DNA of 60,019 bases from Halobellus captivus (lineage in GTDB: Archaea > Halobacteriota > Halobacteria > Halobacteriales > Haloferacaceae). The position numbers and the translations under genes were made by a program. The stretch lies in assembly GCF_007655485.1 (NCBI RefSeq), contig NZ_VJXQ01000001.1, forward strand, positions 106,437 through 166,455, in the 5' to 3' direction. Below are positions 1 through 60,019 of this stretch, one piece after another (positions within the stretch are counted from its first letter, which is position 1; every line of letters begins with the position of its first letter). The notes under the pieces are model-generated. The model ran no database searches, was not told the origin of the DNA, and was given only the letters and a program-made list of their open reading frames with translations.

Positions 1-13
1 TGTATTCTGTCAT
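1..13 (-). CDS. Start of a third SipW/TasA-type surface protein (partial)
   Basis: Only the first four codons (M-T-E-Y) are inside the window; the gene continues past its left edge on the minus strand. The start is supported by a GGAG ribosome-binding site 8 to 12 bases upstream. The roughly 90 bases before it are nearly identical to those before the neighbouring gene that starts at 1620 (M-T-E-Y-E). I infer a third tandem member of the same family; its length and domains cannot be seen. Confidence 0.55.
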
Positions 14-54
14 CGTGGTCTCCTCGCTCGTGACCGTCTTCGCCGCGGTCGCTG

Positions 55-96
55 CCCCCCACTCGGGGGAAGGCCCACCGGCGGAGTCGAACCGCC
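55..96 (-). repeat. Leader double-hairpin repeat, copy A
   Basis: On the minus strand this has two stem-loops: a 5-bp GC stem with the 7-base loop TTCGACT (80-96), then a C-tract/G-tract hairpin (55-69). The first resembles a tRNA T-arm. It lies in the leader of the gene starting at 13. Near-identical copies precede the two sister genes (1662-1702, 3087-3127). Confidence 0.7.
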
Positions 97-150
97 GGGC
101 GCAATCGATGCGCCGCGCCCGCGTGGGTCGATTCGCGCGTGCAGGGACGC

Positions 151-1620
151 TTAGACCGAAGCCTCCGGTCGCGATCCGTCGCTATTGCGGCACTGTTGCG
201 CGTAGAATCCGAGGTCGAAGTCCACGGAATCGCCCTGAATTTCGTTGCCGACGTCGGTCGGCACCCACCAGTGCACACCGATGCAGTGACCTGTCTCCGG
301 GTCGAAACAGTCCCGCGCTTCCGCGGTGTCTCCGTCGTCGTATCCCATATCACCGTCGCCGTCGAGGGGCACCATCCCGCCGTTGTTCTGGATGATGTCC
401 ATCGCCTCCGCGAGCGTGACCGGATCGTCGTGCTCGCCGTCGCCCTCGCCGAGGATGACCTGCTCGCCGGAGATCACGACCTGCGCGATCTCGTCGTAGA
501 TCGTCTGGAGGTCCGACGAATCTGGGGCCGCGTAGGCATCGCTGGGGTTGGACGCGATGCCCTCCATGAAGTCCTCGTCGGGACCGTCCCCAAGTGCGAT
601 GGTGAAAATGCGGATGCCATCGTCTTTCGCATCGTCGGCGGCGTCCTCAGTGTCCGACTCCGAATCCGGATCGCCGTCGCCGAGGACGATCATCACCTTG
701 TTCGCACCAGGAGTCGCGTTGGTTCCGCTCATCAGTTCGTCGTGGGCGGTACTGATGCCGTCGCTCATATCCGTCGAACCGTCGGCGGTGTAGTCGATTG
801 CGTCCTTGATCGCCTGGTAGTCGGTGGTGAGTTCCTGATCGAGCGACGCGCCGTTGGCGAAGGAGATGGCGGCACCCTCGTCGGGCGTCGAGAGCTGATC
901 GACGAAGTTCTTCGCCGCGGTCTCTAAGTCGCCGATGGAGCCGCTCATCGAGCCGGATCGGTCACTGACCAGCGCGACCTCCAGCTCTTGGCCTTCCTCG
1001 CCGCTCCGGTCGAGTTGGTTGTCGCAGTCCTCGTCGTACCAGATTTCGACGAACGTGTTCTCCGCGAGTTCGCCGTCGTCTTCTTCTCCCTGCTCCAGTT
1101 CCGCTTCCTCGGGCTCGGTGGTCGTACCGCCGCTCTGGCTGAAATTGTCCGCGGTGAGCCAGATGTACCCCGGGTTGTCACAGAGGTGGAGACTGAACGT
1201 GATCTCGCCCTCGTCGCCGGGCTTGACGTCGTTCAGCGAGACCAAGCTCTCCTGGTCGCCGAAGTTCTCCTCGTAGTTCTGATCGAAGTTCTCGCAGGTG
1301 AGCGCGTCGACGATGTTCTTGTCGTCGTCGCTGTACTTCACGACGCCAGTGTTTCCACCGAGGTCGATCGACTGTTCTCCGTCGTCGTCGTGATCGGGGT
1401 GGGCGTTGACGAACTCCCAAGACTCCGAAGCCCCGTAGTAGGACTGCTGCCAGTCGACCTTGAGGTCGAGCGTGCCCGCCGTGATGGTGTTGTTTTCAAA
1501 CGATTCCGTGTCGCTGAACAGCGCGCTCGTGCCGAGTCCGGCACCGGCCGAAGCCGCGCCGATGGCTCCGATGGAGCCGAGCACTTTGCGCCGCGTTAGA
1601 TCGAGTTCGTATTCTGTCAT
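151..1620 (-). CDS. SipW/TasA-type surface protein with inserted von Willebrand A domain
   Basis: 489 residues, probably exported and cell-surface. The N-terminus carries a twin-arginine-containing hydrophobic signal followed by G-T-S-A-L-F-S-D-T-E, typical of archaeal SipW-dependent TasA/camelysin-like proteins. Residues of roughly 215-385 form a vWA domain with an intact MIDAS motif (D-R-S-G-S-M-S), which usually binds a divalent metal and mediates adhesion. The segments before and after it (ending N-E-I-Q-G-D-S ... F-Y-A-Q-Q) align with the neighbour at 1778-3076, which has no vWA, so the domain looks inserted into a TasA-like fold. The 1620 start is chosen over 1668 because of a GAGG site about 8 bases upstream and the M-T-E start shared with the neighbours. 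The acidic D/E/G-rich stretches suit a haloarchaeal extracellular protein. The role (fibre, biofilm or adhesion) is inferred. Confidence 0.8.
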   Translation of the reverse strand: MTEYELDLTRRKVLGSIGAIGAASAGAGLGTSALFSDTESFENNTITAGTLDLKVDWQQSYYGASESWEFVNAHPDHDDDGEQSIDLGGNTGVVKYSDDDKNIVDALTCENFDQNYEENFGDQESLVSLNDVKPGDEGEITFSLHLCDNPGYIWLTADNFSQSGGTTTEPEEAELEQGEEDDGELAENTFVEIWYDEDCDNQLDRSGEEGQELEVALVSDRSGSMSGSIGDLETAAKNFVDQLSTPDEGAAISFANGASLDQELTTDYQAIKDAIDYTADGSTDMSDGISTAHDELMSGTNATPGANKVMIVLGDGDPDSESDTEDAADDAKDDGIRIFTIALGDGPDEDFMEGIASNPSDAYAAPDSSDLQTIYDEIAQVVISGEQVILGEGDGEHDDPVTLAEAMDIIQNNGGMVPLDGDGDMGYDDGDTAEARDCFDPETGHCIGVHWWVPTDVGNEIQGDSVDFDLGFYAQQCRNSDGSRPEASV

Positions 1621-1661
1621 CGTGGTTTCCTCGTTCGTGACCGTCTTTGCCGCGGTCGCTG

Positions 1662-1702
1662 CCCCCACTCGGGGGAAGACCCACCGGCGGAGTCGAACCG
1701 CC
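1662..1702 (-). repeat. Leader double-hairpin repeat, copy B
   Basis: The same two stem-loops as copy A, with the T-arm-like hairpin at 1686-1702 and the C/G hairpin at 1662-1675. It lies between the stop of the upstream gene (1778) and the start at 1620, so it is either a 5' leader structure or an intercistronic processing element. Confidence 0.7.
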
Positions 1703-1777
1703 GTTACCGGCCGAACAAGGTGATCTCGGTCTCCCGAGAGCCCTCGTCTCGAAATGGGTCGGCTGACTGTCGCGTGG

Positions 1778-3076
1778 CTATTCGAGCGTGACGTCCTGGT
1801 AGGTGCTCGCGTCGTCGAACCCGTCAGGTCCGAAGCAGAACTCCGGCGTCAGGTTCACGACGACGTTTCCGCTGCCGCTGGGTGGTGTCTCACTGGCGTA
1901 GCCAGCCTTTCCACCGAGAGAGAAGCTGGTACCCAGTTTACTCCGGTCGATTTGGATGGTGAACCGGGCGTTGCCGTCCGCTGACGCGCTGATGTCACTC
2001 GGAAGCGGTCCAGTATTTCCTGAGGCGACTGGTTCTTCGTATTCGAATCCGGTCCCTTCGGTGTAGAGAACCTGGAAATCGCCGACGTCGTCATCGTCGG
2101 TGTCGAACGCCAGCCCGAAATTGTCGGGGAACTGCCCATCAACAGGATCCTTCGCTAAATCGATCGTGATGACGACCGGGTCCCCGAACAAGGCGACGTT
2201 CATCACCTGTTCGTCGCCGAGGTCGCCGTAGGGTAGTTCGATCGGATCACTAAAGTCGCAGCTCTGTGAGTCCGTTCCGCTAAATGCCCGATTTATCCGG
2301 AAGGTCTCACTACACGGATTATCGGATCCGTCGTTGTTTCGCGACTGTTCAGCGTAGAATTTGAGATCGAATTTGAGTGAATCGCCCTGGATTTCGTTGG
2401 CGACTTTCCTGGGCACTTTCCAGTCCAGACAGAGACAGTAGTTTTCACCGTCATTGGATCCAAGGAAGGGAGATTGTTCTCCAGGCTCCGGGAACCCACC
2501 GTTCGGGACCGTTGCCTCCCCATCGAGCGTGATCCCCGACTGGCCCATCGAAAGAAGCTCTGCGAGCGTGCCCGACCAGGCCTTCGCGACTTTCGAGACG
2601 TCCTCCGGGCCGAAGTTGTCTCCGATTTCACCGACTTCACAGTACTTGACGTCGACGTGGATGTTTTCCTCGAGTTCACCCTCGCCGTTGCCGTCCTCCG
2701 GTTCTGGCTCCGTGTACCCGTTTTCGCTCGAATCGGTGAGCGCCCCGCACATCCACAGGTACGCCGGGTTCGTCTCGATCCGGGGACAGAAGGCGATCAG
2801 GCCGCTGTCTCCCGGTTTCACGTCTCCCAGCTCCGCCGTGACAGCTTCACCGTCGGCAGTTCCGGACACGGTTCCAGTGCCAGCCGAACCCTGGTCCCAG
2901 TAGGAGTAGTAATCGACCAGGAGATCGAGCGTCCCGGCCGTCACGATGTTGTTCTCGAACGATTCCGTATCGCTGAACAGCGCACTCGTCCCCAGTCCGG
3001 CGCCCGCAGATGCGACGCCGATGGTTCCGAGTCCAGCCAATGCTTTCCGCCGCGAGATCTCAAACTTCTCTGTCAT
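1778..3076 (-). CDS. SipW/TasA-type surface protein
   Basis: 432 residues. The N-terminus (M-T-E-K-F-E-I-S-R-R-K, hydrophobic core, then L-G-T-S-A-L-F-S-D-T-E-S-F-E-N-N) is almost the same as in the downstream paralogue, marking a SipW-type exported protein. The first ~240 residues form the TasA/camelysin-like part and end with N-E-I-Q-G-D-S-L-K-F-D-L. The remaining ~190 residues are an acidic, beta-rich domain absent from the sister gene. It is the promoter-proximal member of a minus-strand cluster that continues beyond the window. No catalytic motif is visible; a structural fibre or matrix role is inferred from the family. Confidence 0.75.
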   Translation of the reverse strand: MTEKFEISRRKALAGLGTIGVASAGAGLGTSALFSDTESFENNIVTAGTLDLLVDYYSYWDQGSAGTGTVSGTADGEAVTAELGDVKPGDSGLIAFCPRIETNPAYLWMCGALTDSSENGYTEPEPEDGNGEGELEENIHVDVKYCEVGEIGDNFGPEDVSKVAKAWSGTLAELLSMGQSGITLDGEATVPNGGFPEPGEQSPFLGSNDGENYCLCLDWKVPRKVANEIQGDSLKFDLKFYAEQSRNNDGSDNPCSETFRINRAFSGTDSQSCDFSDPIELPYGDLGDEQVMNVALFGDPVVITIDLAKDPVDGQFPDNFGLAFDTDDDDVGDFQVLYTEGTGFEYEEPVASGNTGPLPSDISASADGNARFTIQIDRSKLGTSFSLGGKAGYASETPPSGSGNVVVNLTPEFCFGPDGFDDASTYQDVTLE

Positions 3077-3086
3077 GGGTCATTCT

Positions 3087-3127
3087 CCCCCCGTCTGGGG
3101 GATGCCCACCGGCGGAGTCGAACCGCC
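3087..3127 (-). repeat. Leader double-hairpin repeat, copy C
   Basis: Third copy of the leader structure: T-arm-like hairpin 3111-3127 and C/G hairpin 3087-3101, ending 10 bases before the start codon at 3076. The T-arm-like stem-loop matches copies A and B; the C/G hairpin loop differs in sequence but keeps the stem. Confidence 0.7.
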
Positions 3128-3502
3128 GCGTGCAGACCCTCACAGAAGAGTCGGCACGAGCCCAGTGTGGGTTGATCCTCATCTCAACCCCACCGGGACT
3201 ATCCCCATAGCTAATTGCGGCTTTTCTGACCTAATGCGACCCTCGGTCGTTTAATACGATGATTTTAGGACCTTGAGCGGCTAATACGCGATCGAACGAC
3301 GTATTATATATTCGATCAAAGTCCGTAGTATATGCACCACTTACCGTGAGAACCACCGTGGAAGCCTCCGCTTAGAGAAACAAGTCATTCCGTTAAGGGG
3401 TATCATACTCGAATTAACGGCACATTCAATCGAACAGTCGAAAATTATCCGAACTCATTACTATATTGTCATCTCCTTACCGGTGCAGTACGGGAGCCAT
3501 AC
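3128..3502. promoter_or_regulatory. Divergent promoter region with periodic TAAT-CG boxes
   Basis: This AT-rich non-coding stretch separates the minus-strand surface-protein cluster from the plus-strand regulator gene at 3503. A TATA-like element at 3302-3312 is well placed to drive the minus-strand cluster with a leader of about 200 bases. TAATTGCG, TAATGCG, TAATACG and TAATACG begin at 3212, 3232, 3252 and 3282, spacings of 20, 20 and 30 bases, and an inverted CGTATTA follows at about 3300. This arrangement suggests cooperative operator sites on one face of the helix. A weaker TATA-like ACTATATT near 3461 may serve the plus-strand gene. Confidence 0.5.
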
Positions 3503-4039
3503 ATGAGCTATCCAGCCATACAGCGCGAGCAGAGCCTTTCGGAGACCGACATTCACGATCTCCTCAGAAACGACCGACGACGACAGACGATTAAGTGCCT
3601 CCAGTCGCACGGGCGCGAGGTAATGTTACGTGACCTCGCAGAGGAGATCGCCGAACGGGAGACCGGCGAGTCACCGGCACCGCGGAACATCCGCGACAGC
3701 GTGTATATCTCGCTGCACCAGAGCCACCTGCCGAAACTCGACGACGCGGGCGTCGTGGACTACGACCGCGACCGGAAGACGATCACGCTTCGCGAGGAGG
3801 CGCGCACGGTCGACGTCTATATGGAAGTCGTAACGAAGTACGGAATGACGTGGGCGTCGTACTATCGATCGCTCGGCGTCCTCTCGTTGTTTTTGATCGT
3901 CCTGACGATGGTCGACGCTCCAGTCATTTCGGTGATCGACCCGCTCATCGTTGCGACCGTCTTTCTCGCCGCACTGGCCGGATCGACGCTGTACCAACTC
4001 TGGTCGCGTCGATGGGTCTACCTGAACCGACTCTCCTAG
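3503..4039 (+). CDS. DUF7344-type regulator with HTH and two membrane segments
   Basis: 178 residues. Residues of roughly 13-105 look like a winged-helix domain (L-L-R-N-D-R-R-R-Q-T-I-K-C-L, then a wing around D-D-A-G-V-V-D-Y-D). Residues 125-170 hold two hydrophobic helices, so the DNA-binding part is probably tethered to the membrane facing the cytoplasm. This architecture matches the haloarchaeal DUF7344 family. It is divergent from the SipW-type cluster and shares its regulatory region, so control of that cluster is a reasonable inference. No ligand or signal can be read from the sequence. Confidence 0.7.
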   Translation: MSYPAIQREQSLSETDIHDLLRNDRRRQTIKCLQSHGREVMLRDLAEEIAERETGESPAPRNIRDSVYISLHQSHLPKLDDAGVVDYDRDRKTITLREEARTVDVYMEVVTKYGMTWASYYRSLGVLSLFLIVLTMVDAPVISVIDPLIVATVFLAALAGSTLYQLWSRRWVYLNRLS

Positions 4040-4151
4040 AAATCAGTCGTCTGAGGGCTATGGGGCCGACTGCGACACGACAGCGCCGCCGTGAGTCATA
4101 CATCGGCGACAACGCGACCACACTGCCAGCCACGCGTCGACGCGTCAGGGA

Positions 4152-4457
4152 TCACACGTCGGCGTCGTCAGGGATTTCCTCGGGCGGGCGGTCGTCGCTC
4201 GCGACGCCGAAGTACCCGGGTTCGTCGCCCACGGGATCGTTGATCACGAGTTCGTCGGCGTGCGCCATCAGCCAGGGAATCGTCCACGCGACGACGCGGT
4301 CTTCGCTGTCCGCATCGAGCCGGGCCTCGGGATCCAGCCCCTGTAGCAGCCGGGCGATTTCCGAGACGGTGTACATCATGCCCGCATCGAGGACGTCTTC
4401 GGGTTCGTACAACTGGTACGGATAGAGCGTCTCGAACTCCGATTTCGGTTTCGGCAT
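4152..4457 (-). CDS. Conserved haloarchaeal protein, DUF5827-like
   Basis: 101 residues, soluble and acidic, with no signal peptide or membrane segment. The core (M-Y-T-V-S-E-I-A-R-L-L-Q-G-L-D-P-E-A) and the following W-x-I-P-W-L are what I recognise as DUF5827. Function unknown. It stands alone on the minus strand, about 220 bases from the divergent folP-like gene. Confidence 0.6.
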   Translation of the reverse strand: MPKPKSEFETLYPYQLYEPEDVLDAGMMYTVSEIARLLQGLDPEARLDADSEDRVVAWTIPWLMAHADELVINDPVGDEPGYFGVASDDRPPEEIPDDADV

Positions 4458-4678
4458 ACCGTCACGTTAGTTTCCGAGGCCAAAAGTCCCGACGAGTCCC
4501 GGGCGGCGCTTTCGTCGATTGGCGGCGGTTCGTCGAATCGAGCTATCCCATCCGACTGAACCGTCCCGCTGAGTCGACGACGATTCCTGTCTCCCCCCAA
4601 ACCGCGAGCGTCCGGACACCACCCGAGTCCGCATCGCGCTGCCAGTCAGTATATGTGTCCGCCGTCCGAGAATCAGGT

Positions 4679-5962
4679 ATGCGAACTGTGGACGCCGCCG
4701 GGCTGTCGATCGGCGACGAGCACCCGCCACGGGTTATGGGCGTACTGAACGTCTCGGAGGAATCGCCGTACGACCCGAGCGTTTTCGACGACCCCGGCGA
4801 GGCCGCCGCCTACGTCGATCGCGAACTCATCGACGAGGGGGCCGACATCGTCGACGTCGGCCTCGAATCGGCGAACAAACGCTTCGAGGTGCTCTCCGCG
4901 GAGGAGGAACTCGAACGGCTCGATACGGCGATCGAGGCGATCGAAAGCGTCTCCGGCGACGCCGTCTTCTCGATCGAGACGCGGTATCACGAGGTCGCGG
5001 CGGCGGCGCTCTCGCGCGGCTTCGAGATGGTCAACGACATCTGCGGGTTCGCGGATCCCGAGATGCCGCGCGTTTGTGCGGACTACGATGTCGCGGTCGC
5101 AAAGATGGCCTCACCGCCGGATCTCACTCGGCCCGGAGCGGTCGAATCCACGGACGGGGCGGCGCGTAGCGCCGCCGAACGGGAGCGGAGCCGGAGCTAC
5201 GCTGACGACATCTACGAGGCGCTCTCGCTGAACGGCTTCACCGACAAGACCATCGTCGATCCGGCGTTCGGCGGCTGGTCCGACGAGAAGACGCTCGAAG
5301 ACGACCGGGAGACGTTCCGTCGCCTCCGGGAGTTCCGCGGTCTCGACCGTCCGATCCTCGTCTCGATCAATCGCAAGAACTTCCTCCGAGAGATCGCCGG
5401 GCGGTCGACAGAGGAGTCCCTCCCGGTTTCGCTGGCGGCGACGTCGATGGCGGTCGAACGCGGCGCGCGTGTGGTCCGAACGCACGACGTCCGAGAGACG
5501 CGCGACGCGGCGCTGATCGGATACGAGTTTGCGGCCTCCCGCTCTCGCAACCGGGCGTCGTCGCACGGTGCCGACTCCGGCGACGTCGCCGTCGAGGAAC
5601 TGGATGTGACGACGACTCGCGAGGCGCGGCGACACCTCGAACGCGTCGGCGTCGAGTCGTCAGTCGACGCGTCGAAAGACGCGGTCGTCCGCACGTTTGA
5701 ACTATCCGGACTGTCGGATGCGGCAGTCGGACGGCTCTCGACCGCAGCCGCCGAGGCCGGTGTAACAGTCGTGCCAAATACGGCGGCGGTGGCGAGCGCA
5801 ACGACCGACGGCGGTGAGCCCGGCGGGAGGAGCCCCGGTCGAACAGTTCTGCTGTTCGGCACGCCACGCGGATACGCGACGCTCTTGAGGGTCTTCGAGA
5901 GTCGGTTCACCGACGACGGCCTCCTCGCGGCACTCGAAACGATCAGCGAATCCGCACGATGA
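4679..5962 (+). CDS. folP: Dihydropteroate synthase-like protein
   Basis: 427 residues. The first ~285 form a TIM-barrel pterin-binding domain of the dihydropteroate synthase type (V-M-G-V-L-N-V-S near residue 20, V-N-D-I-C-G-F near 115, V-E-R-G-A-R-V-V-R-T-H-D-V near 265). The family joins a pterin diphosphate to an arylamine in C1-carrier synthesis. The usual active-site signatures are altered: N-V-S-E-E-S-P-Y replaces N-x-T-x-D-S-F and G-L-E-S-A-N-K-R replaces G-G-E-S-T-R-P, as I recall for haloarchaeal versions, so the arylamine substrate is uncertain. A C-terminal domain of about 130 residues is unassigned. ATG 4679 is chosen over 4655 because conservation begins there. It precedes mptE, which supplies the pterin diphosphate. 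Confidence 0.75.
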   Translation: MRTVDAAGLSIGDEHPPRVMGVLNVSEESPYDPSVFDDPGEAAAYVDRELIDEGADIVDVGLESANKRFEVLSAEEELERLDTAIEAIESVSGDAVFSIETRYHEVAAAALSRGFEMVNDICGFADPEMPRVCADYDVAVAKMASPPDLTRPGAVESTDGAARSAAERERSRSYADDIYEALSLNGFTDKTIVDPAFGGWSDEKTLEDDRETFRRLREFRGLDRPILVSINRKNFLREIAGRSTEESLPVSLAATSMAVERGARVVRTHDVRETRDAALIGYEFAASRSRNRASSHGADSGDVAVEELDVTTTREARRHLERVGVESSVDASKDAVVRTFELSGLSDAAVGRLSTAAAEAGVTVVPNTAAVASATTDGGEPGGRSPGRTVLLFGTPRGYATLLRVFESRFTDDGLLAALETISESAR

Positions 5963-6176
5963 CTGTCCGGCTCGCTTCGTTCGTCAAACGCCTCAAACCT
6001 GCGATTATCCCGATTTCGCGCGTCAGACACCTCGTATCACCCTGTCTGAACCGAGTGAACACGGGAAAGCTTATGACGGATCGATTTAAACCCGACATCT
6101 GGAAGCCGGAAGGGCACGCGGGTAGGGGTACTTGGTGCCATTCCGGCTCGTACCGTCACGCCCGGGAGCGACAGCT

Positions 6177-6860
6177 ATGAACTTCCAGACGTGGGAACCG
6201 GTCTACGAGTCGATCCTCGCGGACTTCGGCTACCCTCGCGACGGCGACGAGCGCGCTCGGGACGTCATCGCGGCGTATGCGGAACCGTTCGATTTCGACC
6301 GCCTCGACTGTCGCGGCGAGACGGTCGCGATCGTCGGGGCCGCGCCGTCGCTGCCCGCGGAAGTCGACCGCGTCGATGACGCAGACCGGGTTTTTGCCGC
6401 CTCGACGGCGACCGACGTCGTCCGTGAGGCCGGATTCTCGGTCGATCTGATGGTCACCGATCTGGATAAGAACCCCCAGACGGCCCTCGAACTAACGAAT
6501 ACGGGAACGCCGGTTGCCGCGCACGCGCACGGGGACAACGTTCCCCTCATCGAAGCGTGGGTCCCGAAATTCGAATCGGCGCACACGCTCGCGACGACGC
6601 AGGCGGAACCGATCGACGCCGTCTACAACTTTGGCGGATTCACCGACGGTGACCGGGCGGCGTTTCTGGCTGACGCCCTCGGGGCGGCAAAACTCCGCTT
6701 CGTCGGCTGGGAGTTCGACGATCCGGACGTCTCCGAGTCGAAGGCGAAGAAACTCCGGTGGGCCGAGCGACTGCTCCACCTGCTCGAACGCCGCCGCGGG
6801 GAGCGTTTTTCGCCCCTCGACGGGCGGCGCGATTCGATCGATCCGATTCCGACGCCGTAG
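6177..6860 (+). CDS. mptE: 6-hydroxymethyl-7,8-dihydropterin diphosphokinase, MptE type
   Basis: 227 residues. MptE is the archaeal replacement for bacterial FolK and makes the pterin diphosphate used by dihydropteroate synthase. Motifs of the MptE-like (PF01973) family are visible: V-A-I-V-G-A-A-P-S-L near residue 50, V-T-D-L-D-K-N near 93, and A-H-A-H-G-D-N near 117. It follows the folP-like gene after about 215 bases, so the two form a pterin pathway pair. The start at 6177 drops a 15-residue basic extension that looks like untranslated leader. A TTTAAA box near 6085 could be an independent promoter. Confidence 0.85.
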   Translation: MNFQTWEPVYESILADFGYPRDGDERARDVIAAYAEPFDFDRLDCRGETVAIVGAAPSLPAEVDRVDDADRVFAASTATDVVREAGFSVDLMVTDLDKNPQTALELTNTGTPVAAHAHGDNVPLIEAWVPKFESAHTLATTQAEPIDAVYNFGGFTDGDRAAFLADALGAAKLRFVGWEFDDPDVSESKAKKLRWAERLLHLLERRRGERFSPLDGRRDSIDPIPTP

Positions 6861-7010
6861 GGCACGCTCGGACAGATCGCGCTCGTATGAGCCATGCGAG
6901 TCACGAACGAACGGGTCGCAGTCGAACGGGCACCAATCGAACGGATTGTGACCGCCTCGCCGGATCGAATCTGCCGTTACGTTGACGGGGCGCGCGTCCG
7001 TCCGCTCGGT

Positions 7011-8507
7011 ATGCAGATTCACTGGCACCGCAGAGACCTCCGAGCGTCGGACAACCGGGCGCTCGCCGAGGCGACCACGGCGGCCACACCGGAAGGCTCG
7101 GCTAGTGCTGGCTCCCTCCGCGACCCGGTTCTCCCCGTCTTCGTCTTCGACGATTCCGTCCTCGAACACGCCGCGGCGCCCCGCGTGCGGTATCTCCTGG
7201 ATTCGCTCGCCGAACTGCGCGCGTGGTACCGCGAGCGCGGTTCCGACCTCCTCGTCGCCCGCGGCGATCCCGTGGACGTGATCCCCGAAATCGCCGTCGA
7301 GTGCGACGCAGAGCGCGTCGTCTGGAACAGCGACTACTCGGGGCTCGCCACCGAACGCGACGCGGCGGTCCGAAAAGCGCTCGACGACGTCGATGTCGAC
7401 AGGGCGTCGTTCCACGACGCGATCTTCCACGAGCCCGGCTCGATCACCACCAACGAGGGCGAGCACTACTCCGTGTTCACCTACTTCTGGAAGAAGTGGC
7501 GCGACCGCGAGAAGCCGAACCCGTTCCCTGATCCCGCCGCCAGTGCGCTCGTCGATGCCGACGTACTTACTGACGCCACTGATATCGACGCCACCGACGA
7601 ACTACCGCCACCGACCGCGGGGGATTCGCTTCCGACGATCCAAGAGCTGGGCTTCGACGAGCCCGATGCCGACATCCAGCCCGCCGGAACCGAGGCCGCC
7701 CGGACGCGACTCGACGACTTCTGCGCGGGCCCGATCTTCCGGTACGAGGCGGATCGAGATTACCCGACGCGCGAGGCGGTCTCGCACCTCTCGGCTGATC
7801 TGAAGTTCGGGACGATCGGGATTCGAGAGGTGTACGCCGCGACCGATGACGCGGCGGCCCGGGCCGACAGCGACGGCGACACGGATTCAGTCGAGGAGTT
7901 CCAGTCCCAACTCGCGTGGCGGGAGTTCTACGCCCACGTGCTGTTTTACAACCCCGAAATCGTCTCCGAGAACTTCCGTGAGTACGACAACGACATCGAG
8001 TGGCGAAACGATCCAGACGAGTTGCGCGCGTGGAAGGACGGCGAAACTGGCTATCCGATCGTCGACGCCGGGATGCGGGAGTTGAAAGCCGAGGCGTACA
8101 TACACAACCGCGTTCGGATGATCGTCGCCTCGTTTCTCACGAAGGACCTCCTCACCGACTGGCGGGAGGGATACGACCACTTCCGGCGGTACCTCGTCGA
8201 CCACGACACCGCCAACGACAACGGCGGCTGGCAGTGGGCCGCGTCGACGGGGACGGACGCGCAACCGTACTTCCGCATCTTCAATCCGATGACGCAGGGC
8301 GAGCGATACGATCCCGACGCGGAGTACATCAAGCGGTACGTCCCCGAACTCCGCGACGCCGACCCCGACATAATACACGAGTGGCACGAACTGTCGCCGA
8401 CGCAGCGGCACCACGCCGCGCCGGAGTACCCCGAACCGATCGTCGACCACGCCGACCGGCGGGAGGCCGTGCTGGCGATGTTCGAAGCTGCTCGCGGCGA
8501 CGACTGA
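7011..8507 (+). CDS. phr: Deoxyribodipyrimidine photolyase
   Basis: 498 residues, normal for the cryptochrome/photolyase family. The N-terminal alpha/beta antenna domain begins M-Q-I-H-W-H-R-R-D-L-R. The C-terminal FAD domain carries W-R-E-F-Y near residue 300, N-R-V-R-M-I-V-A-S-F-L-T-K-D-L and D-H-D-T-A-N-D-N-G-G-W-Q-W near 405, which include FAD and DNA contacts. The enzyme uses visible light to split UV-induced pyrimidine dimers, an expected function in a sun-exposed halophile. The 7011 start is chosen over 6894 because the family begins with the short motif above. It lies upstream of superoxide dismutase, a second photo-oxidative stress gene with its own promoter. Confidence 0.9.
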   Translation: MQIHWHRRDLRASDNRALAEATTAATPEGSASAGSLRDPVLPVFVFDDSVLEHAAAPRVRYLLDSLAELRAWYRERGSDLLVARGDPVDVIPEIAVECDAERVVWNSDYSGLATERDAAVRKALDDVDVDRASFHDAIFHEPGSITTNEGEHYSVFTYFWKKWRDREKPNPFPDPAASALVDADVLTDATDIDATDELPPPTAGDSLPTIQELGFDEPDADIQPAGTEAARTRLDDFCAGPIFRYEADRDYPTREAVSHLSADLKFGTIGIREVYAATDDAAARADSDGDTDSVEEFQSQLAWREFYAHVLFYNPEIVSENFREYDNDIEWRNDPDELRAWKDGETGYPIVDAGMRELKAEAYIHNRVRMIVASFLTKDLLTDWREGYDHFRRYLVDHDTANDNGGWQWAASTGTDAQPYFRIFNPMTQGERYDPDAEYIKRYVPELRDADPDIIHEWHELSPTQRHHAAPEYPEPIVDHADRREAVLAMFEAARGDD

Positions 8508-8537
8508 TCTGCGGAATCGTTCCGGGACGTGCTTTGT

Positions 8538-8591
8538 TATCACACCCCCCTTAAACTTTAACAGCGATCCGAACGTGTGATAGAGCGGAGG
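8538..8591 (+). promoter_or_regulatory. sod promoter with flanking inverted repeat
   Basis: A TATA-like TTAAACTTTAA (8551-8561) lies between the arms of an 8-bp inverted repeat, TATCACAC (8538-8545) and GTGTGATA (8575-8582). GCGGAGG (8585-8591) is a good ribosome-binding site 8 bases before the start codon. Repeat arms flanking the TATA box suggest an operator. Confidence 0.55.
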
Positions 8592-8599
8592 CTATCTTA

Positions 8600-9199
8600 A
8601 TGAGCTACGAACTCGATCCCCTTCCGTACGACTACGACGCGCTTGAACCGCACATCTCCGAGCAGGTCCTCACGTGGCACCACGACACCCACCATCAGGG
8701 CTACGTGAACGGCTGGAACGCTGCCGAGGAGACGCTCGAAGAGAACCGCGACGACGGAGACTTCTCCTCGTCGGCTGGCGCGATCCGGAACGTGACCCAC
8801 AACGGCAGCGGTCACGTTCTCCACGACCTCTTCTGGAACTCGATGTCGCCGGAGGGCGGCGACGAACCGACTGGCGCGCTCGCGGACCGAATCGAGCAGG
8901 ACTTCGGCTCGTATGAGGCTTGGAAGGGCGAGTTCGAGGCCGCGGCGTCCGCCGCTGGCGGCTGGGCGCTTCTCGTCTACGACTCGTTCTCGAACCAGCT
9001 GCGCAACGTGGTCGTCGACAAGCACGACCAGGGCGCGCTCTGGGGCAGCCATCCGATCCTCGCGCTGGACGTCTGGGAGCACTCCTACTACCACGACTAC
9101 GGCCCGGCCCGCGGCGACTTCATCGGCAACTTCTTCGAGGTCGTCGACTGGGAGGAACCCAGCGCCCGCTACGAGCAGGCTGTCGAACTCTTCGAGTAA
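8600..9199 (+). CDS. sod: Superoxide dismutase (Fe/Mn family)
   Basis: 199 residues, the full usual length. It converts superoxide to hydrogen peroxide and oxygen in the cytoplasm. The four metal ligands can be placed at His27 (in W-H-H-D-T-H-H), His75 (in G-H-V-L-H-D-L-F-W), Asp157 and His161 (in L-D-V-W-E-H). There is no export signal. A strong ribosome-binding site and an operator-like inverted repeat precede it. Manganese use is usual in halophiles but cannot be decided here. Confidence 0.97.
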   Translation: MSYELDPLPYDYDALEPHISEQVLTWHHDTHHQGYVNGWNAAEETLEENRDDGDFSSSAGAIRNVTHNGSGHVLHDLFWNSMSPEGGDEPTGALADRIEQDFGSYEAWKGEFEAAASAAGGWALLVYDSFSNQLRNVVVDKHDQGALWGSHPILALDVWEHSYYHDYGPARGDFIGNFFEVVDWEEPSARYEQAVELFE

Positions 9200-9306
9200 G
9201 CGACGACGCGCACATCCCGACATTTTTTCCGCGACCTCGACGCCGTGAGTGAAATCGCGGTGTGAGTCTCCCGTAGTCTTATTTTCCGAGTCGACCGTCT
9301 TCGAGT

Positions 9307-10077
9307 ATGGCGTTTCACCTCTCGCGCGCGTTCGTCGACGGCATCAGGCGAGTCCTCACCCGGACCGGCGCTGTCCTGTTTGTGGTACTTCTCCTCATTC
9401 AGTTTCTCGTTCAGGCGTCGATCAACACGGCTGTCCTCGGAACCTTCCCGCCGGAGGCGTCCGAACAGGTCGGCAGTCTCGGGCTGACGTTACCCGTCTC
9501 CGGGTCGGTCGGTTGGGGCCTCTTCGCGGCCGCGTTCGTCCTGGTCTCGATGTACTTCGTGGCGCTCTCCAGAGCGTTCGTCCGGCCGATGGAAGAACTG
9601 TCCGCGTTCCCCGGAGAACTGTATCAGCGGAGAGTTGGCCGTGCGACCCTCTCGATGATCGTCGGCGGAGTCGTCGTCGGCGTGTCGGTCACGATCGGAC
9701 TGGCGTTTTTCCTCCTGCCGGGCATCTTCCTCGCCGCCTGCTTTCTGTGTTTCATCTTCGCGGTCGGTGTCGAAGACTGCGGCACGCTCAGTGCGCTCAG
9801 ACGGAGTTGGGACCTCTCGCGAGGCAACCGCCTGAAACTCTCGGCCATCGTCGTTCTCAGCGGCGCGATCGGCGGGACGATCGGCATCGTCGGGACCGTC
9901 TTCGATCTCGCCGCCGCCCCCGTGATCGCGGAACTCCTCACCAACACGCTCAGCACCGTCCTCTTCGTTTTCGTCTACGGGGTTATGGCGGCCTCCTACC
10001 TGCAACTCCGCGAGGAGCGGGCACAGCCCGACTCCGACGAAACGGCGGGGACTGCCATCGACGGAGCGCAACGCTAA
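9307..10077 (+). CDS. Multi-pass membrane protein, DUF7847-like
   Basis: 256 residues with about six hydrophobic segments (residues of roughly 20-42, 66-95, 118-140, 140-160, 182-205, 215-240) and a polar acidic tail. The conserved loop L-S-A-L-R-R-S-W-D-L-S-R-G-N-R near residue 165 is what I associate with haloarchaeal DUF7847 membrane proteins. No transport or catalytic motif is visible and the function is unknown. It is monocistronic, between sod and the cold-shock gene. Confidence 0.7.
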   Translation: MAFHLSRAFVDGIRRVLTRTGAVLFVVLLLIQFLVQASINTAVLGTFPPEASEQVGSLGLTLPVSGSVGWGLFAAAFVLVSMYFVALSRAFVRPMEELSAFPGELYQRRVGRATLSMIVGGVVVGVSVTIGLAFFLLPGIFLAACFLCFIFAVGVEDCGTLSALRRSWDLSRGNRLKLSAIVVLSGAIGGTIGIVGTVFDLAAAPVIAELLTNTLSTVLFVFVYGVMAASYLQLREERAQPDSDETAGTAIDGAQR

Positions 10078-10121
10078 CCCTCACGTCGAACAACGCTGCG
10101 ATTTCACCAGTCGGCGGTCAA

Positions 10122-10184
10122 CGGTGCAGTTTCGCCCACTGACCGTGCGGTTCCGTCCATCGTCGGTGCGGCTTCGTCCATCGA
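10122..10184. repeat. Three imperfect 21-bp tandem repeats
   Basis: Three adjacent 21-base units begin at 10122, 10143 and 10164, built on the pattern CGGTGCGG-TTCGTCCATCG. Units 2 and 3 are more alike than unit 1. They occupy the gap between the membrane protein gene and the cold-shock gene, upstream of a TCTTATCC TATA-like box at about 10243. A regulatory role is possible but unproven. Confidence 0.65.
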
Positions 10185-10276
10185 CGGCCTCGGATCACGA
10201 CAACGGCACCCGCGACTGTCGTGGTACCGTGACCCGCACAAGTCTTATCCGTGGACGGGGTGTACGTTTGTTTGCA

Positions 10277-10471
10277 ATGGCAAACGGTAAGGTTGATTTC
10301 TTCAACGACACAGGCGGTTACGGTTTCATTTCGACGGACGACGCTGACGACGACGTTTTCTTCCACATGGAAGATGTTGGTGGCCCGGACCTCGAAGAAG
10401 GACAGGACGTCGACTTCGAGATCGAATCCTCGCCCAAGGGACCGCGCGCGACGAACCTCGTTCGTAACTAA
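10277..10471 (+). CDS. cspA: Cold-shock domain protein (CspA family)
   Basis: 64 residues, a single cold-shock domain. The RNA-binding motifs are present: G-K-V-D-F-F-N near residue 4, G-Y-G-F-I-S (RNP1) near 14 and D-V-F-F-H (RNP2) near 26. Such proteins bind single-stranded RNA or DNA and melt RNA structure. The start at 10277 gives the standard length, and a TATA-like box about 33 bases upstream implies a very short leader. It is acidic, as expected in a halophile. Confidence 0.95.
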   Translation: MANGKVDFFNDTGGYGFISTDDADDDVFFHMEDVGGPDLEEGQDVDFEIESSPKGPRATNLVRN

Positions 10472-10656
10472 TACCGACTTCAGTCGCCTCACGGCGACGA
10501 TGGACGGCACATAATTTTCCCGAGTTCACTCGGGTAATTTCCACACTACTGAGCCGCAGGTCTCGGCTCCGACTGGGGACCTCGGGTTCACTGAACAGAT
10601 CCAGTTCTCACGAGCAGTCCGAAACGCTCAGTTTCGCGGCGCGCTTCTCTTCCCTC

Positions 10657-11172
10657 GTGACTGCCGAGCGCGACGCCGCCGACCGAGCGGACGACGAGGG
10701 GGACCGACAGGACAGCGAGACCCGAACCGGTGCGTTCGTGGTTTCGGACGACGCCGAACGCCGGGACGCCTTCGATCTTCGACGAGCCGTGTTCGTCGAG
10801 GAACAGGGCGTCGACGAGGAGATCGAGTGGGACGAACACGACGAGCCGGACGCCGATGCGACGCACTTCGTCGCCTACGATGACGGCGACGTCGTCGGGG
10901 CGGCCCGATTCCGAGGCGTCGACGGCGAAGTCGGAAAAGTCGAACGCGTCGCCGTCGCCGCCGACAGGCGGGGCGAGGACTGGGGCCGTCGCGTGATGGA
11001 CGCCGTCGAGTCGCACGCGCACGCCGATGGTTTCGATCGACTCGCGCTCCACGCGCAGACGCAGGTCCGCGGGTTCTACGAGCGACTCGGCTACGACGCC
11101 TTCGGAGAGGAGTTCGAGGAGGCGGGGATTCCGCACATCGAGATGGAGAAGGAACTGGCGTCGAATCGCTGA
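10657..11172 (+). CDS. GNAT family N-acetyltransferase
   Basis: 171 residues beginning at GTG 10657. After an acidic, poorly conserved N-terminus of ~25 residues the GNAT fold follows: R-R-A-V-F-V-E-E-Q-G-V near 42, V-E-R-V-A-V-A-A-D-R-R-G-E-D-W-G-R-R near 95 (acetyl-CoA loop) and A-Q-T-Q-V-R-G-F-Y-E-R-L-G-Y near 138. The E-Q-G-V and F-Y-E-R-L-G-Y elements resemble ElaA/YjcF-like acetyltransferases. The substrate cannot be told. Confidence 0.85.
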   Translation: MTAERDAADRADDEGDRQDSETRTGAFVVSDDAERRDAFDLRRAVFVEEQGVDEEIEWDEHDEPDADATHFVAYDDGDVVGAARFRGVDGEVGKVERVAVAADRRGEDWGRRVMDAVESHAHADGFDRLALHAQTQVRGFYERLGYDAFGEEFEEAGIPHIEMEKELASNR

Positions 11173-11361
11173 TTTTGTTGCTGACGTTTTTATACCGGGA
11201 CGAGGCCAACGCCTCTATGATCTGAGAGCTGCTCCGCGTCGTGCAGCGGTTGCTCGGCACGTCGGCGCGGTGTGATACGTGATGGCAATGCCGCGAGCGA
11301 GGCCGTCGTCGCGAATCGATAGCGGGTGCCGACTGTTCGCCAGTATTCCACGATTCGACAG

Positions 11362-13047
11362 TCAGGACAGTCGTTTCGAGACGTACGGCCCGTCCTGATG
11401 GTACCCCAGCTTCTGCCGGTAGTACTCGCGCGCGCCGATGCCGGAGATGATCGCGAGCGCATCGTAGCCCGCGTCGGCGGCGAGCTCCTCCGCCCGCCCG
11501 ATCAACCGTCGACCGTACCCCTTGTGCTGCCATTCCCCCTCGCCGCTGCCGATTCCCGCTTCGCTCCCGTAGACGTGTAGCTCGCGGACGATCGCGGCAT
11601 TTTCGAGCTCTCGGCGAACCGGGTCGTTCGGGAAGCGGAGCCGACAGAACCCCACCAGCAAGTCCTCGACGGGGTCCTCGAACGCGAGGAAGTGCTCGGT
11701 GCCGCCCGCGACGTCGTACGTCTTCACGTTCAGCTCGACCCGCTCGGGATCGGGATCAGCATCGTTCATCCCGGCTTCGCGAGCGCGGATGTCCCTGACT
11801 TCGATCCCCTTCTCCTCGGCGCGCTGCTCGGCGAGTTGCCGGAGGTTCGACTTCCAGACGCCCGCGTCGATGAAGTCCGCGGGAATGTCGCGTTGGACGC
11901 GCTGGAGGCGCGTGTACTCGGGTATCATCCCCATCACCTCAGCGACGATCTCCGCGGCCTCGTCGTTGCCGAGGGGCTCGAACTCGTCGCGGCGCCACTG
12001 GTCGTAGACGCGCGTTCCGCGCACGACGAGCGTCGGGTAGATCTTGAGGTAGTCCGGGCGGTACTCCTCGCGCTCGAACAGTTGCCGGAAGTCCTCGAGA
12101 ATCATCTCCCTCGTCATCCCCGGCTGCCCCGGCATCATATGGAACCCGACCTTAAACCCCGAGTCCCGCAGCCTGCGGTTCGCGTCGATCGACGCCTGCA
12201 CGCCGTGGCCGCGGTGCATCTCCCGATTTATCCGCTCGTAGGTCGTCTGGACGCCGACCTCTACCTTCGTCGCACCCAGATCGAGCATCCGATCGATCTG
12301 CTCGGGATCGCACCAGTCGGGTTTCGTCTCGAACGTCGTGCCGATGTTTCGGATGTCGGCCGTCTCGTTCTCGGCGATGACGTCCCCGACGTATCGAAAC
12401 TCGACGTTCTCGGGATCGGGCTTGAACGATTGGTCCTCCGCGGGACGGGGATTCGAATCCAGGTCGTAGTCGTTCAGCGCCTCCAGCGCGCGCTTGACGA
12501 ACCACTCCTGGTAGTCGTGGCTCCGCGCGGTCATCGTCCCGCCCATCAGGATGAGTTCGACCTTGTCGACGGGGTGGCCGATGTGTCTGAGCTGTTCGAG
12601 CCGGAGCGTCACCTGTCCGTAGGGGTCGTAATCGTTCTGCTCGCCGCGGGCGGCCGCGGGCTCGTGGCCGGTGTACGACTGCGAGGAGTCGAACTCCGAG
12701 GCCGGGCCGCCGGGACAGTACAGGCACTTCCCGTGCGGGCACATATGCGGCGACGTCATTATCGCCACCGGGGAGACGCCCGAGGCAGTTCGGACGGGCT
12801 TTCGGCGCACTACCTCCTTGACCTTCTCGCGCCGTCCGTCGGGGGCGTACTGGAGGATCTCCGCGTTCTTCGGCACCTTCGGCGAGGAGTGCGTCGAACA
12901 GGCTTCGAGCTTCGCCGACTCCAAGTCGTCGCGCTCGACGTCTCCATCCAGGATTCGCTCGACGAGGGCCTCGCAGGTGCGTCGGAACGCCTCCGATTCT
13001 GTGGGGTCCGCCTCCGACTCGGGGTCCGACCCGGCGTCGGTACTCAT
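11362..13047 (-). CDS. elp3: tRNA uridine-34 carboxymethyl-modification enzyme Elp3
   Basis: 561 residues. Elp3 combines a radical-SAM domain with an acetyltransferase domain and starts carboxymethyl modification of wobble uridine in tRNA; archaeal Elp3 acts without the other Elongator subunits. The iron-sulfur motif C-P-H-G-K-C-L-Y-C near residue 103 has Elp3's CX4CX2C spacing. H-M-M-P-G-Q-P-G-M lies in the radical-SAM core, and the C-terminal ~130 residues form a GNAT domain (H-K-G-Y-G-R-R-L-I-G, ending Y-Y-R-Q-K-L-G-Y). The 13047 start removes a 52-residue leader read-through and has a GGTGA site upstream. Confidence 0.93.
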   Translation of the reverse strand: MSTDAGSDPESEADPTESEAFRRTCEALVERILDGDVERDDLESAKLEACSTHSSPKVPKNAEILQYAPDGRREKVKEVVRRKPVRTASGVSPVAIMTSPHMCPHGKCLYCPGGPASEFDSSQSYTGHEPAAARGEQNDYDPYGQVTLRLEQLRHIGHPVDKVELILMGGTMTARSHDYQEWFVKRALEALNDYDLDSNPRPAEDQSFKPDPENVEFRYVGDVIAENETADIRNIGTTFETKPDWCDPEQIDRMLDLGATKVEVGVQTTYERINREMHRGHGVQASIDANRRLRDSGFKVGFHMMPGQPGMTREMILEDFRQLFEREEYRPDYLKIYPTLVVRGTRVYDQWRRDEFEPLGNDEAAEIVAEVMGMIPEYTRLQRVQRDIPADFIDAGVWKSNLRQLAEQRAEEKGIEVRDIRAREAGMNDADPDPERVELNVKTYDVAGGTEHFLAFEDPVEDLLVGFCRLRFPNDPVRRELENAAIVRELHVYGSEAGIGSGEGEWQHKGYGRRLIGRAEELAADAGYDALAIISGIGAREYYRQKLGYHQDGPYVSKRLS

Positions 13048-13312
13048 CGGGAAATCACCTCGCGCGGTCGCGACGAGCGGCGGTTCATTACTCCCAGTTG
13101 GTCCCGTTTCGCGGTTAAGCGTGTCGCTCCGGAGCATCCAACCATCTGTCGAAATCACGCCGAACGGGTCGGAAACCCGACCCGAGCGGTGTCGGGATAT
13201 CACTTTGGCCGTGGTCGGCGGAATCTCAGCGTGGATTGACGGCAGCTCCAGCGTTGACCGACACCGTCTCAGCGTTGATCGGAGACCGTCACAGAAAAGC
13301 TGGGAACTGTCT

Positions 13313-15532
13313 TCAGAGCTGGTCGACGACGGCCTCGGTGACGGCGTCGACGACGGCGTCGCGCGCGCCGGAGAGGAACTCGACGCGGTTCTGCCGGATT
13401 CCGACGGCCGTGATGCCGCCCTCGGGAACCGCCTCGTCGGCGGCTGCGGCGGCCTCTCGAACGTCGACGTCGGCGTCCGCGCGGACGAACAGTTCGTCGG
13501 TCGCGTAGACGACTGTCACCGACCGGTCGTCGGCCTGCCGGTGCAGCGCGTCCGCCAGCAGCGACGTCGGCGGGAAGTCGAATCGATGGCTGTAGGAGTC
13601 CGCATCCAGGACGGCGAGGTCGACGCCGTCGACCTCGCGACTTTCGAGGTTCGCCTCCGCGGTTTCGACCTCGTCACCGAGTTTGATCCGGTACTGCTCG
13701 GAGACGTGACCGGCGAGGCCGCCGTCGTCCTCGAACAGGAGGTCGGTGATGAGTTCCCGCTTGTCCTGATACGACTGGTAGTACGCCTCAAGGGCGACCG
13801 CCTCGCGGAGCTCTCGCGTCCGGTCGACGTCGTATCCCGCGTCGCCCGCGAGGTCGACGTACGCCCCCGGCGCGTTCTCCCAGTAGCTCACGGCGGGCAG
13901 ATGCGCGAGGTCGTCGGACACATCCGCGTTGACCGCAGCCGCGAGGTTGGCACCGAGTGCGCCCGTCGAGAGGTCGCTTCCGTCGACATCGGCGAGGCTC
14001 GGCGAGACGAGCGCGCTCGCCTCGTCGACGATCTCCGGATCGACCGCCTCCGCGTCGACGATGACTCTGGAGGCACCGTAGACGCCGAGCAGTCCGAGGC
14101 CGTCGAGGGAGTCGGTCGTGCCGCCGACGCCGACGAGGACGACGAGCGGCAGTTTCTCGTCGTGGCGCTCGTTGTCCTGCAGCATCCGCGTCACGTCCTT
14201 CGTCGCGGCGTCCATCCCGTAGACGGGGTCGTCGAGCGGACGCCGCGTGAAGAAGTGGTACTCCGCGTCCGCGCGGGCGTGCTCCTCGCGAATCAGCGGA
14301 AGCACGGCCCGTTCGACGGCCGCGCCAGCGACGTAGCCGTCCGCCGTGGCGGCGTGACGGACGACGATCGGACGCGACTCCAACACGGCCGCGCGGATCT
14401 CCTCGGCGGCGTCAGCGAGCTGGTCGGTGACGGCCTCGACGGCGTCGTCGTCGGCGAGCGGTTCGACCGACTCGGGGCGGGCCTTCGCCGAGAGCGCGTC
14501 CGCGAGCCGTTCTTCCACTGCCTCTGCCTCGTCACCGGTGAGCGCGACCAGGTCCTCGGTCTCGATCTGGAGTTCGCCGCGGCGGAGCTCGACTTCGCCG
14601 TCGAGTCGCACCGCGTCGCCCTCCTCGATCTCGGGGTAGGCGCGGACGCCCGCCTCGACGAACGCCGCGCAGTCGACGACGCCAGTCTCGTCTCGCACCT
14701 CGAAGATCGTCGGACCGCCGGTCTGTCGCGCACCGACGACTTCGCCCTCGATTCTGACGAGGTCGCCGACGCGATCGTCGAGAGAGTCGACGGAGGCTCG
14801 CTCCGGTTCCTCGTCGTCCGCCGCGGCGGATTCCGCGGCATCCGGTTCCTCGGCGGCATCCGATTTCTCGGAAACATCCGATTCGACTGCATCGTCGGAT
14901 TCAGGCTCCGATACATCCGCTGCGTCCGATTCGGTCGTCGCGGCTCCGTTCCCCGCCGCCTCGCCCGCCGATGCGCCCTCGGACGTGGCCTCGTCGAACT
15001 CGAACGCGCTCTCTTCGGTGCGCTCCGACCCGGCGTCGTCGGATGTGCTGTCTGCTTCCGACTCTCCCGACGCTTCCGATTCCCGCGTCGCGGCCGCCTC
15101 GGTGCCGTTCCCGGTACGTGATGCCGTTGAGATCCCCTTCGGCTTCTTCTTCACCGGCGTCGGACCGTCGTCGGACTCGCTGCTGTCGATCTCCGCCCCG
15201 TCGTCGTCGCCGTCGGGATCGTGAACCCGAGCGCCGCGGAACTCCGATTCGGACTGGCGGATCGACCAGCCGAGGTCGATGTTGCCGTTGCTTCTGACGT
15301 TCTTCACTTGCACGAACACCGTGTCGCCAGAGTCCCAATCGAGACTCTCCAAGCGGCGGTCGAGTTCGCTACGGTGCAGCAGCCCGGTGACCCCGGGTGC
15401 GAGATCGACGAAAACGCCGAAATCCGCAAATCCATCGACGGTACCCTTGTAAAACCGCCCCGGCGTGAGTTGTTTCGGGGAATTTCCCCTGAAATCGAAC
15501 CAGACGTCCTCGTCGTGCGTAATCCAATCCAT
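13313..15532 (-). CDS. RecJ-like DHH-superfamily protein with S1 and OB domains
   Basis: 739 residues. Domains in order: N-terminal S1 RNA-binding domain (residues of roughly 24-92, G-F-A-D-F-G-V-F-V), a long acidic low-complexity linker (about 105-245), an OB-fold (about 246-330, G-E-V-V-G-A-R-Q-T-G-G-P-T-I-F-E) and a C-terminal RecJ/DHH-like region. RecJ enzymes are single-strand nucleases. Here the defining DHH motif is absent: the expected strand reads V-I-V-D-A-E-A-V-D, and the first motif is R-H-A-A-T-A-D-G rather than H-x-D-x-D-G. The nuclease is probably inactive or altered, perhaps with a structural role like the archaeal RecJ/Cdc45 relatives (inference). It stands alone between elp3 and the YIP1 gene. 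Confidence 0.8.
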   Translation of the reverse strand: MDWITHDEDVWFDFRGNSPKQLTPGRFYKGTVDGFADFGVFVDLAPGVTGLLHRSELDRRLESLDWDSGDTVFVQVKNVRSNGNIDLGWSIRQSESEFRGARVHDPDGDDDGAEIDSSESDDGPTPVKKKPKGISTASRTGNGTEAAATRESEASGESEADSTSDDAGSERTEESAFEFDEATSEGASAGEAAGNGAATTESDAADVSEPESDDAVESDVSEKSDAAEEPDAAESAAADDEEPERASVDSLDDRVGDLVRIEGEVVGARQTGGPTIFEVRDETGVVDCAAFVEAGVRAYPEIEEGDAVRLDGEVELRRGELQIETEDLVALTGDEAEAVEERLADALSAKARPESVEPLADDDAVEAVTDQLADAAEEIRAAVLESRPIVVRHAATADGYVAGAAVERAVLPLIREEHARADAEYHFFTRRPLDDPVYGMDAATKDVTRMLQDNERHDEKLPLVVLVGVGGTTDSLDGLGLLGVYGASRVIVDAEAVDPEIVDEASALVSPSLADVDGSDLSTGALGANLAAAVNADVSDDLAHLPAVSYWENAPGAYVDLAGDAGYDVDRTRELREAVALEAYYQSYQDKRELITDLLFEDDGGLAGHVSEQYRIKLGDEVETAEANLESREVDGVDLAVLDADSYSHRFDFPPTSLLADALHRQADDRSVTVVYATDELFVRADADVDVREAAAAADEAVPEGGITAVGIRQNRVEFLSGARDAVVDAVTEAVVDQL

Positions 15533-15619
15533 TGACAGAGTAAAATGGGTCGCGCCTAAAACGACTGTCGAATTCCCGCTCGCCGATCGGGCAGTCGTCG
15601 CCGGACTACGCCGTCGGCG

Positions 15620-16222
15620 TCAGATCATCCCAGCGAGGCGGAGAACCGCCTCTCCGGCGTCGAGACCGCCGAACGCGGATCCGAAAAGCAGCGTCGCCGG
15701 AACCGCAGCCGACGCGAGGGCGCGACCGGTCGTCGTGCCGTGCACTTCGCGCAGGCCGAGAACGAGCAGTGCCGACCCGTAGAGCGCGCAGACGAGCCTG
15801 AGCGTCGGGGAGGGGATCCCCGCGAGGACGCACGGGGCCGTCGCGTACGCGATGACCTGCACGGTTTCGCTGATGCCCGCACGGTCGCGAACGGCGATGA
15901 TGAGAACGACCGTCTGGAGCGCGGCGGTCAGGTGCAGTACCGCTGGCGCGACGACGAGCGCGACGGCTGCGAGAGCGATGAAAGCGGAGACCGTTCGGCC
16001 TCCGGCTAGTTCCGGAATCCGTTCGGGTGAGAACGTGAACAGCCCGATCGTGTACGCTACGGCGACGACGATGGCGAAGACGAGTCCGGGGGCCTGATCG
16101 CCGGGCGCGACGCCGGTCCTGAAGAACTGCCGCGGCCGCAGGATCACCTCGACCCACGCCCGCGCGATCCCGCGCGCTCCGCGCTCTCGCCCGCCGCTCG
16201 GATCCTCGACCCACGTGGTCAC
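15620..16222 (-). CDS. YIP1-family membrane protein
   Basis: 200 residues. A short amphipathic N-terminus with W-V-E-V-I-L-R-P-R-Q-F-F-R is followed by about five hydrophobic helices (residues of roughly 47-65, 78-100, 100-115, 135-150, 170-195), a layout typical of Yip1-domain proteins. The biochemical role in archaea is unknown. It follows thymidine kinase after 12 bases on the same strand, so they are probably co-transcribed. Confidence 0.7.
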   Translation of the reverse strand: MTTWVEDPSGGRERGARGIARAWVEVILRPRQFFRTGVAPGDQAPGLVFAIVVAVAYTIGLFTFSPERIPELAGGRTVSAFIALAAVALVVAPAVLHLTAALQTVVLIIAVRDRAGISETVQVIAYATAPCVLAGIPSPTLRLVCALYGSALLVLGLREVHGTTTGRALASAAVPATLLFGSAFGGLDAGEAVLRLAGMI

Positions 16223-16234
16223 GGTCTGTCTCCC

Positions 16235-16822
16235 CTAGTCCCTCCGGAGGGTATGACAGTTGCGGCACCGCGCCTCGTAGGATTCGTCGGCACCGATGAC
16301 GACCGTCGGCTCGTCGACGTGTGCGGGGACGCCGTCGACGAGGCGTTGGTTCCGCGTCGCTGGCTCGCCGCACAGCGCGCAGATCGCCTGGAGTTTGTCG
16401 ACGTACTCGGCGACGGCCATCAACTGCGGGAGCGGCTCGAACGGCTCCCCGCGATACGTCTGATCGATTCCGGAAACGATGACGCGGCGGCCGTCGTCGG
16501 CCAACTGCTGGCACACGTCGACGAGCGCGTTCGAGAAGAAGTTCGCCTCGTCGACGGCGACGACGTCCTCGCCGTTGAGATGCTCTCGAATCTCCCAGAC
16601 GTCCTCGCCCTCGTTGGCCACGACGCTTGCCTCCCACTGGCGGCCGACGTGCGACCCGACGGTCGTCTCGCCGTAGCGGTCGTCGATCGCGGGCTTGAAC
16701 ACCGCGACCTCCTGGCCCGCGATCTCCGCGCGTCGCAGTCGGCGGAGGACCTCCTCGGTCTTCCCCGAGAACATCGAGCCCGTGACGACCTCGATCCATC
16801 CGCTGTTCGTGATGGCGTGCAT
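16235..16822 (-). CDS. tdk: Thymidine kinase
   Basis: 195 residues, the normal length of type II thymidine kinases. It phosphorylates thymidine in the salvage pathway using ATP. The P-loop G-S-M-F-S-G-K-T lies at residues 16-23, the Walker B-like V-A-V-D-E-A-N-F-F near 90, and four zinc-site cysteines lie in C-A-L-C and C-R-N-C near the C-terminus. It is probably the first gene of a two-gene unit with the YIP1 protein. Confidence 0.96.
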   Translation of the reverse strand: MHAITNSGWIEVVTGSMFSGKTEEVLRRLRRAEIAGQEVAVFKPAIDDRYGETTVGSHVGRQWEASVVANEGEDVWEIREHLNGEDVVAVDEANFFSNALVDVCQQLADDGRRVIVSGIDQTYRGEPFEPLPQLMAVAEYVDKLQAICALCGEPATRNQRLVDGVPAHVDEPTVVIGADESYEARCRNCHTLRRD

Positions 16823-16960
16823 ACGACGTTCGAGTGCGGTGGAAGGTCAAAACCGTTGTTCATTCGCTCGAATTCGGGAGTGGCGGTGCAGTCGGTTGGC
16901 ACGGCGAGTGAGGACAGTACGGCGAGGAAGAGGGGGAGTCGAGGAGGTGCAGCGGGGAAG

Positions 16961-17046
16961 GAGACGAATCCGTAAATGCAGGGGCAGAGAGACGGATCCG
17001 TAAATGCAGCGGGCAGAGAGATGAATCCGGGAAATGCAGTGGATGA
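16961..17046. repeat. Three 28/29-bp tandem repeats
   Basis: Units begin at 16961 (28 bases), 16989 (29) and 17018 (29), each built on GAGACGAATCCGTAAATGCA followed by a G-rich spacer ending GCAGA. Units 1 and 2 differ at only two or three positions; unit 3 is more diverged. The array lies in the 241-base gap upstream of tdk and downstream of the FMN reductase gene. The units abut without unique spacers, so this is not CRISPR. Confidence 0.7.
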
Positions 17047-17063
17047 GGTGTCCGGATGGAGCC

Positions 17064-17663
17064 TCAGCGACCGGCCCCGCCGACGTTCTCGTCGGCCTCG
17101 AAGGTCGACGGATCCGGTTCGATCCTGGCGTATTCGACGACCCGCTGACCGAGAAGGCGAACCCGCTCGTCGAGCCCTTCGTCGACGATGTCGTCGCCGT
17201 CGAAGCGACGGGACACGTTCGGCAGCGCCGCTTGGTGCGGCAGGACCCACGCGTCGAGCGCCCGGCAGACCGAGCGCAGGTGTTCCAACGCCGAGACGGG
17301 AAAGCCGCCACCCGCGACCGCGAGGAGCCCGACCGTCTTGCCCTCGAACTCGTCGAATCCGCAGTAATCGAGCGCGTTCTTCAGCACGCCCGAGTACGAG
17401 CCGTGGTACATCGGCGTCCCCAACAACACGGCATCCGCTTCCCGGATTTTTTCGACGACGGCCGCGCTGTCGCCCTGCTGGTCCATATCGGCGTCGAACA
17501 CCGGCAGCGAATACGCCCTGAGATCGAGCACCGCTCCCGTTCCTCCCGCCTCCTCGACCCCGTCGAGGGCGCGTTCAAGCGCCCGTCGCGTGTAGCTCTC
17601 GTCGCGGAGGCTCCCGCACACGGCGACGACGGAGACCGTCGGAGACGACTGTCGATCGGACAT
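17064..17663 (-). CDS. NAD(P)H-dependent FMN reductase
   Basis: 199 residues with a flavodoxin-like fold. The N-terminal phosphate loop reads C-G-S-L-R-D-E-S-Y-T (residues of roughly 16-25) and the flavin-binding P-M-Y-H-G-S-Y-S-G-V-L-K-N-A-L-D follows near residue 85, both characteristic of NADPH-dependent FMN/azo-reductases. It probably reduces flavin or quinone-like compounds in the cytosol. Physiological substrate unknown; monocistronic. Confidence 0.88.
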   Translation of the reverse strand: MSDRQSSPTVSVVAVCGSLRDESYTRRALERALDGVEEAGGTGAVLDLRAYSLPVFDADMDQQGDSAAVVEKIREADAVLLGTPMYHGSYSGVLKNALDYCGFDEFEGKTVGLLAVAGGGFPVSALEHLRSVCRALDAWVLPHQAALPNVSRRFDGDDIVDEGLDERVRLLGQRVVEYARIEPDPSTFEADENVGGAGR

Positions 17664-17777
17664 ACGACTCGGTGGTGTGGACGTCTCAAGAATCCACCGC
17701 CGATATGCGATGTCCTGTTAACCCAGTCACAGTTTGATGGTTCCTAACAAACCCGATCCGGCGTTTTGCGCGTACAT

Positions 17778-18482
17778 ATGCCTTCAGTGAAGGAGTTTCT
17801 GACCAGGTTGCAGGGGAAGTCGATCCTCGATCTACTTCGATTAGCTCCGCAATTCGTGTCAGAAGAACTCCGCTCTCGGGTCGTCGAGGCGTTTTACTGG
17901 CGCCGACTTCACGCCACGGCGACTGTCCGTGAGAACCGTCGGCGAGCCGCAGTCAACCGATTGACAGATTCACGCACGATCCTGTTTCTGTGTCATGGGA
18001 ACGTCTGTCGAAGCCCGTTTGCGGAGCGCTATGCCCGGAATCAGTTGGCCGCTCGCGGTATTGACACCCTCGACGTGAGATCCGCCGGAAGTGCCGAACT
18101 GTGTGATCCGCGTTCACCCCTAACTGCCCGGCGGACGGCCGAACAGTACGACGTCGATCTGACGGACCATCGAGCGACCAGCGAAACGGCACGCGAGGTC
18201 GACGAGGCTGACTTGCTGCTCGTGATGGACTACCGCAACTATCACCACTACTTGAACCAGTATCCGGAAGCGACTGGGAAGCTGTTTCTCCTTCGCATTT
18301 TCGACGGCGGGAACGAAATACAGGTTCCCGATCCCCACGGCTACGGTAACTCAGTGTTCGAATCCGTGTACGCCGATATCGCTGCCAGTGTCACGTCACT
18401 TCTCGACGAGTACGAGACAGTCGTGACCGCCGACGAAAGCGTGGAGCGGACACATTTGGATCCGAGATCGATAGTCGATTGA
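17778..18482 (+). CDS. Low-molecular-weight protein tyrosine phosphatase
   Basis: 234 residues. The catalytic loop C-H-G-N-V-C-R-S (Cys72 to Arg78) fits the CX5R signature and the general-acid aspartate lies in V-P-D-P-H-G-Y near residue 180. An extra N-terminal helical region of about 60 residues precedes the phosphatase domain. The family removes phosphate from tyrosine, or related phosphate from arsenate in ArsC relatives. Base composition is lower in GC than its neighbours, and it lies some 3.3 kb outside the element, suggesting an older acquired gene (weak inference). Confidence 0.88.
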   Translation: MPSVKEFLTRLQGKSILDLLRLAPQFVSEELRSRVVEAFYWRRLHATATVRENRRRAAVNRLTDSRTILFLCHGNVCRSPFAERYARNQLAARGIDTLDVRSAGSAELCDPRSPLTARRTAEQYDVDLTDHRATSETAREVDEADLLLVMDYRNYHHYLNQYPEATGKLFLLRIFDGGNEIQVPDPHGYGNSVFESVYADIAASVTSLLDEYETVVTADESVERTHLDPRSIVD

Positions 18483-18649
18483 ATGCTGCCCGGCAATGGT
18501 ACCATCTGCTTCTCGTCGGTTGTGGAATCTCCGGCCACGACACAGGTTGAGACGCCTGCAGCCGTTCGATACGTCGGAAACGGCGGAATTTTCTCCAGAG
18601 AATCGTCTTTCCGAGGACGAGGAAGAACGCTGCGGATGACACGAGCTGG

Positions 18650-21304
18650 TTAGCGGAGTCGGCCGAGCAGCTCGTAATCGTGATCTGGCGTGTACCGACG
18701 GAACAGGAGACTGTTCGACAGTACCGACACACTCGAGAAGGCCATCGCCCCGGCGGCGAGCACGGGCTGGAGGAGCCCGAGCGACGCGAGCGGGATCATC
18801 GCCGTATTGTAGCCAAGTGCCCACACGAGGTTCTGCTTGATCTTCTGGAGTGTCGCGTCCGAGATACGGATGGCTTTCACCACATCGAGCGGGTCGTCGC
18901 GCATCAGCGTCACGTCCGCGGCTTCGATGGCGACGTCCGTCCCGCTCCCGATGGCAGTCCCGACGTAGGCGACCGCGAGCGCGGGCGCGTCGTTGACGCC
19001 GTCGCCCACCATCATCGCCTTGCGACCTTCGTTCTGAATGGCCTCGACGGCGTCGGATTTGTCCTCGGGGAGGACCTCGGCGCGGACGTTCTCGGGGGCG
19101 ATCCCGACCTGATCGGCGACGGCGCGGGCCGTGCGCTCGTTGTCGCCGGTGATCATCATCACGTCGACGCCGCGCTCCTGCAGTTGGCTCACGGCCTCGG
19201 CCGCGCTCTCTTTGATCGTGTCGGCGTCAGCGACCACCCCGACGAGTTCGCCCCCGTCCGCGCCAGCGGGCACGCGGGCGACGAGCATCGCCGTCTTCCC
19301 CTCGTTCTCGAGACGCTCCATTGTCTCTTGGGCTGGCGAGGGGTCGATCCCGTTGTCACGGAGGAGCTTTCGGTTACCGACCAGCACTTCATTGTCGCCG
19401 ACGGTTGCCCGGATGCCGTGGCCGGGGACGTTCTCGAAGCCATCGGGGTCGCTCACGTCGATGCCGCGGGCTTCAGCTCCGTTGACGATGGCCCTCGCGA
19501 GCGGGTGTTCGCTCCCGCTTTCGGCCGTTGCCGCCAGCCGCAACACGTCGTCCTCGGTGAGGCGGTCACGTGCGGTTAGTTGGCCGCCGTCGGATCGGCG
19601 GTCCGACGGGGATCGCGAACCGTCGATTCGGTCACCGCCGTCTGTGCTCGACTGTCCGCCACCGTCGAAGACGACGACGTCGGTTAGTTCCATCTCACCT
19701 TTCGTCAGCGTGCCCGTTTTGTCGAAGACGACCGTGTCGACGTCTTTCGCCCGTTCGAGGATGTCACCGCCCTTGAACAGCACACCGTTCTGTGCTCCGA
19801 TAGTCGTCCCGACCATCGTTGCAGCGGGCGTCGCTAACCCCAGCGCGCAGGGACAGGCGATCAACACGGACGAGGCGAAGACGATGAGCGCGAACTCGAA
19901 GACCGAGACAGTGCCACCAGCTACGGCTGGTCCGCCAGCGACCGCCCCCCAGAGCGGGAGCCAGTCGACGACTCCGGCGAGTGCGTCGGGGAAGAGGAAC
20001 CACACAGTTCCCCACAACAACGCGTTCGCGATGACCGCCGGGACGAAGTACGCCGAGATACGGTCCGCCAGATTCTGGATGTCGGGTTGTCGCGACTGGG
20101 CTTCCTTGACTGTCTGGACGATCTGCTGGAGCGCCGTGTCCGCACCGACCTTCGTCGCCTCGACGACGAGGACACCGTTCTCGTTGATCGTCGATCCGAC
20201 GACCTCGTCGCCCTCGCCTTTCTCGACGGGGACCGACTCGCCGGTGACCATCGATTCGTCGACGGCGCTCTGCCCGTCGACGACGACGCCGTCGGTCGGA
20301 ATCTGCTCGCCCGGACGGACCTTCATACGGTCGCCGACGGTGACGTCCTCCAGCGGCACTTCGTCTTCGGAACCGTCCTCGTCGACGAGGGTGGCCGTCT
20401 CGGCCTCCATTTCGAGGAGCTTCCGAAGGGCGTCGCCCGCCTGCCCTTTCGATCGGGCTTCGAGGTAGTTCCCGAGGGTGATGAACACCAGGATTAACGC
20501 GGCAGTGTCGAAGTACAAGCTCCCCGCGATCAGTCCGACAAGTACCGCGACCGAGTAGAAATACGCAGTGGAGGACCCCAGTGCGATGAGAACGTCCATG
20601 TTGGCGCGCCTGTTGTTGACCAGCGCGTTGTAGGAGTTCTTGTAGAACGGCCAGCCGAGCACGGCCTGTACGGGCGTCGCCAGCAGGAACTCGACCCAGC
20701 CGAATTCGACGCCGAAGATCGTCTCCGGGAGAATTCCCCCGCCGAGCAGGAACCTCTCTGCGAGGAAAAACAGCATCGGGGCCGAGAGCGCGGCTCCGAA
20801 CAGCGTCAGTCGAAGCTGTTTTCGAATCTCACCCTGTCGTGCGGCGTCCCGAGCATCCTCACCCGATTCACCGCTGTCGCTGTCTTCACGGACCGGCGAG
20901 TACCCGGCGTCCTCGATAGCGTCGTAGAGCGCGTCGAGTGACGTGTCCGCGGGGTTGTACCTGACCTGCGCTTCGTCGGTGGCGAAGTTCGCCTCGGCCG
21001 CGATAACACCCGGCGTGTTCTCGAGTGCGGTCTCGTTCGTCTGCACACAGTTGGCACAAGTCATATCGGAGATGCCGATGGTCACCGTGTCAGACACCGC
21101 ACCGTATCCGGCGTCCTCGATCGCCTCGTAGATCTCTGCGAGCGATACCTCGTCAGGGTCGTACTCGACGGAGCCCTCGTTCGTGGCGAAATTGGCGTTC
21201 GCCTCGATGACGCCGTCGAGTGACTCCAGGGCGTCGCCGACCGTCCCCGAGCAGTTGGCACAGGTCATCCCTGTGATGTCAAGATGTGCGATGCGTGATC
21301 CCAT
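18650..21304 (-). CDS. copA: Copper-translocating P-type ATPase
   Basis: 884 residues, full length for CopA. Two N-terminal heavy-metal domains carry M-T-C-A-N-C (Cys15/Cys18 and Cys83/Cys86). The transporter follows with the metal-binding C-P-C in the membrane, T-G-E-S in the actuator domain, phosphorylation motif D-K-T-G-T, S-E-H-P-L-A in the nucleotide domain and G-D-G-V-N-D near the end. It exports monovalent copper across the cytoplasmic membrane. An insertion rich in S, D, G and R follows the phosphorylation domain. No CopZ-like or regulator gene is visible beside it. Confidence 0.96.
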
Positions 21305-21780
21305 TGTTATACGATAGGGGCTACTCCGTTAGGTGGGTTTCCACTTGGATAGTGGGGGTAATCAACGGCGTTTACTTTCGATTCCAAACCGAAGTCAGCG
21401 CCATCGAGAAACGGGTTCACCCACGGCCGGACGTTCTGTGCGACCCCGTTGATAGCACCAGCGTTCTCCCTGGGACGTAATGGGCACGTGTTCGACGGCG
21501 TCGTCGGTTCTGACACGCTCGCGTCCCGCGTCGAATGACTCAGACGATGGGTCTAGCCCGACGACTACCGGTACCAGCTTTGCATTTGGTACCTCCATGT
21601 CGGCACAGTCTGAGGGTCGAGTTTATGTTACCTCCGCCCGTCGTTAGCTCTAGAGAACCGCAAGACACGAGGCTCGTAAGTTGGAATCGATATGGGGCAT
21701 AACGAACTGTCGGCGGAGTGGGCGGCTATATTTATAAACGCCCCGCCGCAGTACGTCGATTGCTAACCGTTATGTGGCAG
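21305..21780. other. Intergenic region between copA and the integrated element
   Basis: I see no convincing gene in these 476 bases; the short open frames on both strands have no recognisable product. Before integration this DNA lay downstream of the tRNA-Arg gene. A TATA-like TATATTTATAAA (21727-21738) sits about 45 bases before the attachment core and may be a promoter, but nothing clear lies downstream of it. Confidence 0.4.
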
Positions 21781-21781
21781 A

Positions 21782-21795
21782 ATGGGCGCTGCAGG
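21782..21795. repeat. Left attachment site core (attL)
   Basis: ATGGGCGCTGCAGG here is identical to 49388-49401, where it forms the 3' end of the tRNA-Arg gene. After a short interruption, GGATTTGAAC (21801-21810) recalls the next part of the tRNA T-arm. The integrase gene ends 52 bases further in. Confidence 0.8.
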
Positions 21796-21846
21796 TTTCT
21801 GGATTTGAACTATGCGCTACCCCTTCGATACCGAGTTGTCTACTAA

Positions 21847-22905
21847 TCATTCTTGGAAAAACCTCCATCGTCGATTTGCCTTCTCGCGCCTCGAAGCGCG
21901 ATCATAGTGCTTGTCGAGAACCTGTTCAGACGCGTCCAACCGATCCGAAACCGCCGCTCGAGGAACCCCGTCGTTCCGATACTTCGTCACCCGAGCCTTC
22001 CGCGCGTCGTGCGGAGACCGCGACGACGGGCACTTACTCTTATGTAGGAACGACGTCGCCTCGCACGTCTCCGGATCCCGATCGTGCGGACACTCCTTCC
22101 CAATGAAACACGGCCGCGTCCATCGATAGAACGAATCGCGGATACTCCCACCCGACGCACGGCCGTAACTCGTCGTCACCAACGGAGCACGTCCGTACTC
22201 GTCGAGAACATCCTTCCGCGGGCCATCGATATACGACCGCAGCACCTCCGCCACGCGCTCAGTGATCCGATTGAAACGCGCGCCCTTCTCATCGTTCTTC
22301 AGCGGCGTCTCAGACTCGGGCCGGTGCTTGTAATCGAGGCCAGGCTCCGGGCTATCAAGTTCGACGTCACCCAAATCGAGCGCGCGGATCGCACCTACGC
22401 GAGCGCCCGTATGCCAGATCAACGTCCAAACGACGTGATCACGGCTCGCATACTCATAGCGACCGAGCCAATCGAGGATATCGAGAACGCGATCCGGGTC
22501 AATCGTCGAATCAGAAACCTCCTCAGCATCCGACAGCACCGGGAGCGCGACCTTCTCGTACAGATCCTCCGGGACCGCCTCGATCTGAGCGCAAAACCGA
22601 AGGAACGACCGGACCGTCGCGAGCGCCGAATGGAGTGTCTTCGGCGCGATCTCCTCGTCCATCCCTTTCGAGTAGCCGCCCTCGCGACGCCAGACGCGGA
22701 ACTGGTAGAGATCCCGGCCGGTGAGATCGTTCATATTATCGATCCCACCCTCCTCACGACACCACTCGACGAACGCCCGCAGGTGACTCCGATGCGACGT
22801 CTGCGTCCACGCCGCGGAATCGTCCTGCATCGCCTCGAGGTGGAGATCGCGCGCTTCGGAGGGAGTGATCGGGACGAGGTCGTCCTCACGACCCACCCGA
22901 GTCAC
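21847..22905 (-). CDS. int: Tyrosine recombinase (integrase)
   Basis: 352 residues from GTG 22905. An N-terminal SAM-like DNA-binding domain (to about residue 125) precedes the catalytic domain. The catalytic set can be placed: Arg169 (in H-T-G-A-R-V-G), a lysine near 204, His299 and Arg302 (in S-P-H-D-A-R), His333 and the nucleophile Tyr334 (in D-K-H-Y-D). Cysteines 266, 272, 281 and 292 form an unusual insertion before the HxxR box and could bind zinc. It presumably joins the element at the tRNA-Arg site: it ends 52 bases from attL. Its start overlaps the upstream small gene by 20 bases, so it is the last gene of a five-gene overlapping operon. Confidence 0.92.
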   Translation of the reverse strand: MTRVGREDDLVPITPSEARDLHLEAMQDDSAAWTQTSHRSHLRAFVEWCREEGGIDNMNDLTGRDLYQFRVWRREGGYSKGMDEEIAPKTLHSALATVRSFLRFCAQIEAVPEDLYEKVALPVLSDAEEVSDSTIDPDRVLDILDWLGRYEYASRDHVVWTLIWHTGARVGAIRALDLGDVELDSPEPGLDYKHRPESETPLKNDEKGARFNRITERVAEVLRSYIDGPRKDVLDEYGRAPLVTTSYGRASGGSIRDSFYRWTRPCFIGKECPHDRDPETCEATSFLHKSKCPSSRSPHDARKARVTKYRNDGVPRAAVSDRLDASEQVLDKHYDRASRREKANRRWRFFQE

Positions 22906-23062
22906 CCCCGCCGATCTCCGTGTATTCCACCGCGTGATCAGTGCGCTTCCGATGGACGATCTCGTTCACTGCCGCGAGAACGCGATCGCCCTCGACGATC
23001 TGCTCGAAGGGGCATCCGTGACAGACGACGTGATAGACGTCGTCACCGGGTCTCTTACTCAC
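22886..23062 (-). CDS. Small zinc-finger-like protein beside integrase
   Basis: 58 residues from GTG 23062, too short for most gene callers. It contains Y-H-V-V-C-H-G-C-P-F-E (CxxC) followed by two histidines near residues 37 and 43, a pattern seen in small haloarchaeal zinc-finger proteins that commonly sit beside integrases. It overlaps the gene before it (stop 23055) and the integrase after it (start 22905). I infer an accessory role in integration or excision. Confidence 0.65.
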   Translation of the reverse strand: MSKRPGDDVYHVVCHGCPFEQIVEGDRVLAAVNEIVHRKRTDHAVEYTEIGGGDSGGS

Positions 23063-23252
23063 AGTGAACCACCTCGGCTATCTCTCGCTGGTAGGTCCGG
23101 CACCAGCGACAACAGCCGTCTTCTCCGGTAGCAGCCTCACGGCCACAGAGACCGCAGCTCTCGGTCGGAATCGTGACGGCATCGGCGTTAAAGTCGTCTC
23201 CGAGGTAGCGGCGGGCAAGACGCTCTTTTTCGCCCCCGAGCCGATCACTCAC
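23055..23252 (-). CDS. Small cysteine-rich protein of the integrase operon
   Basis: 65 residues from GTG 23252, overlapping the upstream gene's stop by 8 bases. The middle carries C-G-L-C and C-C-R-W-C separated by about 13 residues, a likely treble-clef or ribbon zinc site, plus a basic segment E-R-L-A-R-R-Y-L. It is probably a DNA- or protein-binding accessory factor. A longer in-frame reading from 23435 is rejected because it overlaps the real upstream gene. Confidence 0.6.
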   Translation of the reverse strand: MSDRLGGEKERLARRYLGDDFNADAVTIPTESCGLCGREAATGEDGCCRWCRTYQREIAEVVHCE

Positions 23253-23859
23253 GCGATTCACCCCACGGCTTACACGGCGTGTCGTTCGGATGGATACACC
23301 CGCACCCGGCGCAGGTGATGATCTTCCCCTTCGGGGCTTTCGAGGTTCGGCCGCCGTCAGTGACAAGCCTCGAGTGTTCCGCTCTCTCGACGTCCACGCG
23401 CTCGGAGAGCCAACCCATTTGTTCGCCGATCCCACCGAGATCGTTCGTCTGAAGCGGGAACGTCACGGTCGGATCAATCCCCGCCGAGAACGCCTCGCGC
23501 TCGTGAAGGGGATCGATGTACCTCCGACCCGCGAGCACGACGATCTCCTCGACGTCGACGCCCTTCCCGATCTCGTTCGCGATCCAGTCGATCAGCGACA
23601 TCCCGACCTCGTGCGCCAGGACGTCGAGCTCGTCCTCGTCGAGATCATCGATGTTCGTCTCGTACGGATCGATCACTCGATCAGGGGCGATGAGCCCGTG
23701 CTCCGCCGAGAGGACCAACCACGCGTCGCCGATCGTCTCCGCGTACTCGCGCTTCTTCGCGAAGTACGTCGACGTGTACAGATCCGAGGCTGGTGTCGGC
23801 TCGTCGCGCTTCGCCGCGCCACAGCCGACGATCACGAGCTTCTTTGAGTAACCACTCAC
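23245..23859 (-). CDS. DUF6884-like protein
   Basis: 204 residues. The first ~125 form an alpha/beta domain with V-I-V-G-C-G-A-A-K-R near residue 10, Y-T-S-T-Y-F-A-K-K-R and L-S-A-E-H-G-L-I, the pattern I associate with DUF6884, a family frequent in phages and mobile elements and lacking a proven function. The C-terminus has a small C-A-G-C ... C pattern. It overlaps the next gene upstream (23856) by four bases and the next downstream by 8. Confidence 0.7.
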   Translation of the reverse strand: MSGYSKKLVIVGCGAAKRDEPTPASDLYTSTYFAKKREYAETIGDAWLVLSAEHGLIAPDRVIDPYETNIDDLDEDELDVLAHEVGMSLIDWIANEIGKGVDVEEIVVLAGRRYIDPLHEREAFSAGIDPTVTFPLQTNDLGGIGEQMGWLSERVDVERAEHSRLVTDGGRTSKAPKGKIITCAGCGCIHPNDTPCKPWGESRE

Positions 23860-24239
23860 CGCTGCTCACCATCCTTCCCGCCGCAGTGACCGCACTGCTC
23901 TTTCAGACAGAACACCCGCGACCCGACGCGCTCGCACCAGTGCGACGCCGCCCGATCACGGCGACGCGTCGGCTTGTCGTAAGTCAGCGGTGCGCCGCGT
24001 CCGTCCGCTCGTAGGCTATGCCCCTCGCTCGTGGGTGTGTTGTTTCCGTACATCGTACTCGCTCGTAGGAATCCGGTTTCGTGACCGCAGGGTTCGAGCG
24101 TGCGTCGCCCGGGAGCGTCCGCGGAGATCCCCGCGACCTCGCGCCCGCGCTTCTCGCACGTGCCGTGATTCGTCGTCGATGCGACCGCCGTGTCGGGGGT
24201 TTTATCCACGCCCCCAACGTTTCCGTAATCGGTTGTCAT
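23856..24239 (-). CDS. Hypothetical protein leading the integrase operon
   Basis: 127 residues starting at ATG 24239, the first gene of the minus-strand integrase operon. The N-terminal half is polar without clear motifs. The C-terminus holds W-C-E-R-V then C-L-K-E-Q-C-G-H-C-G-G, a probable zinc-binding ribbon. I do not recognise the family. The longer open frame extending to 25277 is rejected because it runs opposite to the HicBA genes and the winged-helix gene. Confidence 0.55.
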   Translation of the reverse strand: MTTDYGNVGGVDKTPDTAVASTTNHGTCEKRGREVAGISADAPGRRTLEPCGHETGFLRASTMYGNNTPTSEGHSLRADGRGAPLTYDKPTRRRDRAASHWCERVGSRVFCLKEQCGHCGGKDGEQR

Positions 24240-24346
24240 AGGATCTGACGACCACTCACCGGACCGCTGTCCAAAGCAGCGGTCTGTGTGTTTTCCAGAC
24301 CAAATTGGCCCGATGAGCACCGCCACTATCCACGATATAACTGAGG

Positions 24347-24387
24347 TATTATAAATCTTGACTACGAACGTATTCTTAGAAAGAATA
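24347..24387 (+). promoter_or_regulatory. TATA box and palindromic operator of the winged-helix gene
   Basis: TATTATAAAT (24347-24356) lies about 30 bases before ATG 24387, the spacing expected of a leaderless haloarchaeal transcript. A perfect 7-bp inverted repeat, TATTCTT-AGA-AAGAATA (24371-24387), covers the predicted start site and runs into the ATG. This is the expected place for a repressor, most simply the downstream gene product. Confidence 0.6.
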
Positions 24388-24710
24388 TGAACGTGGTTAG
24401 ATCTAACAACGATGCTGGTGATTTTTGCACTATGTCGACAGATGCTCTCAGAGAAATGGTGGAACGGATACCGTGGTTCTCGCCAGTTGATTACGAGATT
24501 TTTCTCTTTTTGGAGAATCACGATATACTGGTGTCGCCAAAGATACTCGCTGAAAATATCGAGTATGACCGACAGTACGTCTACAAGCGCCTCCGGGTGT
24601 TGACTGAGGCCGAGCTTATCGAAAGCAATGATGGCATCTACGAGCTGACCGACTTGGGTCGGGAGTTCCTCGCCGGTGACGTCGGTGAGGACGACCTCCC
24701 CGAGCCGTAG
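24387..24710 (+). CDS. Winged-helix transcriptional regulator
   Basis: 107 residues from ATG 24387 (leaderless), or 92 from ATG 24432. The core has W-F-S-P-V-D-Y-E-I-F-L-F-L-E then I-L-V-S-P-K-I-L-A-E-N-I-E-Y-D-R-Q-Y-V-Y-K-R-L-R-V-L (helix-turn-helix) and a wing ending Y-E-L-T-D-L-G-R-E-F-L. This resembles small PhiH1-repressor-like haloarchaeal regulators. It is divergent from the integrase operon with a palindromic operator at its own start, so it probably controls lysogeny or integration. GC is below the flanks. Confidence 0.8.
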   Translation: MNVVRSNNDAGDFCTMSTDALREMVERIPWFSPVDYEIFLFLENHDILVSPKILAENIEYDRQYVYKRLRVLTEAELIESNDGIYELTDLGREFLAGDVGEDDLPEP

Positions 24711-24750
24711 CGACAGAACGCTTATCCCGAATTGTCGTCTACTACCGAGT

Positions 24751-25020
24751 ATGAGTATGGGCCGCGAGATCCGCCTGATCGAGGAGGACAGAGGCGGCTG
24801 GTCGGCGATCGACGAGGAGACCGGTGTCGCATCGTGCGGCGAGACGCGCGAAGAGGCGTTAGAAATGCTCGACGAAGCGGTCGCCCTCCACACCCGCGAA
24901 GCTGGTGAACCCGTCACAGACGAGGATCTGGAGGAGTGGGGCCTCGATCCCGACTCGGTCCCGGACGAGGTCAGCGTCCCCGAAGCGCCGTGGTTCGACG
25001 AAGCCGAAGAGCAGGCGTAA
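24751..25020 (+). CDS. hicB: HicB-family antitoxin
   Basis: 89 residues. The N-terminal partial RNase-H-like HicB fold is visible (I-R-L-I-E-E-D-R-G-G-W-S-A, then S-C-G-E-T-R-E-E-A-L-E-M-L-D-E-A-V). The C-terminal acidic tail contains E-D-L-E-E-W-G-L-D rather than a clear DNA-binding domain. It should bind and block the HicA toxin that starts 3 bases after its stop. Together they would stabilise the element by post-segregational killing. Confidence 0.88.
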   Translation: MSMGREIRLIEEDRGGWSAIDEETGVASCGETREEALEMLDEAVALHTREAGEPVTDEDLEEWGLDPDSVPDEVSVPEAPWFDEAEEQA

Positions 25021-25022
25021 CT

Positions 25023-25268
25023 GTGGTCCGGCAGCATTTTACCGGGAAAGAGATCGTCTCCACACTGACGAGTATGAACTACACGCCCGTCGACCGGACG
25101 GGCAGCCATCTGAAACTCCGATACGTGCATCCGAAAACCGGAGAAACCCGGAACGTCACCGTCCCGATGGGCCACGAGATCAGCGGCAACACCCTCCGAG
25201 AGATCGCCAAGCAGTGCGGCGCGAATGACTTCCACGCGTGGTGCCGCTGGATCGACGAGCATCGCTGA
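25023..25268 (+). CDS. hicA: HicA-family mRNA interferase toxin
   Basis: 81 residues from GTG 25023, three bases after the hicB stop. The double-stranded RNA-binding-like fold is recognisable: F-T-G-K-E-I-V-S-T-L, then D-R-T-G-S-H-L-K-L-R-Y with the catalytic histidine, and V-P-M-G-H-E-I-S-G-N-T-L-R-E-I near the end. HicA cleaves mRNA and arrests translation. The order is antitoxin first, common in archaea. A later ATG (25074) would remove the first conserved strand and is rejected. Confidence 0.88.
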   Translation: MVRQHFTGKEIVSTLTSMNYTPVDRTGSHLKLRYVHPKTGETRNVTVPMGHEISGNTLREIAKQCGANDFHAWCRWIDEHR

Positions 25269-25273
25269 CGCGC

Positions 25274-26062
25274 TCACGCGTCCTCCGGATCGAAGTTCAT
25301 CACGAGCCGCTCTTTCGCTGACTTCGCAGACCCGGACGTCCCGTTGTTGATGAACCGCTTCTCGTCGCGATCGAGCACGTAGACGTCCTCGAAGCCCTCC
25401 GGCAGATCCTCGTACGAGCAGAGGTAGCGACCGTCGAGATCATCGAGCGCGTCGACAAACGCCTCGTGACTGATCGTGTTGACGAGGTAGTAATCCTCGT
25501 AGCCGACGTACGGCGGATCGCAGTAGAATACGGTCTCGTCGCTGTCGTATTTCTCGAAGAGATCCGCCCAGTCGAGGTTCTCGATGACGACCTCCGCGAA
25601 CCGCTCGGCGAACTCGTCGAGTCGATCGATCTTGTTCGAGTAAGTGAGCGCCCGACTGCTGACTTTCGAGGTGCCAAATCCGGCTTGCTTGCTATACTTG
25701 CTCCCCCACTGCGAGTATCGCAGGTAGAAGAACTGGCCAGCGCGCTTGATCTCGTCCGCCGGGCGGTAGCCGTTGAAGAACTTGTGCGCCCATTCCTCGT
25801 GTAGTTCACGCGAGTAGGGGACGCGATCGAGCCACTCGACGAGCTCCTCACACCGATCACGGAGGACCTCGAAGAACTGAACGAGGTCACCGTCGCGATC
25901 GTTGTAGACTTCGACCGTGCTCGTGCCCGGCTCCTTGTTCGCGAGGACACCCGCCGCACCGCCGAAGACCTCGACGAAACACCTGTGCTCGGGAACCTGT
26001 TCGAGGATCCACGAGGCGAAGCGACTCTTTCCACCCGGATACGGGAAAATCGCGTCGGGCAT
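25274..26062 (-). CDS. DNA adenine methylase (Dam/DpnII type)
   Basis: 262 residues. F-P-Y-P-G-G-K near residue 6 binds S-adenosylmethionine, F-G-G-A-A-G-V follows near 32, and D-P-P-Y near 178 is the catalytic motif IV of alpha-class N6-adenine methyltransferases. No restriction endonuclease is next to it, so it is an orphan methylase that may protect the element or mark its replication. The start at 26062 overlaps the stop of the small upstream gene (TAATG), so translation is coupled. The recognition site cannot be deduced. Confidence 0.92.
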   Translation of the reverse strand: MPDAIFPYPGGKSRFASWILEQVPEHRCFVEVFGGAAGVLANKEPGTSTVEVYNDRDGDLVQFFEVLRDRCEELVEWLDRVPYSRELHEEWAHKFFNGYRPADEIKRAGQFFYLRYSQWGSKYSKQAGFGTSKVSSRALTYSNKIDRLDEFAERFAEVVIENLDWADLFEKYDSDETVFYCDPPYVGYEDYYLVNTISHEAFVDALDDLDGRYLCSYEDLPEGFEDVYVLDRDEKRFINNGTSGSAKSAKERLVMNFDPEDA

Positions 26063-26337
26063 TACGCTTCCTCCTGTTTTGGCCGTACTGCTCGAATCCC
26101 GATCCGCGAGAGGACCGGCTCGATCCACTCGGGCAGTTCGCGATGATCCCAGCGGGCGTACGCGATCTCCTCGTTGATCACGAACTCCCACGTGTCGTTT
26201 GCGTCGACGACGACGCGGCTATCCGGATCATCGAAGACAAACAGCGTGATCGGGCCGACGCCGTCCCCGTCGACGTCGTCGGACTCGATCGTCGTGACGT
26301 GGTCCGCGTTTCGTGGATTTGGTGTTGTTCGGTGCAT
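26062..26337 (-). CDS. Hypothetical protein coupled to DNA methylase
   Basis: 91 residues, acidic, with G-P-I-T-L-F-V-F-D-D-P and V-V-V-D-A-N-D-T-W-E-F-V, and a C-terminal P-E-W-I-E-P-V-L-S-R-I. It has the look of a small beta-rich cytoplasmic protein but I do not recognise a family. Its TAA overlaps the methylase ATG by one base, so the pair is translated together. GC-rich codon use matches the methylase. Confidence 0.6.
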   Translation of the reverse strand: MHRTTPNPRNADHVTTIESDDVDGDGVGPITLFVFDDPDSRVVVDANDTWEFVINEEIAYARWDHRELPEWIEPVLSRIGIRAVRPKQEEA

Positions 26338-26382
26338 CCACGTGATCCGAGAAGGGGTATCTAAAAAGTGAAACCGGGCGTC

Positions 26383-26534
26383 ATATCGGAAACGGAATGC
26401 AAACGTCTATTTGGGCGTTCTAAGTAGTTCGAGACGTTTGTAAACGGCAAAATATCGGAAATATCGGAAGTGCCGCAGTGATGCGATTACCGGAATATCG
26501 GAAACATCATTTTCAGACCTGCATCAAGTGATGC
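26383..26534. repeat. Iteron-like ATATCGGAA repeats with inverted repeats
   Basis: ATATCGGAA occurs four times in the same orientation (26383, 26452, 26461, 26495), the middle two directly adjacent. A 9-bp inverted repeat CAAACGTCT/AGACGTTTG (26400-26408, 26432-26440) and a palindrome GCATCA-AG-TGATGC (26521-26534) are interleaved. The region is AT-rich, non-coding (26338-26586) and close to orc1. Short direct repeats beside a replication gene are typical of plasmid origins or initiator-binding control sites. Confidence 0.6.
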
Positions 26535-26586
26535 ATCCGGTAAAACACGACTGTGCATCAAAAATACTAGAAATGTTATGTGTGTA

Positions 26587-27147
26587 TTAAGAGCGGTCAT
26601 ATTTTCCAAGTACGTAGCCGATAATCAATAATAACAATCCAGGAAGGAGCAGACATTGAGGCGAAAGGTTGAGAGCTTGTAATCCAGCCAGAGTTTGACC
26701 AAGTGCTCCTATGGCTAAAACTACTGTAAGTAATATAATGGAACTATTGTTCTGAAGTTCCTTCTCTTTTATTTCCCGTTCATAAGCCACATCAAACCCT
26801 TTCGAGGTAAGTTTAAAATATCCGCTACTATCTTCCTCGATAAGGTCGTGTCCCTCAAGGAATGACAAGGCTGACTTTACTTGCGATTTATTGAGATTCG
26901 TCCGCTCTACTAGTGGATGATCTGAGTCTATAACTGGTGGATCTCCTCGTCCAAAATTTTCCCATTTTGACTCTTTAGAGTATAAAAAGAGTAGAAGGTC
27001 TGCCCAATACTGCTGTTCAATTTGTCTTCCAGGGAGTTGCATTTTCAACATATAATCTACACATCCAGGTGGTTTGAACAATGTTGTGACTCTACTGAGC
27101 GATTCTCCCCACCAATCAGGGCTCACTAAACCGATACGCCCTCCCAC
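26587..27147 (-). CDS. Membrane-anchored winged-helix-like protein
   Basis: Up to 186 residues. The middle (H-P-L-V-E-R-T-N-L-N-K-S-Q-V-K-S-A-L-S-F-L-E-G-H-D-L-I) resembles a winged helix, and two hydrophobic helices close the C-terminus (L-L-T-V-V-L-A-I-G-A-L and L-L-L-P-G-L-L-L-L-I-I-G-Y). The start is uncertain: 27147 overlaps orc1 by 32 bases, and an internal ATG at 27051 would also keep the domain. AT-rich codon use sets it apart from orc1. It is downstream of orc1 and next to the iteron-like repeats, so a role in copy control or regulation is possible. Family not recognised. Confidence 0.55.
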   Translation of the reverse strand: MGGRIGLVSPDWWGESLSRVTTLFKPPGCVDYMLKMQLPGRQIEQQYWADLLLFLYSKESKWENFGRGDPPVIDSDHPLVERTNLNKSQVKSALSFLEGHDLIEEDSSGYFKLTSKGFDVAYEREIKEKELQNNSSIILLTVVLAIGALGQTLAGLQALNLSPQCLLLPGLLLLIIGYVLGKYDRS

Positions 27148-28120
27148 GGCCAGATCCCGATGACTCGACCAACTTGTAGTGCTCTAGCGACTGGAGGTAT
27201 TTCCGACGAGTTGATCTCACCCTCGGATCCGCAACGCGATCCTCGTATCGAGCGTGCAACGTCGACGCGTCGATCTCACTCGCGTCCTTGATGATCTCGT
27301 AGAGGTGTCGTTGATGCGTCCCGAGTGTGTCGACGTGGCGCTCGTGGATCTCCTCGCGGGCGTCCTCACGAATCGGGACGACGTGCTGAACAGTCAGCTT
27401 CTCGTCTCCCTTCTCGACGGCCTCACGGACCGCACGTCTGAGCAGCGTGATCGCGTGGCGGGCGTCCCCGGCGGCGACATCGGCGATGTACTCGACGGCC
27501 TCCTCGTCGACGACGCCCGACGCGAGTCCCGTGTTGATCCGACTCCAGAGAATTTCGACGAGCTCCTCGTGTTGGTACTTCGAGAGTGAGACCGTCGCCG
27601 CGCCGCGGATCCGAGACGCGACGCGGGAGTCCAGGTCTGCAAAGAAATCGTCGTCGTCGACGCAGATTAGGATCAGCGTGAGGTTCGGGATCTCCCAGAG
27701 CGCTTGGATCGTTTGGTCGTCATCGAGGACGTCGACCTCATCGACGATCGCGATGAAATGGTCGTCGAGATGGCGGAGGCGATCGAACATTACACCCGTC
27801 GGCGTCCCCTTCGCCCGGAGATCGTTACCGCGGCCAGCATCGCGTACAAGTGAGAAGACGACCGACGACATCGAGGTTTCGGAGATCGCGTTCACGTACC
27901 CCCAGCGGATCCCGAGGACCTCTTGTTCGAGCTGGCGAACGATGTACTTCGCGATCGTCGTCTTCCCGGCTCCAGAGGGGCCAGTGATAAGAATCGCTTC
28001 CGCGCCGAGACCGTGTACAATCGGCTTCAACTCGCCGGAGAGATGTTGTAGTGAGCCTTCGCGATGCTTGAGTTCTTGGGGGACCCAGTCCTCCCTTAGG
28101 ACGCGGGCGTTTTGAATCAC
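27116..28120 (-). CDS. orc1: Orc1/Cdc6-family replication initiator
   Basis: 334 residues, shorter than chromosomal copies and typical of plasmid or viral paralogues. The AAA+ ATPase has Walker A G-P-S-G-A-G-K-T (residues 47-54) and Walker B I-A-I-V-D-E-V-D (123-130), followed by R-I-R-G-A-A-T-V-S-L and G-D-A-R-H-A-I-T-L-L. The C-terminal ~90 residues form the winged-helix DNA-binding domain. It should recognise the element's origin and load the host helicase, suggesting the element can replicate as a circle when excised. Upstream (28121-28249) is an AT-rich gap. Confidence 0.93.
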   Translation of the reverse strand: MIQNARVLREDWVPQELKHREGSLQHLSGELKPIVHGLGAEAILITGPSGAGKTTIAKYIVRQLEQEVLGIRWGYVNAISETSMSSVVFSLVRDAGRGNDLRAKGTPTGVMFDRLRHLDDHFIAIVDEVDVLDDDQTIQALWEIPNLTLILICVDDDDFFADLDSRVASRIRGAATVSLSKYQHEELVEILWSRINTGLASGVVDEEAVEYIADVAAGDARHAITLLRRAVREAVEKGDEKLTVQHVVPIREDAREEIHERHVDTLGTHQRHLYEIIKDASEIDASTLHARYEDRVADPRVRSTRRKYLQSLEHYKLVESSGSGRGRAYRFSEP

Positions 28121-28249
28121 GGCTCGGTGTTCTCGATTCGGTGACTAGTAAGCGAGCCGTCCGGAGTGGAAGTAGTTAGAGATTAATTGGTGTGAGTCAT
28201 TAAATCAACCCGGAAAACATTTATTAATTAATATGATGATAATTGATTG
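28121..28249. other. AT-rich gap upstream of orc1, candidate origin
   Basis: Non-coding stretch between the divergent orc1 and a small zinc-ribbon gene. Its right half is strongly AT-rich, with ATTAATTAAT and several short A/T runs. GTGGAAGTAG (28166-28175) recurs in the same orientation at 28492-28501 and loosely recalls the TGGAAA core of haloarchaeal origin boxes. Location beside an initiator gene is the main argument for an origin. Confidence 0.4.
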
Positions 28250-28414
28250 ATGGCATCACAATACCGCCGTCGAAACGGAAAAGACACGTGGCATTGGTGT
28301 TCTAATTGCAGCAATTACCCTCGTTCGGGTTACGAAACCAGTGGATCGAAGCCGACCTCAGGAGAATTATGCAATCAGTGTCTATCTAAGGAGGACGCCA
28401 ACAACTGCAGATAA
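28250..28414 (+). CDS. Small zinc-ribbon protein
   Basis: 54 residues, too short for most gene callers. It reads W-H-W-C-S-N-C-S-N-Y-P near residue 16 and G-E-L-C-N-Q-C near 41, two CxxC knuckles 20 residues apart, the pattern of the very small zinc-finger proteins widespread in haloarchaea. Start ATG 28250 lies in an AT-rich promoter-like setting. A regulatory or protein-binding role is likely. Confidence 0.65.
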   Translation: MASQYRRRNGKDTWHWCSNCSNYPRSGYETSGSKPTSGELCNQCLSKEDANNCR

Positions 28415-28577
28415 GACGCAATTTGAGGATACAGGCGGTTCAAATCACGTCTCGGGATATTTAGCTACTTTCTGATATCCGACATTTCGGTGTGGAAGTA
28501 GGCAGTGGATACTGAGCTGGTAGATAACCCATAACTTTATTACTAATAAGACGGAATCGCTTAAGCGGTTACAAGAA

Positions 28578-29126
28578 ATGGTTGACGAAGATACCGAGGG
28601 AACTTCTCTCCTCGATCTCGGATCAGACTCCGTTAGTCGTGAAGATTTGGATGACACTCGGCAGAAGGACCCCGACGCCTTCACCGACAAATACCGTGAG
28701 AGTGTCGCCCTCGATCAAGTAAGAGGTGCTGTCCGGCAGTACGGGGAAGACGGAATTAGCGTCTCAATGATCGCGGATCTCCTCGAAATGTCGAACGAAA
28801 CCGTTCGGAAGCATCTCGAGACCCTGTGTAGTCTTCGCGAGGTGTACAAGCAAAAAAAGAACAAGCAGATGTACTTGTACTATCCAAACGGAAAGCCGCT
28901 CCACGGACTCGGGACCCGTCGAATCGAATCTGACGATGGGGATACGATCATAGAAATGCAACTGGCTCAGGGGCGGAGAGAACAGTTATTCGTGCACGTT
29001 ACTGAAAAGCGGTTCTCGCTGCTTGAAGGAGAGCGAACAGAGGGAGCTGTGATGTTCCCGCTGAACAAGCTTGACGAGTTCTTCGCAGAGCTCGACGACC
29101 TTGCTGATGAGGTAGACCAAGAATGA
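28578..29126 (+). CDS. Winged-helix protein of an unrecognised two-gene module
   Basis: 182 residues. Residues of roughly 43-105 form a helix-turn-helix with wing (V-R-G-A-V-R-Q-Y-G, I-S-V-S-M-I-A-D-L-L-E-M-S-N-E-T-V-R-K-H-L-E-T-L, then Y-L-Y-Y-P-N-G-K). The remaining ~75 residues look like a separate beta-rich domain (M-Q-L-A-Q-G-R-R-E-Q-L-F-V-H-V). It overlaps the next gene by ATGA, so they are translated together. A palindrome CGCTTAAGCG (28558-28567) just before the start could be an operator. GC is lower than the element's structural genes. Family not recognised beyond the fold. Confidence 0.65.
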   Translation: MVDEDTEGTSLLDLGSDSVSREDLDDTRQKDPDAFTDKYRESVALDQVRGAVRQYGEDGISVSMIADLLEMSNETVRKHLETLCSLREVYKQKKNKQMYLYYPNGKPLHGLGTRRIESDDGDTIIEMQLAQGRREQLFVHVTEKRFSLLEGERTEGAVMFPLNKLDEFFAELDDLADEVDQE

Positions 29127-30526
29127 GCGTTGCCAAACCATTCCTGACACACGACTCGGACGGACTCGAACAGTACCGTATCAGCACTGTTGACGATATC
29201 AAAGCACCAGCGTTCTCACCCGAGATCAAAGGAGCCGAGGATCTTCACGTGGTGCTTCAGAATCTGGGAGCTCTCGATGATAACACCCCCATTACGGTTC
29301 CCGGCTACACCTGGGAATCTCTCTGGACTAAGAACGAGTTTTCCCGTTACGATATCGAGATCCGTAACCTCCACGACCACCCGTTCGTTTACTACGAACC
29401 TCCGGAGCTGTTCCGGTACAAAATGCCGGGGGTTCTGAAGACGTATGCACTTCGTCGGAGCCGAGGGAAGGTGCGGAAGTTCAATAAGAAGCTTCGCTCA
29501 GGGGATGTTGATGGTGCAATAGAGGTTCTCCCAGAGTTCTTCCAGCCGTTTATGGAACTTCAGCGCGAGAGTCTTCTCGGCTCAGAAGACGAGGCGGTAC
29601 CTCCTCGCTTGGAAGATACCGACGGAAAACTCGTGGATGGCTGGCGGGACTCACGAGCGGACAACGGCTACGAAGACTACTTCCGTCAGATCGTCGAGGA
29701 CGCCTCCTCGACGCGAAACGCCCACGTTGTTCCCCCGGTCCCTGCGGTCCTGGGAAGTAGTGATCGATATGTACTCCAGCGGATGCACGGCAGTAACGTG
29801 GCGATGTCCGCGATGTGTGATGCCGCAAACAAAGGATTTGGAAATCCAGTCTACCCCTATTACCACGTCTACGTGGACTATGGGGTATTGAAATCGAATA
29901 GCAGGAACGACGGAAAAATCATCGACAAGATCGAGAAGGGGCTCGACAACCACAGATTCGCAGGTGTCGCACTGACCTTCTCGGGGTACGAGAAGGTTTG
30001 GGACAATCAGCTCGGAATACGGCTGAGTAAGTTCGTCCAAGACGTGAGTGACATCGCTCGGGCACGGAATACTCCGCTAATCTTGCCCCGGTCAGGCTGG
30101 TACGGACTGCACCTATCCGACAAAGGGGCTCACGGGTTCTCGTCTCTCTTCAACGGCAAAGAGAGATATACACGCCGAAGCGGAGGTATGCCGAAGGACA
30201 GCCCTGGACTGAAGTACGGCAAGACACCTCTGTACGGAGAAGCGGTCGAAATTGACCTCCACGACTTGGATACCTATCTCCGGAATAACCAGGGACAGGT
30301 GACTAAGATCTCTGGTCTACCGAGTCAACCTCATAAGCATAATACTGCAGCATCAGGCGTCAAAGACCGATTCGGGAAGGCTCGTGACTTCAGGATCAAG
30401 TTCTCGAAACCCCGTCGGTTGATCCACGCAGAAGAATGCCGTGAGGTACGAGAGAGTCTTCGGGGCGGTCAGCGGGATCCCGCTCGACGCTATCTTGAGC
30501 GAAGCGAACACCCGGATCTCTCGTAA
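29123..30526 (+). CDS. Large protein of an unrecognised two-gene module
   Basis: 467 residues, cytoplasmic, without signal peptide or membrane helix. I recognise no family. The central part (about 190-345) shows alternating predicted strands and helices (H-V-V-P-P-V-P-A-V-L-G, F-A-G-V-A-L-T-F-S-G-Y, P-L-I-L-P-R-S-G-W-Y-G-L-H-L-S-D-K-G-A-H-G-F-S-S-L), compatible with a TIM-barrel-like enzyme core with invariant-looking H, K and G residues. The C-terminus is very basic and polar. The ATGA overlap with the winged-helix gene implies a joint function, for example a regulated or DNA-targeted enzyme in defence or superinfection exclusion; this is speculation from context. Confidence 0.6.
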   Translation: MSVAKPFLTHDSDGLEQYRISTVDDIKAPAFSPEIKGAEDLHVVLQNLGALDDNTPITVPGYTWESLWTKNEFSRYDIEIRNLHDHPFVYYEPPELFRYKMPGVLKTYALRRSRGKVRKFNKKLRSGDVDGAIEVLPEFFQPFMELQRESLLGSEDEAVPPRLEDTDGKLVDGWRDSRADNGYEDYFRQIVEDASSTRNAHVVPPVPAVLGSSDRYVLQRMHGSNVAMSAMCDAANKGFGNPVYPYYHVYVDYGVLKSNSRNDGKIIDKIEKGLDNHRFAGVALTFSGYEKVWDNQLGIRLSKFVQDVSDIARARNTPLILPRSGWYGLHLSDKGAHGFSSLFNGKERYTRRSGGMPKDSPGLKYGKTPLYGEAVEIDLHDLDTYLRNNQGQVTKISGLPSQPHKHNTAASGVKDRFGKARDFRIKFSKPRRLIHAEECREVRESLRGGQRDPARRYLERSEHPDLS

Positions 30527-30560
30527 GCGATAAATCCGATTTGAGTTCGAACCTTCTGCT

Positions 30561-30650
30561 CTCACTGTTCCCGACCCACACCTTCGTCTCCACCTCTACG
30601 GAGAAATCCCGCGCGTTGAGGGTCTCCGCGATCTCCGACGACGTGAGCGA
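30561..30650 (-). pseudogene. 3' fragment duplicate of the 31752-32033 gene
   Basis: Read on the minus strand, this segment encodes S-L-T-S-S-E-I-A-E-T-L-N-A-R-D ... V-E-T-K-V-W-V-G, which aligns with the C-terminus of the intact gene about 1.2 kb to the right (S-L-T-A-S-E-I-S-D-I-L-D-A-R-E ... H-E-S-R-V-L-I-G). No start or N-terminal half remains. The two copies flank the lipoprotein gene in the same orientation. Confidence 0.6.
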
Positions 30651-30730
30651 TAGTACAGTCGTTCTTGAAAGGCGGAGAATCCTTACTCTATTGCCAAGTC
30701 TTTTGCATTCTAAAAAATAGTATTCTCAGT

Positions 30731-31774
30731 ATGACTTTCCGGCGTGATTTGTTGATGGGGGTAGGGGCTATTCTTTCTCTGGCGGGGTGCGCTGAACCTC
30801 AAGAATCGGACTCGACAACTACTACAACTCAAACACAAACAGAGACCACCACTCAAACAACCGACGAGCCAACCGAGTCGGCAACATCGAAGGCTACAGA
30901 GACTGAGACTGAAACCGAAGTTTCGACTCCTGATCCACGCGTAACAGCTCTCGATAGCATTGAACAGAAGATCGTTGCTGAACTTACGGATTTCTCGATC
31001 AATGCAGAAATCGACACGAGGTCGTTAGGGGCCACTGTTCAAGATGCCGGGAATAACGACCGTCTGTATGAAGCTCGCTCTGAACGGGGGGATATCGATA
31101 CCGATGATCTGACGAGCGATCAGCAGGAGCGTTATTCTCGCCTAGAGAGCGCCTACTGGTTTGTGTGGTGGCTCGAGCTCTTGCATAATGACGCGGCGGT
31201 GATTATCGACGCCGTGCCGAACTCGTGGGACAATGAAAGAGGATCCTCAGGAACGGGTTTGCCCGTCGATCCATTACGAGAGACACTCTCTACAGCGTCT
31301 GGCCGTCTAGAGGATTTGAAAGAGGACTCAAGTAAAGAAGGACTCGCTGAGTTGGAGGGGTATGGGATCGAAGACTACGATGCGGTTGTAAGCCGGTACG
31401 AGCAGGTGATCGACCAGGGCGAACTGCTGATTGAACAGATCCGTTTGCATCAAGAGGCCAATGGGATCTGGCAAAAGGAAGAATACGAAAAAGCGGAGGA
31501 AAAGTACCGGAGCAACGCTGAGTCGTATGCTGGTATGGATTGGTTGAACGAGTACCAATCAACCATCGATGAGATGATCTGCTACGCTGAAACGATGGTT
31601 GAACGCTCACAAGCATTCTACCGAGCACAGAGCCTCGAGGAGGCCGGTGAAACAGAAAGCGCAGAGGTTGAACGGGAGCTCGCTCCTAATCCCGAAGAGG
31701 AGTGTAGTTTTGGAGACGAAGAGCAAACTGAGACGCCCCAAGATCAGATTCTCAATCCGTTTCGGTCCCGATGA
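30731..31774 (+). CDS. Secreted lipoprotein with threonine-rich linker
   Basis: 347 residues. The N-terminus M-T-F-R-R-D-L-L-M-G-V-G-A-I-L-S-L-A-G-C is a Tat-type lipoprotein signal with lipobox L-A-G-C. A T/E/Q/S-rich spacer (about residues 25-80) follows, typical of cell-wall-spanning linkers in haloarchaeal lipoproteins. The remaining ~250 residues are helical and charged with no known enzyme motif. The start at 30731 places the signal correctly; the open frame begins at 30665. It converges on, and overlaps by 23 bases, the minus-strand gene ending at 31752. Function unknown; a surface or exclusion role is conceivable. Confidence 0.75.
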   Translation: MTFRRDLLMGVGAILSLAGCAEPQESDSTTTTTQTQTETTTQTTDEPTESATSKATETETETEVSTPDPRVTALDSIEQKIVAELTDFSINAEIDTRSLGATVQDAGNNDRLYEARSERGDIDTDDLTSDQQERYSRLESAYWFVWWLELLHNDAAVIIDAVPNSWDNERGSSGTGLPVDPLRETLSTASGRLEDLKEDSSKEGLAELEGYGIEDYDAVVSRYEQVIDQGELLIEQIRLHQEANGIWQKEEYEKAEEKYRSNAESYAGMDWLNEYQSTIDEMICYAETMVERSQAFYRAQSLEEAGETESAEVERELAPNPEEECSFGDEEQTETPQDQILNPFRSR

Positions 31775-32033
31775 GAACACGCGATTCGTGTGTAACGGGC
31801 AGCTCCCGAGCATCGAGGATATCTGAGATCTCCGATGCCGTGAGCGAGCCTCGCTCGTCAGCCGTCCGAAGTAATTCCTCGATCTTCCCGGTTCCGTAGG
31901 CCGCGACGTCGCCGCGCATCCGACAGTAGTACCGGGCGGCGTCGTCGAGCGCCTTCGACTTGGCGGACTGATCGGTCGCTTCGAGAAGATTCTCCCACAA
32001 CCGTTGCCGTTCGTCGGTCGCTTCGATCCTCAT
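31752..32033 (-). CDS. Small helical protein, possible DUF7692-like
   Basis: 93 residues starting M-R-I-E-A-T-D-E-R. Charged and helical, with A-K-S-K-A-L-D-D-A-A-R-Y-Y near residue 30, resembling small haloarchaeal proteins of the DUF7692 type that accompany mobile elements; the assignment is from memory. A TATA box lies at 32100-32107. A partial second copy of its 3' end lies at 30561-30650. Function unknown. Confidence 0.6.
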   Translation of the reverse strand: MRIEATDERQRLWENLLEATDQSAKSKALDDAARYYCRMRGDVAAYGTGKIEELLRTADERGSLTASEISDILDARELPVTHESRVLIGTETD

Positions 32034-32099
32034 TTCTTGCACAACCCCCTCGAATCGGCGTCGATTTCGACCGAGCGAACAGAGCCGAATACACGTGCG

Positions 32100-32107
32100 C
32101 TTATATA
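32100..32107 (-). promoter_or_regulatory. TATA box for the gene at 31752-32033
   Basis: TATATAAG on the minus strand, preceded by a G-rich BRE-like stretch. It predicts a start site near 32075 and a 5' leader of about 40 bases. Confidence 0.5.
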
Positions 32108-32271
32108 CCCCCGACGTGTCCGCCGTTCGACGTCGCCACGATCACGCCGAAGGCCGACCGCTTTCGCACAAGTTTCGAGGAGTCCCTTGTGCAATTCGAG
32201 GGATCGTGTTTTCTCTACGTGTGACTGCGAGGGTGCGCGCCGAGGTCGGGCCTCCGAGGTGTTCACGAGCA

Positions 32272-32553
32272 TCAGTCCGCGGTCTCCGGTCGGATTCCCT
32301 CGTTGAACAGACGCTGGGCGGCGAGCCGCTCGACGATCTCGGAGTTTTGGAGCTCGGGGAGATCGCCCTCGTCGGTGATCCGGACCGAGTACGTTCGTCG
32401 ACCGAGCCGCTCGACGCTCACTTGAACATCGGGGATTTCGCCGTCCTCGAGGACGTCGTCCTGTTTCAGGAACGACTTCGGGATCGTGACGAGACCGGAA
32501 CCGCTGTCTTTTCTGAGTTTCTGCATAGCCGTCGGCTGACGACCTCCTGTCAT
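32272..32553 (-). CDS. AbrB/SpoVT-like DNA-binding protein
   Basis: 93 residues, or 84 from the internal ATG 32526. The motif S-G-S-G-L-V-T-I-P-K-S-F-L near residue 18 is the swapped-hairpin AbrB/MazE signature, followed by D-V-Q-V-S-V-E-R-L-G and S-V-R-I-T-D-E-G. Such proteins bind DNA as dimers, as regulators or antitoxins; no toxin is adjacent. It is divergent from the membrane-particle operon, so it is a candidate regulator of that operon acting at the inverted repeat 32633-32663. Confidence 0.75.
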   Translation of the reverse strand: MTGGRQPTAMQKLRKDSGSGLVTIPKSFLKQDDVLEDGEIPDVQVSVERLGRRTYSVRITDEGDLPELQNSEIVERLAAQRLFNEGIRPETAD

Positions 32554-32632
32554 AAAACTACCTCCCGGCCAGTGTTCGCGGAGTGAGACACCCGTTTAGG
32601 CTGAATATCATAGGGAGGGGTCGTCACGCCCG

Positions 32633-32663
32633 CTCTATCGGTCGAAGGATTCGACCGATAGAG
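32633..32663. promoter_or_regulatory. Perfect 13-bp inverted repeat before the surface-protein operon
   Basis: CTCTATCGGTCGA and TCGACCGATAGAG (32633-32645, 32651-32663) are exact reverse complements around a 5-base centre. The site lies between the AbrB-like gene and the first gene of the membrane-particle operon. It fits a dimeric repressor operator, or an mRNA hairpin if transcription starts upstream. Confidence 0.65.
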
Positions 32664-32667
32664 AACT

Positions 32668-32742
32668 ATGCACGGGACCAGACGGGGTGAGCCCCTGACC
32701 GAGACCGACCGAGGCGAACAGACAGACGCGGGGCGGCCGTGA
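32668..32742 (+). CDS. Possible 24-codon leader peptide
   Basis: A short open frame (M-H-G-T-R-R-G-E-P-L ...) begins five bases after the 13-bp inverted repeat. Its TGA (32740-32742) overlaps the GTG at 32739 that opens the spike-like gene. The arrangement could couple translation of the large gene to the leader. Evidence is positional only; the peptide has no recognisable sequence. Confidence 0.25.
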   Translation: MHGTRRGEPLTETDRGEQTDAGRP

Positions 32743-34517
32743 CCTGGAGACCGACCGGGATCGTGGTCGGCGAGGCGTTCTCCGACTACGTCGCACGACT
32801 CCGAGAGACGTACAAGCACGCCGCGGACGGCGGAAACGTCCATTCTATCGAACCTATGCCAGAAACACACACTGACGACGAACAGACGCAGGACTACCGC
32901 GACGCCTTCCTCGAGGCCGCCCATTACGCGCGCCCGGAAGCCGTCGACTTCGCGATCCCCTCGCTCTCGATCAACCAGCCGATGACCCGGAGGACGTTCC
33001 TCTACGGAGTCGGCGCGGCCGCCGCGACAGCCGCGACCGCGGGTGTCGGAGCCGCACAGTCGGATGCCGTGCCGAACTTCGACAGCGAGTACACGCCGAT
33101 CCCGCACGTCGAGGGCGCACAGTTCCGCGTGGGAGAGCACGACGCGAGCGATATGGGCGCGCTCGACTACGTGGACAACGACGGCAACGTCCAGTCGTTC
33201 ACCGACGAATTCGGCGCGGTGCTCGCGCCGGACCCGGAGGACGAGGACGAGCCGCACAACCCGGTCGGCTTCCATCCGAGCCGAATCCAGACCGAGGAGT
33301 ACACCGCGTTTCCGCGGGGCGAGACGTACGACGACGGCGACGACGAGGACGCGCCCGTTCGCGCCGTCGACTCGACGCACTGGTCGACCGACGAGGCGGA
33401 CACGTCCGGCTCGATCACGGTCGAGGACGCGGACGATGACGCGCTCTCGATCTCGACGAGCGGGCAGGGATCGGGCGACGTCGCTTCGGCGACGTTCTCG
33501 GACTTCGAGATCGGAAGCGGCGAAGCGCGAAAGACGATCCAACTCGTTCTCGATATCGATCAGCTCGAGGCGGGCGCGGTCGTCGACGTGAACGTCGTCG
33601 ACGCGAGCGGTTCATCGGTGACGGCGTCGATCGATCCGGACGCAGACGAGGCGGACGATTCGACGATCGCGATCGAACAGGGGAGCGGGATCGTCTATCA
33701 GACGGAGATCGGCGAGCTCGACGGCGGGACCGATCTCGACACGCTCGACGAGCTGATCGTGGAGGTTTCCGAGGCGAACGCGGAGCTGACGATCCACGGG
33801 ATCAACCTCGAGCTCGATTCCGAATGGTCGTTCGGAACGCGGGAGACGTACGATTCCGAGGACGAGGAGATCCAAACCGAGACGCTCGTCGAGCCCGCGG
33901 GGATGACGTGGATCACGTCGCTCTCCTCGCTCACCGAACAGTTCGGCGACGCGACGATCGTCGATCTCGAGTACGAGGTCGAAGTGCGCGCCGACGAGGC
34001 CCCGCTCTCGAACTGGGAGATCGAAGTCTCCGACGTCGAGCGGAGCGAGGAGACGAAGAAGTACCACCTCGTCGGCGGCCTCGAGATCCCGGGCGGGCTC
34101 TACGAGGTCGAAGTCGTCGAGCCGGGAACGCTGGTCGACGAGGTGCGTCACCCCGACTCGGTCTACCAATCCGTCGAGTATGCACACGACCTCTCGGAAC
34201 TGCCGACGATCGACGAGGTCGACAACGTCGAGTGGACGGACGCGACGAGCGTCCTCGAGGACGGAGACAGTGACTCGGAGGTGGAGATCTCGACGACGGT
34301 CACGGCGGGCGATACGATCGGCCTGAACTACGACCTTCGCGAGGGCGAGCAGATCGTGAACGCGATGGTCGGTTCCTCCGGCGGCGGTGGAGCCGCACCC
34401 GCATCCGGTGGCGGGTTCATGTCCTCGATTTGGGGGTGGGTCACCGCGGGAGTGACGGGAATCCTCGGAGCGATCGGGATCGCTTCGTGGATCTCCTCGG
34501 ACGATACGGGGGCGTAG
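32739..34517 (+). CDS. Tat-exported, membrane-anchored spike-like protein
   Basis: Up to 592 residues. A twin-arginine signal is internal (M-T-R-R-T-F-L-Y-G, residues 82-90, then an alanine-rich core and cleavage near A-A-Q), preceded by ~80 acidic residues with good codon use. Alternative starts are ATG 32856 and ATG 32982. The long exported part is acidic and beta-rich with no enzyme motif. It ends in a Gly/Ala/Ser-rich linker and one hydrophobic helix (W-V-T-A-G-V-T-G-I-L-G-A-I-G-I-A) with a few terminal residues, so it is displayed outside and anchored at its C-terminus. This layout recalls pleolipovirus VP4 spikes. It heads the coupled operon, one base before the next gene. Confidence 0.75.
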   Translation: MTWRPTGIVVGEAFSDYVARLRETYKHAADGGNVHSIEPMPETHTDDEQTQDYRDAFLEAAHYARPEAVDFAIPSLSINQPMTRRTFLYGVGAAAATAATAGVGAAQSDAVPNFDSEYTPIPHVEGAQFRVGEHDASDMGALDYVDNDGNVQSFTDEFGAVLAPDPEDEDEPHNPVGFHPSRIQTEEYTAFPRGETYDDGDDEDAPVRAVDSTHWSTDEADTSGSITVEDADDDALSISTSGQGSGDVASATFSDFEIGSGEARKTIQLVLDIDQLEAGAVVDVNVVDASGSSVTASIDPDADEADDSTIAIEQGSGIVYQTEIGELDGGTDLDTLDELIVEVSEANAELTIHGINLELDSEWSFGTRETYDSEDEEIQTETLVEPAGMTWITSLSSLTEQFGDATIVDLEYEVEVRADEAPLSNWEIEVSDVERSEETKKYHLVGGLEIPGGLYEVEVVEPGTLVDEVRHPDSVYQSVEYAHDLSELPTIDEVDNVEWTDATSVLEDGDSDSEVEISTTVTAGDTIGLNYDLREGEQIVNAMVGSSGGGGAAPASGGGFMSSIWGWVTAGVTGILGAIGIASWISSDDTGA

Positions 34518-34940
34518 ATGTCGTCGAGTGACGACTACACCGCTTCGGACGCACTCGAGGACGGGACGGAAGGCGTCGACGAGCGGGGAGTTCCTGGGTA
34601 TGCTCAAGCCGCGGTGATCGGTGGGATTCTCGCCTCACTCGGCTATGCGATCTCGGACCTGATCCTCTCGGTTCAGGGAACGCTGTTCGCTCCCGTGCGG
34701 GCCTTCGCGGATGGTATGGCGACGTTCATCGGAGGGACGCTCGGCGCGCCGATCCTGATCACCGACGCGGGCGCGGAAACCTCAGCGAGTTCCTTCACGA
34801 GCGGGACAGCGGCGCTACTCGGACCGGCCGCGTTCCCGGTGGCGGTGGCCGTCTCTGTCGCCGGGATCCTCGTGTTCCTGTGGTTCCTCTCGAACAACTC
34901 GATCACGCCGTGGTCGATTCTGGGAGACGAGGACGAGTAA
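34518..34940 (+). CDS. Small membrane protein, paralogue 1
   Basis: 140 residues with a polar acidic N-terminus (~28 residues) and hydrophobic segments at about 29-52, 55-85 and 105-128. The end L-L-G-P-A-A-F-P-V-A-V-A-V-S-V is shared with the next gene product (L-F-G-P-A-A-F-P-V-A-V-L-V-A), and both carry an L-x-G-A-P loop, so the two arose by tandem duplication. It starts directly after the spike-like stop. A matrix or membrane role in a particle is inferred. Confidence 0.7.
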   Translation: MSSSDDYTASDALEDGTEGVDERGVPGYAQAAVIGGILASLGYAISDLILSVQGTLFAPVRAFADGMATFIGGTLGAPILITDAGAETSASSFTSGTAALLGPAAFPVAVAVSVAGILVFLWFLSNNSITPWSILGDEDE

Positions 34941-34942
34941 CG

Positions 34943-35299
34943 ATGAGCGGAGCCGACACCAGCGAGATCGAAGACGACTACACCGACGGCGGGAGCGTCC
35001 TGTGGGGAGATCTCGCGACAGGCATCGCCGGGATCGGGATCGCGGTGTTGGCGTACGCGTACGCCTCGGTGATCGGGCTCCTTCGTGACGGGGTGACCGG
35101 ATTCGTCGACGGGATCGGCTCGTGGTACGCGTCGCTCGTCGGCGCGCCGTTCGACGCGGGGACCGAACAGTTCGACCGGGCGGCACAGATGGCCGCCGAC
35201 GGGCTCTCGCTGTTCGGACCGGCAGCGTTCCCGGTCGCGGTCCTCGTCGCGATCGCGATGGTCACTCTCGTCCTGTGGGGGGTGAGTCGGTATGTCTAG
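34943..35299 (+). CDS. Small membrane protein, paralogue 2
   Basis: 118 residues; acidic N-terminus, hydrophobic segments at about 22-48 and 93-115, and the G-P-A-A-F-P-V-A-V motif shared with its upstream neighbour. The start ATG 34943 follows the previous stop by two bases; a longer reading from 34880 overlaps the neighbour and is rejected. Its 3' end overlaps the next start (35292). Unknown family; coupled operon member. Confidence 0.7.
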   Translation: MSGADTSEIEDDYTDGGSVLWGDLATGIAGIGIAVLAYAYASVIGLLRDGVTGFVDGIGSWYASLVGAPFDAGTEQFDRAAQMAADGLSLFGPAAFPVAVLVAIAMVTLVLWGVSRYV

Positions 35300-35705
35300 T
35301 TCGAACCGTCTCGTCCCCGATTCCGAGGAGGTCGCCGAGAACAACGGCACGGCCGACGATGACGGCGGACTCATCGAGAGTGAAGTCCGGAAGATCGTCG
35401 CGGGTGTCATCGCCACGGGAGTGCTCTCGCTGTTCGCTACGATCGCCGGATTCGGTATCGACATCATCGACACGATCAGGACGTCGCTGACGTCGGCCGG
35501 AGCGGGGATCGCGAGCGAGGCCGGATCGATCGGTTCGATGATCGTGGAGGTCGTGATCGAGACGCCGATCGAATCGACCGGCGATCTCGCCACGTCGACG
35601 TGGATCTTCGCGCCGATCTCCTCGGCGCTGGTCTTCGCGCTCGTCGCCGCGATATCGGCGGGCACGGTCTACCTGACGTGGCGGGCAATCGTGGTGATAA
35701 TATGA
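35292..35705 (+). CDS. Small two- or three-pass membrane protein
   Basis: 137 residues. After a ~30-residue acidic tail come hydrophobic segments at about 36-60, 65-90 and 108-136. No conserved enzyme residues. It overlaps its upstream neighbour by 8 bases and its downstream neighbour by 4, so the genes are translationally coupled. Not recognised. Confidence 0.7.
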   Translation: MSSSNRLVPDSEEVAENNGTADDDGGLIESEVRKIVAGVIATGVLSLFATIAGFGIDIIDTIRTSLTSAGAGIASEAGSIGSMIVEVVIETPIESTGDLATSTWIFAPISSALVFALVAAISAGTVYLTWRAIVVII

Positions 35706-35992
35706 GCGCCCGTGACGGCCTCGGAGCGCTCTCCGTCGGCGGGACGTTCGCGGCGGCCGCTGATCTCGTGGTTAACGGCGGGGACGTCCTCGTGTTGCTC
35801 GCGACGTTCCTCCTCGATCAGTCGGGGCTCATCTATCTCCTGGTGGCGCGGCTCTCGGCGGCGGCTCCGAACGTGTCCTGGCTTCCGGCCGGAACGCTCG
35901 AGGCGGCGTCGACGGCGATCGCACTGTTCACCGCGGTTTACGCGCTGTATCGACTCACAAATAGATTCACGGACAGATTCGACGATGACTAA
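35702..35992 (+). CDS. Small membrane protein
   Basis: 96 residues with hydrophobic stretches at about 10-45 (possibly two helices) and 62-82, and a charged C-terminus R-F-T-D-R-F-D-D-D. ATGA overlap with the gene before it. Not recognised; part of the surface-protein operon. Confidence 0.68.
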   Translation: MSARDGLGALSVGGTFAAAADLVVNGGDVLVLLATFLLDQSGLIYLLVARLSAAAPNVSWLPAGTLEAASTAIALFTAVYALYRLTNRFTDRFDDD

Positions 35993-36049
35993 GCACAACA
36001 CCCAGAGCGGTGCACAGATCCCTCCGGATGCGGGGCGGAGGAGAGACAG

Positions 36050-36421
36050 ATGATCGGATACGGCGCGATCTCGACGATCGCAGTGATCGTGGGATTCGGT
36101 GCCTTCGTCGGGGTAGTCGGGCTGTGGCTCCTGAACTACCGACGAACGGAGGACGCGACCCGGGCGACCGACCGGACCTCTCGGAAGGTGATCGGCGTGA
36201 TCTCGGCGGCGGTGTTCGCGATCGTGATCGCCTTCTCGAATCTCGCGGGGCTCTTCGGTGTCCTCGGGGACATCGTCTCGACGTGGCCGGGAGCGGTCGG
36301 TCAGTTCGTCCTCGCCACGCTCGCGGTCGCGGGCTTCGCCGGATACGTCGAGATGGGTGTCGTCGCAGGGACGATACTCGTGCTCGCGATCATCGCCGGA
36401 ACCGCCGCGGTACGGAATTAA
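36050..36421 (+). CDS. Small four-pass membrane protein
   Basis: 123 residues with four hydrophobic segments (about 5-28, 47-66, 66-90, 95-120) and only one longer charged loop (Y-R-R-T-E-D-A-T-R-A-T-D-R). Size and topology resemble pleolipovirus VP3-type internal membrane proteins, but I see no sequence signature proving it. The 57-base gap before it is the largest inside the operon; the next gene begins two bases after its stop. Confidence 0.7.
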   Translation: MIGYGAISTIAVIVGFGAFVGVVGLWLLNYRRTEDATRATDRTSRKVIGVISAAVFAIVIAFSNLAGLFGVLGDIVSTWPGAVGQFVLATLAVAGFAGYVEMGVVAGTILVLAIIAGTAAVRN

Positions 36422-36422
36422 G

Positions 36423-38162
36423 ATGACGGGAACCTCTCGCGGCGTCGTCGTCGCGATGGTGGTGGTCGCTCTCCTCGCGGTCGCCGCGGGAGCGACGGGC
36501 GTCGCCGCCCAGAACGGGACCAACAACTCGTCGACGAACGCGACGGCACAGACGGGGCCGTACGAGCTTGAGGAGCTTCGGTCGTGGGGCGTCCGCGGCT
36601 CGGAGGCGGCACCGCCGTCAGTCCGCCGCTACGGCGACGGGCAGCTATGGCTCAGATACGCGCCCGCCTCGATCGGCGGCAACCCCGACGACTCGCAGAC
36701 GTACCAATATCTCACGAAAGGCACGACGATCAAGCGCGACGAGGTCTACCTCGGCGGGTTCATCGGCTGGGGTGCGAACGAGGAGCTCGACGTCACGATC
36801 GTCTACTGGAATGACGGAGAGCAGCGCGTCGAGGACGACGAGGGGAACGTCCGGTACGTACCGGCGGCGGTCGATCAGACCGTCGACGAGACGAGCGTGA
36901 CGCTCTCCGGCGGGTACGCCGAGGAGGCGATCGAACTGCGCCCGAGTTACGACGAGGCGCGGCACGTGACGATGTTCGTTGAGGGCGAGGAGGGCTCGGC
37001 GACGTGGCGCTTCGACGTCAAAACCTCGCCGACCGCCGAGCCCGTCAACGTCGACACGGCGGGCGATCTCGCGCTATGGGCGGTCGGTTTTCTGATCCTC
37101 ACGCTGGTCCTCACGCTCGCGTTGATGAAGATCGCGCATCGGTGGCACGAGCGAGCCGGGAAGGGGCCGGGCTATCCGATCTGGCTCTACCTCGCCGGGG
37201 TCGTCCCTGTCGGCTTTATGACGCTGATGCTCGGCTACCGGAACGTACTCGATACGATCGCACAAGCGCCGTGGATCCTCGTCCCGGGCGTCGCGCTGTT
37301 CGCGACGATCGCGGCGATCAACTGGTGGGGAGACGACACCGAGCGCGTCGGCATAATCCACGTCGATCTGACCTCCCCGCAGGCGAACGAGGACGGATCC
37401 GGGGAGATCCCGGTCAACGTGCGCACGTATGAGATCGCCGAGGTCGGCGGTGTCCGTGGCCTCGTCGTCAACGGGATCACGCCGTACCTCGCCCGGGCTC
37501 GAGGAGCGATCCCCGAGCTTCGGCTGTTCTGTATGGGCGAGGAGCGAACGAGCGACCCGAGCCTCGAGTTCTCCGGCGGGACGGGGATTTTCGATACGAT
37601 CTACTTCGCGGACCCGTTCGACGAGGATCCGCTCACCGTCGAGCGTGAGGGGTGGTCGTTGAGCCACCTCTACGACGCTCCGGAGATCGATCCTGAAGCG
37701 TCGACGGTCGACCGAGTGGCCGTACACGCGAGCTCGATCGCGTGGGAGAAGATCATCCCGGCGATCGGGATCGTCGCGGCCGGGTGGATTCTCGGCGGCG
37801 CACTCGCGGCCTCCGGCGCGATCGGGGCGCTCGTCGCGCTCCTCCCGGCCGGGATGTGGGTGGGGCGTCCGATTAAGGGCCGCGCGGAGTGGCACGTCGC
37901 GCCGTCGTCGTTCGGCTCGGTGATCGTCTCGCTCATCAACGCGACCGAGCAACTCGAGGAGGTCGCCGACCGCGACTACTTCAAATCGAAGTATCAGGAA
38001 GAGCTCGGGAAGAACGTCGCCGAGCGCAAGAAGACGAAAGAGGAGACGGAGCTCGGGAAGTTCGACGAGGTGTTGTCAGCGATCGAGGAGGGCAACCCCG
38101 AGAGCCTCTCCGAGGCGATCGACGACGCCGACGTCTCCGGAGGTGCGACGGCGGATGACTAA
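36423..38162 (+). CDS. Large membrane protein with extracellular and cytoplasmic domains
   Basis: 579 residues. An N-terminal signal peptide (M-T-G-T-S-R-G-V-V-V-A, cleaved near A-A-Q-N) leads to an exported beta-rich domain of about 170 residues with N-x-S/T sequons. A cluster of hydrophobic helices follows at about 218-240, 258-278 and 285-305, then a soluble domain (about 315-440), another hydrophobic pair near 445-485, and a charged helical C-terminus (K-N-V-A-E-R-K-K-T-K-E-E-T). The start at 36423 replaces an upstream open frame that overlaps another gene. Resembles the multi-domain membrane protein next to the spike and ATPase in pleolipovirus-like clusters (inference). Overlaps the next gene by 8 bases. 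Confidence 0.72.
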   Translation: MTGTSRGVVVAMVVVALLAVAAGATGVAAQNGTNNSSTNATAQTGPYELEELRSWGVRGSEAAPPSVRRYGDGQLWLRYAPASIGGNPDDSQTYQYLTKGTTIKRDEVYLGGFIGWGANEELDVTIVYWNDGEQRVEDDEGNVRYVPAAVDQTVDETSVTLSGGYAEEAIELRPSYDEARHVTMFVEGEEGSATWRFDVKTSPTAEPVNVDTAGDLALWAVGFLILTLVLTLALMKIAHRWHERAGKGPGYPIWLYLAGVVPVGFMTLMLGYRNVLDTIAQAPWILVPGVALFATIAAINWWGDDTERVGIIHVDLTSPQANEDGSGEIPVNVRTYEIAEVGGVRGLVVNGITPYLARARGAIPELRLFCMGEERTSDPSLEFSGGTGIFDTIYFADPFDEDPLTVEREGWSLSHLYDAPEIDPEASTVDRVAVHASSIAWEKIIPAIGIVAAGWILGGALAASGAIGALVALLPAGMWVGRPIKGRAEWHVAPSSFGSVIVSLINATEQLEEVADRDYFKSKYQEELGKNVAERKKTKEETELGKFDEVLSAIEEGNPESLSEAIDDADVSGGATADD

Positions 38163-39015
38163 CGCGATCACGTGGGGCGTCGATCCCGACGTCGACGAGG
38201 ACTCGGACGCGGGGACGTCACCGAGAATCGATCCGCCGAGCTTCAACAAACCCACGCGCCCGGCGCTCGAAACGCTCTCGCGGGATCAACGTGAGCTCCT
38301 CCGATCGTGGCTCGCGGGCTTCGCCGATCGGGCCGGTCTCCTCCGGTGGTGCCACGAGGCGACGATCGCGACGCTCGGACAGCTCCCGCCGGAGTGGCAT
38401 CGAGACCGCTTGATGTCGCTCTCGGAGCTGACGACGCTGGTCGTCGTCGACGCGGAACGGGAGCGGTGGCTCGACCAGGACGCGCTTCTCGACGCGGAGC
38501 GGGCTCGGGAGTGGCGGCTCGCGGTCGCGTCGAGTGACCTGATCCCCGCGTGTCAGACGGCGCTTCGTCGGATCCGGTGGTCAGCCGTGGAGTACACGAG
38601 CGACCACGACGACGACAACCCGGCGTACGTCGACGTCGCCGACCAGGACGAACCCGCGATGCGGCCGGGGCTCGGAGAGACGGCGACGCGTCAGCGGTGG
38701 GTGATCGAGCGCGGGCTCGCGGGCTTCGACTCCCGAGACGAGATCGTCGAGAGCTGGATCCCGGTCGCGATCCACGCCTCGTTTGGCGAGCTCGACGAGA
38801 GCCTCGCGTCGGCGTTCTGGTCGGAGCGACCGCTCCGTGCGATGTTCGTCGATCGCGACGACCCGGCCGCTCAGTTCTACCGCGAGTCGTTCCTCGCGCT
38901 CGAGTTCTTACCCGCGTTCAATGCGGCCGTCGAACAGCTCGCAGACCGCGCCGGAGAGGCTGTCTCCGGCGGAGAGAAAACCGACCACAGTCCAGCGAAG
39001 TACCCGACCCGATGA
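38155..39015 (+). CDS. Cytoplasmic protein coupled to the operon ATPase
   Basis: 286 residues, soluble, helix-rich and acidic with many W and R residues. Two internal segments look alike (L-R-S-W-L-A-G-F-A-D-R-A-G-L near residue 46, and V-I-E-R-G-L-A-G-F-D-S-R-D-E-I near 183), hinting at a duplicated helical domain. It has no signal or membrane helix. It overlaps genes on both sides, and its ATGA junction with the ATPase suggests a partner or adaptor. Not recognised. Confidence 0.68.
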   Translation: MTNAITWGVDPDVDEDSDAGTSPRIDPPSFNKPTRPALETLSRDQRELLRSWLAGFADRAGLLRWCHEATIATLGQLPPEWHRDRLMSLSELTTLVVVDAERERWLDQDALLDAERAREWRLAVASSDLIPACQTALRRIRWSAVEYTSDHDDDNPAYVDVADQDEPAMRPGLGETATRQRWVIERGLAGFDSRDEIVESWIPVAIHASFGELDESLASAFWSERPLRAMFVDRDDPAAQFYRESFLALEFLPAFNAAVEQLADRAGEAVSGGEKTDHSPAKYPTR

Positions 39016-40400
39016 GCAAAGCACTACACTCCGCGTTTCGCGCGGTCACGACCGAGTCGGAGATTCGAGACCAGCTCTCTCGAGTGTTCGACTTCCACGA
39101 GAAAAGCGCGCAGGCGTACGGAGACGCCACGCTGAACCGACACAACGACGGGCAAGACATCTACAAGGATCTCGGGATCGCGCCGTTTCACAAGTACCTC
39201 GCGCTCAACGAACGCGAGGGAAAGAACGTCGCGACGTTCCCGAGTGCGTGGGTGACGCCGCTGGTCCACCTCAAGGGCCGCGAGATCGACCTCGTCGAGT
39301 CGTTGGCCGGAGAGGTGGACTACGACCCGCAAAACCCGCACCCGTCACACGAGGCACTCGAGGACTTCTCGCGGCCTCGGGCGAAGGTGCTCGAATGGAT
39401 CGCCGACGACGACGGCGATCGGACCGGGTTCAAAGCTCAGGGGAAGCGGACGATCGACGCGTGGACCGCGGGCGGGACCGACTACTTAGCGTACGGGAAA
39501 CCGGGGAGCGGCAAGTCGACGCTGATGGACTTCACCGCGGCCGTGCTTCAACAAGTCAACAACGAGACGGTGCTCCTCGCGGACACGCTCGACGACTCCG
39601 GAACGAACGAGCGCGCCGAGTGGCTCCCCCTCGCGCCGTGGACGACGATCGCGATCCCGGCGGGGATCCCCGTCGAGGTCCGGATCGTTCCGGAAGCGCC
39701 GGAGGTCTCCTCGTTCACGATCGACCTCGAGGAGATATGTCGCGACGTCGTTCGCTACTCCTCTCCGGTCGATCTCCTCGGCCAGCTCGTCGAGGGTCAG
39801 TTCTACGTGGTGTTCCCGGATCCGCTCCACCGCGGTTGTGAGGACGTCTCTCGCTATTCCTTCCACGGACCGGAGCGAGTGACGCCGGTGGGAGAGCCGG
39901 GACCGAGCTCGCCGACTCCGGCAAACCAGTGGTGGTTTGCGTTCGTCCAGGCGCGGATCAAGCGCGACATCTTCGCTCACTGGACGTCGATCCTCTTCGA
40001 CGAGGCGGGGAACCTCTTCGATCCGGACGCGGAGAAGGACGAGCACGACGAGTATCAGAAGATCCGCCAATGGGCGAAGGACTTCGCGGACGCGCGCAAA
40101 AAGGGCGTGAGCGTGTTCACGTACGCTCACGCGCTGAGCGAGGTCTCGCACTTCTTCCGAGCGAAACAGCGCTGGTGGGTCACGATGAACGGCGCGACGC
40201 CGCCGGTCGGGAAGTCGCTCCCGGGCGACAAGTCGTGTCCGATCCCGACGACGCGCTACTCGCGACAGATGGAAAGCGGCGAGGCGCTCGTCTGGAATTC
40301 GACGAACTACGCTTCGATCAACTGGCCGAACATCAAGCGGGGTGCGCGGCTCGACGCGGAGGTTTCGATCGATTTCGATCTCGAGGCGGTGGGGCTATGA
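39012..40400 (+). CDS. P-loop ATPase of the surface-protein operon
   Basis: 462 residues. Walker A G-K-P-G-S-G-K-S-T at residues 162-170 and Walker B S-I-L-F-D-E-A-G near 325-332, with a ~160-residue N-terminal region and an R-Q-W-A-K-D-F-A-D-A-R-K-K segment after Walker B. The arrangement resembles HerA/FtsK/VirD4-like pumping ATPases and the NTPase found beside spike genes in pleolipoviruses. It could drive DNA into a budding particle or power assembly. ATGA overlaps on both sides tie it to the membrane proteins. The sub-family cannot be fixed by eye. Confidence 0.85.
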   Translation: MSKALHSAFRAVTTESEIRDQLSRVFDFHEKSAQAYGDATLNRHNDGQDIYKDLGIAPFHKYLALNEREGKNVATFPSAWVTPLVHLKGREIDLVESLAGEVDYDPQNPHPSHEALEDFSRPRAKVLEWIADDDGDRTGFKAQGKRTIDAWTAGGTDYLAYGKPGSGKSTLMDFTAAVLQQVNNETVLLADTLDDSGTNERAEWLPLAPWTTIAIPAGIPVEVRIVPEAPEVSSFTIDLEEICRDVVRYSSPVDLLGQLVEGQFYVVFPDPLHRGCEDVSRYSFHGPERVTPVGEPGPSSPTPANQWWFAFVQARIKRDIFAHWTSILFDEAGNLFDPDAEKDEHDEYQKIRQWAKDFADARKKGVSVFTYAHALSEVSHFFRAKQRWWVTMNGATPPVGKSLPGDKSCPIPTTRYSRQMESGEALVWNSTNYASINWPNIKRGARLDAEVSIDFDLEAVGL

Positions 40401-40615
40401 TTGATTTCGAAATTCGATTTTTCGAGAGAAAATCGAAAAAGAACGATCGAACCCGTGGGTCGAGATCGGGATCCACACCTCTCGCGGCTGACAGACCGAT
40501 CGCGAGCGCGCGATCCGAGCGCCTCGCACGCGCGCGTAGCTTCAACTACTACGCCGACCACCCCCCTACCCCCCTGAATAGCGACGTCGGCGAACGATTC
40601 GGTGATATGATATGA
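40397..40615 (+). CDS. Small basic protein between ATPase and adhesin
   Basis: 72 residues, strikingly rich in R, K and S in an acidic proteome (F-F-E-R-K-S-K-K-N-D-R-T-R-G-S-R-S-G). It starts at ATG 40397 overlapping the ATPase stop, and its own stop overlaps ATG 40612. The double coupling favours a real gene, perhaps a nucleic-acid-binding peptide, though a non-functional bridge between neighbours is possible. Confidence 0.55.
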   Translation: MIDFEIRFFERKSKKNDRTRGSRSGSTPLAADRPIASARSERLARARSFNYYADHPPTPLNSDVGERFGDMI

Positions 40616-43479
40616 CAGACTCAAAGAGATTCATCGCGACGCTTCTCGCGTCGTTGATCGTGGTTTCGAGTCTCGGCGGCGTCGCGATCTCGCCAGCCGG
40701 AGCAACGAACAGCGGACCCGCGGGGATGCTCGCGCTCGGGGACGCGCAGGTGTCCGAGGACATAGCCGCGGGCGCTGACGTGCCTATCCGCGCGAGCGAC
40801 CTCGAGGGCGCGATTTACGCGAGCGAGCACGCGAGCACGCTCGAGGTCGTGCTCACGACGCCCGAGCGGGCGGACGAGTATATGGGCGAGAACGCGAGCG
40901 TGCTCGCGGACGACGAGATCGCGATCGTCCTCCGTGACGACGAAGTCCACGAGGGCCGCGACGTCGCCGTCGACCTTGACGTCCTCGAGGCCGGAGTCGG
41001 GTTCGTGCCGAAGGTCGCGTACGGGACGCACGAGGACGGGGAGCGCTGGGAATCGGCGATCGAGCGCGACGGGATGGTCGGAACCTTCCACGTGCCGCAC
41101 TTCTCGACTAATACGGTCTCGTTCACGGGCGGCGTCTCGATCAACGCGAGCCCAGCCACAGACGGTTCGACTTTCGAGTACGAGCTCTCGGACATCAATG
41201 CGGTGAGTGATCCGATGATAAATTTGACAGGGAATACCACAACGGAGAACGAGTCTGTGTCGGGATCTGTGTCGATCGGAGATCCCTTTACCGTGGATGT
41301 TGAGGGCAATGCCGATCCGGAGGGACATACGATGCCGGATTCTCAAATCTCCGTAACCGGCGGGACCGTCTCGGAACGCATCGCAACGGACACACAGGGA
41401 TCGGTTACCATAGATTCCTCGGAGGTTAGTTTTGACTCGCTCGGACGTGTCTCTGGGGATCTTTTCGTGACTGGGGGATCCTGCAAGTGTGACGCGAGTG
41501 ATGTAACTATTACACTGTCCGTCGATGGGACTCAAGTCGCGTCGAACAGTTGGGAGAAAGTTTACGATGGACAGTATGAGATTGGCTATCCGGAATACGA
41601 TGGTGGCGTGGGTTTCGGTTTTGATGTTCCGGATGAACACCAAGATTTTGACTCGGCAACGGTTTCCTACTCGTTGGACAACCCACCGTCAGAAGACTAT
41701 TACCCTCAATTTACGGTTAATGGGGTATCAACTGCTCCGGATAACGTCGCTGTCTCTGTCAATGGACTAGAAAGCGCCTCTCTCGGCGACCTTGACGATG
41801 GAGAGACAAAGACCACGGCGCTCGATTTGTCGACAGGTAGTAACGATATCAATATCACGGGATCGGTGGGAACAGTCGATTACACGCTTGATTATATAGA
41901 AAGGACTGTTACGGAAAATCCCACAGTCGAACTTAACGGCGAGACCGTCTCGCACTCGGGAACACTCTCCGATGGCGAAACGACTACTCTATCGCTCGAT
42001 TCGTCGGCACTCGAGGAGGGAACGAACCGAATCAATGTCTCTGTCGGCGACGGTACACTCTCCGATGGTTCACCAGATCCGAGCGTCGGGCTTGAGTACA
42101 GCCACGAGGCCACCGACGAGCAAACCGTCGACTACTCCGCGGAAGCGTGGAGCGAGCGCTACAACGTCTCGCACACGTTCGGCGATGCGAGAGAGGATCC
42201 GACACTGACGATCCCGTTCGACGGCGAGGTAGTCAATATTGGTTCCGTAGAGGTCCGCCGAAACGGTTCCTCTTGGGAGCTCCCGAAAGAGTGGGTTCAC
42301 GACAATACGACGCTGATCGTCGGCTTCGATCCCGTCGAGAGCTCGGAAACGCTCGAGGTCCGGGCGACCGGTCGGAAGGTCCGAACGCTGAACGGTGAGA
42401 TCACGGTCACCGACCCGACCGTCGAGGGCGACTCGCTCAACTCGGAGATTGAGATCATAGACCGCTCGGAGGACTTCGCGATCGACGTCTCCGGATCGGA
42501 CCGGATTCACTACACGTCAGAAGAGTCCTGGTCGGCCTCCCCACACGTCATCGTCGACTCCTCGGGAGGTCAGGAGCTCCGACTCCCTGATGCGTCGGAG
42601 GGCTCAACAACGCGCGTGCGTACGGCTCCGCTCAACGTGGTTCCCGAGTCGGGCGAGTCGGAGGTCGTGATCGAAGATCCCGACGAGCCGCGGTTCAAGA
42701 TCCGCGAGGGCAACACGACCGGCGCGTCGAACGTCGACGTGACCTATTACGACACGCTCTCCGGTGAGCGCTACGTTCTGTGGAGCGAGACCCAGGATCG
42801 AGAGATCGACGCCGACCGAGCGGAGAGCCCGGTCGACTTCACGACGGACGGGAACGCCGAGACGTACACGATCCGGCAGATGGACGCACCTGGTTCCGGA
42901 GTCGGTGGCACCGCTCCACCCCGGACTCAACAAGCTGGCGCGCCGCTCGTGTTGGTCGTTCCGGCCGTGGGTCTCTCCGTGACGGGGCTCTTTTGTGCCG
43001 GACGTCGGTTCGGCGGCGCGAGCGGGATTCGAGGGAACGCGCTGCTCCTCGTCGGCTCGACAGTCGTCGCGATCGCCGCCGTCGAGCTCGTTGCGCCGGG
43101 CACGCTCTCGTCGATGTTCTCGACAGTCGTGTTCGCGGTCGGGGACTCGATCGCGGGCGGGATCGGAGCGGCCTTCGCCGCGATCGCGGTGTTCCTTGCA
43201 CTCTGGCAGATCCAAGCCCGGACCCGGGCGACAATCCCGTGGTGGGTGATCGGTCCCGCGATGGGGATCTCAGCGATCGCCGCGCTCGAGGCGATCCGAC
43301 CGGGATCGATTCTCGGGGCGCTCGAAGTCGTGCTCTCGGAGTACGGCGGGCTCGTCGTCCTGGCGACCATCGGGCTCGTCGGGTATCTGATCTACCAGCG
43401 GCGACAGACCGCACAAGCCGAGGCGTCGACGCCGGATACCCAGGTCACGCTTGATCTGAGCGGGAACAGCGAGGAGTGA
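40612..43479 (+). CDS. Giant adhesin-like membrane protein
   Basis: 955 residues. A signal peptide (M-T-D-S-K-R-F-I-A-T-L-L-A-S-L, cleaved after A-G-A) precedes a ~740-residue exported, acidic, beta-sandwich-like region with many N-x-S/T sequons. A T-A-P-P-R-T-Q linker leads to about five C-terminal hydrophobic helices (residues of roughly 778-800, 810-830, 850-875, 885-905, 915-932). Codons for about residues 200-500 (41.2-42.1 kb) are clearly lower in GC and less acidic than the ends, as if the middle had been exchanged. A C-K-C pair lies near residue 295. Probably a receptor-binding or S-layer-interacting protein on the cell or particle (inference). Confidence 0.78.
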   Translation: MTDSKRFIATLLASLIVVSSLGGVAISPAGATNSGPAGMLALGDAQVSEDIAAGADVPIRASDLEGAIYASEHASTLEVVLTTPERADEYMGENASVLADDEIAIVLRDDEVHEGRDVAVDLDVLEAGVGFVPKVAYGTHEDGERWESAIERDGMVGTFHVPHFSTNTVSFTGGVSINASPATDGSTFEYELSDINAVSDPMINLTGNTTTENESVSGSVSIGDPFTVDVEGNADPEGHTMPDSQISVTGGTVSERIATDTQGSVTIDSSEVSFDSLGRVSGDLFVTGGSCKCDASDVTITLSVDGTQVASNSWEKVYDGQYEIGYPEYDGGVGFGFDVPDEHQDFDSATVSYSLDNPPSEDYYPQFTVNGVSTAPDNVAVSVNGLESASLGDLDDGETKTTALDLSTGSNDINITGSVGTVDYTLDYIERTVTENPTVELNGETVSHSGTLSDGETTTLSLDSSALEEGTNRINVSVGDGTLSDGSPDPSVGLEYSHEATDEQTVDYSAEAWSERYNVSHTFGDAREDPTLTIPFDGEVVNIGSVEVRRNGSSWELPKEWVHDNTTLIVGFDPVESSETLEVRATGRKVRTLNGEITVTDPTVEGDSLNSEIEIIDRSEDFAIDVSGSDRIHYTSEESWSASPHVIVDSSGGQELRLPDASEGSTTRVRTAPLNVVPESGESEVVIEDPDEPRFKIREGNTTGASNVDVTYYDTLSGERYVLWSETQDREIDADRAESPVDFTTDGNAETYTIRQMDAPGSGVGGTAPPRTQQAGAPLVLVVPAVGLSVTGLFCAGRRFGGASGIRGNALLLVGSTVVAIAAVELVAPGTLSSMFSTVVFAVGDSIAGGIGAAFAAIAVFLALWQIQARTRATIPWWVIGPAMGISAIAALEAIRPGSILGALEVVLSEYGGLVVLATIGLVGYLIYQRRQTAQAEASTPDTQVTLDLSGNSEE

Positions 43480-43481
43480 GG

Positions 43482-43799
43482 ATGTCCGCGATCATCGAGG
43501 CCCTTCGTATCCTCGGGCTCCGGGGGAGCGCTATCGGGGCCGCCTCGCTGGTTCTCGTGGCGTTCTATCTGTGGCGGGCGAAACGGATCGGCTCGCGCGC
43601 GGCGACGATGAGCGCGGCCGCGATCGCGTACTCGGTGGCGAGCCTGGTCGTGCTCGCGCTCGTACTCGCGCTCGGATGGGCGGACCCAAACCCGGGTGTG
43701 GCTATGGAGCACGTACGCGAAGGCGCTTCGGTCGCGATCGAGCGCGGAACCGAGCCCGCGCGCCGCGTGTTCCGGTGGGTCGTGGAGATACTGTTCTAA
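43482..43799 (+). CDS. Small membrane protein closing the surface-protein operon
   Basis: 105 residues from ATG 43482, with a GGAGTGAGG ribosome-binding sequence just upstream. Two hydrophobic helices at about 18-32 and 45-66, then an amphipathic tail ending R-V-F-R-W-V-V-E-I-L-F. Starts two bases after the adhesin stop and is the last gene of the run. Not recognised. Confidence 0.68.
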   Translation: MSAIIEALRILGLRGSAIGAASLVLVAFYLWRAKRIGSRAATMSAAAIAYSVASLVVLALVLALGWADPNPGVAMEHVREGASVAIERGTEPARRVFRWVVEILF

Positions 43800-43960
43800 C
43801 CGACGTCGTTCTCACTGCGCTTCCGAGTGGTCATAGGATGATTCACAAGCTGGTTGATTTGAGGACTGTCTGAAGTGAATTGCCTGTTCAGTAGCTATGC
43901 GTATCGACGGTGGGGTTAGAACGCTGGCTAGAACGGAGCACAGCTAGCGTCCCACATAGA

Positions 43961-43970
43961 TTTATATAAG
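43961..43970 (+). promoter_or_regulatory. TATA box with leaderless spacing
   Basis: TTTATATAAG, centred 26 bases before ATG 43991. That distance puts the transcription start at or next to the start codon, as in leaderless haloarchaeal mRNAs. It separates the two membrane cargo genes from the structural operon. Confidence 0.65.
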
Positions 43971-43990
43971 ATATACGATTAGTGACGTAG

Positions 43991-44530
43991 ATGTCTACCC
44001 ATTCATCCTCGCGTACGGAGGACGAAGAGCCACCATCACGGAGGGATGGCTTTACATCACGTATTCGAGGCGTTCCGCCGAAGCAATGGATCGCTGCCAT
44101 TCTCACCGGGTTCGTCGGCAGTATCCCCCTTGGGCTAATGATGCAGTACGGTAATCCAGAACCGCTCATTGCGCTTGCACTCCCGAATATGTACGGCTTA
44201 GCTGGTCCGAACCTCCTGCTTGGGTGGGCCATTCATCAGTTCCACGGGGTTGCCCTTGCAGTCCTCGTTATTGCAGCCGTCCAGTGGTCGCCCATCCGAT
44301 CACTCGCAACGACGGTTCGTGGCGCACTCGGATTGGCCGTTCTCGTCGGCGTCGTGACCACCGCACTGCTTTCTGTCCTGCTGATGCCTCTGTGGCTCCA
44401 AGCCGTCGGGTATCCGCACGCGCCAGTATTCCCCGACTTGACGATGCCGGAGAAGGTATGGAGTGTCGGCGGCCACATCGTCTACGCGCTCCCGGTGACC
44501 GTCGGGTACGCCCTGTTGGCGAGGGAGTAA
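43991..44530 (+). CDS. Four-pass membrane protein (cargo)
   Basis: 179 residues. A polar N-terminus of ~30 residues is followed by hydrophobic segments at about 33-50, 70-95, 108-135 and 158-178 with G-x-x-x-G-like packing (V-G-S-I-P-L-G, G-L-A-G-P-N-L-L-L-G-W). Histidines lie within the membrane region (A-I-H-Q-F-H-G). It resembles uncharacterised haloarchaeal DUF6789-like proteins; this is tentative. Co-transcribed with the next gene, which starts three bases after its stop. Confidence 0.65.
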   Translation: MSTHSSSRTEDEEPPSRRDGFTSRIRGVPPKQWIAAILTGFVGSIPLGLMMQYGNPEPLIALALPNMYGLAGPNLLLGWAIHQFHGVALAVLVIAAVQWSPIRSLATTVRGALGLAVLVGVVTTALLSVLLMPLWLQAVGYPHAPVFPDLTMPEKVWSVGGHIVYALPVTVGYALLARE

Positions 44531-44533
44531 CTC

Positions 44534-45178
44534 GTGACAGCCATCGAAACCCTCGACTCACTGACGCTCAGTCTCCACATCGTGGCGGGGTTCGTCGCGT
44601 TGTTCGGTGGTGCGGGGGCGTTTCTCACGAAGAAAGGCGGTCTCACGCATCGACGCTTCGGTCGCGCATACGTCTATTCGATGGCGTTCGTGGCGGCATC
44701 TGCCCTCGCCCTCTTCGTCTACGATGCCACGCCGACACGGCAGTTTCTTGCGCTTGTCGCCGTGTTTAGTTTCTACTTCGTGTTCTCGGGCTACCGTGTC
44801 CTCTCGCGGAAGCGACCAGCTGACACACCAACTGGTCTCGATTGGGGCGCGGCCATCACACTCGTTGCCGTCGGCATCGGCCTTCTCGCACTCGGAGGCC
44901 TACGACTCTTGGAGGGAGAGTCCTTCGGTACGGTGATGGCAGTCTTCGGTGGCATCAGCGTGGGATTTGGCGTCCGTGATGTTGGCCTGTTTCGAGACGG
45001 CCAGCCCGAATCGCGGGCGTGGCTGTACGAACATCTTTCCCGGATGGGGGCGGGGTACATTGCGACGGTCACTGCGTTCTCGTCCGTGAATTTCGTCTTT
45101 CTTCCACCAGTTGCCCGCTGGTTATGGCCAACGGTCATCGGTACACCGCTCATCACACTCCTCGTCAGGCGGTACTAA
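44534..45178 (+). CDS. Seven-pass membrane protein (cargo)
   Basis: 214 residues from GTG 44534, with GGGAG just upstream. About seven hydrophobic helices; the first carries L-H-I-V-A-G-F-V-A-L-F-G-G, and the first loop reads K-K-G-G-L-T-H-R-R-F-G-R-A-Y-V, the hallmark of DUF2306-like integral membrane proteins. Function unknown. Composition resembles ordinary chromosomal genes, so this pair may be host cargo. Confidence 0.7.
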   Translation: MTAIETLDSLTLSLHIVAGFVALFGGAGAFLTKKGGLTHRRFGRAYVYSMAFVAASALALFVYDATPTRQFLALVAVFSFYFVFSGYRVLSRKRPADTPTGLDWGAAITLVAVGIGLLALGGLRLLEGESFGTVMAVFGGISVGFGVRDVGLFRDGQPESRAWLYEHLSRMGAGYIATVTAFSSVNFVFLPPVARWLWPTVIGTPLITLLVRRY

Positions 45179-45309
45179 CCCACATTCAAATCGCCGGTCA
45201 AATCGATTCGTGCATCCGCTGCACTAACTGATACAGCTTTCGTCTGTACTGAGCGAATCGACGGAGCGGAAAACGAGTAGAAGAACCGTTGTATTACACC
45301 CATTACTGC

Positions 45310-45349
45310 GTTTCAAATAGAGGGTCGAATTTTTGCGCAGCCGCAGGGG
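45310..45349. repeat. Left direct repeat flanking the GIY-YIG gene
   Basis: This 40-base segment recurs at 45743-45783. The last 25 bases, beginning TCGAATTTTTGCGCAGCCGC and ending GGGG, are identical; the first part (GTTTCAA...) is near-identical with one inserted base. The copies enclose exactly the GIY-YIG gene. Confidence 0.75.
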
Positions 45350-45431
45350 TATTTCACTTTCACCCCGGTTACGATACTTTATTTTTCATTGCCATATCAT
45401 TATTCAATACCTGATCGCAAGGAATCCAAAT

Positions 45432-45722
45432 ATGCCAATAAGTAAGAACTGGAGTAAAGCGACAACGAATCACATCCAATCAAATGCACCGAACAAAAAG
45501 GGGATCTACGAATTGAGATCTTTCGGCGAAACGGTATATATTGGTAGTTCAAAAGATCTGAAGAATAGATTACTGACTCATCTTAACGAGCGAAATCCGA
45601 ATTATTACCGTTACCAGACGGTCGGATTTCTAACGAGCCCGCAAAAAAAGGAGAGGAAGCACTATGATCAACACGTCGAGAAGACTGGGTCGTCTCCCAG
45701 ATGGAATGACAGACGTCCTTAG
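45432..45722 (+). CDS. GIY-YIG nuclease domain protein
   Basis: 96 residues. The family signature is complete at its start: K-G-I-Y-E-L ... T-V-Y-I-G-S-S-K-D-L-K-N-R-L-L-T-H-L, giving the GIY, YIG and following conserved arginine; a glutamate lies near the expected metal-binding position. Such domains cut DNA with one divalent metal in homing endonucleases, repair enzymes and small mobile ORFs. The start at ATG 45432 gives a single-domain protein. It is AT-rich relative to its surroundings and lies between two ~40-bp direct repeats, suggesting it arrived as its own mobile unit. Confidence 0.8.
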   Translation: MPISKNWSKATTNHIQSNAPNKKGIYELRSFGETVYIGSSKDLKNRLLTHLNERNPNYYRYQTVGFLTSPQKKERKHYDQHVEKTGSSPRWNDRRP

Positions 45723-45742
45723 TTGAACCTCAGTAACGCACT

Positions 45743-45783
45743 GTTTCAACTGAAGGGTTCGAATTTTTGCGCAGCCGCAGGGG
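45743..45783. repeat. Right direct repeat flanking the GIY-YIG gene
   Basis: Partner of 45310-45349, 20 bases after the nuclease gene's stop. Collapsing the two copies into one would give a continuous stretch without the gene. Confidence 0.75.
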
Positions 45784-45807
45784 CGGTGGTCCGTCCGAGG
45801 GCGTGCG

Positions 45808-45878
45808 GAGTCTTTTGGACTCGTGGCCTTAGCCACACGTTCTAACGGACGATCGGCCTCCCCCCGGCCGATCGTCCG
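45808..45878. other. Three consecutive hairpins in a non-coding stretch
   Basis: GAGTC-TTTTG-GACTC (45808-45822), GTGGC-CTTA-GCCAC (45823-45836) and a perfect 13-bp stem CGGACGATCGGCC/GGCCGATCGTCCG with a TCCCCCC loop (45846-45878) follow one another within 71 bases. No gene overlaps them (45723-46011 is non-coding). They could be an RNA, a transcription end for the operon at 46012 read from the minus strand, or a single-stranded replication or transfer site. Confidence 0.6.
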
Positions 45879-46011
45879 CGACCGAGAGCTCTCCTCGTCG
45901 TCGCGATCGCGGTCACGGTCACAGCAAAACTAGGGTCGAACCCGGGAAAATTGTCGCGCGAGCGCCGTAATCAGGGGTACAGGATAGTGATGCCTCTCAC
46001 GAGGGACCGCT

Positions 46012-47769
46012 CTACTCGGTGACGTCGTCGATCACCCTCCGACGTCGGGCGTCACAGAGCTCATCCAGCGGGCGGCCGTGTCGTTCTTGAGCGAGCTGCT
46101 CGGCGTCCTCCACCCAGTCGGGCTTACTCACTTCTCGCGTCGTCTTCGCCGCTGACGGTCGCCACGAATCGAGGTTCGTGATTCGACGGCGTTCCCCGTC
46201 GATCGTCGTCACCTCCAGGGCGAACCGACGGATCGAACGGTACCGCTCGCGAGCGGCGAGCCGAATCGACCGAATAACCTCGGCCAGATCCTCGCGATCT
46301 TCGGGACGGTACCCGACTTCGAGCGTCTGTTTCACCTTCCCCTCGCTGATGCTCACGTTGTAACGTTGCTTGACCTCAGACCACTTCGAGCGCGCCCGGT
46401 CCTCCACGGCGTCCGCGGCGTTCATCACCGCGTGCTCGACGCTCTCGCGGAACTGTGATTCCGCAGTCCGAACCCGCTTGAGGAGCATCTGCTCTTTGTG
46501 CTTCGAGTCGATGCTCAGCCCGTCGTAGGCATCGCGAACGACGTCCTCACAGCGGTTCACGAACCGGCGAACCGTGCGATACGAGTAGCCCGTCCGATCG
46601 GCGAGCTCGTCCCGCGTGGGACGACCACCGTCGGATATGAGTGAGTCAATAAGATCCCGGTCCGATTCGAGCGTGTTTCCCCAGAGACGCATCACGACGT
46701 GCTCTTGTTCGTCCTCGACGTCGGGCAACGGACATTCAACGAGCTTCACCGATCGGTGCGACTCCGACGTGGCAGAGAAATACTCGTCTGTAACGAATAC
46801 GTCGCCGTCCGCTCGAACGGGAAGGTCCGCCCAGTCGAGATAGTTGTAGAGCGTCGTATCGAGCTCTCGAACCGCTTGGTCAAGCTCACTCCATCGAAGC
46901 GTTTCGTCCGTTCGCTTCGTCTGATAGGAGACTTCGAGCTTCGGGTGATACAGCGCGTCGCCGGGTTCGAACGACGAGGGATCCTCGGGGTAGTAGTGTT
47001 TGATCTCCTTGCCGAGCTGGTGGCCGGGAATGATGTCCCGGGCCCGCTCGTCGTCGACGGTCGTGGTCACGAAGTAGCCCGGAATCTTCGTGTGGTCTTC
47101 GACGTGCTTCCGGTATCCCTGCTGACCGGCCTCGAGCACCGCGTGGGTGCGGGCGATCGGACCATCCGCGGCGTGCAGCGGGCTCGACTTCGAGCGGTGC
47201 ACGCGAACGTAGCGGGCGAGGTCGATGACGTTGCTCATCTCGTGCGGCTTCTCGAAATACCGATACGAGACACCGAACGCGGCCATTGCCGTTTTCACGA
47301 GCTCGAGATATCGCGAGTGTTCGATGTTCGACGCTTGTACCTGAACGTCGATGTACGGCTTTCCGAGGTCGGGTACTCCCTGAATCTTCTTGCCGTCCTT
47401 CGTCATCCCGGGCCACCGAGGCCGAATCGTCATCGTCCCTCCACGAACGCGCTTAGACTTTTGCGCTGGTTCTCCGTCGTACAGTCCGTCCTTCGCGACG
47501 AAGTAGATCCGGAAGAGCGGGACCGACTCCATTCGGTAACTCTCGTGGTCCCACGGATCGACCGGTTGTTGATCGTAGTCCGCGGCGAGCGCCCAACTCT
47601 GGCCTAAGAAATCCATCGTCTCGGTCGGCTTTCCCTCGGTTTTCCAGTCGTCGTACTGAACGCGGATCACCGAGTTGAGCGCGTAGTAGGGATCTAACCC
47701 GTCCTCGTCGAAAACAAAGTGAATATCGGCCTCGTGAGATTGCGGCTCGACGAACTCCCCCGTAGTCAT
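46012..47769 (-). CDS. DUF7845-like element protein with helix-turn-helix
   Basis: 585 residues. The N-terminal ~330 (starting M-T-T-G-E-F-V-E-P-Q-S-H-E-A-D-I-H-F-V-F-D) match what I know as DUF7845, a family almost confined to haloarchaeal plasmids and proviruses. A helix-turn-helix follows near residues 385-425 (T-R-D-E-L-A-D-R-T-G-Y-S-Y-R-T-V-R-R-F-V). The C-terminus is helical and basic. No nuclease or helicase motif is seen; a replication or segregation role is plausible. It overlaps the DUF488 gene upstream by 4 bases. Confidence 0.72.
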   Translation of the reverse strand: MTTGEFVEPQSHEADIHFVFDEDGLDPYYALNSVIRVQYDDWKTEGKPTETMDFLGQSWALAADYDQQPVDPWDHESYRMESVPLFRIYFVAKDGLYDGEPAQKSKRVRGGTMTIRPRWPGMTKDGKKIQGVPDLGKPYIDVQVQASNIEHSRYLELVKTAMAAFGVSYRYFEKPHEMSNVIDLARYVRVHRSKSSPLHAADGPIARTHAVLEAGQQGYRKHVEDHTKIPGYFVTTTVDDERARDIIPGHQLGKEIKHYYPEDPSSFEPGDALYHPKLEVSYQTKRTDETLRWSELDQAVRELDTTLYNYLDWADLPVRADGDVFVTDEYFSATSESHRSVKLVECPLPDVEDEQEHVVMRLWGNTLESDRDLIDSLISDGGRPTRDELADRTGYSYRTVRRFVNRCEDVVRDAYDGLSIDSKHKEQMLLKRVRTAESQFRESVEHAVMNAADAVEDRARSKWSEVKQRYNVSISEGKVKQTLEVGYRPEDREDLAEVIRSIRLAARERYRSIRRFALEVTTIDGERRRITNLDSWRPSAAKTTREVSKPDWVEDAEQLAQERHGRPLDELCDARRRRVIDDVTE

Positions 47770-48386
47770 CGGATCTCACTACCTGACCGTCGGGGATCGT
47801 GACCGAGGACGTCGACGAGCGTACCGAGACCGTACCCGCAGTTCACGCAGACCTTCGTGTACGGCGCTGGTCCGTCGACGAGCTCGTGTTCGCCGGGATC
47901 ACACGCGACCTCGTCGACGCGATGGCCCGGATACTCGTTCTCCTTCGGTGGGAGTGAGACGTCGGTCGAGAACGTCACGGTGCGGGCGTCCTGTAGCCGT
48001 TGTCGGAGGAGTCGACGGTGACACCACCGATCGGACGCTTCCCAGCAGACGAGCCACACGGCGCGCTGTGCGGCTTCCTGTTCGACCGCTTCGAGAACTT
48101 GTTGCGTCGGACCCTTCTCGAGATACTCGTGAAACCGAGCCTCGAAGTCGACACTCTTCCACGCGACGCGACGAGGTTCCTCGTGACCGTCTCGGTCGGC
48201 GGCCTCCTCGACTTTCTTGTAGGAGTCCAGGAGATCGTCCGGCGGCGCGAGCGTCGGGACGTGACGGTCGACGAGCTCCTCCGCCCAATCGGGAAGATCG
48301 CGACGGACGACCGCGAGTACCTTCGACTCGGGAGCGGGCTCGTCGTAGCCGTTCGCCAGCGCCGAGAAGTACGTCGTTCGGATCAC
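47766..48386 (-). CDS. DUF488-family protein with zinc-binding tail
   Basis: 206 residues. The core V-W-L-V-C-W-E-A-S-D-R-W-C-H-R-R-L-L near residue 110 is the DUF488 signature with its C-x-E ... C-H-R residues. The C-terminus adds C-D-P-G-E-H ... C-V-N-C-G-Y-G, a likely zinc knuckle. DUF488 members are suspected nucleic-acid-associated enzymes but have no agreed activity. Overlaps both neighbours by 4 bases in a minus-strand operon. Confidence 0.78.
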   Translation of the reverse strand: MIRTTYFSALANGYDEPAPESKVLAVVRRDLPDWAEELVDRHVPTLAPPDDLLDSYKKVEEAADRDGHEEPRRVAWKSVDFEARFHEYLEKGPTQQVLEAVEQEAAQRAVWLVCWEASDRWCHRRLLRQRLQDARTVTFSTDVSLPPKENEYPGHRVDEVACDPGEHELVDGPAPYTKVCVNCGYGLGTLVDVLGHDPRRSGSEIR

Positions 48387-48904
48387 CGACCGTCACCCCC
48401 GAGGCGGTCGAAGACGTGCGTCCAGGAGAGCCGAGCGAGCGTTCCCTCCGAGCGGTCGATCGAGTACCAGCGATCACGGAGGAGCTCGTCGACGATCGAC
48501 GCGGGGACCACGGCGACGGCCAAGAGCTCGCGGTCTCCGTCGACGTCGTCGTAGACCGACAGCGCGTAGTAGGCACTCGCCTCGAGGAGCTTTGCGTGCT
48601 GTCCGTCGTCGCGACCTTTGAACAGCCACCGTCCCGCGATCGTTTGATCGCCGCCGTTGGACGTCCGGCGCTTCGCGCTCTTCGTCTCGATCTCGGTGCC
48701 GACCTCGAGGAGCGGGACGCCGAACCGGATCGGGAGATCACCGGCGACGGTGTCGGGAGCGAGGACGCTGGTGGTGACCGCGTCGTAGTAGGCGTCGGAA
48801 TCGTCGGCGACGCGAACGGGGCCGAGTGCGTCGACGACTCGGAACTCGACGTCGACGCCGATCTCTTTCGCTCGGGCGACCCGCGGTGAGACCTCGGTGC
48901 TCAA
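48383..48904 (-). CDS. Hypothetical protein, possible PD-(D/E)XK nuclease fold
   Basis: 173 residues, no signal or membrane helix. The segment G-V-P-L-L-E-V-G-T-E-I-E-T-K-S-A-K contains an ExK pair, followed by G-R-W-L-F-K-G ... H-A-K-L-L-E-A-S-A-Y-Y-A-L, an order compatible with a PD-(D/E)XK nuclease core (strand with E-x-K, then helix). The family is not recognised and catalytic assignment is speculative. ATGA overlap with the DUF488 gene. Confidence 0.6.
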   Translation of the reverse strand: MSTEVSPRVARAKEIGVDVEFRVVDALGPVRVADDSDAYYDAVTTSVLAPDTVAGDLPIRFGVPLLEVGTEIETKSAKRRTSNGGDQTIAGRWLFKGRDDGQHAKLLEASAYYALSVYDDVDGDRELLAVAVVPASIVDELLRDRWYSIDRSEGTLARLSWTHVFDRLGGDGR

Positions 48905-48944
48905 CGTGGATCACCTCCATAGGAGCGGCCGGTTCCGTTGGGAG

Positions 48945-49214
48945 TCACCCGTCGTCACCTCCTATGATAACGGCCTCAGAAGCGCGCACACGCGGGCCGT
49001 GATTGCGTCCCTGCTGCTCGGCGGGATCGGGGTATCTGACGTGCTGACCAGCGCCGGATCCCTTCTGTAGACGGGCGCGGCTGTCACACGCGAGACAGCG
49101 GTGAACGTGGCCGTCCTCGTCGCCGAAGGTCCGCGCGAAGTCGCGGCTGACGTGTGCGCCACAGTTGTGGCAGTGGGATCTATCTCCAGGTGACCACCCC
49201 GAGAGATCCATCAT
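48945..49214 (-). CDS. Small zinc-finger protein, DUF7563-like
   Basis: 89 residues. C-H-N-C-G-A-H-V-S-R-D-F-A-R-T-F-G-D near residue 15 and C-L-A-C-D-S near 41 form the two-knuckle pattern of DUF7563-type haloarchaeal zinc fingers. The start could be ATG 49214 or 49211; GGTGAG lies upstream. It is the first gene of the minus-strand operon that continues to 46012, and the outermost element gene on this side. Confidence 0.7.
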   Translation of the reverse strand: MMDLSGWSPGDRSHCHNCGAHVSRDFARTFGDEDGHVHRCLACDSRARLQKGSGAGQHVRYPDPAEQQGRNHGPRVRASEAVIIGGDDG

Positions 49215-49387
49215 CGGATCTCACCTCGGGTTTGCGAAACCGACCGCCGGACAGCGCGGACCCGCGGATTGTCACAACATTTGATCGGCTCTGAGAGGAA
49301 AATATCAGATTCCTCAAAACCAGATAACAAGCCTATAGAGTCCTCTAAGGCCAGAATAGCATTAGGGAAGAATCGCCTTGTTAGGCC

Positions 49388-49401
49388 ATGGGCGCTGCAG
49401 G
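49388..49401. repeat. Right attachment site core (attR), inside the tRNA gene
   Basis: ATGGGCGCTGCAGG, identical to 21782-21795. It covers the acceptor-stem 3' strand, the discriminator base and the end of the T-stem, so integration rebuilds a complete tRNA. Confidence 0.8.
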
Positions 49402-49463
49402 ATTTGAACCCGCGACAACTTGGTCCGAAGCCAAGCACTCTGTCCAAACTGAGCTAAGCGCCC
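49389..49463 (-). tRNA. tRNA-Arg (anticodon TCG)
   Basis: Folds as a full cloverleaf on the minus strand: acceptor GGGCGCT/AGCGCCC, D-stem GCTC/GAGT, anticodon stem CTTGG/CCAAG with loop CTTCGGA (anticodon TCG, reading CGA), and T-stem GCGGG/CCTGC with loop TTCAAAT. No intron; CCA not encoded. It is the integration target of the element on its 3' side and stays functional after integration. Confidence 0.96.
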
Positions 49464-49490
49464 TCACTTCGGAATAATCGCGTGGGTCGG

Positions 49491-49496
49491 TTTAAA
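49491..49496 (-). promoter_or_regulatory. TATA box of tRNA-Arg
   Basis: TTTAAA about 30 bases before the tRNA 5' end. It sits in a short inverted repeat, CGTGGGT/ACCCACG (49481-49502). This is chromosomal DNA, so the element does not take the tRNA promoter with it. Confidence 0.6.
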
Positions 49497-49827
49497 CCCA
49501 CGGATTTGCCACGCCGTCTTGGCCGAGAATCCGACGAAACACGTCGTCAAAACCAGCCGACAACGGGGTCGTAGACGCACGAATAGCCATCAATCAGTAG
49601 TAGTAGAGATTCAGCGATTCTCTCGTTGCTCTACCTTGTTCAGGTAGCTAAAATCCACTATACATTCGAATGGAAAATACAGAGATCCACGTCATGAAAC
49701 CCCGGAATACGCCAACTTAGGCCCTGAGGCAACGGCGCATATAAATAAATCCTACTGGGCGGTCGATGCAGTCGTACTTGCAGGCGGGGGAGGATGACTT
49801 AGAGGAGGGGGATGTTGCGGAGCGGGC
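49497..49827. other. Intergenic region between tRNA-Arg and a lipoprotein gene
   Basis: No gene is supported in these ~330 bases. It is moderately AT-rich with a TATA-like CATATAAATAAATCC near 49738 that points to no clear gene. The last ~60 bases before 49828 lie downstream of the lipoprotein stop. Confidence 0.4.
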
Positions 49828-51270
49828 TCAGTAGTCGGGGGAGTCGTTTTCTGCGTAACGGTTGTTCCTGTGAGTGAAGTCTCCTTCGTCGTAGATGAAG
49901 CTGTTTTCGACGCCGGAGGTGCGGTGTCCGATGGTGGAGTCGTAGGTCATGTCGAAGAATGCATAGCTCGTATTGGGGAACCCACTGTTCTTCATGTCGT
50001 CGGAGGGTTCGACGAGGAATGCGGAGTCCCTATCGAATCCGCTTCCAAGGTCATCTACGTCGAGGCCAATCGTCCAGTGACCAACGCCGCTGATTTCACA
50101 GTCGATGTATGCGGGCATCATACTCCACGGGTCGTTCTGAAGGATGCATGCCATGAGGACGGACTTGGATGAGCAGTCTCCGTAGTGTTCGTACAGGATG
50201 ACGCTGGGCATCGGGTCAGTTCCCTGTCGGAGGTACGGAATCATCTGAATCATGTCCCCGAGGACTTCAAGGCGGTTGTTCGAACCCTTGACGCCGATGT
50301 CAGCGATGGCGGTGTGGGTTTTGGTGGCGAGTTCTTGGAAGTGGCTGATTTCGGTTGCGTGGTGGGCTTCGTACTGCTGGCCGTAGCGGTACTGATACCG
50401 GTGGCTTCCATTCTGGTAGCGGTTGATGGGTTCGTGTTTGATGTGGCTGGAGACGCCGAAGATTTCGCCGTTATAATTCGTCCGGGTGACGAGGAAGACG
50501 GTGCGTTCGTTGTCCCCATCGCGGGTTTCAACGTATCCGGCGGGTTCGGAGGTTTCGCTTCCGCCGCCGATGCCTCCGATTCCTCGGGGGTTGTCGTGCT
50601 TGCGGAATCCGTCGGGTTCTGTGTGATAGGTGTGGTTGAGATACTCGCTGTTCACCCAGTTGACGCCGTTCTTGTGGCCGACGCCGACGAACTGGTGGCG
50701 TTTGATGATGAATTCGTAGTCTTCGTTGAAGGTGGCGTCTACGGCGACGAGTTCACAGATACTGCCTGCACCTCGTGGGAGATTGATGTTGGAAATATCG
50801 AACTCGATTTCGTGTGTTTCGAACGTGTTGCCTCCGCTCGATTCGAGCGTCTGGGTAGTAGACTTAAAGTTGCCGTAGGTGTCACGAACGTAGAGGCGGA
50901 GTTCGAGGTCTCGTTCTACCTGCGTCTGTTCGAGGGTGGCCGTTGCCATCTGCTCACCGTGAACTTCGATGGTGAACAGCGTGTTATCGGGGTGGTCAAC
51001 GGACATATCGTCCGGGTCTGGGCGACCTTCGGCAAGGGGCAGGCGATAGAGCGTGTAGTCCCTATTCGGGGCGTTGAAGCTGAGAGCGGCGGTGGGCGTG
51101 TCGTTGGTATCGCCGTCGGGTTCGGTGTCGTTTTCGGGCGGGTCTTCGTAGTCCTCTCCGGCGCTACTCCCGGGGTCTTTATCGCTACAGCCGGCGATGC
51201 CTGTGCTAAGACCGAGAGCGCCTAGCTGGATAAGGCGGCGACGAGTATACCCCGGTCTGTTCATGACCAA
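49828..51270 (-). CDS. Lipoprotein with transglutaminase-like domain
   Basis: 480 residues, or 478 from the third codon. The signal T-R-R-R-L-I-Q-L-G-A-L-G-L-S-T-G-I-A-G-C is a Tat lipoprotein signal with lipobox I-A-G-C, followed by an acidic linker. The C-terminal third holds the transglutaminase/papain-like triad order: Y-G-D-C-S-S-K-S-V-L near residue 365 (Cys), G-V-G-H-W-T-I-G-L near 400 (His) and F-F-D-M-T-Y-D near 440 (Asp). The middle looks like beta domains. It could act as a surface protease or crosslinking-type enzyme. Codon use is less GC-rich than the right flank. Confidence 0.78.
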   Translation of the reverse strand: MVMNRPGYTRRRLIQLGALGLSTGIAGCSDKDPGSSAGEDYEDPPENDTEPDGDTNDTPTAALSFNAPNRDYTLYRLPLAEGRPDPDDMSVDHPDNTLFTIEVHGEQMATATLEQTQVERDLELRLYVRDTYGNFKSTTQTLESSGGNTFETHEIEFDISNINLPRGAGSICELVAVDATFNEDYEFIIKRHQFVGVGHKNGVNWVNSEYLNHTYHTEPDGFRKHDNPRGIGGIGGGSETSEPAGYVETRDGDNERTVFLVTRTNYNGEIFGVSSHIKHEPINRYQNGSHRYQYRYGQQYEAHHATEISHFQELATKTHTAIADIGVKGSNNRLEVLGDMIQMIPYLRQGTDPMPSVILYEHYGDCSSKSVLMACILQNDPWSMMPAYIDCEISGVGHWTIGLDVDDLGSGFDRDSAFLVEPSDDMKNSGFPNTSYAFFDMTYDSTIGHRTSGVENSFIYDEGDFTHRNNRYAENDSPDY

Positions 51271-51467
51271 ATCATATCAGAACGACCTAAAGTCGTTTCC
51301 TTCGGATTCTAACAAACTCGGGACTCAAATGTATACATCGCGGCTAATGACTACCGCTATTGAGAGGAATCGATCCCGTTGGAGGAACTCAGTCGGCTTC
51401 ACGTTCGGATTGAACGACAGCCGCCGGACATACAATTGATAGCCTACAACGGGAGAGAACAGCGATA

Positions 51468-51782
51468 TCAGCGGCTCTCGCGCTGTTCGACCTTGTTCAA
51501 TTCGATGAGCAGGCGAAACACCGCTTTCACGAGATTCGAATCGACATCGAAGTTCTCCGCGTTGCGCCCTGCGCGTTCCATCACGCGTTCTTCTTGCCCC
51601 TCGTCCGTCGTCGGCAGTCCGCGGTCGTCTTTCACCTGTGCGACAGAATCGGCCACGTACGTCCGTCGAGCGATCAGTTCGACGATATCTCGGTCGATCT
51701 CTTCGATCTCCTCGCGCAGTTCGTCCAGTGAGGCCGCGTCGGCCTCGGCGTCAATGTCCGATTCGGGTGTGTCTTGACTCAT
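51468..51782 (-). CDS. Chorismate mutase (AroQ type)
   Basis: 104 residues. After a ~20-residue acidic tail comes the helical AroQ core: L-D-E-L-R-E-E-I-E-E-I-D-R-D-I-V-E-L-I-A-R-R, then V-K-D-D-R-G-L-P and a final helix with E-E-R-V-M-E-R-A. It converts chorismate to prephenate for tyrosine and phenylalanine. Its start overlaps the shikimate kinase stop by four bases, so the two shikimate-pathway genes are coupled. Confidence 0.92.
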   Translation of the reverse strand: MSQDTPESDIDAEADAASLDELREEIEEIDRDIVELIARRTYVADSVAQVKDDRGLPTTDEGQEERVMERAGRNAENFDVDSNLVKAVFRLLIELNKVEQRESR

Positions 51783-52633
51783 AGAATGCGTGCTCCGTCC
51801 GTTCTGGTCGTCGTTCGCCACGTTCGACCGCTTCGTTCGTCCCAGCGCTTCTGCACCGCGTCGAGCCCTTCGTCGTCGCCGACGGCCACGACGCTCGGAC
51901 CGGTGCCCGACAGCGACACCCCAGCGACGTGCGGCATCGCCTCGATCGCCGGTTCCGCCGAAAACCCGAGCGCGGCCGAAAAGGCCAAGCCGTTCACGGT
52001 CATCGCCTCGGCGTAGCGCCCGTCGAGCGCCAGGTCCGCGACGAGCTCCGCCATCGACGCGACGTTCGCGCAGCGCTCGACGTCGGCGTCGGCGCTGTAA
52101 GCGCGCTCGGTGGGCGTCCAGACCAGCACGTCCCACTCGACCTCCTCGCGGGCGAGGAGCTCATCGGTGTCGTTGTCGGTGACGGTCACGCCGCCGAGCA
52201 TCGACGCCGACGCGTCGTCGAACGCGCCGGTGACGGTCACGCCGACGTCGTGAGCGGCTTCGACGCCGAGGCGGCACGCTTCCAGCTGCTCGGGGTCGGC
52301 GCCGAGCGCGTCGGCCGTCGCCAACACGGTCGCGTTGGCCGCTGCGCTCGAACTTTTCAACCCCGCGGCCATCGGGACGGCGCTCTCGGTTCGGACGCTC
52401 CCGCCGTACGTCGCGTCACCGTCGCCGTACGCCTCGATCGCAAGTTCGACGCACCGCTCGATGAGACGGGTGTCGGCGTCTCCGTCTTCGGCGACGGTAC
52501 CGGTGACGGTCTCGGAGTCGTCGAGTTCGACGGTCGCCGTCGTCTCGGCGTCGATCGCGAACGCGGACCCGACGCCCGTCGAGAGGGCGTTCAGCACGGT
52601 GCCCGCCCCCAAGGCGACTGCACGGCCGTACAT
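51779..52633 (-). CDS. aroK: Shikimate kinase, archaeal GHMP type
   Basis: 284 residues. The archaeal shikimate kinase belongs to the GHMP superfamily. The ATP loop P-M-A-A-G-L-K-S-S-S-A-A-A-N near residue 90 and the C-terminal S-L-S-G-T-G-P-S-V-V-A near 245 are its motifs. It phosphorylates shikimate ahead of EPSP synthase. The start at 52633 removes a long upstream read-through. Coupled to chorismate mutase. Confidence 0.94.
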   Translation of the reverse strand: MYGRAVALGAGTVLNALSTGVGSAFAIDAETTATVELDDSETVTGTVAEDGDADTRLIERCVELAIEAYGDGDATYGGSVRTESAVPMAAGLKSSSAAANATVLATADALGADPEQLEACRLGVEAAHDVGVTVTGAFDDASASMLGGVTVTDNDTDELLAREEVEWDVLVWTPTERAYSADADVERCANVASMAELVADLALDGRYAEAMTVNGLAFSAALGFSAEPAIEAMPHVAGVSLSGTGPSVVAVGDDEGLDAVQKRWDERSGRTWRTTTRTDGARIL

Positions 52634-52692
52634 ACTCGCTGACTGTCGACCGAAGGGAAAGGTGTAGCGATTGTTCGTTGTGAACGACGGCC

Positions 52693-53214
52693 TCACTCGG
52701 CCGCGTCGGCGTCGGCATCGCCGCGTCGAATCAGCCCCAGCACGCGCCAGGAAACGACCGGTTCTCCCGCCGGATCGCGTCCCGTCACGTCGACGTCGAC
52801 GTAGCCGCGCCGCGGGTCGGAATCCGAGGGACGCATTGCGACGACCTCGACGTCGACGGAGAGGGTGTCGCCGGGTTCGACCGGTCGGAACCACCTAAGA
52901 TCGTCGACGCCGCGGCCGCCGAGGAACGCGACGCGGGCGAAGAACGCCGCCGTCGCGAGCCGGTTGCAGGCGCAGTAGCTGTGCAGGCCGCTCGCGACGA
53001 GACCCTCGAAGGGCGATGCGTCGTCGGCCTCGTCGCCGAGGTGGAACGGCTGCGGGTCGTACGCCGTCGCGAAGTCGACGATCTCCTCGCGGGTGAACGC
53101 CACTGTCTGATCCGCCTCGAAGCGGTCACCGACCGAGAGATCGTCGTACGTCAGCGGCTCGTCGGGCGGGGAAATCGGCGTTGCGTCCGAGTCCGGCGGA
53201 TCTGCATTCGTCAT
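52693..53214 (-). CDS. MaoC-like hotdog-fold dehydratase
   Basis: 173 residues. An acidic N-terminus leads to a hotdog fold: L-S-V-G-D-R-F-E-A, E-E-I-V-D-F-A-T-A-Y-D-P-Q-P-F-H near 42 (the MaoC hydratase segment with D and H), G-L-V-A-S-G-L-H-S near 70 and F-R-P-V-E-P-G-D-T-L near 108. MaoC proteins hydrate enoyl-CoA; the precise substrate is unknown. The start is ATG 53214. It lies 59 bases upstream of aroK on the same strand. Confidence 0.88.
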   Translation of the reverse strand: MTNADPPDSDATPISPPDEPLTYDDLSVGDRFEADQTVAFTREEIVDFATAYDPQPFHLGDEADDASPFEGLVASGLHSYCACNRLATAAFFARVAFLGGRGVDDLRWFRPVEPGDTLSVDVEVVAMRPSDSDPRRGYVDVDVTGRDPAGEPVVSWRVLGLIRRGDADADAAE

Positions 53215-53341
53215 AGCGTAGTCGTCGATGAGCGCGGTGAAAACGCCTGCGCTCGCCGCGGTCGCCTCGACGGAACGAAGGCCATTCGCAGCGGGCGTCG
53301 CCATCGCGTTCCTTTTGAGTCGGCCGCTCGTGTCTCGACAT

Positions 53342-53827
53342 ATGAGCGCGCGCAACGACGTCCCGCCGAGCACCGTCGGCGTCGAACTCCTCGATTACGG
53401 CGTCGAGGTCGAGTACTCCGACGGCCGGAAGACCGTCTACCGGGGCGTTCCTGAACCGGTCACCGACACGCTCACCACGCCCCCGAAGAAGGAGACGCAC
53501 GTCCTCGTGACCGATCCCACGGAGACGGAGGGCGTGATGCTGTACGTCAACGATCTCAAGACCCACGACGACATCCTCGAATCGACGGGCGTCGGTCGAG
53601 TGATTCTCGACGACGGCGACGCTGAGGAGATCTTCCCGGGCGTCACGGTCCGCCGTCCCGGCGGGATGCGGACCGAGATCGAAGCCGATCCCGAAATCGC
53701 GCGCGGCCGGGTGTTCGTCTTCGTCGAGGACGACTGGAGCGAACAGTCCTACGAGTTCGTGCAGAAAGTCGAAGAGAGCGCTGCCGACGACCCAGCCGAC
53801 GCCGCTGAGAACACCGACGGCGAGTGA
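53342..53827 (+). CDS. Conserved haloarchaeal protein, DUF5796-like
   Basis: 161 residues, acidic and soluble. V-E-L-L-D-Y-G-V-E-V-E-Y-S-D-G-R and Y-R-G-V-P-E-P-V near the N-terminus, and G-R-V-F-V-F-V-E-D-D-W-S near 125 are what I recognise as DUF5796. Function unknown. Its stop overlaps the start of the next gene, so they form a pair. Confidence 0.65.
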   Translation: MSARNDVPPSTVGVELLDYGVEVEYSDGRKTVYRGVPEPVTDTLTTPPKKETHVLVTDPTETEGVMLYVNDLKTHDDILESTGVGRVILDDGDAEEIFPGVTVRRPGGMRTEIEADPEIARGRVFVFVEDDWSEQSYEFVQKVEESAADDPADAAENTDGE

Positions 53828-54057
53828 TGGCGCTCAGAAAAGGGTGGGAACCGCTGACTCGCAAAACGGTCGGATCCGCACCGGAGGCGTACGGAATCGT
53901 CGAATTCGGTGACGGTTCGGGAACCGTTGTCGAGGCCGCGGCGGGCTTTCTCCCGGACGAACTCCGCGAGGAGTTGGCCTACGGCGACGCGGAACAGGTC
54001 CGGTGGCAACGAGCGCAGTCGTTGGAGCACGCCGAGACGTTGCTCGACGAGCGGTAG
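53827..54057 (+). CDS. Conserved haloarchaeal protein, DUF7508-like
   Basis: 76 residues starting M-A-L-R-K-G-W-E. It contains A-Y-G-I-V-E-F-G-D and L-R-E-E-L-A-Y-G-D, matching the small DUF7508 family as I remember it. A GTG at 53824 is an alternative start. Overlaps the preceding DUF5796-like gene. Function unknown. Confidence 0.62.
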   Translation: MALRKGWEPLTRKTVGSAPEAYGIVEFGDGSGTVVEAAAGFLPDELREELAYGDAEQVRWQRAQSLEHAETLLDER

Positions 54058-54069
54058 GATTCGGGAGCG

Positions 54070-55203
54070 TCAGTTCTCGTCGGTCGGATCCGTCGGCGTC
54101 CCCGAGAGACTTCCGTCCTCGTCGAACCGCTTCGCGCGCAGGAACCGCGTCCGGTAGCGGTTCGCGCCCTCGTAGACGTCGGCCTCGCGGATTTCGTCGA
54201 TTCGGCCGTCCGCGACGGCGTCGACGATCGCCTCGACCTGTTCCTTCTCGGAGGGTGTCAGCTCGAACTCGTAGGTGTGCGTCTCCTCTTCTTCCAGTTT
54301 CGTCCACTTGCGCGCGGCGGCGACGACGAGCGAGCAGGGTTCCCGGCAGGGGAACGCGCCCGCGCCGTTGTCGGCGGCGAGGTCGTCGCCCTCGTCGTAC
54401 TGCCACTCGCGGCGCTTGAGACACTGCGAATCGACGCAGCACGCCTCGGCGACCCACTCGACCGCCTCTCGCGGGAGGTCCTCGATGATGTCGTAGATCC
54501 CCGTCTGCCGCTCGGCAGTCTCGCGCCAGTGAGTCACGTCGAGTTCGTCCTCGCGTTCGAGGTTCCAGTTGGCGACGGAGGCGGGGTAGAGCACGTCGAG
54601 CGTCTCGACCGCGTCGCGACCGCCGAGGTTCTCGAAGATCCACCCGGAGATCAGGGTCGGCGCACTCTTGAGGGGCCGGTACCGCCCGCGGTCGTCGTCC
54701 GTCGCTATCTGCCTCGCGTCGAGCGGGTCGTCGTAGCCGTCGAGTTCATCCTCCGCGGCGCCGACGTCGTCGGCGTGGCGGATCTCATAGCGCCGGTCCC
54801 CGTTCTCACCGAGCGTCGCGGTCACGACGACCTCACCCCACTCGGTCTCCATCCCCGAATCCAGGTCGACGTAACGCGCCGGAACCGACCGCTCGTCCGC
54901 CGCCTCGGCGCGGCGGAGGAAGGCGCGCCGGTGCCGACCGCGGTGGCCGACGGTCTCCTCCCAGTAGTGCCAGTTGGTGACGTACGGCGCGACGCCGTCC
55001 TCGGTTGCTGCTGCTCGGAACTCGGCCTCGGAGAGTCCGCGATGGTCCCCGCTCTCCGGTGTCGAGAGCGCGTATCCGTCCGCGTCGGTGGCGGCGGACA
55101 ACCCGTCGAACTCGATCGGACCGTCGTTCGAGCCGAGCCGTTTCAAGAGCGCATCGACTTGCTCGTCTCTGACGTCGACAGCTGTCGCCTGCACGTCAGT
55201 CAC
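54070..55203 (-). CDS. DR2241-like iron-sulfur protein partner of CbiX
   Basis: 377 residues from GTG 55203, which overlaps the CbiX stop. Near residues 280-315 are A-C-C-V-D-S-Q-C and F-P-C-R-E-P-C, enough cysteines for a 4Fe-4S cluster, matching the DR2241 family (helical stabilising domain plus cluster-binding domain). DR2241 proteins sit beside or fused to CbiX and are thought to assist cobalt insertion or tetrapyrrole redox steps. The N-terminal ~270 residues lack other motifs. Confidence 0.75.
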   Translation of the reverse strand: MTDVQATAVDVRDEQVDALLKRLGSNDGPIEFDGLSAATDADGYALSTPESGDHRGLSEAEFRAAATEDGVAPYVTNWHYWEETVGHRGRHRRAFLRRAEAADERSVPARYVDLDSGMETEWGEVVVTATLGENGDRRYEIRHADDVGAAEDELDGYDDPLDARQIATDDDRGRYRPLKSAPTLISGWIFENLGGRDAVETLDVLYPASVANWNLEREDELDVTHWRETAERQTGIYDIIEDLPREAVEWVAEACCVDSQCLKRREWQYDEGDDLAADNGAGAFPCREPCSLVVAAARKWTKLEEEETHTYEFELTPSEKEQVEAIVDAVADGRIDEIREADVYEGANRYRTRFLRAKRFDEDGSLSGTPTDPTDEN

Positions 55204-56143
55204 CCGCCGCCTGCGTCTCTCCGTCCGTGTCGGTCTCTCGCGGTTCTCTGTCTGTGTCGGTTTTCCCCGGCTCCCCGTCCGCCTCCGTCTTGCGGGTCGC
55301 CTCGCGCACCGTCGCGATGGCCGATTCGATGTCGGCACCGGCGTCGGCGGCGCGTTCGAGGATCACGTCGGCCATCAACCCCTCAGTGCCGACGGCTCCG
55401 GCGTACCAGATGCGGTGGCCGTCGACCTCGCTGGGGACGTCGTAGCCCGTCCGGTAGTCGTCTGTGAGTCCCATATCCTCCGGGATATCCTCCTGCGTGT
55501 GGAAGCCGTCCGCGATGAAGAGCGGCACGACGACGACGTCCTCGCTCTCGAAGTACTCCGTGACGTCGTCGACTTCGGGCTCTTCGTCCATATAGAGCGC
55601 CTGGACTTCCTCGAACCGGTCCATCGCTCGGACGCGCTCGGCGTGGTACTCGATCGCCTTTGCAGAGTTTTCGTTGCGCTCGGTCCCGTGGCCGACGACC
55701 GCGAGCCCGAATCCGTCTCCCACCTCGGGGTCGCCCGTCACCGTCTCCGCGCGGCGGACCAGCACGTCAGTCATCGCCTCGTGCGTGCCGACGGGTCCGC
55801 AGTAGTGGACCGTTTGGCCGGTGTCTTCCGCGACTAACGTCGCCGTGTCCGCGCTCAAGCCGTCGGAGTCCCACGCCGAGACGTCCCAGCCGTCCAAGCG
55901 GAGTTCGCGCGGGATCACCTGTTCGGTGAAGTAGCCCTCGCTGACGAACAGCGGGATCACGAATACCTCCTCGGACTCGACGGTCCGGAGGACCTCCCTG
56001 AGGGAGGGCTCTTCCTTCCAGAATCCCGTCTTCACTTCGTCGAACGCGCCCGTCGAGCGGATGGTGTCCGCGTGGGCGTGCGTCGGGGCCGACGAGTCGG
56101 GGTTGAGATGCGACCCGTGCGCCACGATGACCAGCGCTTGCAT
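55196..56143 (-). CDS. cbiX: Sirohydrochlorin cobaltochelatase CbiX
   Basis: 315 residues containing two CbiX/CbiK-like halves (about 1-125 and 145-270), the tandem form of the chelatase. Metal-site histidines are visible in V-A-H-G-S-H near residue 8 and V-G-H-G-T-E near 152; P-L-F-V-S-E-G-Y and P-L-F-I-A-D-G-F are the paired loops. It inserts cobalt (or iron) into sirohydrochlorin for cobalamin or siroheme. A low-complexity tail with two D-T-D-x-E repeats closes the protein. Coupled to the DR2241-like gene. Confidence 0.9.
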   Translation of the reverse strand: MQALVIVAHGSHLNPDSSAPTHAHADTIRSTGAFDEVKTGFWKEEPSLREVLRTVESEEVFVIPLFVSEGYFTEQVIPRELRLDGWDVSAWDSDGLSADTATLVAEDTGQTVHYCGPVGTHEAMTDVLVRRAETVTGDPEVGDGFGLAVVGHGTERNENSAKAIEYHAERVRAMDRFEEVQALYMDEEPEVDDVTEYFESEDVVVVPLFIADGFHTQEDIPEDMGLTDDYRTGYDVPSEVDGHRIWYAGAVGTEGLMADVILERAADAGADIESAIATVREATRKTEADGEPGKTDTDREPRETDTDGETQAAGD

Positions 56144-56259
56144 ACCTGGAGAGGAGGACGGAACGCCCTTAGGGACTTCGGCCCCGCGGGTGAGCGCCCG
56201 GCGAGTTGTGGGGATAAATGACCCGCGGATTTTTCTCCCTCTCCCGCGTGCCGGGTGAT

Positions 56260-56799
56260 ATGTCACTGGCCGCCGACACGCGGGCCGCCGTTCGCGCCCG
56301 CCCGTGGCTCCTCAGCGCGCTCCGCGCTGGCGTCGTGAACTACGCGGCCGCCGCGGAGTCCCTGGACGTCGACGGCGACGCCGACTCCGTCGCGACCGCG
56401 CTGCGGCGCTTCGCCGACGACCTGACCGAACTGGAGACGACCGACCGAGACGTCACCGTCCGAATGCGGAGCGGCGTCGGCCTCGCGGGCGTCGACGTCG
56501 ACGGCGACGAATCGGACCCGAACGTGGGTGACTCCGCATCCGACGACGTCGACGCGCTGCTCACCGTCGGCAACGCGTCGATCGTCACGAGCGACGGGAG
56601 CCTGACCGCGATCGTCGTCGACGGCGACGTCGACTCGAAGGCGCTCGCGTCCGTCGTCGAACGGCTCGCCGCGGAGAACGTCCTGGTCGACGCCGCGGGT
56701 GTCGCGGGCGACCAACTCGTGGTGGTCGTCCCGCGCCGGGACGGCGCGAACGCGCTCCGACACGTCGAGTCGGCGCTCGAATCCGTGCCCGCGACGTGA
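56260..56799 (+). CDS. Conserved haloarchaeal protein, DUF7523-like
   Basis: 179 residues. The N-terminus M-S-L-A-A-D-T-R-A-A-V-R-A-R-P-W-L-L-S-A-L-R resembles a small helix-turn-helix found in several haloarchaeal proteins, and the C-terminal half (A-L-L-T-V-G-N-A-S-I-V, L-V-V-V-V-P) looks like an ACT-type fold. DUF7523 is my best family match. The start at 56260 removes a 14-residue leader. Possibly ligand-regulated; unproven. Confidence 0.6.
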   Translation: MSLAADTRAAVRARPWLLSALRAGVVNYAAAAESLDVDGDADSVATALRRFADDLTELETTDRDVTVRMRSGVGLAGVDVDGDESDPNVGDSASDDVDALLTVGNASIVTSDGSLTAIVVDGDVDSKALASVVERLAAENVLVDAAGVAGDQLVVVVPRRDGANALRHVESALESVPAT

Positions 56800-56875
56800 G
56801 CGGCGCGAGCGGCGTGAGGAACGTCCCGGCTCCGTTCCGACGATTTAACAACGACCACGCGAGTATTCTCGTCCG

Positions 56876-58366
<1,491 letters not shown>

Positions 58367-58408
58367 CGCGTCGACTGGGCTTTCCGCCAACGATCACTCG
58401 TCGGACCG

Positions 58409-58696
58409 CTACGTCATCGTGAACAGGTGCGTCTCGTCCGGAATCTCGAACAATCCCATCCGAACACCAGCGTCGAGCCATCCGTACCCGTACGAAAAGG
58501 CCGCGAGCGCGTTGACGGGGTCGTCGGTCTCGCGGAAGTGACGGCCGTCTTCGAGGTACGACAGCGCCATTTCTCGGATTTCCGCGGCGGCGTCCCCCAG
58601 CGGGGTCGACGCCGGAACTGCGATCTCTGCCTCCGCGAGCGCGTCGGCGAACATCCCCTCGTAGCGGTCGGTCTTCTCGATCAGATCCGCGGGCAT
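58409..58696 (-). CDS. DUF357-family protein
   Basis: 95 residues. The helical core (M-A-L-S-Y-L-E-D-G-R-H-F, then P-V-N-A-L-A-A-F-S-Y-G-Y-G-W-L-D-A-G-V-R-M-G) is the archaeal DUF357 signature. Function unknown; small helical bundles of this kind are widespread in Euryarchaeota. Convergent with cysS. Confidence 0.82.
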   Translation of the reverse strand: MPADLIEKTDRYEGMFADALAEAEIAVPASTPLGDAAAEIREMALSYLEDGRHFRETDDPVNALAAFSYGYGWLDAGVRMGLFEIPDETHLFTMT

Positions 58697-58830
58697 ACGC
58701 TCTTCTCGTCGCTCCGGCGGTAAGAATACACCCGGATCAGATCAGTATTGTGAATATACAGCAATACAGTATGGCGGCACCCTCGCACGACAGCGGAACC
58801 TAAAAGGATCGGTCCGACGAAAGAACGGAT

Positions 58831-59898
58831 ATGACAGACAACGCCGACGACGCCGTCGAACATCGACCGCTGATCGTGTCCGGGTCCGGAATCGCGGGAC
58901 TCTCCGCCGCAATCTACGCCGGTCGGTCGAACAACGAACCGCTGGTCTTCGAGGGCGACGAGCCCGGCGGACAGCTCACTCTCACCACCGAGGTCGACAA
59001 CTACCCGGGGTTCCCCGAGGGCATTTCCGGCCCCGAACTCGTCCAGAACATGAAGAAGCAAGCCCAGCGCTTCGGTGCGGAGATCAAAAACGGCATCATC
59101 GAGTCCGTCGACGCCGACGACCGACCGTTCACGGTCCGACTCAAGAACGGCGACGTCTACACCGCCGACGCGATCATCGCCGCCTCGGGTGCCTCCGCCC
59201 GCACCCTCGGTATCCCCGGCGAAGACGATCTGATGGGCTACGGTCTCTCGACGTGTGCGACCTGCGACGGCGCGTTCTTCCGCGACGAGAAGATTATGGT
59301 CATCGGCGGCGGCGACGCCGCGATGGAGGAGGCGAACTTCCTCACCAAGTTCGCCTCGAAAGTATATCTCGTCCACCGCCGCGAGGAGTTCCGCGCGGAG
59401 GACTACTGGATCGACCGCGTGATGGAGAAAGTAGAGGCGGACGAAATCGAGATTATGCGGAACACGGAGGTGACAGAACTCCACGGGAGCAAAGCGGACG
59501 GCGTCGACCACGTCACGCTCGTCAGCCACCCCGAAGGCCACCCGACCGCGAAGCTCGACGACCCCGAGACCGAGGAGTTCGACTTCGACGTCGGCGCGGT
59601 GTTCTACGCGATCGGTCACACGCCGAACACGTCGTACCTCGAAGGCACGGGCGTCGAACTCGATGACGAAAACTACCTGATCGCACAGGGCGGCTCCGGC
59701 GGTAACCAGACCGCGACGGACGTCCCCGGCATCTTCGGCGCGGGCGACGTCGTCGACTCTCACTACCAACAGGCGGCGACGGCCGGGGGGATGGGCGTGA
59801 TGGCCGCGCTCGACGCCGACGACTACCTCGAAGAGCTGAAGCGCGAACAGAAGGCCGCCGCGACGAGCGAGGTCGCTGCCGCCGAGAGCGACGACTAG
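58831..59898 (+). CDS. trxB: Thioredoxin reductase-like flavoprotein
   Basis: 355 residues. FAD-binding V-S-G-S-G-I-A-G-L-S-A-A near residue 17, redox-active C-A-T-C near 145, NAD(P)-binding V-I-G-G-G-D-A-A-M-E near 160 and the final FAD motif G-I-F-G-A-G-D-V near 305. It reduces thioredoxin or a related dithiol protein in the cytosol. A ~20-residue acidic N-terminal and a ~20-residue Ala/Glu C-terminal extension are present. No thioredoxin gene is beside it. Confidence 0.92.
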   Translation: MTDNADDAVEHRPLIVSGSGIAGLSAAIYAGRSNNEPLVFEGDEPGGQLTLTTEVDNYPGFPEGISGPELVQNMKKQAQRFGAEIKNGIIESVDADDRPFTVRLKNGDVYTADAIIAASGASARTLGIPGEDDLMGYGLSTCATCDGAFFRDEKIMVIGGGDAAMEEANFLTKFASKVYLVHRREEFRAEDYWIDRVMEKVEADEIEIMRNTEVTELHGSKADGVDHVTLVSHPEGHPTAKLDDPETEEFDFDVGAVFYAIGHTPNTSYLEGTGVELDDENYLIAQGGSGGNQTATDVPGIFGAGDVVDSHYQQAATAGGMGVMAALDADDYLEELKREQKAAATSEVAAAESDD

Positions 59899-59914
59899 AA
59901 CCTACCTTTTTACT

Positions 59915-59941
59915 GCGGAGGGGTCCGCGGGACCCCTCCGC
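59915..59941 (+). terminator. Strong hairpin after trxB
   Basis: A perfect 12-bp GC stem with a GCG loop begins 17 bases after the trxB stop, preceded by a T-run (CCTTTTTAC) and followed by CAAAAAC. In archaea, T-runs end transcription and hairpins protect the 3' end, so the pair is a good terminator candidate. Confidence 0.7.
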
Positions 59942-60019
59942 GCAAAAACCTAGAGGGAAAAACTCCCCGCTCGGTTCGCTTTGCGAGCCTCGCGGTGAAC
60001 GCCGCGCTCCGCGCGGCGA

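Follow-up and report, generated by a model that had tools for sequence, protein, structure and literature searches.

A tRNA-Arg-integrated element of Halobellus captivus couples SNJ2-type integration and replication genes to a previously undescribed operon of membrane proteins

What kind of element has inserted at the 3′ end of a tRNA-Arg gene in Halobellus captivus, and what does it carry? The window analysed here, a stretch of 60,019 nucleotides, contains a single tRNA according to ARAGORN, an intact tRNA-Arg(TCG) (49389..49463, minus strand), and its 3′ end is formed by a 14-bp core, ATGGGCGCTGCAGG, at 49388-49401. The core recurs exactly at 21782-21795, with no third copy within the window, and two matches were reached by none of 100 dinucleotide shuffles (mean 0.00). 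The core-to-core distance is 27,606 bp. The first-pass annotation had read this arrangement as a 27.6-kb element integrated at the tRNA 3′ end, with boundaries defined to the base, a repeated core, an undamaged tRNA and an integrase gene ending just inside the left core. All of this is borne out by the cores, the tRNA and the empty sites of congeners, and the integrase stop codon lies 51 bp from the core.

The comparison with empty sites, proposed in that annotation, was made within the genus Halobellus. A profile of ten congeneric tRNA-Arg loci was scored against the 119,838 100-mers of the window; the outer left flank (21682-21781) ranks first, with a score of 27.9 that falls within the leave-one-out range of nine of the ten profile sites (25.9 to 57.2), and the inner right flank scores -61, which is background level. 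Of ten congeners examined, nine have the right-flank genes, GHMP kinase to cysS and trxB, in synteny next to the tRNA; in one, trxB lies outside the stretch compared. The expectation that copA would directly adjoin the tRNA in empty relatives fails, since it does so in no congener. The gene at 13313-15532 is on the same side of the tRNA in other species, but 22-106 kb away, implying a variable region on the left. Element-type sequence occupies the tRNA-Arg position in five other congeners (G348, G391, G095, G217 and G126). That in G095 is a different element of 14.5 kb, whose integrase is 65% identical and whose two cores are exactly the same; the flank outside it agrees at 86% over 92 bp with the G393 empty site.

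The integrase (352 residues; 21847..22905, minus strand) is of the SNJ2 type: 99% of its length aligns with IntSNJ2 at 55.6% identity, it is 58.9% identical to the HHPV4 integrase, and its catalytic residues R169, H299, R302 and Y334 are intact. Family membership has been defined by an identity of 30% or more across no less than 60% of the protein (PMC8371274), which this integrase exceeds. Its short att site (14 bp), located at a tRNA 3′ end with the tRNA restored, is likewise characteristic of SNJ2-type integrases. In other members of the element family, too, att repeats lie at the 3′ ends of tRNA genes, int being 40-66 bp inside them. In the circular form a possible ORF of 81 codons would span attP, its N-terminal part at 21796..21850 (minus strand) and the rest at 49211-49387, with a start that overlaps the int stop as ATGA. 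Similar ORFs occur in other elements. An excess at third codon positions was sought and none was found, and a frame would stay open by chance in 7-29% of cases per sequence. We therefore reject this ORF as a proven gene, given that codon-position statistics lend it no support; since SNJ2 orf26 is known to be expressed, it is retained as a possibility.

How far does the resemblance to SNJ2 extend? Integrase, Cdc6 and Rep match their SNJ2 orthologues with E-values of 1e-151, 5e-129 and 4e-111, respectively. The Orc1/Cdc6-like protein (27116..28120, minus strand) is the orthologue of SNJ2 gp08. At the other end lies a Rep-Arvir rolling-circle initiator (46012..47769, minus strand; PF25227/DUF7845), which has the DUF7845 domain (Pfam E 3e-112), a central wHTH and a catalytic tyrosine in the conserved KHYY at residue 257. 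It is accompanied on the same strand by z206 (47766..48386; gp21 orthologue, E 7e-51), z2 (48383..48904; gp22 orthologue, E 2.5e-37) and the CxxC protein z3 (48945..49214; gp25 orthologue, PF24444, E 3e-31), in the gene order of SNJ2. Downstream of rep is a predicted replication-origin nick hairpin, GTGTGGCTAAGGCCAC (45823..45838, minus strand). An identical string, for which the expected number is 0, lies downstream of HRPV3 rep; the hairpin core TGGCTAAGGCC is also present in SNJ2 and Harhisp1, and in several related elements the TAAG loop is unchanged while the stems flanking it are re-paired. Mutation of SNJ2 ori positions 186-196 abolishes replication, and TGGCTAAGGCC agrees with these positions at each base named (PMC13107129). 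The hairpin is adjoined, as in other Rep-Arvir origins, by an inverted repeat, here a perfect one of 13 bp (45846..45878, minus strand) that is a candidate binding site for Rep. The SNJ2 provirus has the same layout, with rep and int at opposite ends and its short att located at the 3′ end of a tRNA gene.

What lies between these ends is very different. SNJ2 is 17 kb long with a VP12/VP13/NTPase structural operon, whereas the 27.6-kb element has an unrelated, larger, conserved operon on the plus strand. This begins with m592 (32739..34517), a surface spike-like protein with a Tat motif, TRRTFL, at residue 83 (the true start may be internal), a CBM-like β-sandwich at residues 191-360, and then a C-terminal Gly-rich region and a hydrophobic helix. 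In structural comparison the domain matches the CBM fold (Z 11.7) and also resembles tailspikes and the HFTV1 turret. The gene for the small protein n140 (34518..34940), which has two hydrophobic segments, immediately follows the spike gene at every one of the 19 loci compared. There follow four more small membrane proteins, o, p, p3 and q1 (34938..36421), the 580-residue multi-TM protein q2, with a secreted N-terminal domain (36420..38162), the soluble protein r290, of about 290 residues and conserved ahead of the ATPase (38143..39015), a DNA-translocase-like ATPase (39012..40400), the giant surface protein t955, of 955 residues, with a signal peptide and C-terminal TM segments (40612..43479), and the small two-TM protein u107 (43476..43799). 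Some relatives of t955 carry FG-GAP or polysaccharide-lyase/CBM-like domains. The spike, 580-residue, 290-residue and ATPase genes occur together in all 19 loci. Judged from these comparisons, the element is a chimera, the ends being an SNJ2 integration and replication module and the middle unlike a pleolipovirus capsid operon.

Could the element nevertheless belong to the Pleolipoviridae, with structural genes that have diverged very far? The integrase, Cdc6, Rep, helper genes and origin are all of betapleolipovirus type, and the overall scheme of spike, membrane proteins and NTPase on the plus strand is alike. However, nothing was found when profiles were compared with VP1, spike, ORF3 and ORF4 of SNJ2, Harhisp1, HRPV1 and HRPV3, and the NTPase match is 42% over only 57 columns. 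Thus neither a VP3/VP1-like membrane protein nor a VP4-type spike, the two hallmarks of the family, was found at the level of sequence profiles, and we regard membership as improbable. Identification of m592 as a pleolipovirus spike was rejected for want of a profile match; none is named among the best 50 viral-library structural matches of the 592-residue model, several of which are nameless. We also rejected a spindle-virus assignment, suggested by the two hydrophobic segments that n140 and its neighbours share with spindle-virus capsid proteins, as their profiles match nothing in LSV-48N, His1 or PHROGs. Searching PDB sequences with profiles of the ATPase, spike and giant protein produced chance-level matches or none. 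Since the central-operon proteins have no detectable relative among the structural proteins of pleolipoviruses, LSV-48N and His1, homology to known particles gives no support to the particle step proposed below.

The ATPase has a Walker A motif, GKPGSGKS (162), a Walker B motif, ILFDE (327), and a HerA-like motor fold, placing it in the FtsK/HerA superfamily. Its model (mean pLDDT 68) matches HerA with Z 13.3 and an rmsd of 3.7 over 222 residues, and the STIV2 packaging NTPase B204 with Z 11.1. The fold also matches VirB4 (Z 11.6), TrwB (Z 11.0) and TcpA (Z 9.8), and a motor of this kind would suit conjugation as well, a point that counts against a particle. The locus might be an integrative and conjugative element in which Rep-Arvir doubles as relaxase, the ATPase is the motor for coupling and transfer, and a contact-dependent DNA-transfer apparatus is made up of the membrane and surface proteins. 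Rep-Arvir is similar to Rep_trans, to which the ICEBs1 relaxase NicK belongs, and some integrative and conjugative elements encode DUF7845 proteins (PMC13107129). We nevertheless consider this unlikely: the ORFs scanned include one HerA-type ATPase but no recognised VirB4/VirD4 pair, pilin, pilus gene or other transfer gene, the element ends match those of temperate viruses, and PLSDB types the plasmid relatives as non-mobilizable.

Elements that travel in vesicles offer another comparison. The pR1SE-like plasmid-vesicle elements (apHPV) share membrane and surface genes and a HerA/VirB4-like ATPase with the locus, and their second cluster (ORF17, 21, 23, 24 and 25) has a similar order of variable surface protein, membrane proteins and VirB4/HerA/B204-like ATPase (PMC10818511), as would be expected had such an element been reduced to that cluster. 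The ATPase, spike, 580-residue and giant proteins, however, gave no significant profile match to the three large candidate ORFs of the apHPV-like region of pHALXA03, HMM comparison with the whole 26-kb stretch of that plasmid found nothing except a weak match for u107 (3e-4), and no S8 peptidase, the mark of the apHPV ORF6-9 cluster, was found among the ORFs scanned. With the gene order alike but homology to the pHALXA03 region not detected, we rejected this derivation as very improbable.

The left part carries genes of a different kind. A DUF6884 protein (23245..23859, minus strand; Pfam E 3e-31) and a Dam-like N6-adenine DNA methyltransferase (25274..26062, minus strand; upstream start uncertain) are cargo, the latter having copies 81-82% identical in the Halorubrum elements G207 and G210. 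An HTH regulator (28578..29126, plus strand; weak DUF7342) is followed by a 467-residue protein (29123..30526, plus strand) with zero matches in Pfam and NCBIfam and a 30% homologue near tRNA-Arg in G219. The stretch at 23.9-25.3 kb has no clear coding, as might be seen in a decayed, immobile remnant. That the element is such a remnant is scarcely credible, given its exact cores, intact tRNA, catalytic residues and origin, the open frames of all core genes, and a close relative in Halobellus rarus whose operon proteins are 66-91% identical.

Where else do the parts of the element occur? The translocase ATPase was found in 69 of the 391 Halobacteria genomes searched, about one in six. A near copy of the element was not found in a plasmid DNA search. 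No part of the central operon was found in known phages or in a limited scan of IMG/VR, where two ATPase patterns brought up no relative. The ends are shared with viruses: the integrase and Rep occur in HHPV4 and Harhisp1, the latter of which also has Cdc6, the hairpin and a CxxC protein; Halfgib1 has the integrase; and the lemon-shaped Haloferax virus LSV-48N (PP151251) has Int, Cdc6 and Rep as well as z206 and z2 orthologues. In circular LSV-48N, int-z2-z206-MTase-rep are contiguous; its structural genes, in contrast, are unrelated and no ATPase of the element's family was detected. The middle is shared with the Halosegnis marinus plasmid NZ_CP119803, which has the spike, n140, 580-residue, 290-residue, ATPase and giant surface proteins and also a Cdc6. 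There the operon belongs to a 163-kb plasmid and neighbours a type B DNA polymerase, instead of being paired with SNJ2-type rolling-circle replication, and the 45 kb of it that were examined contained no Rep-Arvir or integrase match. Haloarcula marismortui pNG100 and Thermococcus pTN2 have ATPase homologues (profile probabilities 99.7% and 98.2%), and other central-operon genes were not detected in either.

We propose that this is probably an integrative element related to temperate betapleolipoviruses, with a circularisation switch, rolling-circle replication and spread by a membrane particle. The integrase would recombine attP with the 14-bp tRNA-Arg 3′ end, regenerating the tRNA. In the chromosome, int and the group of rep and its helper genes occupy opposite ends, which would leave the replication operon broken. 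Excision, which in SNJ2 has been shown to join int and rep into one operon, would by analogy bring int, attP, z3, z2, z206 and rep together in one minus-strand operon. Nicking of the hairpin at 45823-45838 by Rep-Arvir would then set off rolling-circle replication. The sugar-binding spike, small membrane proteins and giant adhesin of the plus-strand operon (32.7-43.8 kb) would form a particle bounded by a membrane, and the HerA-like motor would load DNA into it. The element would most likely leave cells in such a particle and spread without lysis.

The content of this element thus matters beyond its boundaries, in that an SNJ2 module is coupled to an operon without a recognisable viral capsid gene. 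This extends the observation of interchangeable modules between archaeal viruses and plasmids to 27.6 kb, and makes the SNJ2 circularisation switch testable in a second, larger system. Tentatively, and with slightly less than even confidence, we suggest that the central operon marks out a class of haloarchaeal viruses, or of elements carried in vesicles, that has not been described before. Such an element would bring its own spike, giant adhesin, small membrane proteins and a HerA-like motor for packaging, would pair them with replication modules that can be exchanged, and would occur in about one in six Halobacteria genomes yet be missing from virus collections because its genes go unrecognised. 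The ATPase, spike and giant surface protein provide marker genes for this common, apparently unrecorded element family, and would allow what many haloarchaeal genomes now list as a block of hypothetical genes to be tested as a particle or transfer system.

The 14-bp core ATGGGCGCTGCAGG matches exactly at only two sites in the window, 21782-21795 and 49388-49401; the right copy forms the 3' end of an intact tRNA-Arg(TCG) (49389-49463, minus strand), and the tyrosine integrase has its stop 51 bp from the left copy, much as the first-pass annotation, which gave 52 bases, had proposed. Residues R169, H299, R302 and Y334 of the integrase are conserved in an alignment with SNJ2, Harhisp1, LSV-48N and their relatives. 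Just past the left core, at 21796-21812, the sequence TTTCTGGATTTGAAC repeats the T-arm sequence ATTTGAAC after a 7-bp interruption, the same ATTTGAAC following the core in the tRNA; this may be what remains of an att site that was once longer.

A search of 17 genomes of the genus located the tRNA-Arg in 16. Against a 100-bp empty-site profile, taken from the left side of ten congener (same-genus) loci, the window's outer left flank ranks first of 119,838 100-mers, and inner flanks at filled sites score no better than background; when each locus is left out in turn, nine of the ten recognise each other, L077 being the exception. Independent support comes from genome G095, in which a different 14.5-kb element (on C11, ∼754868-769341) lies at the same tRNA-Arg, bordered at each end by an exact copy of this core; over 92 bp, its outer flank shares 86% identity with the empty G393 site. 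Its integrase is 65% identical to the one here, and use of one tRNA-Arg site by both elements makes that site a shared hotspot. The expectation of relatives with an empty site is thus confirmed, but copA, predicted to adjoin the tRNA in such relatives, lies elsewhere in every congener examined. The copA gene beside the left core (18650-21304, minus) is one of three in the genome, the others being 82-85% identical to it. The left side of the site is variable among congeners and may reflect a further insertion or rearrangement; on the right, the stretch from GHMP kinase through cysS to trxB is conserved in nine of the ten congeners examined. Between tRNA and GHMP kinase, a 480-residue Tat/lipoprotein-like protein (RRRLIQLGALGLSTGIAGC; 49828-51270, minus) matches neither Pfam nor NCBIfam and lacks a homologue in the corresponding position of the congeners examined.

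The ends of the element carry a module of SNJ2 type. The DUF7845 protein (PF25227; 46012-47769, minus) is Rep-Arvir, the rolling-circle initiator of SNJ2 (PMC13107129). Element-family profiles match the SNJ2 integrase (1e-151), Cdc6 gp08 (5e-129), Rep gp19 (4e-111), gp21 (7e-51), gp22 (2.5e-37) and gp25 (3e-31), in the same gene order. By tblastn, the integrase is 58.9% identical to that of HHPV4, 58.8% to Halfgib1 and 55.6% to SNJ2, and Rep 46.9% to HHPV3 and HHPV4 and 43.8% to SNJ2. Rep retains the catalytic KHYY motif, and Tyr283 and Lys281 (SNJ2 numbering) are invariant in all 20 aligned sequences. About 174 nt downstream of rep lies the hairpin GTGTGGCTAAGGCCAC (45823-45838, minus), a string also found downstream of rep in HRPV3, with its core TGGCTAAGGCC similarly placed in SNJ2 and Harhisp1. 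It agrees with every base named within positions 186-196 of the published SNJ2 origin mutant table (T186, G187, G188, A191, A192, C195 and C196; PMC13107129), and adjoins a perfect 13-bp inverted repeat, as the bipartite origin model of SNJ2 would require. Related elements retain the TAAG loop with differing stems that still pair (GTGGC/GCCAC, GTGCC/GGCAC, GTACC/GGTAC, GCCCC/GGGGC). We hold integration, the identity of the module and the origin with high confidence.

The integrase gene points outward at the left end; z3, z2 and z206 (orthologues of SNJ2 gp25, gp22 and gp21) and rep share its strand and point into the element from the right end, z2/z206 and z206/rep each overlapping by 4 bp. 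Circularisation would join int, z3, z2, z206 and rep as a single operon; in the circular genome of the lemon-shaped virus LSV-48N, int, z2, z206, a methyltransferase gene and rep are contiguous. Circularisation would also create an 81-codon reading frame across attP, overlapping the int stop at one end and the z3 start at the other. Six other elements yield similar frames, 47-89 codons long, that begin close to the int stop and cross attP, and SNJ2 has a gene of this kind in orf26; the substitution pattern of the putative frame gives no proof of coding.

What, then, does the plus-strand operon between these ends encode? Its proteins gave no noteworthy Pfam or PHROG match, and none convincing to proteins of pleolipoviruses, LSV-48N, His1 or the plasmid-vesicle elements apHPV. 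The genes for a 592-residue spike, a 580-residue multi-TM protein, a 290-residue soluble protein and an ATPase recur in every one of the 19 related loci compared, always with n140, a small protein with two hydrophobic segments, directly after the spike; a 955-residue giant surface protein is present in 17, and at least one of its relatives has FG-GAP or polysaccharide-lyase/CBM domains. Structure comparison assigns spike residues 191-360 a β-sandwich of carbohydrate-binding type (Z 11.7), like those of phage tailspikes and the HFTV1 turret; the Tat motif of the spike and its hydrophobic C-terminal helix fit a surface protein that is anchored. The ATPase model (mean pLDDT 68) has a predicted HerA/FtsK-like fold, matching HerA (Z 13.3), VirB4 (11.6), STIV2 B204 (11.1) and TrwB (11.0). 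Conjugation is the main rival explanation for this operon; our best guess, held with moderate confidence, is that it makes an extracellular membrane particle. We found no description of it in the main texts of the open literature consulted, which covers SNJ2, LSV-48N, apHPV and pT26-2 elements.

The ATPase family occurs in 69 of 391 Halobacteria genomes, and the element's own ATPase has a 91% identical match on a named contig of Halobellus rarus, of the same genus as the window. Where tRNAs were found beside the relatives they varied (Arg, Pro, Lys, Val, Ala, Ile, Met), and rep lies toward the tRNA. Between operon and rep, at 43991-45178 (plus), are two membrane proteins, of 179 residues and 214 residues (DUF2306-like), that look like chromosomal-type cargo. 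The Dam-like methyltransferase (25274-26062, minus) is 81-82% identical to copies in two Halorubrum elements (G207, G210) whose ATPases are only ∼33% identical, pointing to recent exchange of cargo between elements. Finally, the same operon lies beside a type B DNA polymerase, a polymerase class also annotated in His1, on a Halosegnis plasmid (NZ_CP119803, 4343-25103), and thus moves between replication modules.

Follow-up and report, generated by a model that had tools for sequence, protein, structure and literature searches.

The element and its integration site

The window, i.e., the whole stretch of 60,019 nt analyzed here, is haloarchaeal chromosomal DNA of a Halobellus-like genome and contains an integrated element of 27.6 kb (21782-49401), inserted at the 3′-end of a tRNA-Arg gene. 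The operon that is our subject (32739-43799) forms its core (Table 1). The limits of the element follow from the att core GGGCGCTGCAGG, of which the window has exactly two copies, one next to the integrase gene (at 21784) and one at the tRNA-Arg. The initial annotation had missed that the operon is part of an element bounded by an integrase, a tRNA-Arg att pair and a replication module. Other cargo of the element includes a D12 methyltransferase gene and a DUF6884 gene.

In Halobellus rarus this tRNA is occupied by a close relative of the element, with matches to 41904-43787 and 47791-49506 at 79-82%. Loci fetched from eight genomes of the same genus keep homology on the tRNA side and differ in the DNA downstream of the tRNA. 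The left flank of the window has no synteny with the genus relatives, and the site comparison covers the tRNA side only.

Three further observations concern the surroundings. A lipoprotein-gene segment (49464-51470) lies between the tRNA-Arg and the conserved backbone of the genus and is absent from all eight same-genus loci; it is a second insertion at the same tRNA-Arg, on its upstream side. Within the element, a 28-bp direct repeat (45322-45349 and 45756-45783; 27/28 identical), which contains the tRNA-like GGTTCGAAT, flanks 0.43 kb of inserted DNA with a GIY-YIG/DUF7508 ORF, in appearance a very small homing or transposed unit. Finally, two neighboring proteins encoded at 151-3076 have similar heads (RRKxLxxxGxxGxASAGAGLGTSALFSDTESFENN) and resemble SipW/TasA-like exported proteins.

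Table 1. Features of the element, in the coordinates of the window.
Feature	Coordinates	Strand	Remarks
Distal att copy ATGGGCGCTGCAGG	21782-21795		Continues the 3′-end of tRNA-Arg imperfectly; its 12-mer core occurs exactly twice in the window
Tyrosine integrase, 352 aa	21847-22905	-	Phage_int_SAM_1 E=6e-5, Phage_integrase E=0.004
Orc1/Cdc6-like protein	27116-28120	-	Cdc6_lid 2e-13; many sibling loci have a homologue
Small divergent protein, 93 aa, candidate regulator	32272-32553	-	AbrB-like by sequence; adjoins the operon in several sibling loci
Perfect palindrome, 14-bp arms, candidate operator	32633-32663		Just upstream of the operon
Surface protein, 592 aa	32739-34517	+	Tat signal, beta-rich ectodomain, predicted carbohydrate-binding-like fold, C-terminal TM
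m140, two-helix membrane protein	34518-34940	+	Candidate particle subunit; paralogous to m120 and m137
m120, two-helix membrane protein	34943-35299	+	Paralogue of m140 and m137
m137, membrane protein	35292-35705	+	Paralogue of m120 (90.6%)
m96, conserved small membrane protein	35702-35992	+	Not paralogous to m140/m120/m137
m123, small four-TM membrane protein	36050-36421	+	Slot varies between relatives
M579	36423-38162	+	Signal peptide, ectodomain, about five further TM segments, cytosolic tail
s286, soluble protein	38155-39015	+	Homologous genes also on pNG300 and in sibling loci
HerA/B204/VirB4-type P-loop ATPase, 462 aa	39012-40400	+	Fold and profile matches
Spacer between ATPase and A955 (initially a 'basic peptide')	40401-40611		Probably noncoding
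A955, large modular surface protein	40612-43479	+	N-terminal signal, several C-terminal TM segments
m107, small membrane protein	43482-43799	+	A small TM protein follows A955 in most loci
Hairpin, 13-bp arms, 7-nt loop, candidate replication origin	45846-45878		About 134 nt downstream of rep
Rep-Arvir (DUF7845) rolling-circle initiator	46012-47769	-	PF25227 E=3e-112; KHYY motif intact
tRNA-Arg (tcg)	49388-49463	-	tRNA-side att copy at its 3′-end

Layout of the operon

For comparison, 20 sibling loci were fetched around the better matches to the ATPase. They share the order 592-type protein, small membrane proteins, M579, s286 and ATPase, followed in most by A955; we refer to this set as the module.

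The operon had been described as eleven genes that overlap or abut. The tandem arrangement on the + strand holds, with successive gaps of 0, 2, -8, -4, 57, 1, -8, -4, 211 and 2 nt, but the gap of 211 nt is a spacer that had been filled with a 'basic peptide' (40397-40614). Against H. rarus this reading frame differs 12, 22 and 20 times at the three codon positions (32, 22 and 113 times in the ATPase gene). The pattern is not that of a coding sequence and the peptide was rejected as a gene; the stretch is probably an untranslated spacer. It is 75% conserved with H. rarus and open in one frame, with the coding signature missing. A spacer of 111-458 nt separates ATPase and A955 in every locus with that gene order; a promoter or a packaging signal may lie in it. 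The other genes of the initial list are all there: five small membrane proteins, the 579-residue protein with its signal and TM segments, the soluble 286-residue protein, the P-loop ATPase, the surface protein of 955 residues and, at the end, one more small membrane protein.

The palindrome upstream of the operon is the strongest hairpin in the 60 kb and is a candidate operator of the divergent AbrB-like gene, whose product is without a Pfam match. The motif ATCGGYCG..CGRCCGAT is also found 5′ of the operon in two sibling loci (L035 and L047), the other loci being without it, and has no occurrence in a 153-kb control.

Surface and membrane proteins

The 592-residue protein has a homologue in 20/20 sibling loci. 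Its proposed Tat export is borne out by a match to TIGR01409 (residues 83-105) above the curated cut-off. Most of its homologues have Sec-type signals, so Tat export is not general in the family. One locus (L047) has a separate small ORF for the cytosolic N-terminal part. Part of the predicted model, which is only of moderate quality (pLDDT 63), resembles in Foldseek carbohydrate-binding and tail-fiber domains, including the HFTV1 turret; a glycan-binding fold is predicted. The second large surface protein, A955, has a homologue in 17/20 sibling loci; in two loci its place is a different one, and in the remaining three no homologue was found. The length of full-length homologues ranges from 896 to 1303 aa, and FG-GAP repeats are present in one of them, as expected for a receptor-binding or adhesive protein. 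In thermococcal spindle-shaped viruses, two lectin proteins with TM helices belong to the core (PMC12934983).

Profile comparison of these short hydrophobic proteins identifies m140, m120 and m137 as tandem paralogous two-helix proteins (m140-m120, 98.2% over 117 columns; m120-m137, 90.6%; m140-m137, 77.1%). The negative controls, i.e., m96, m123 and unrelated small membrane proteins, do not match them. The paralogues bear acidic soluble extensions. Searches with the small membrane proteins of PHROG and of solved structures gave no meaningful E-value.

M579 has a homologue in all the sibling loci and in pNG300, and found no match in Pfam or the PDB. A resemblance to ORF23 of pHTUR05 (44% with a single sequence) shrank to the signal peptide under a profile of the ORF23 family (30 sequences), whose best matches are signal peptides only, and was rejected. 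In the family consensus of s286 an internal repeat is apparent in our reading of the alignment. PDB profile searches with the surface and membrane proteins returned nothing significant, and Pfam, PHROG and NCBIfam provided no useful name for the proteins of the module.

The ATPase

The AlphaFold model of the ATPase is good (pLDDT 84, pTM 0.88) and its Foldseek matches are HerA, the packaging ATPase B204 of STIV2 (TM by target at most 0.70) and VirB4. The protein is a DNA translocase of the HerA/B204/VirB4 type. Its nearest relative, in H. rarus, is 91% identical. It matches PHROG 22963 (profile length 373) at E=6e-12, a group that may include ORF375 of PAV1. The ATPase of plasmid pTN2 is matched at 98.8% over 274 columns by profile, and by tblastn as well. 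The pTN2 gene has been equated with ORF375 of the spindle-shaped virus PAV1 (PMC3543421). This places the ATPase in the PAV1/pTN2 ORF375-type family, the link being direct to pTN2 and through the published equation to PAV1.

Replication

DUF7845 is now recognized as Rep-Arvir, a rolling-circle initiator (PMC13107129). The Rep of the element is 43-47% identical to those of SNJ2 and HHPV3 (47% to the latter), and the KHYY motif, site of the catalytic tyrosine, is intact. SNJ2 has an essential origin hairpin downstream of its rep, and the hairpin of the element is likewise placed 3′ of rep. DUF7845 Reps are present also in PAV1 and the lemon-shaped LSV-48N; Rep-Arvir is an exchangeable module, common to other kinds of element too.

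Distribution and mobility

Homologues of the ATPase are found in 69/391 sampled genomes of the class, or about one in six of the haloarchaeal species sampled, although the weak matches need not all come with a whole operon. The module is often flanked by an AbrB-like gene, Orc1, DUF7845 or short integrases. Two circular Haloarcula plasmids, pNG300 and pNYT2, carry homologues of M579, s286, the ATPase and A955 together with similar small membrane proteins, and keep the gene order only in part. On these plasmids the module is interrupted by a gene for an AAA/MCM-like ATPase (35979-37928 in L057, the pNG300 locus; annotated as MCM on pNYT2), which separates s286 from the translocase ATPase.

Within the genus the ATPase match is patchy (4/13 sampled genomes). 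The ATPase tree is discordant with the host families: the same-genus sequence of L042 groups with two other families, apart from the ATPase of the window with full support. The module therefore moves between hosts. Among IMG/VR viral contigs no relative was found with the ATPase, either as a single sequence or as a profile.

What the operon may build

The reading we prefer, and hold with middling confidence, is that the operon serves a haloarchaeal element, which integrates and replicates, as its module for particle formation and DNA transfer. It probably builds a membrane particle, virus-like or vesicle-like. We count in its favor the limits of the element, conservation across the 20 loci, the plasmids, the host-discordant tree, the kinship of the ATPase with B204 and pTN2, the three paralogues with their controls, the two TM-anchored surface proteins, and the DUF7845 Rep found in PAV1 and LSV-48N. 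We count against it that the small proteins have no detectable profile homology to SSV1 VP3, His1 ORF21 or LSV-48N proteins, nor to PHROG or solved structures at a meaningful E-value, that no relative was found among the IMG/VR viral contigs, and that the paralogy comes from profiles of short hydrophobic proteins. A further point against it is that conjugation, too, is driven by ATPases of the HerA fold, and vesicle plasmids are reported to have them. Known capsid proteins have no match in the module. In favor of the reading, the scan of the element's proteins against Pfam and NCBIfam revealed no relaxase, coupling protein, terminase, portal, or HK97 or jelly-roll capsid. The earlier description stands in so far as the element is mobile, its gene set is membrane-particle-like, and a capsid, portal, terminase or tail gene is not recognizable.

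By analogy with spindle-shaped viruses (PMC12934983), we infer a spindle-virus-like membrane-particle module, and the particle's formation, shape, packaging and receptor binding are to be read in that light. What the sequence itself shows is the gene order, the limits of the element, its mobility across hosts, the class of the ATPase and its kinship to pTN2, the paralogy of three small proteins and the identity of the Rep. The integrase would insert the element at the tRNA-Arg and also excise it. Rep-Arvir (with Orc1) would replicate the circle, probably in rolling-circle mode with the hairpin 3′ of rep as its start. The three paralogues, acting capsid-like as do the hydrophobic hairpin proteins of spindle-shaped viruses, would shape the cell membrane into a particle with m96, m107 and M579. 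The ATPase, possibly docked to M579 via s286, would pump DNA into the budding particle. The anchored 592-residue (predicted glycan-binding) and 955-residue (modular) proteins would bind the next host.

More tentatively, the element may represent a new and widespread haloarchaeal family of membrane-particle viruses (or infectious plasmids), having a packaging ATPase related to the PAV1 type, a three-paralogue shell of its own, a membrane docking protein with a soluble adaptor, and glycan-binding and modular surface proteins. There is a fair chance that the module is a new virus family. The openly accessible literature that was searched contains no description of it, and the suggestion of an undescribed subtype agrees with our finding that it fits none of the described ones found there. 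If the particles are made, a common route of haloarchaeal gene transfer has been overlooked so far, and plasmids, vesicles and spindle-shaped viruses would have in the element an intermediate that can be tested.

A different outcome, unlikely but deserving serious thought, is a pR1SE-like plasmid-vesicle system made from unrelated proteins, where membrane vesicles are loaded with DNA and no ordered virion forms. Many element-coded membrane and surface proteins with a single DNA translocase would suit it, as would the presence of the module on circular plasmids and the similar unexplained core of pT26-2 plasmids. The apHPV ATPase, ORF25, is VirB4/HerA/STIV2-like in structure (PMC10818511), the same class as here. 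On the other hand, no S8 serine peptidase (ORF7 of apHPV) was found in the operon, neither the apHPV core proteins of pHTUR05, with the cluster of ORF6, 8 and 9, nor the ORF23 family have profile homology to the module, and the tandem set of three paralogues is more suggestive of an ordered shell. The kinship to pR1SE-type vesicle plasmids proposed initially was given up on these profiles.

Rather improbable is contact-dependent DNA transfer by a reduced type IV secretion or conjugation system, with an ATPase akin to VirB4/VirD4, the two-helix proteins as pilins, M579 as the channel and A955 as the adhesin. The VirB4 fold match and the several TM segments of M579 would be in keeping with it, and m140 and m120 have a weak, insignificant profile match (E ~0.5) to 74-residue pilins. 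However, there is one ATPase and no recognized second one, the Pfam and NCBIfam matches of the scanned proteins include no relaxase and no T4SS component at a credible score, the paralogues bear acidic extensions, and a pair of large modular surface proteins is not what conjugation systems usually have.

It is very improbable that a cellular secretion or surface-structure operon lies in the island by chance. Secretion systems, too, typically have membrane and surface proteins and a single ATPase, but this operon sits in an att-bounded element with integrase, Orc1 and Rep. Conservation at a fixed chromosomal site without mobile genes, which the initial annotation had named as speaking against its reading, is countered by the integrase, the att repeat, the tRNA site, the plasmid relatives, the patchy distribution and the transfer between host families; vertical conservation at a fixed locus was not seen.

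Scarcely credible, finally, is membership of the pleolipovirus lineage, with its VP3/VP4/ORF6/ORF7/VP8 module: the surface protein, membrane proteins and ATPase stand in an order that recalls it and the Rep with its downstream hairpin is of the betapleolipovirus type, but the Rep is exchangeable, and with profiles built from 11 pleolipoviruses VP4 gave 0.7% each with the 592- and 955-residue families, ORF7 had no match in the module, ORF6 matched only the N-terminal signal-peptide region, the others, VP3 among them, reached about 5% or less, and VP8 matched the ATPase at 73% over 56 columns only (vs. 274 columns to pTN2).

Comparison with known systems

We return to the particle module and its nearest parallels. 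Pleolipoviridae (HRPV-1, HRPV-6, HHPV-3, SNJ2) and AvPV1 are alike in their SNJ2/HHPV3-type Rep, a structural set of membrane proteins only and one ATPase. They differ in that here there is no VP4 fusogen and no ORF7, and the ATPase is of another branch. The 592-residue protein, once called a spike, is not VP4-like by profile, and no VP4-like structure is among the fold matches listed, which include carbohydrate-binding folds. The kinship to these viruses suggested initially was rejected on VP4, ORF7 and VP8.

The apHPV (pR1SE-like) plasmids also encode membrane and surface proteins, a HerA/VirB4-type ATPase, and Orc1 or MCM replication genes, whereas the module has a smaller core, in which the S8 peptidase and the homologous core proteins are missing. 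Beyond the general class of DNA motor, the module has no detectable homology to pleolipoviruses or plasmid vesicles.

The lemon-shaped LSV-48N of Haloferax is, like the element, haloarchaeal and integrating, with Rep-Arvir, an Orc1-like protein, and small membrane and large surface proteins, but its structural module is not homologous by profile search. Structural kinship was rejected: the Rep is the one convincing match, next to which there is a P-loop similarity to its Orc. The pT26-2 plasmid family can be likened by description: it has a core of membrane proteins and a B204/VirB4-like ATPase and integrates in the chromosome (PMC6972569).

The tests on the defining proteins of pleolipoviruses and apHPV were negative. 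With spindle-shaped viruses the kinship of the ATPase and the architecture agree, but the profiles of SSV1 VP3 and His1 ORF21 revealed no capsid homology. We therefore do not file the module in any of these families. PAV1/'Osirisviridae' and the pTN2-like Thermococcales plasmids share with it the ATPase family, the DUF7845 Rep, small hydrophobic helical membrane proteins and two TM-anchored modular surface proteins. The module differs in being haloarchaeal and integrated at tRNA-Arg, and M579 and s286 are without a known counterpart. In sum, the ATPase held in common with pTN2, and by publication with PAV1 ORF375, is a better lead than kinship to pleolipoviruses or pR1SE; if the new-family reading is true, it would link spindle-virus-like elements of hyperthermophiles and halophiles.
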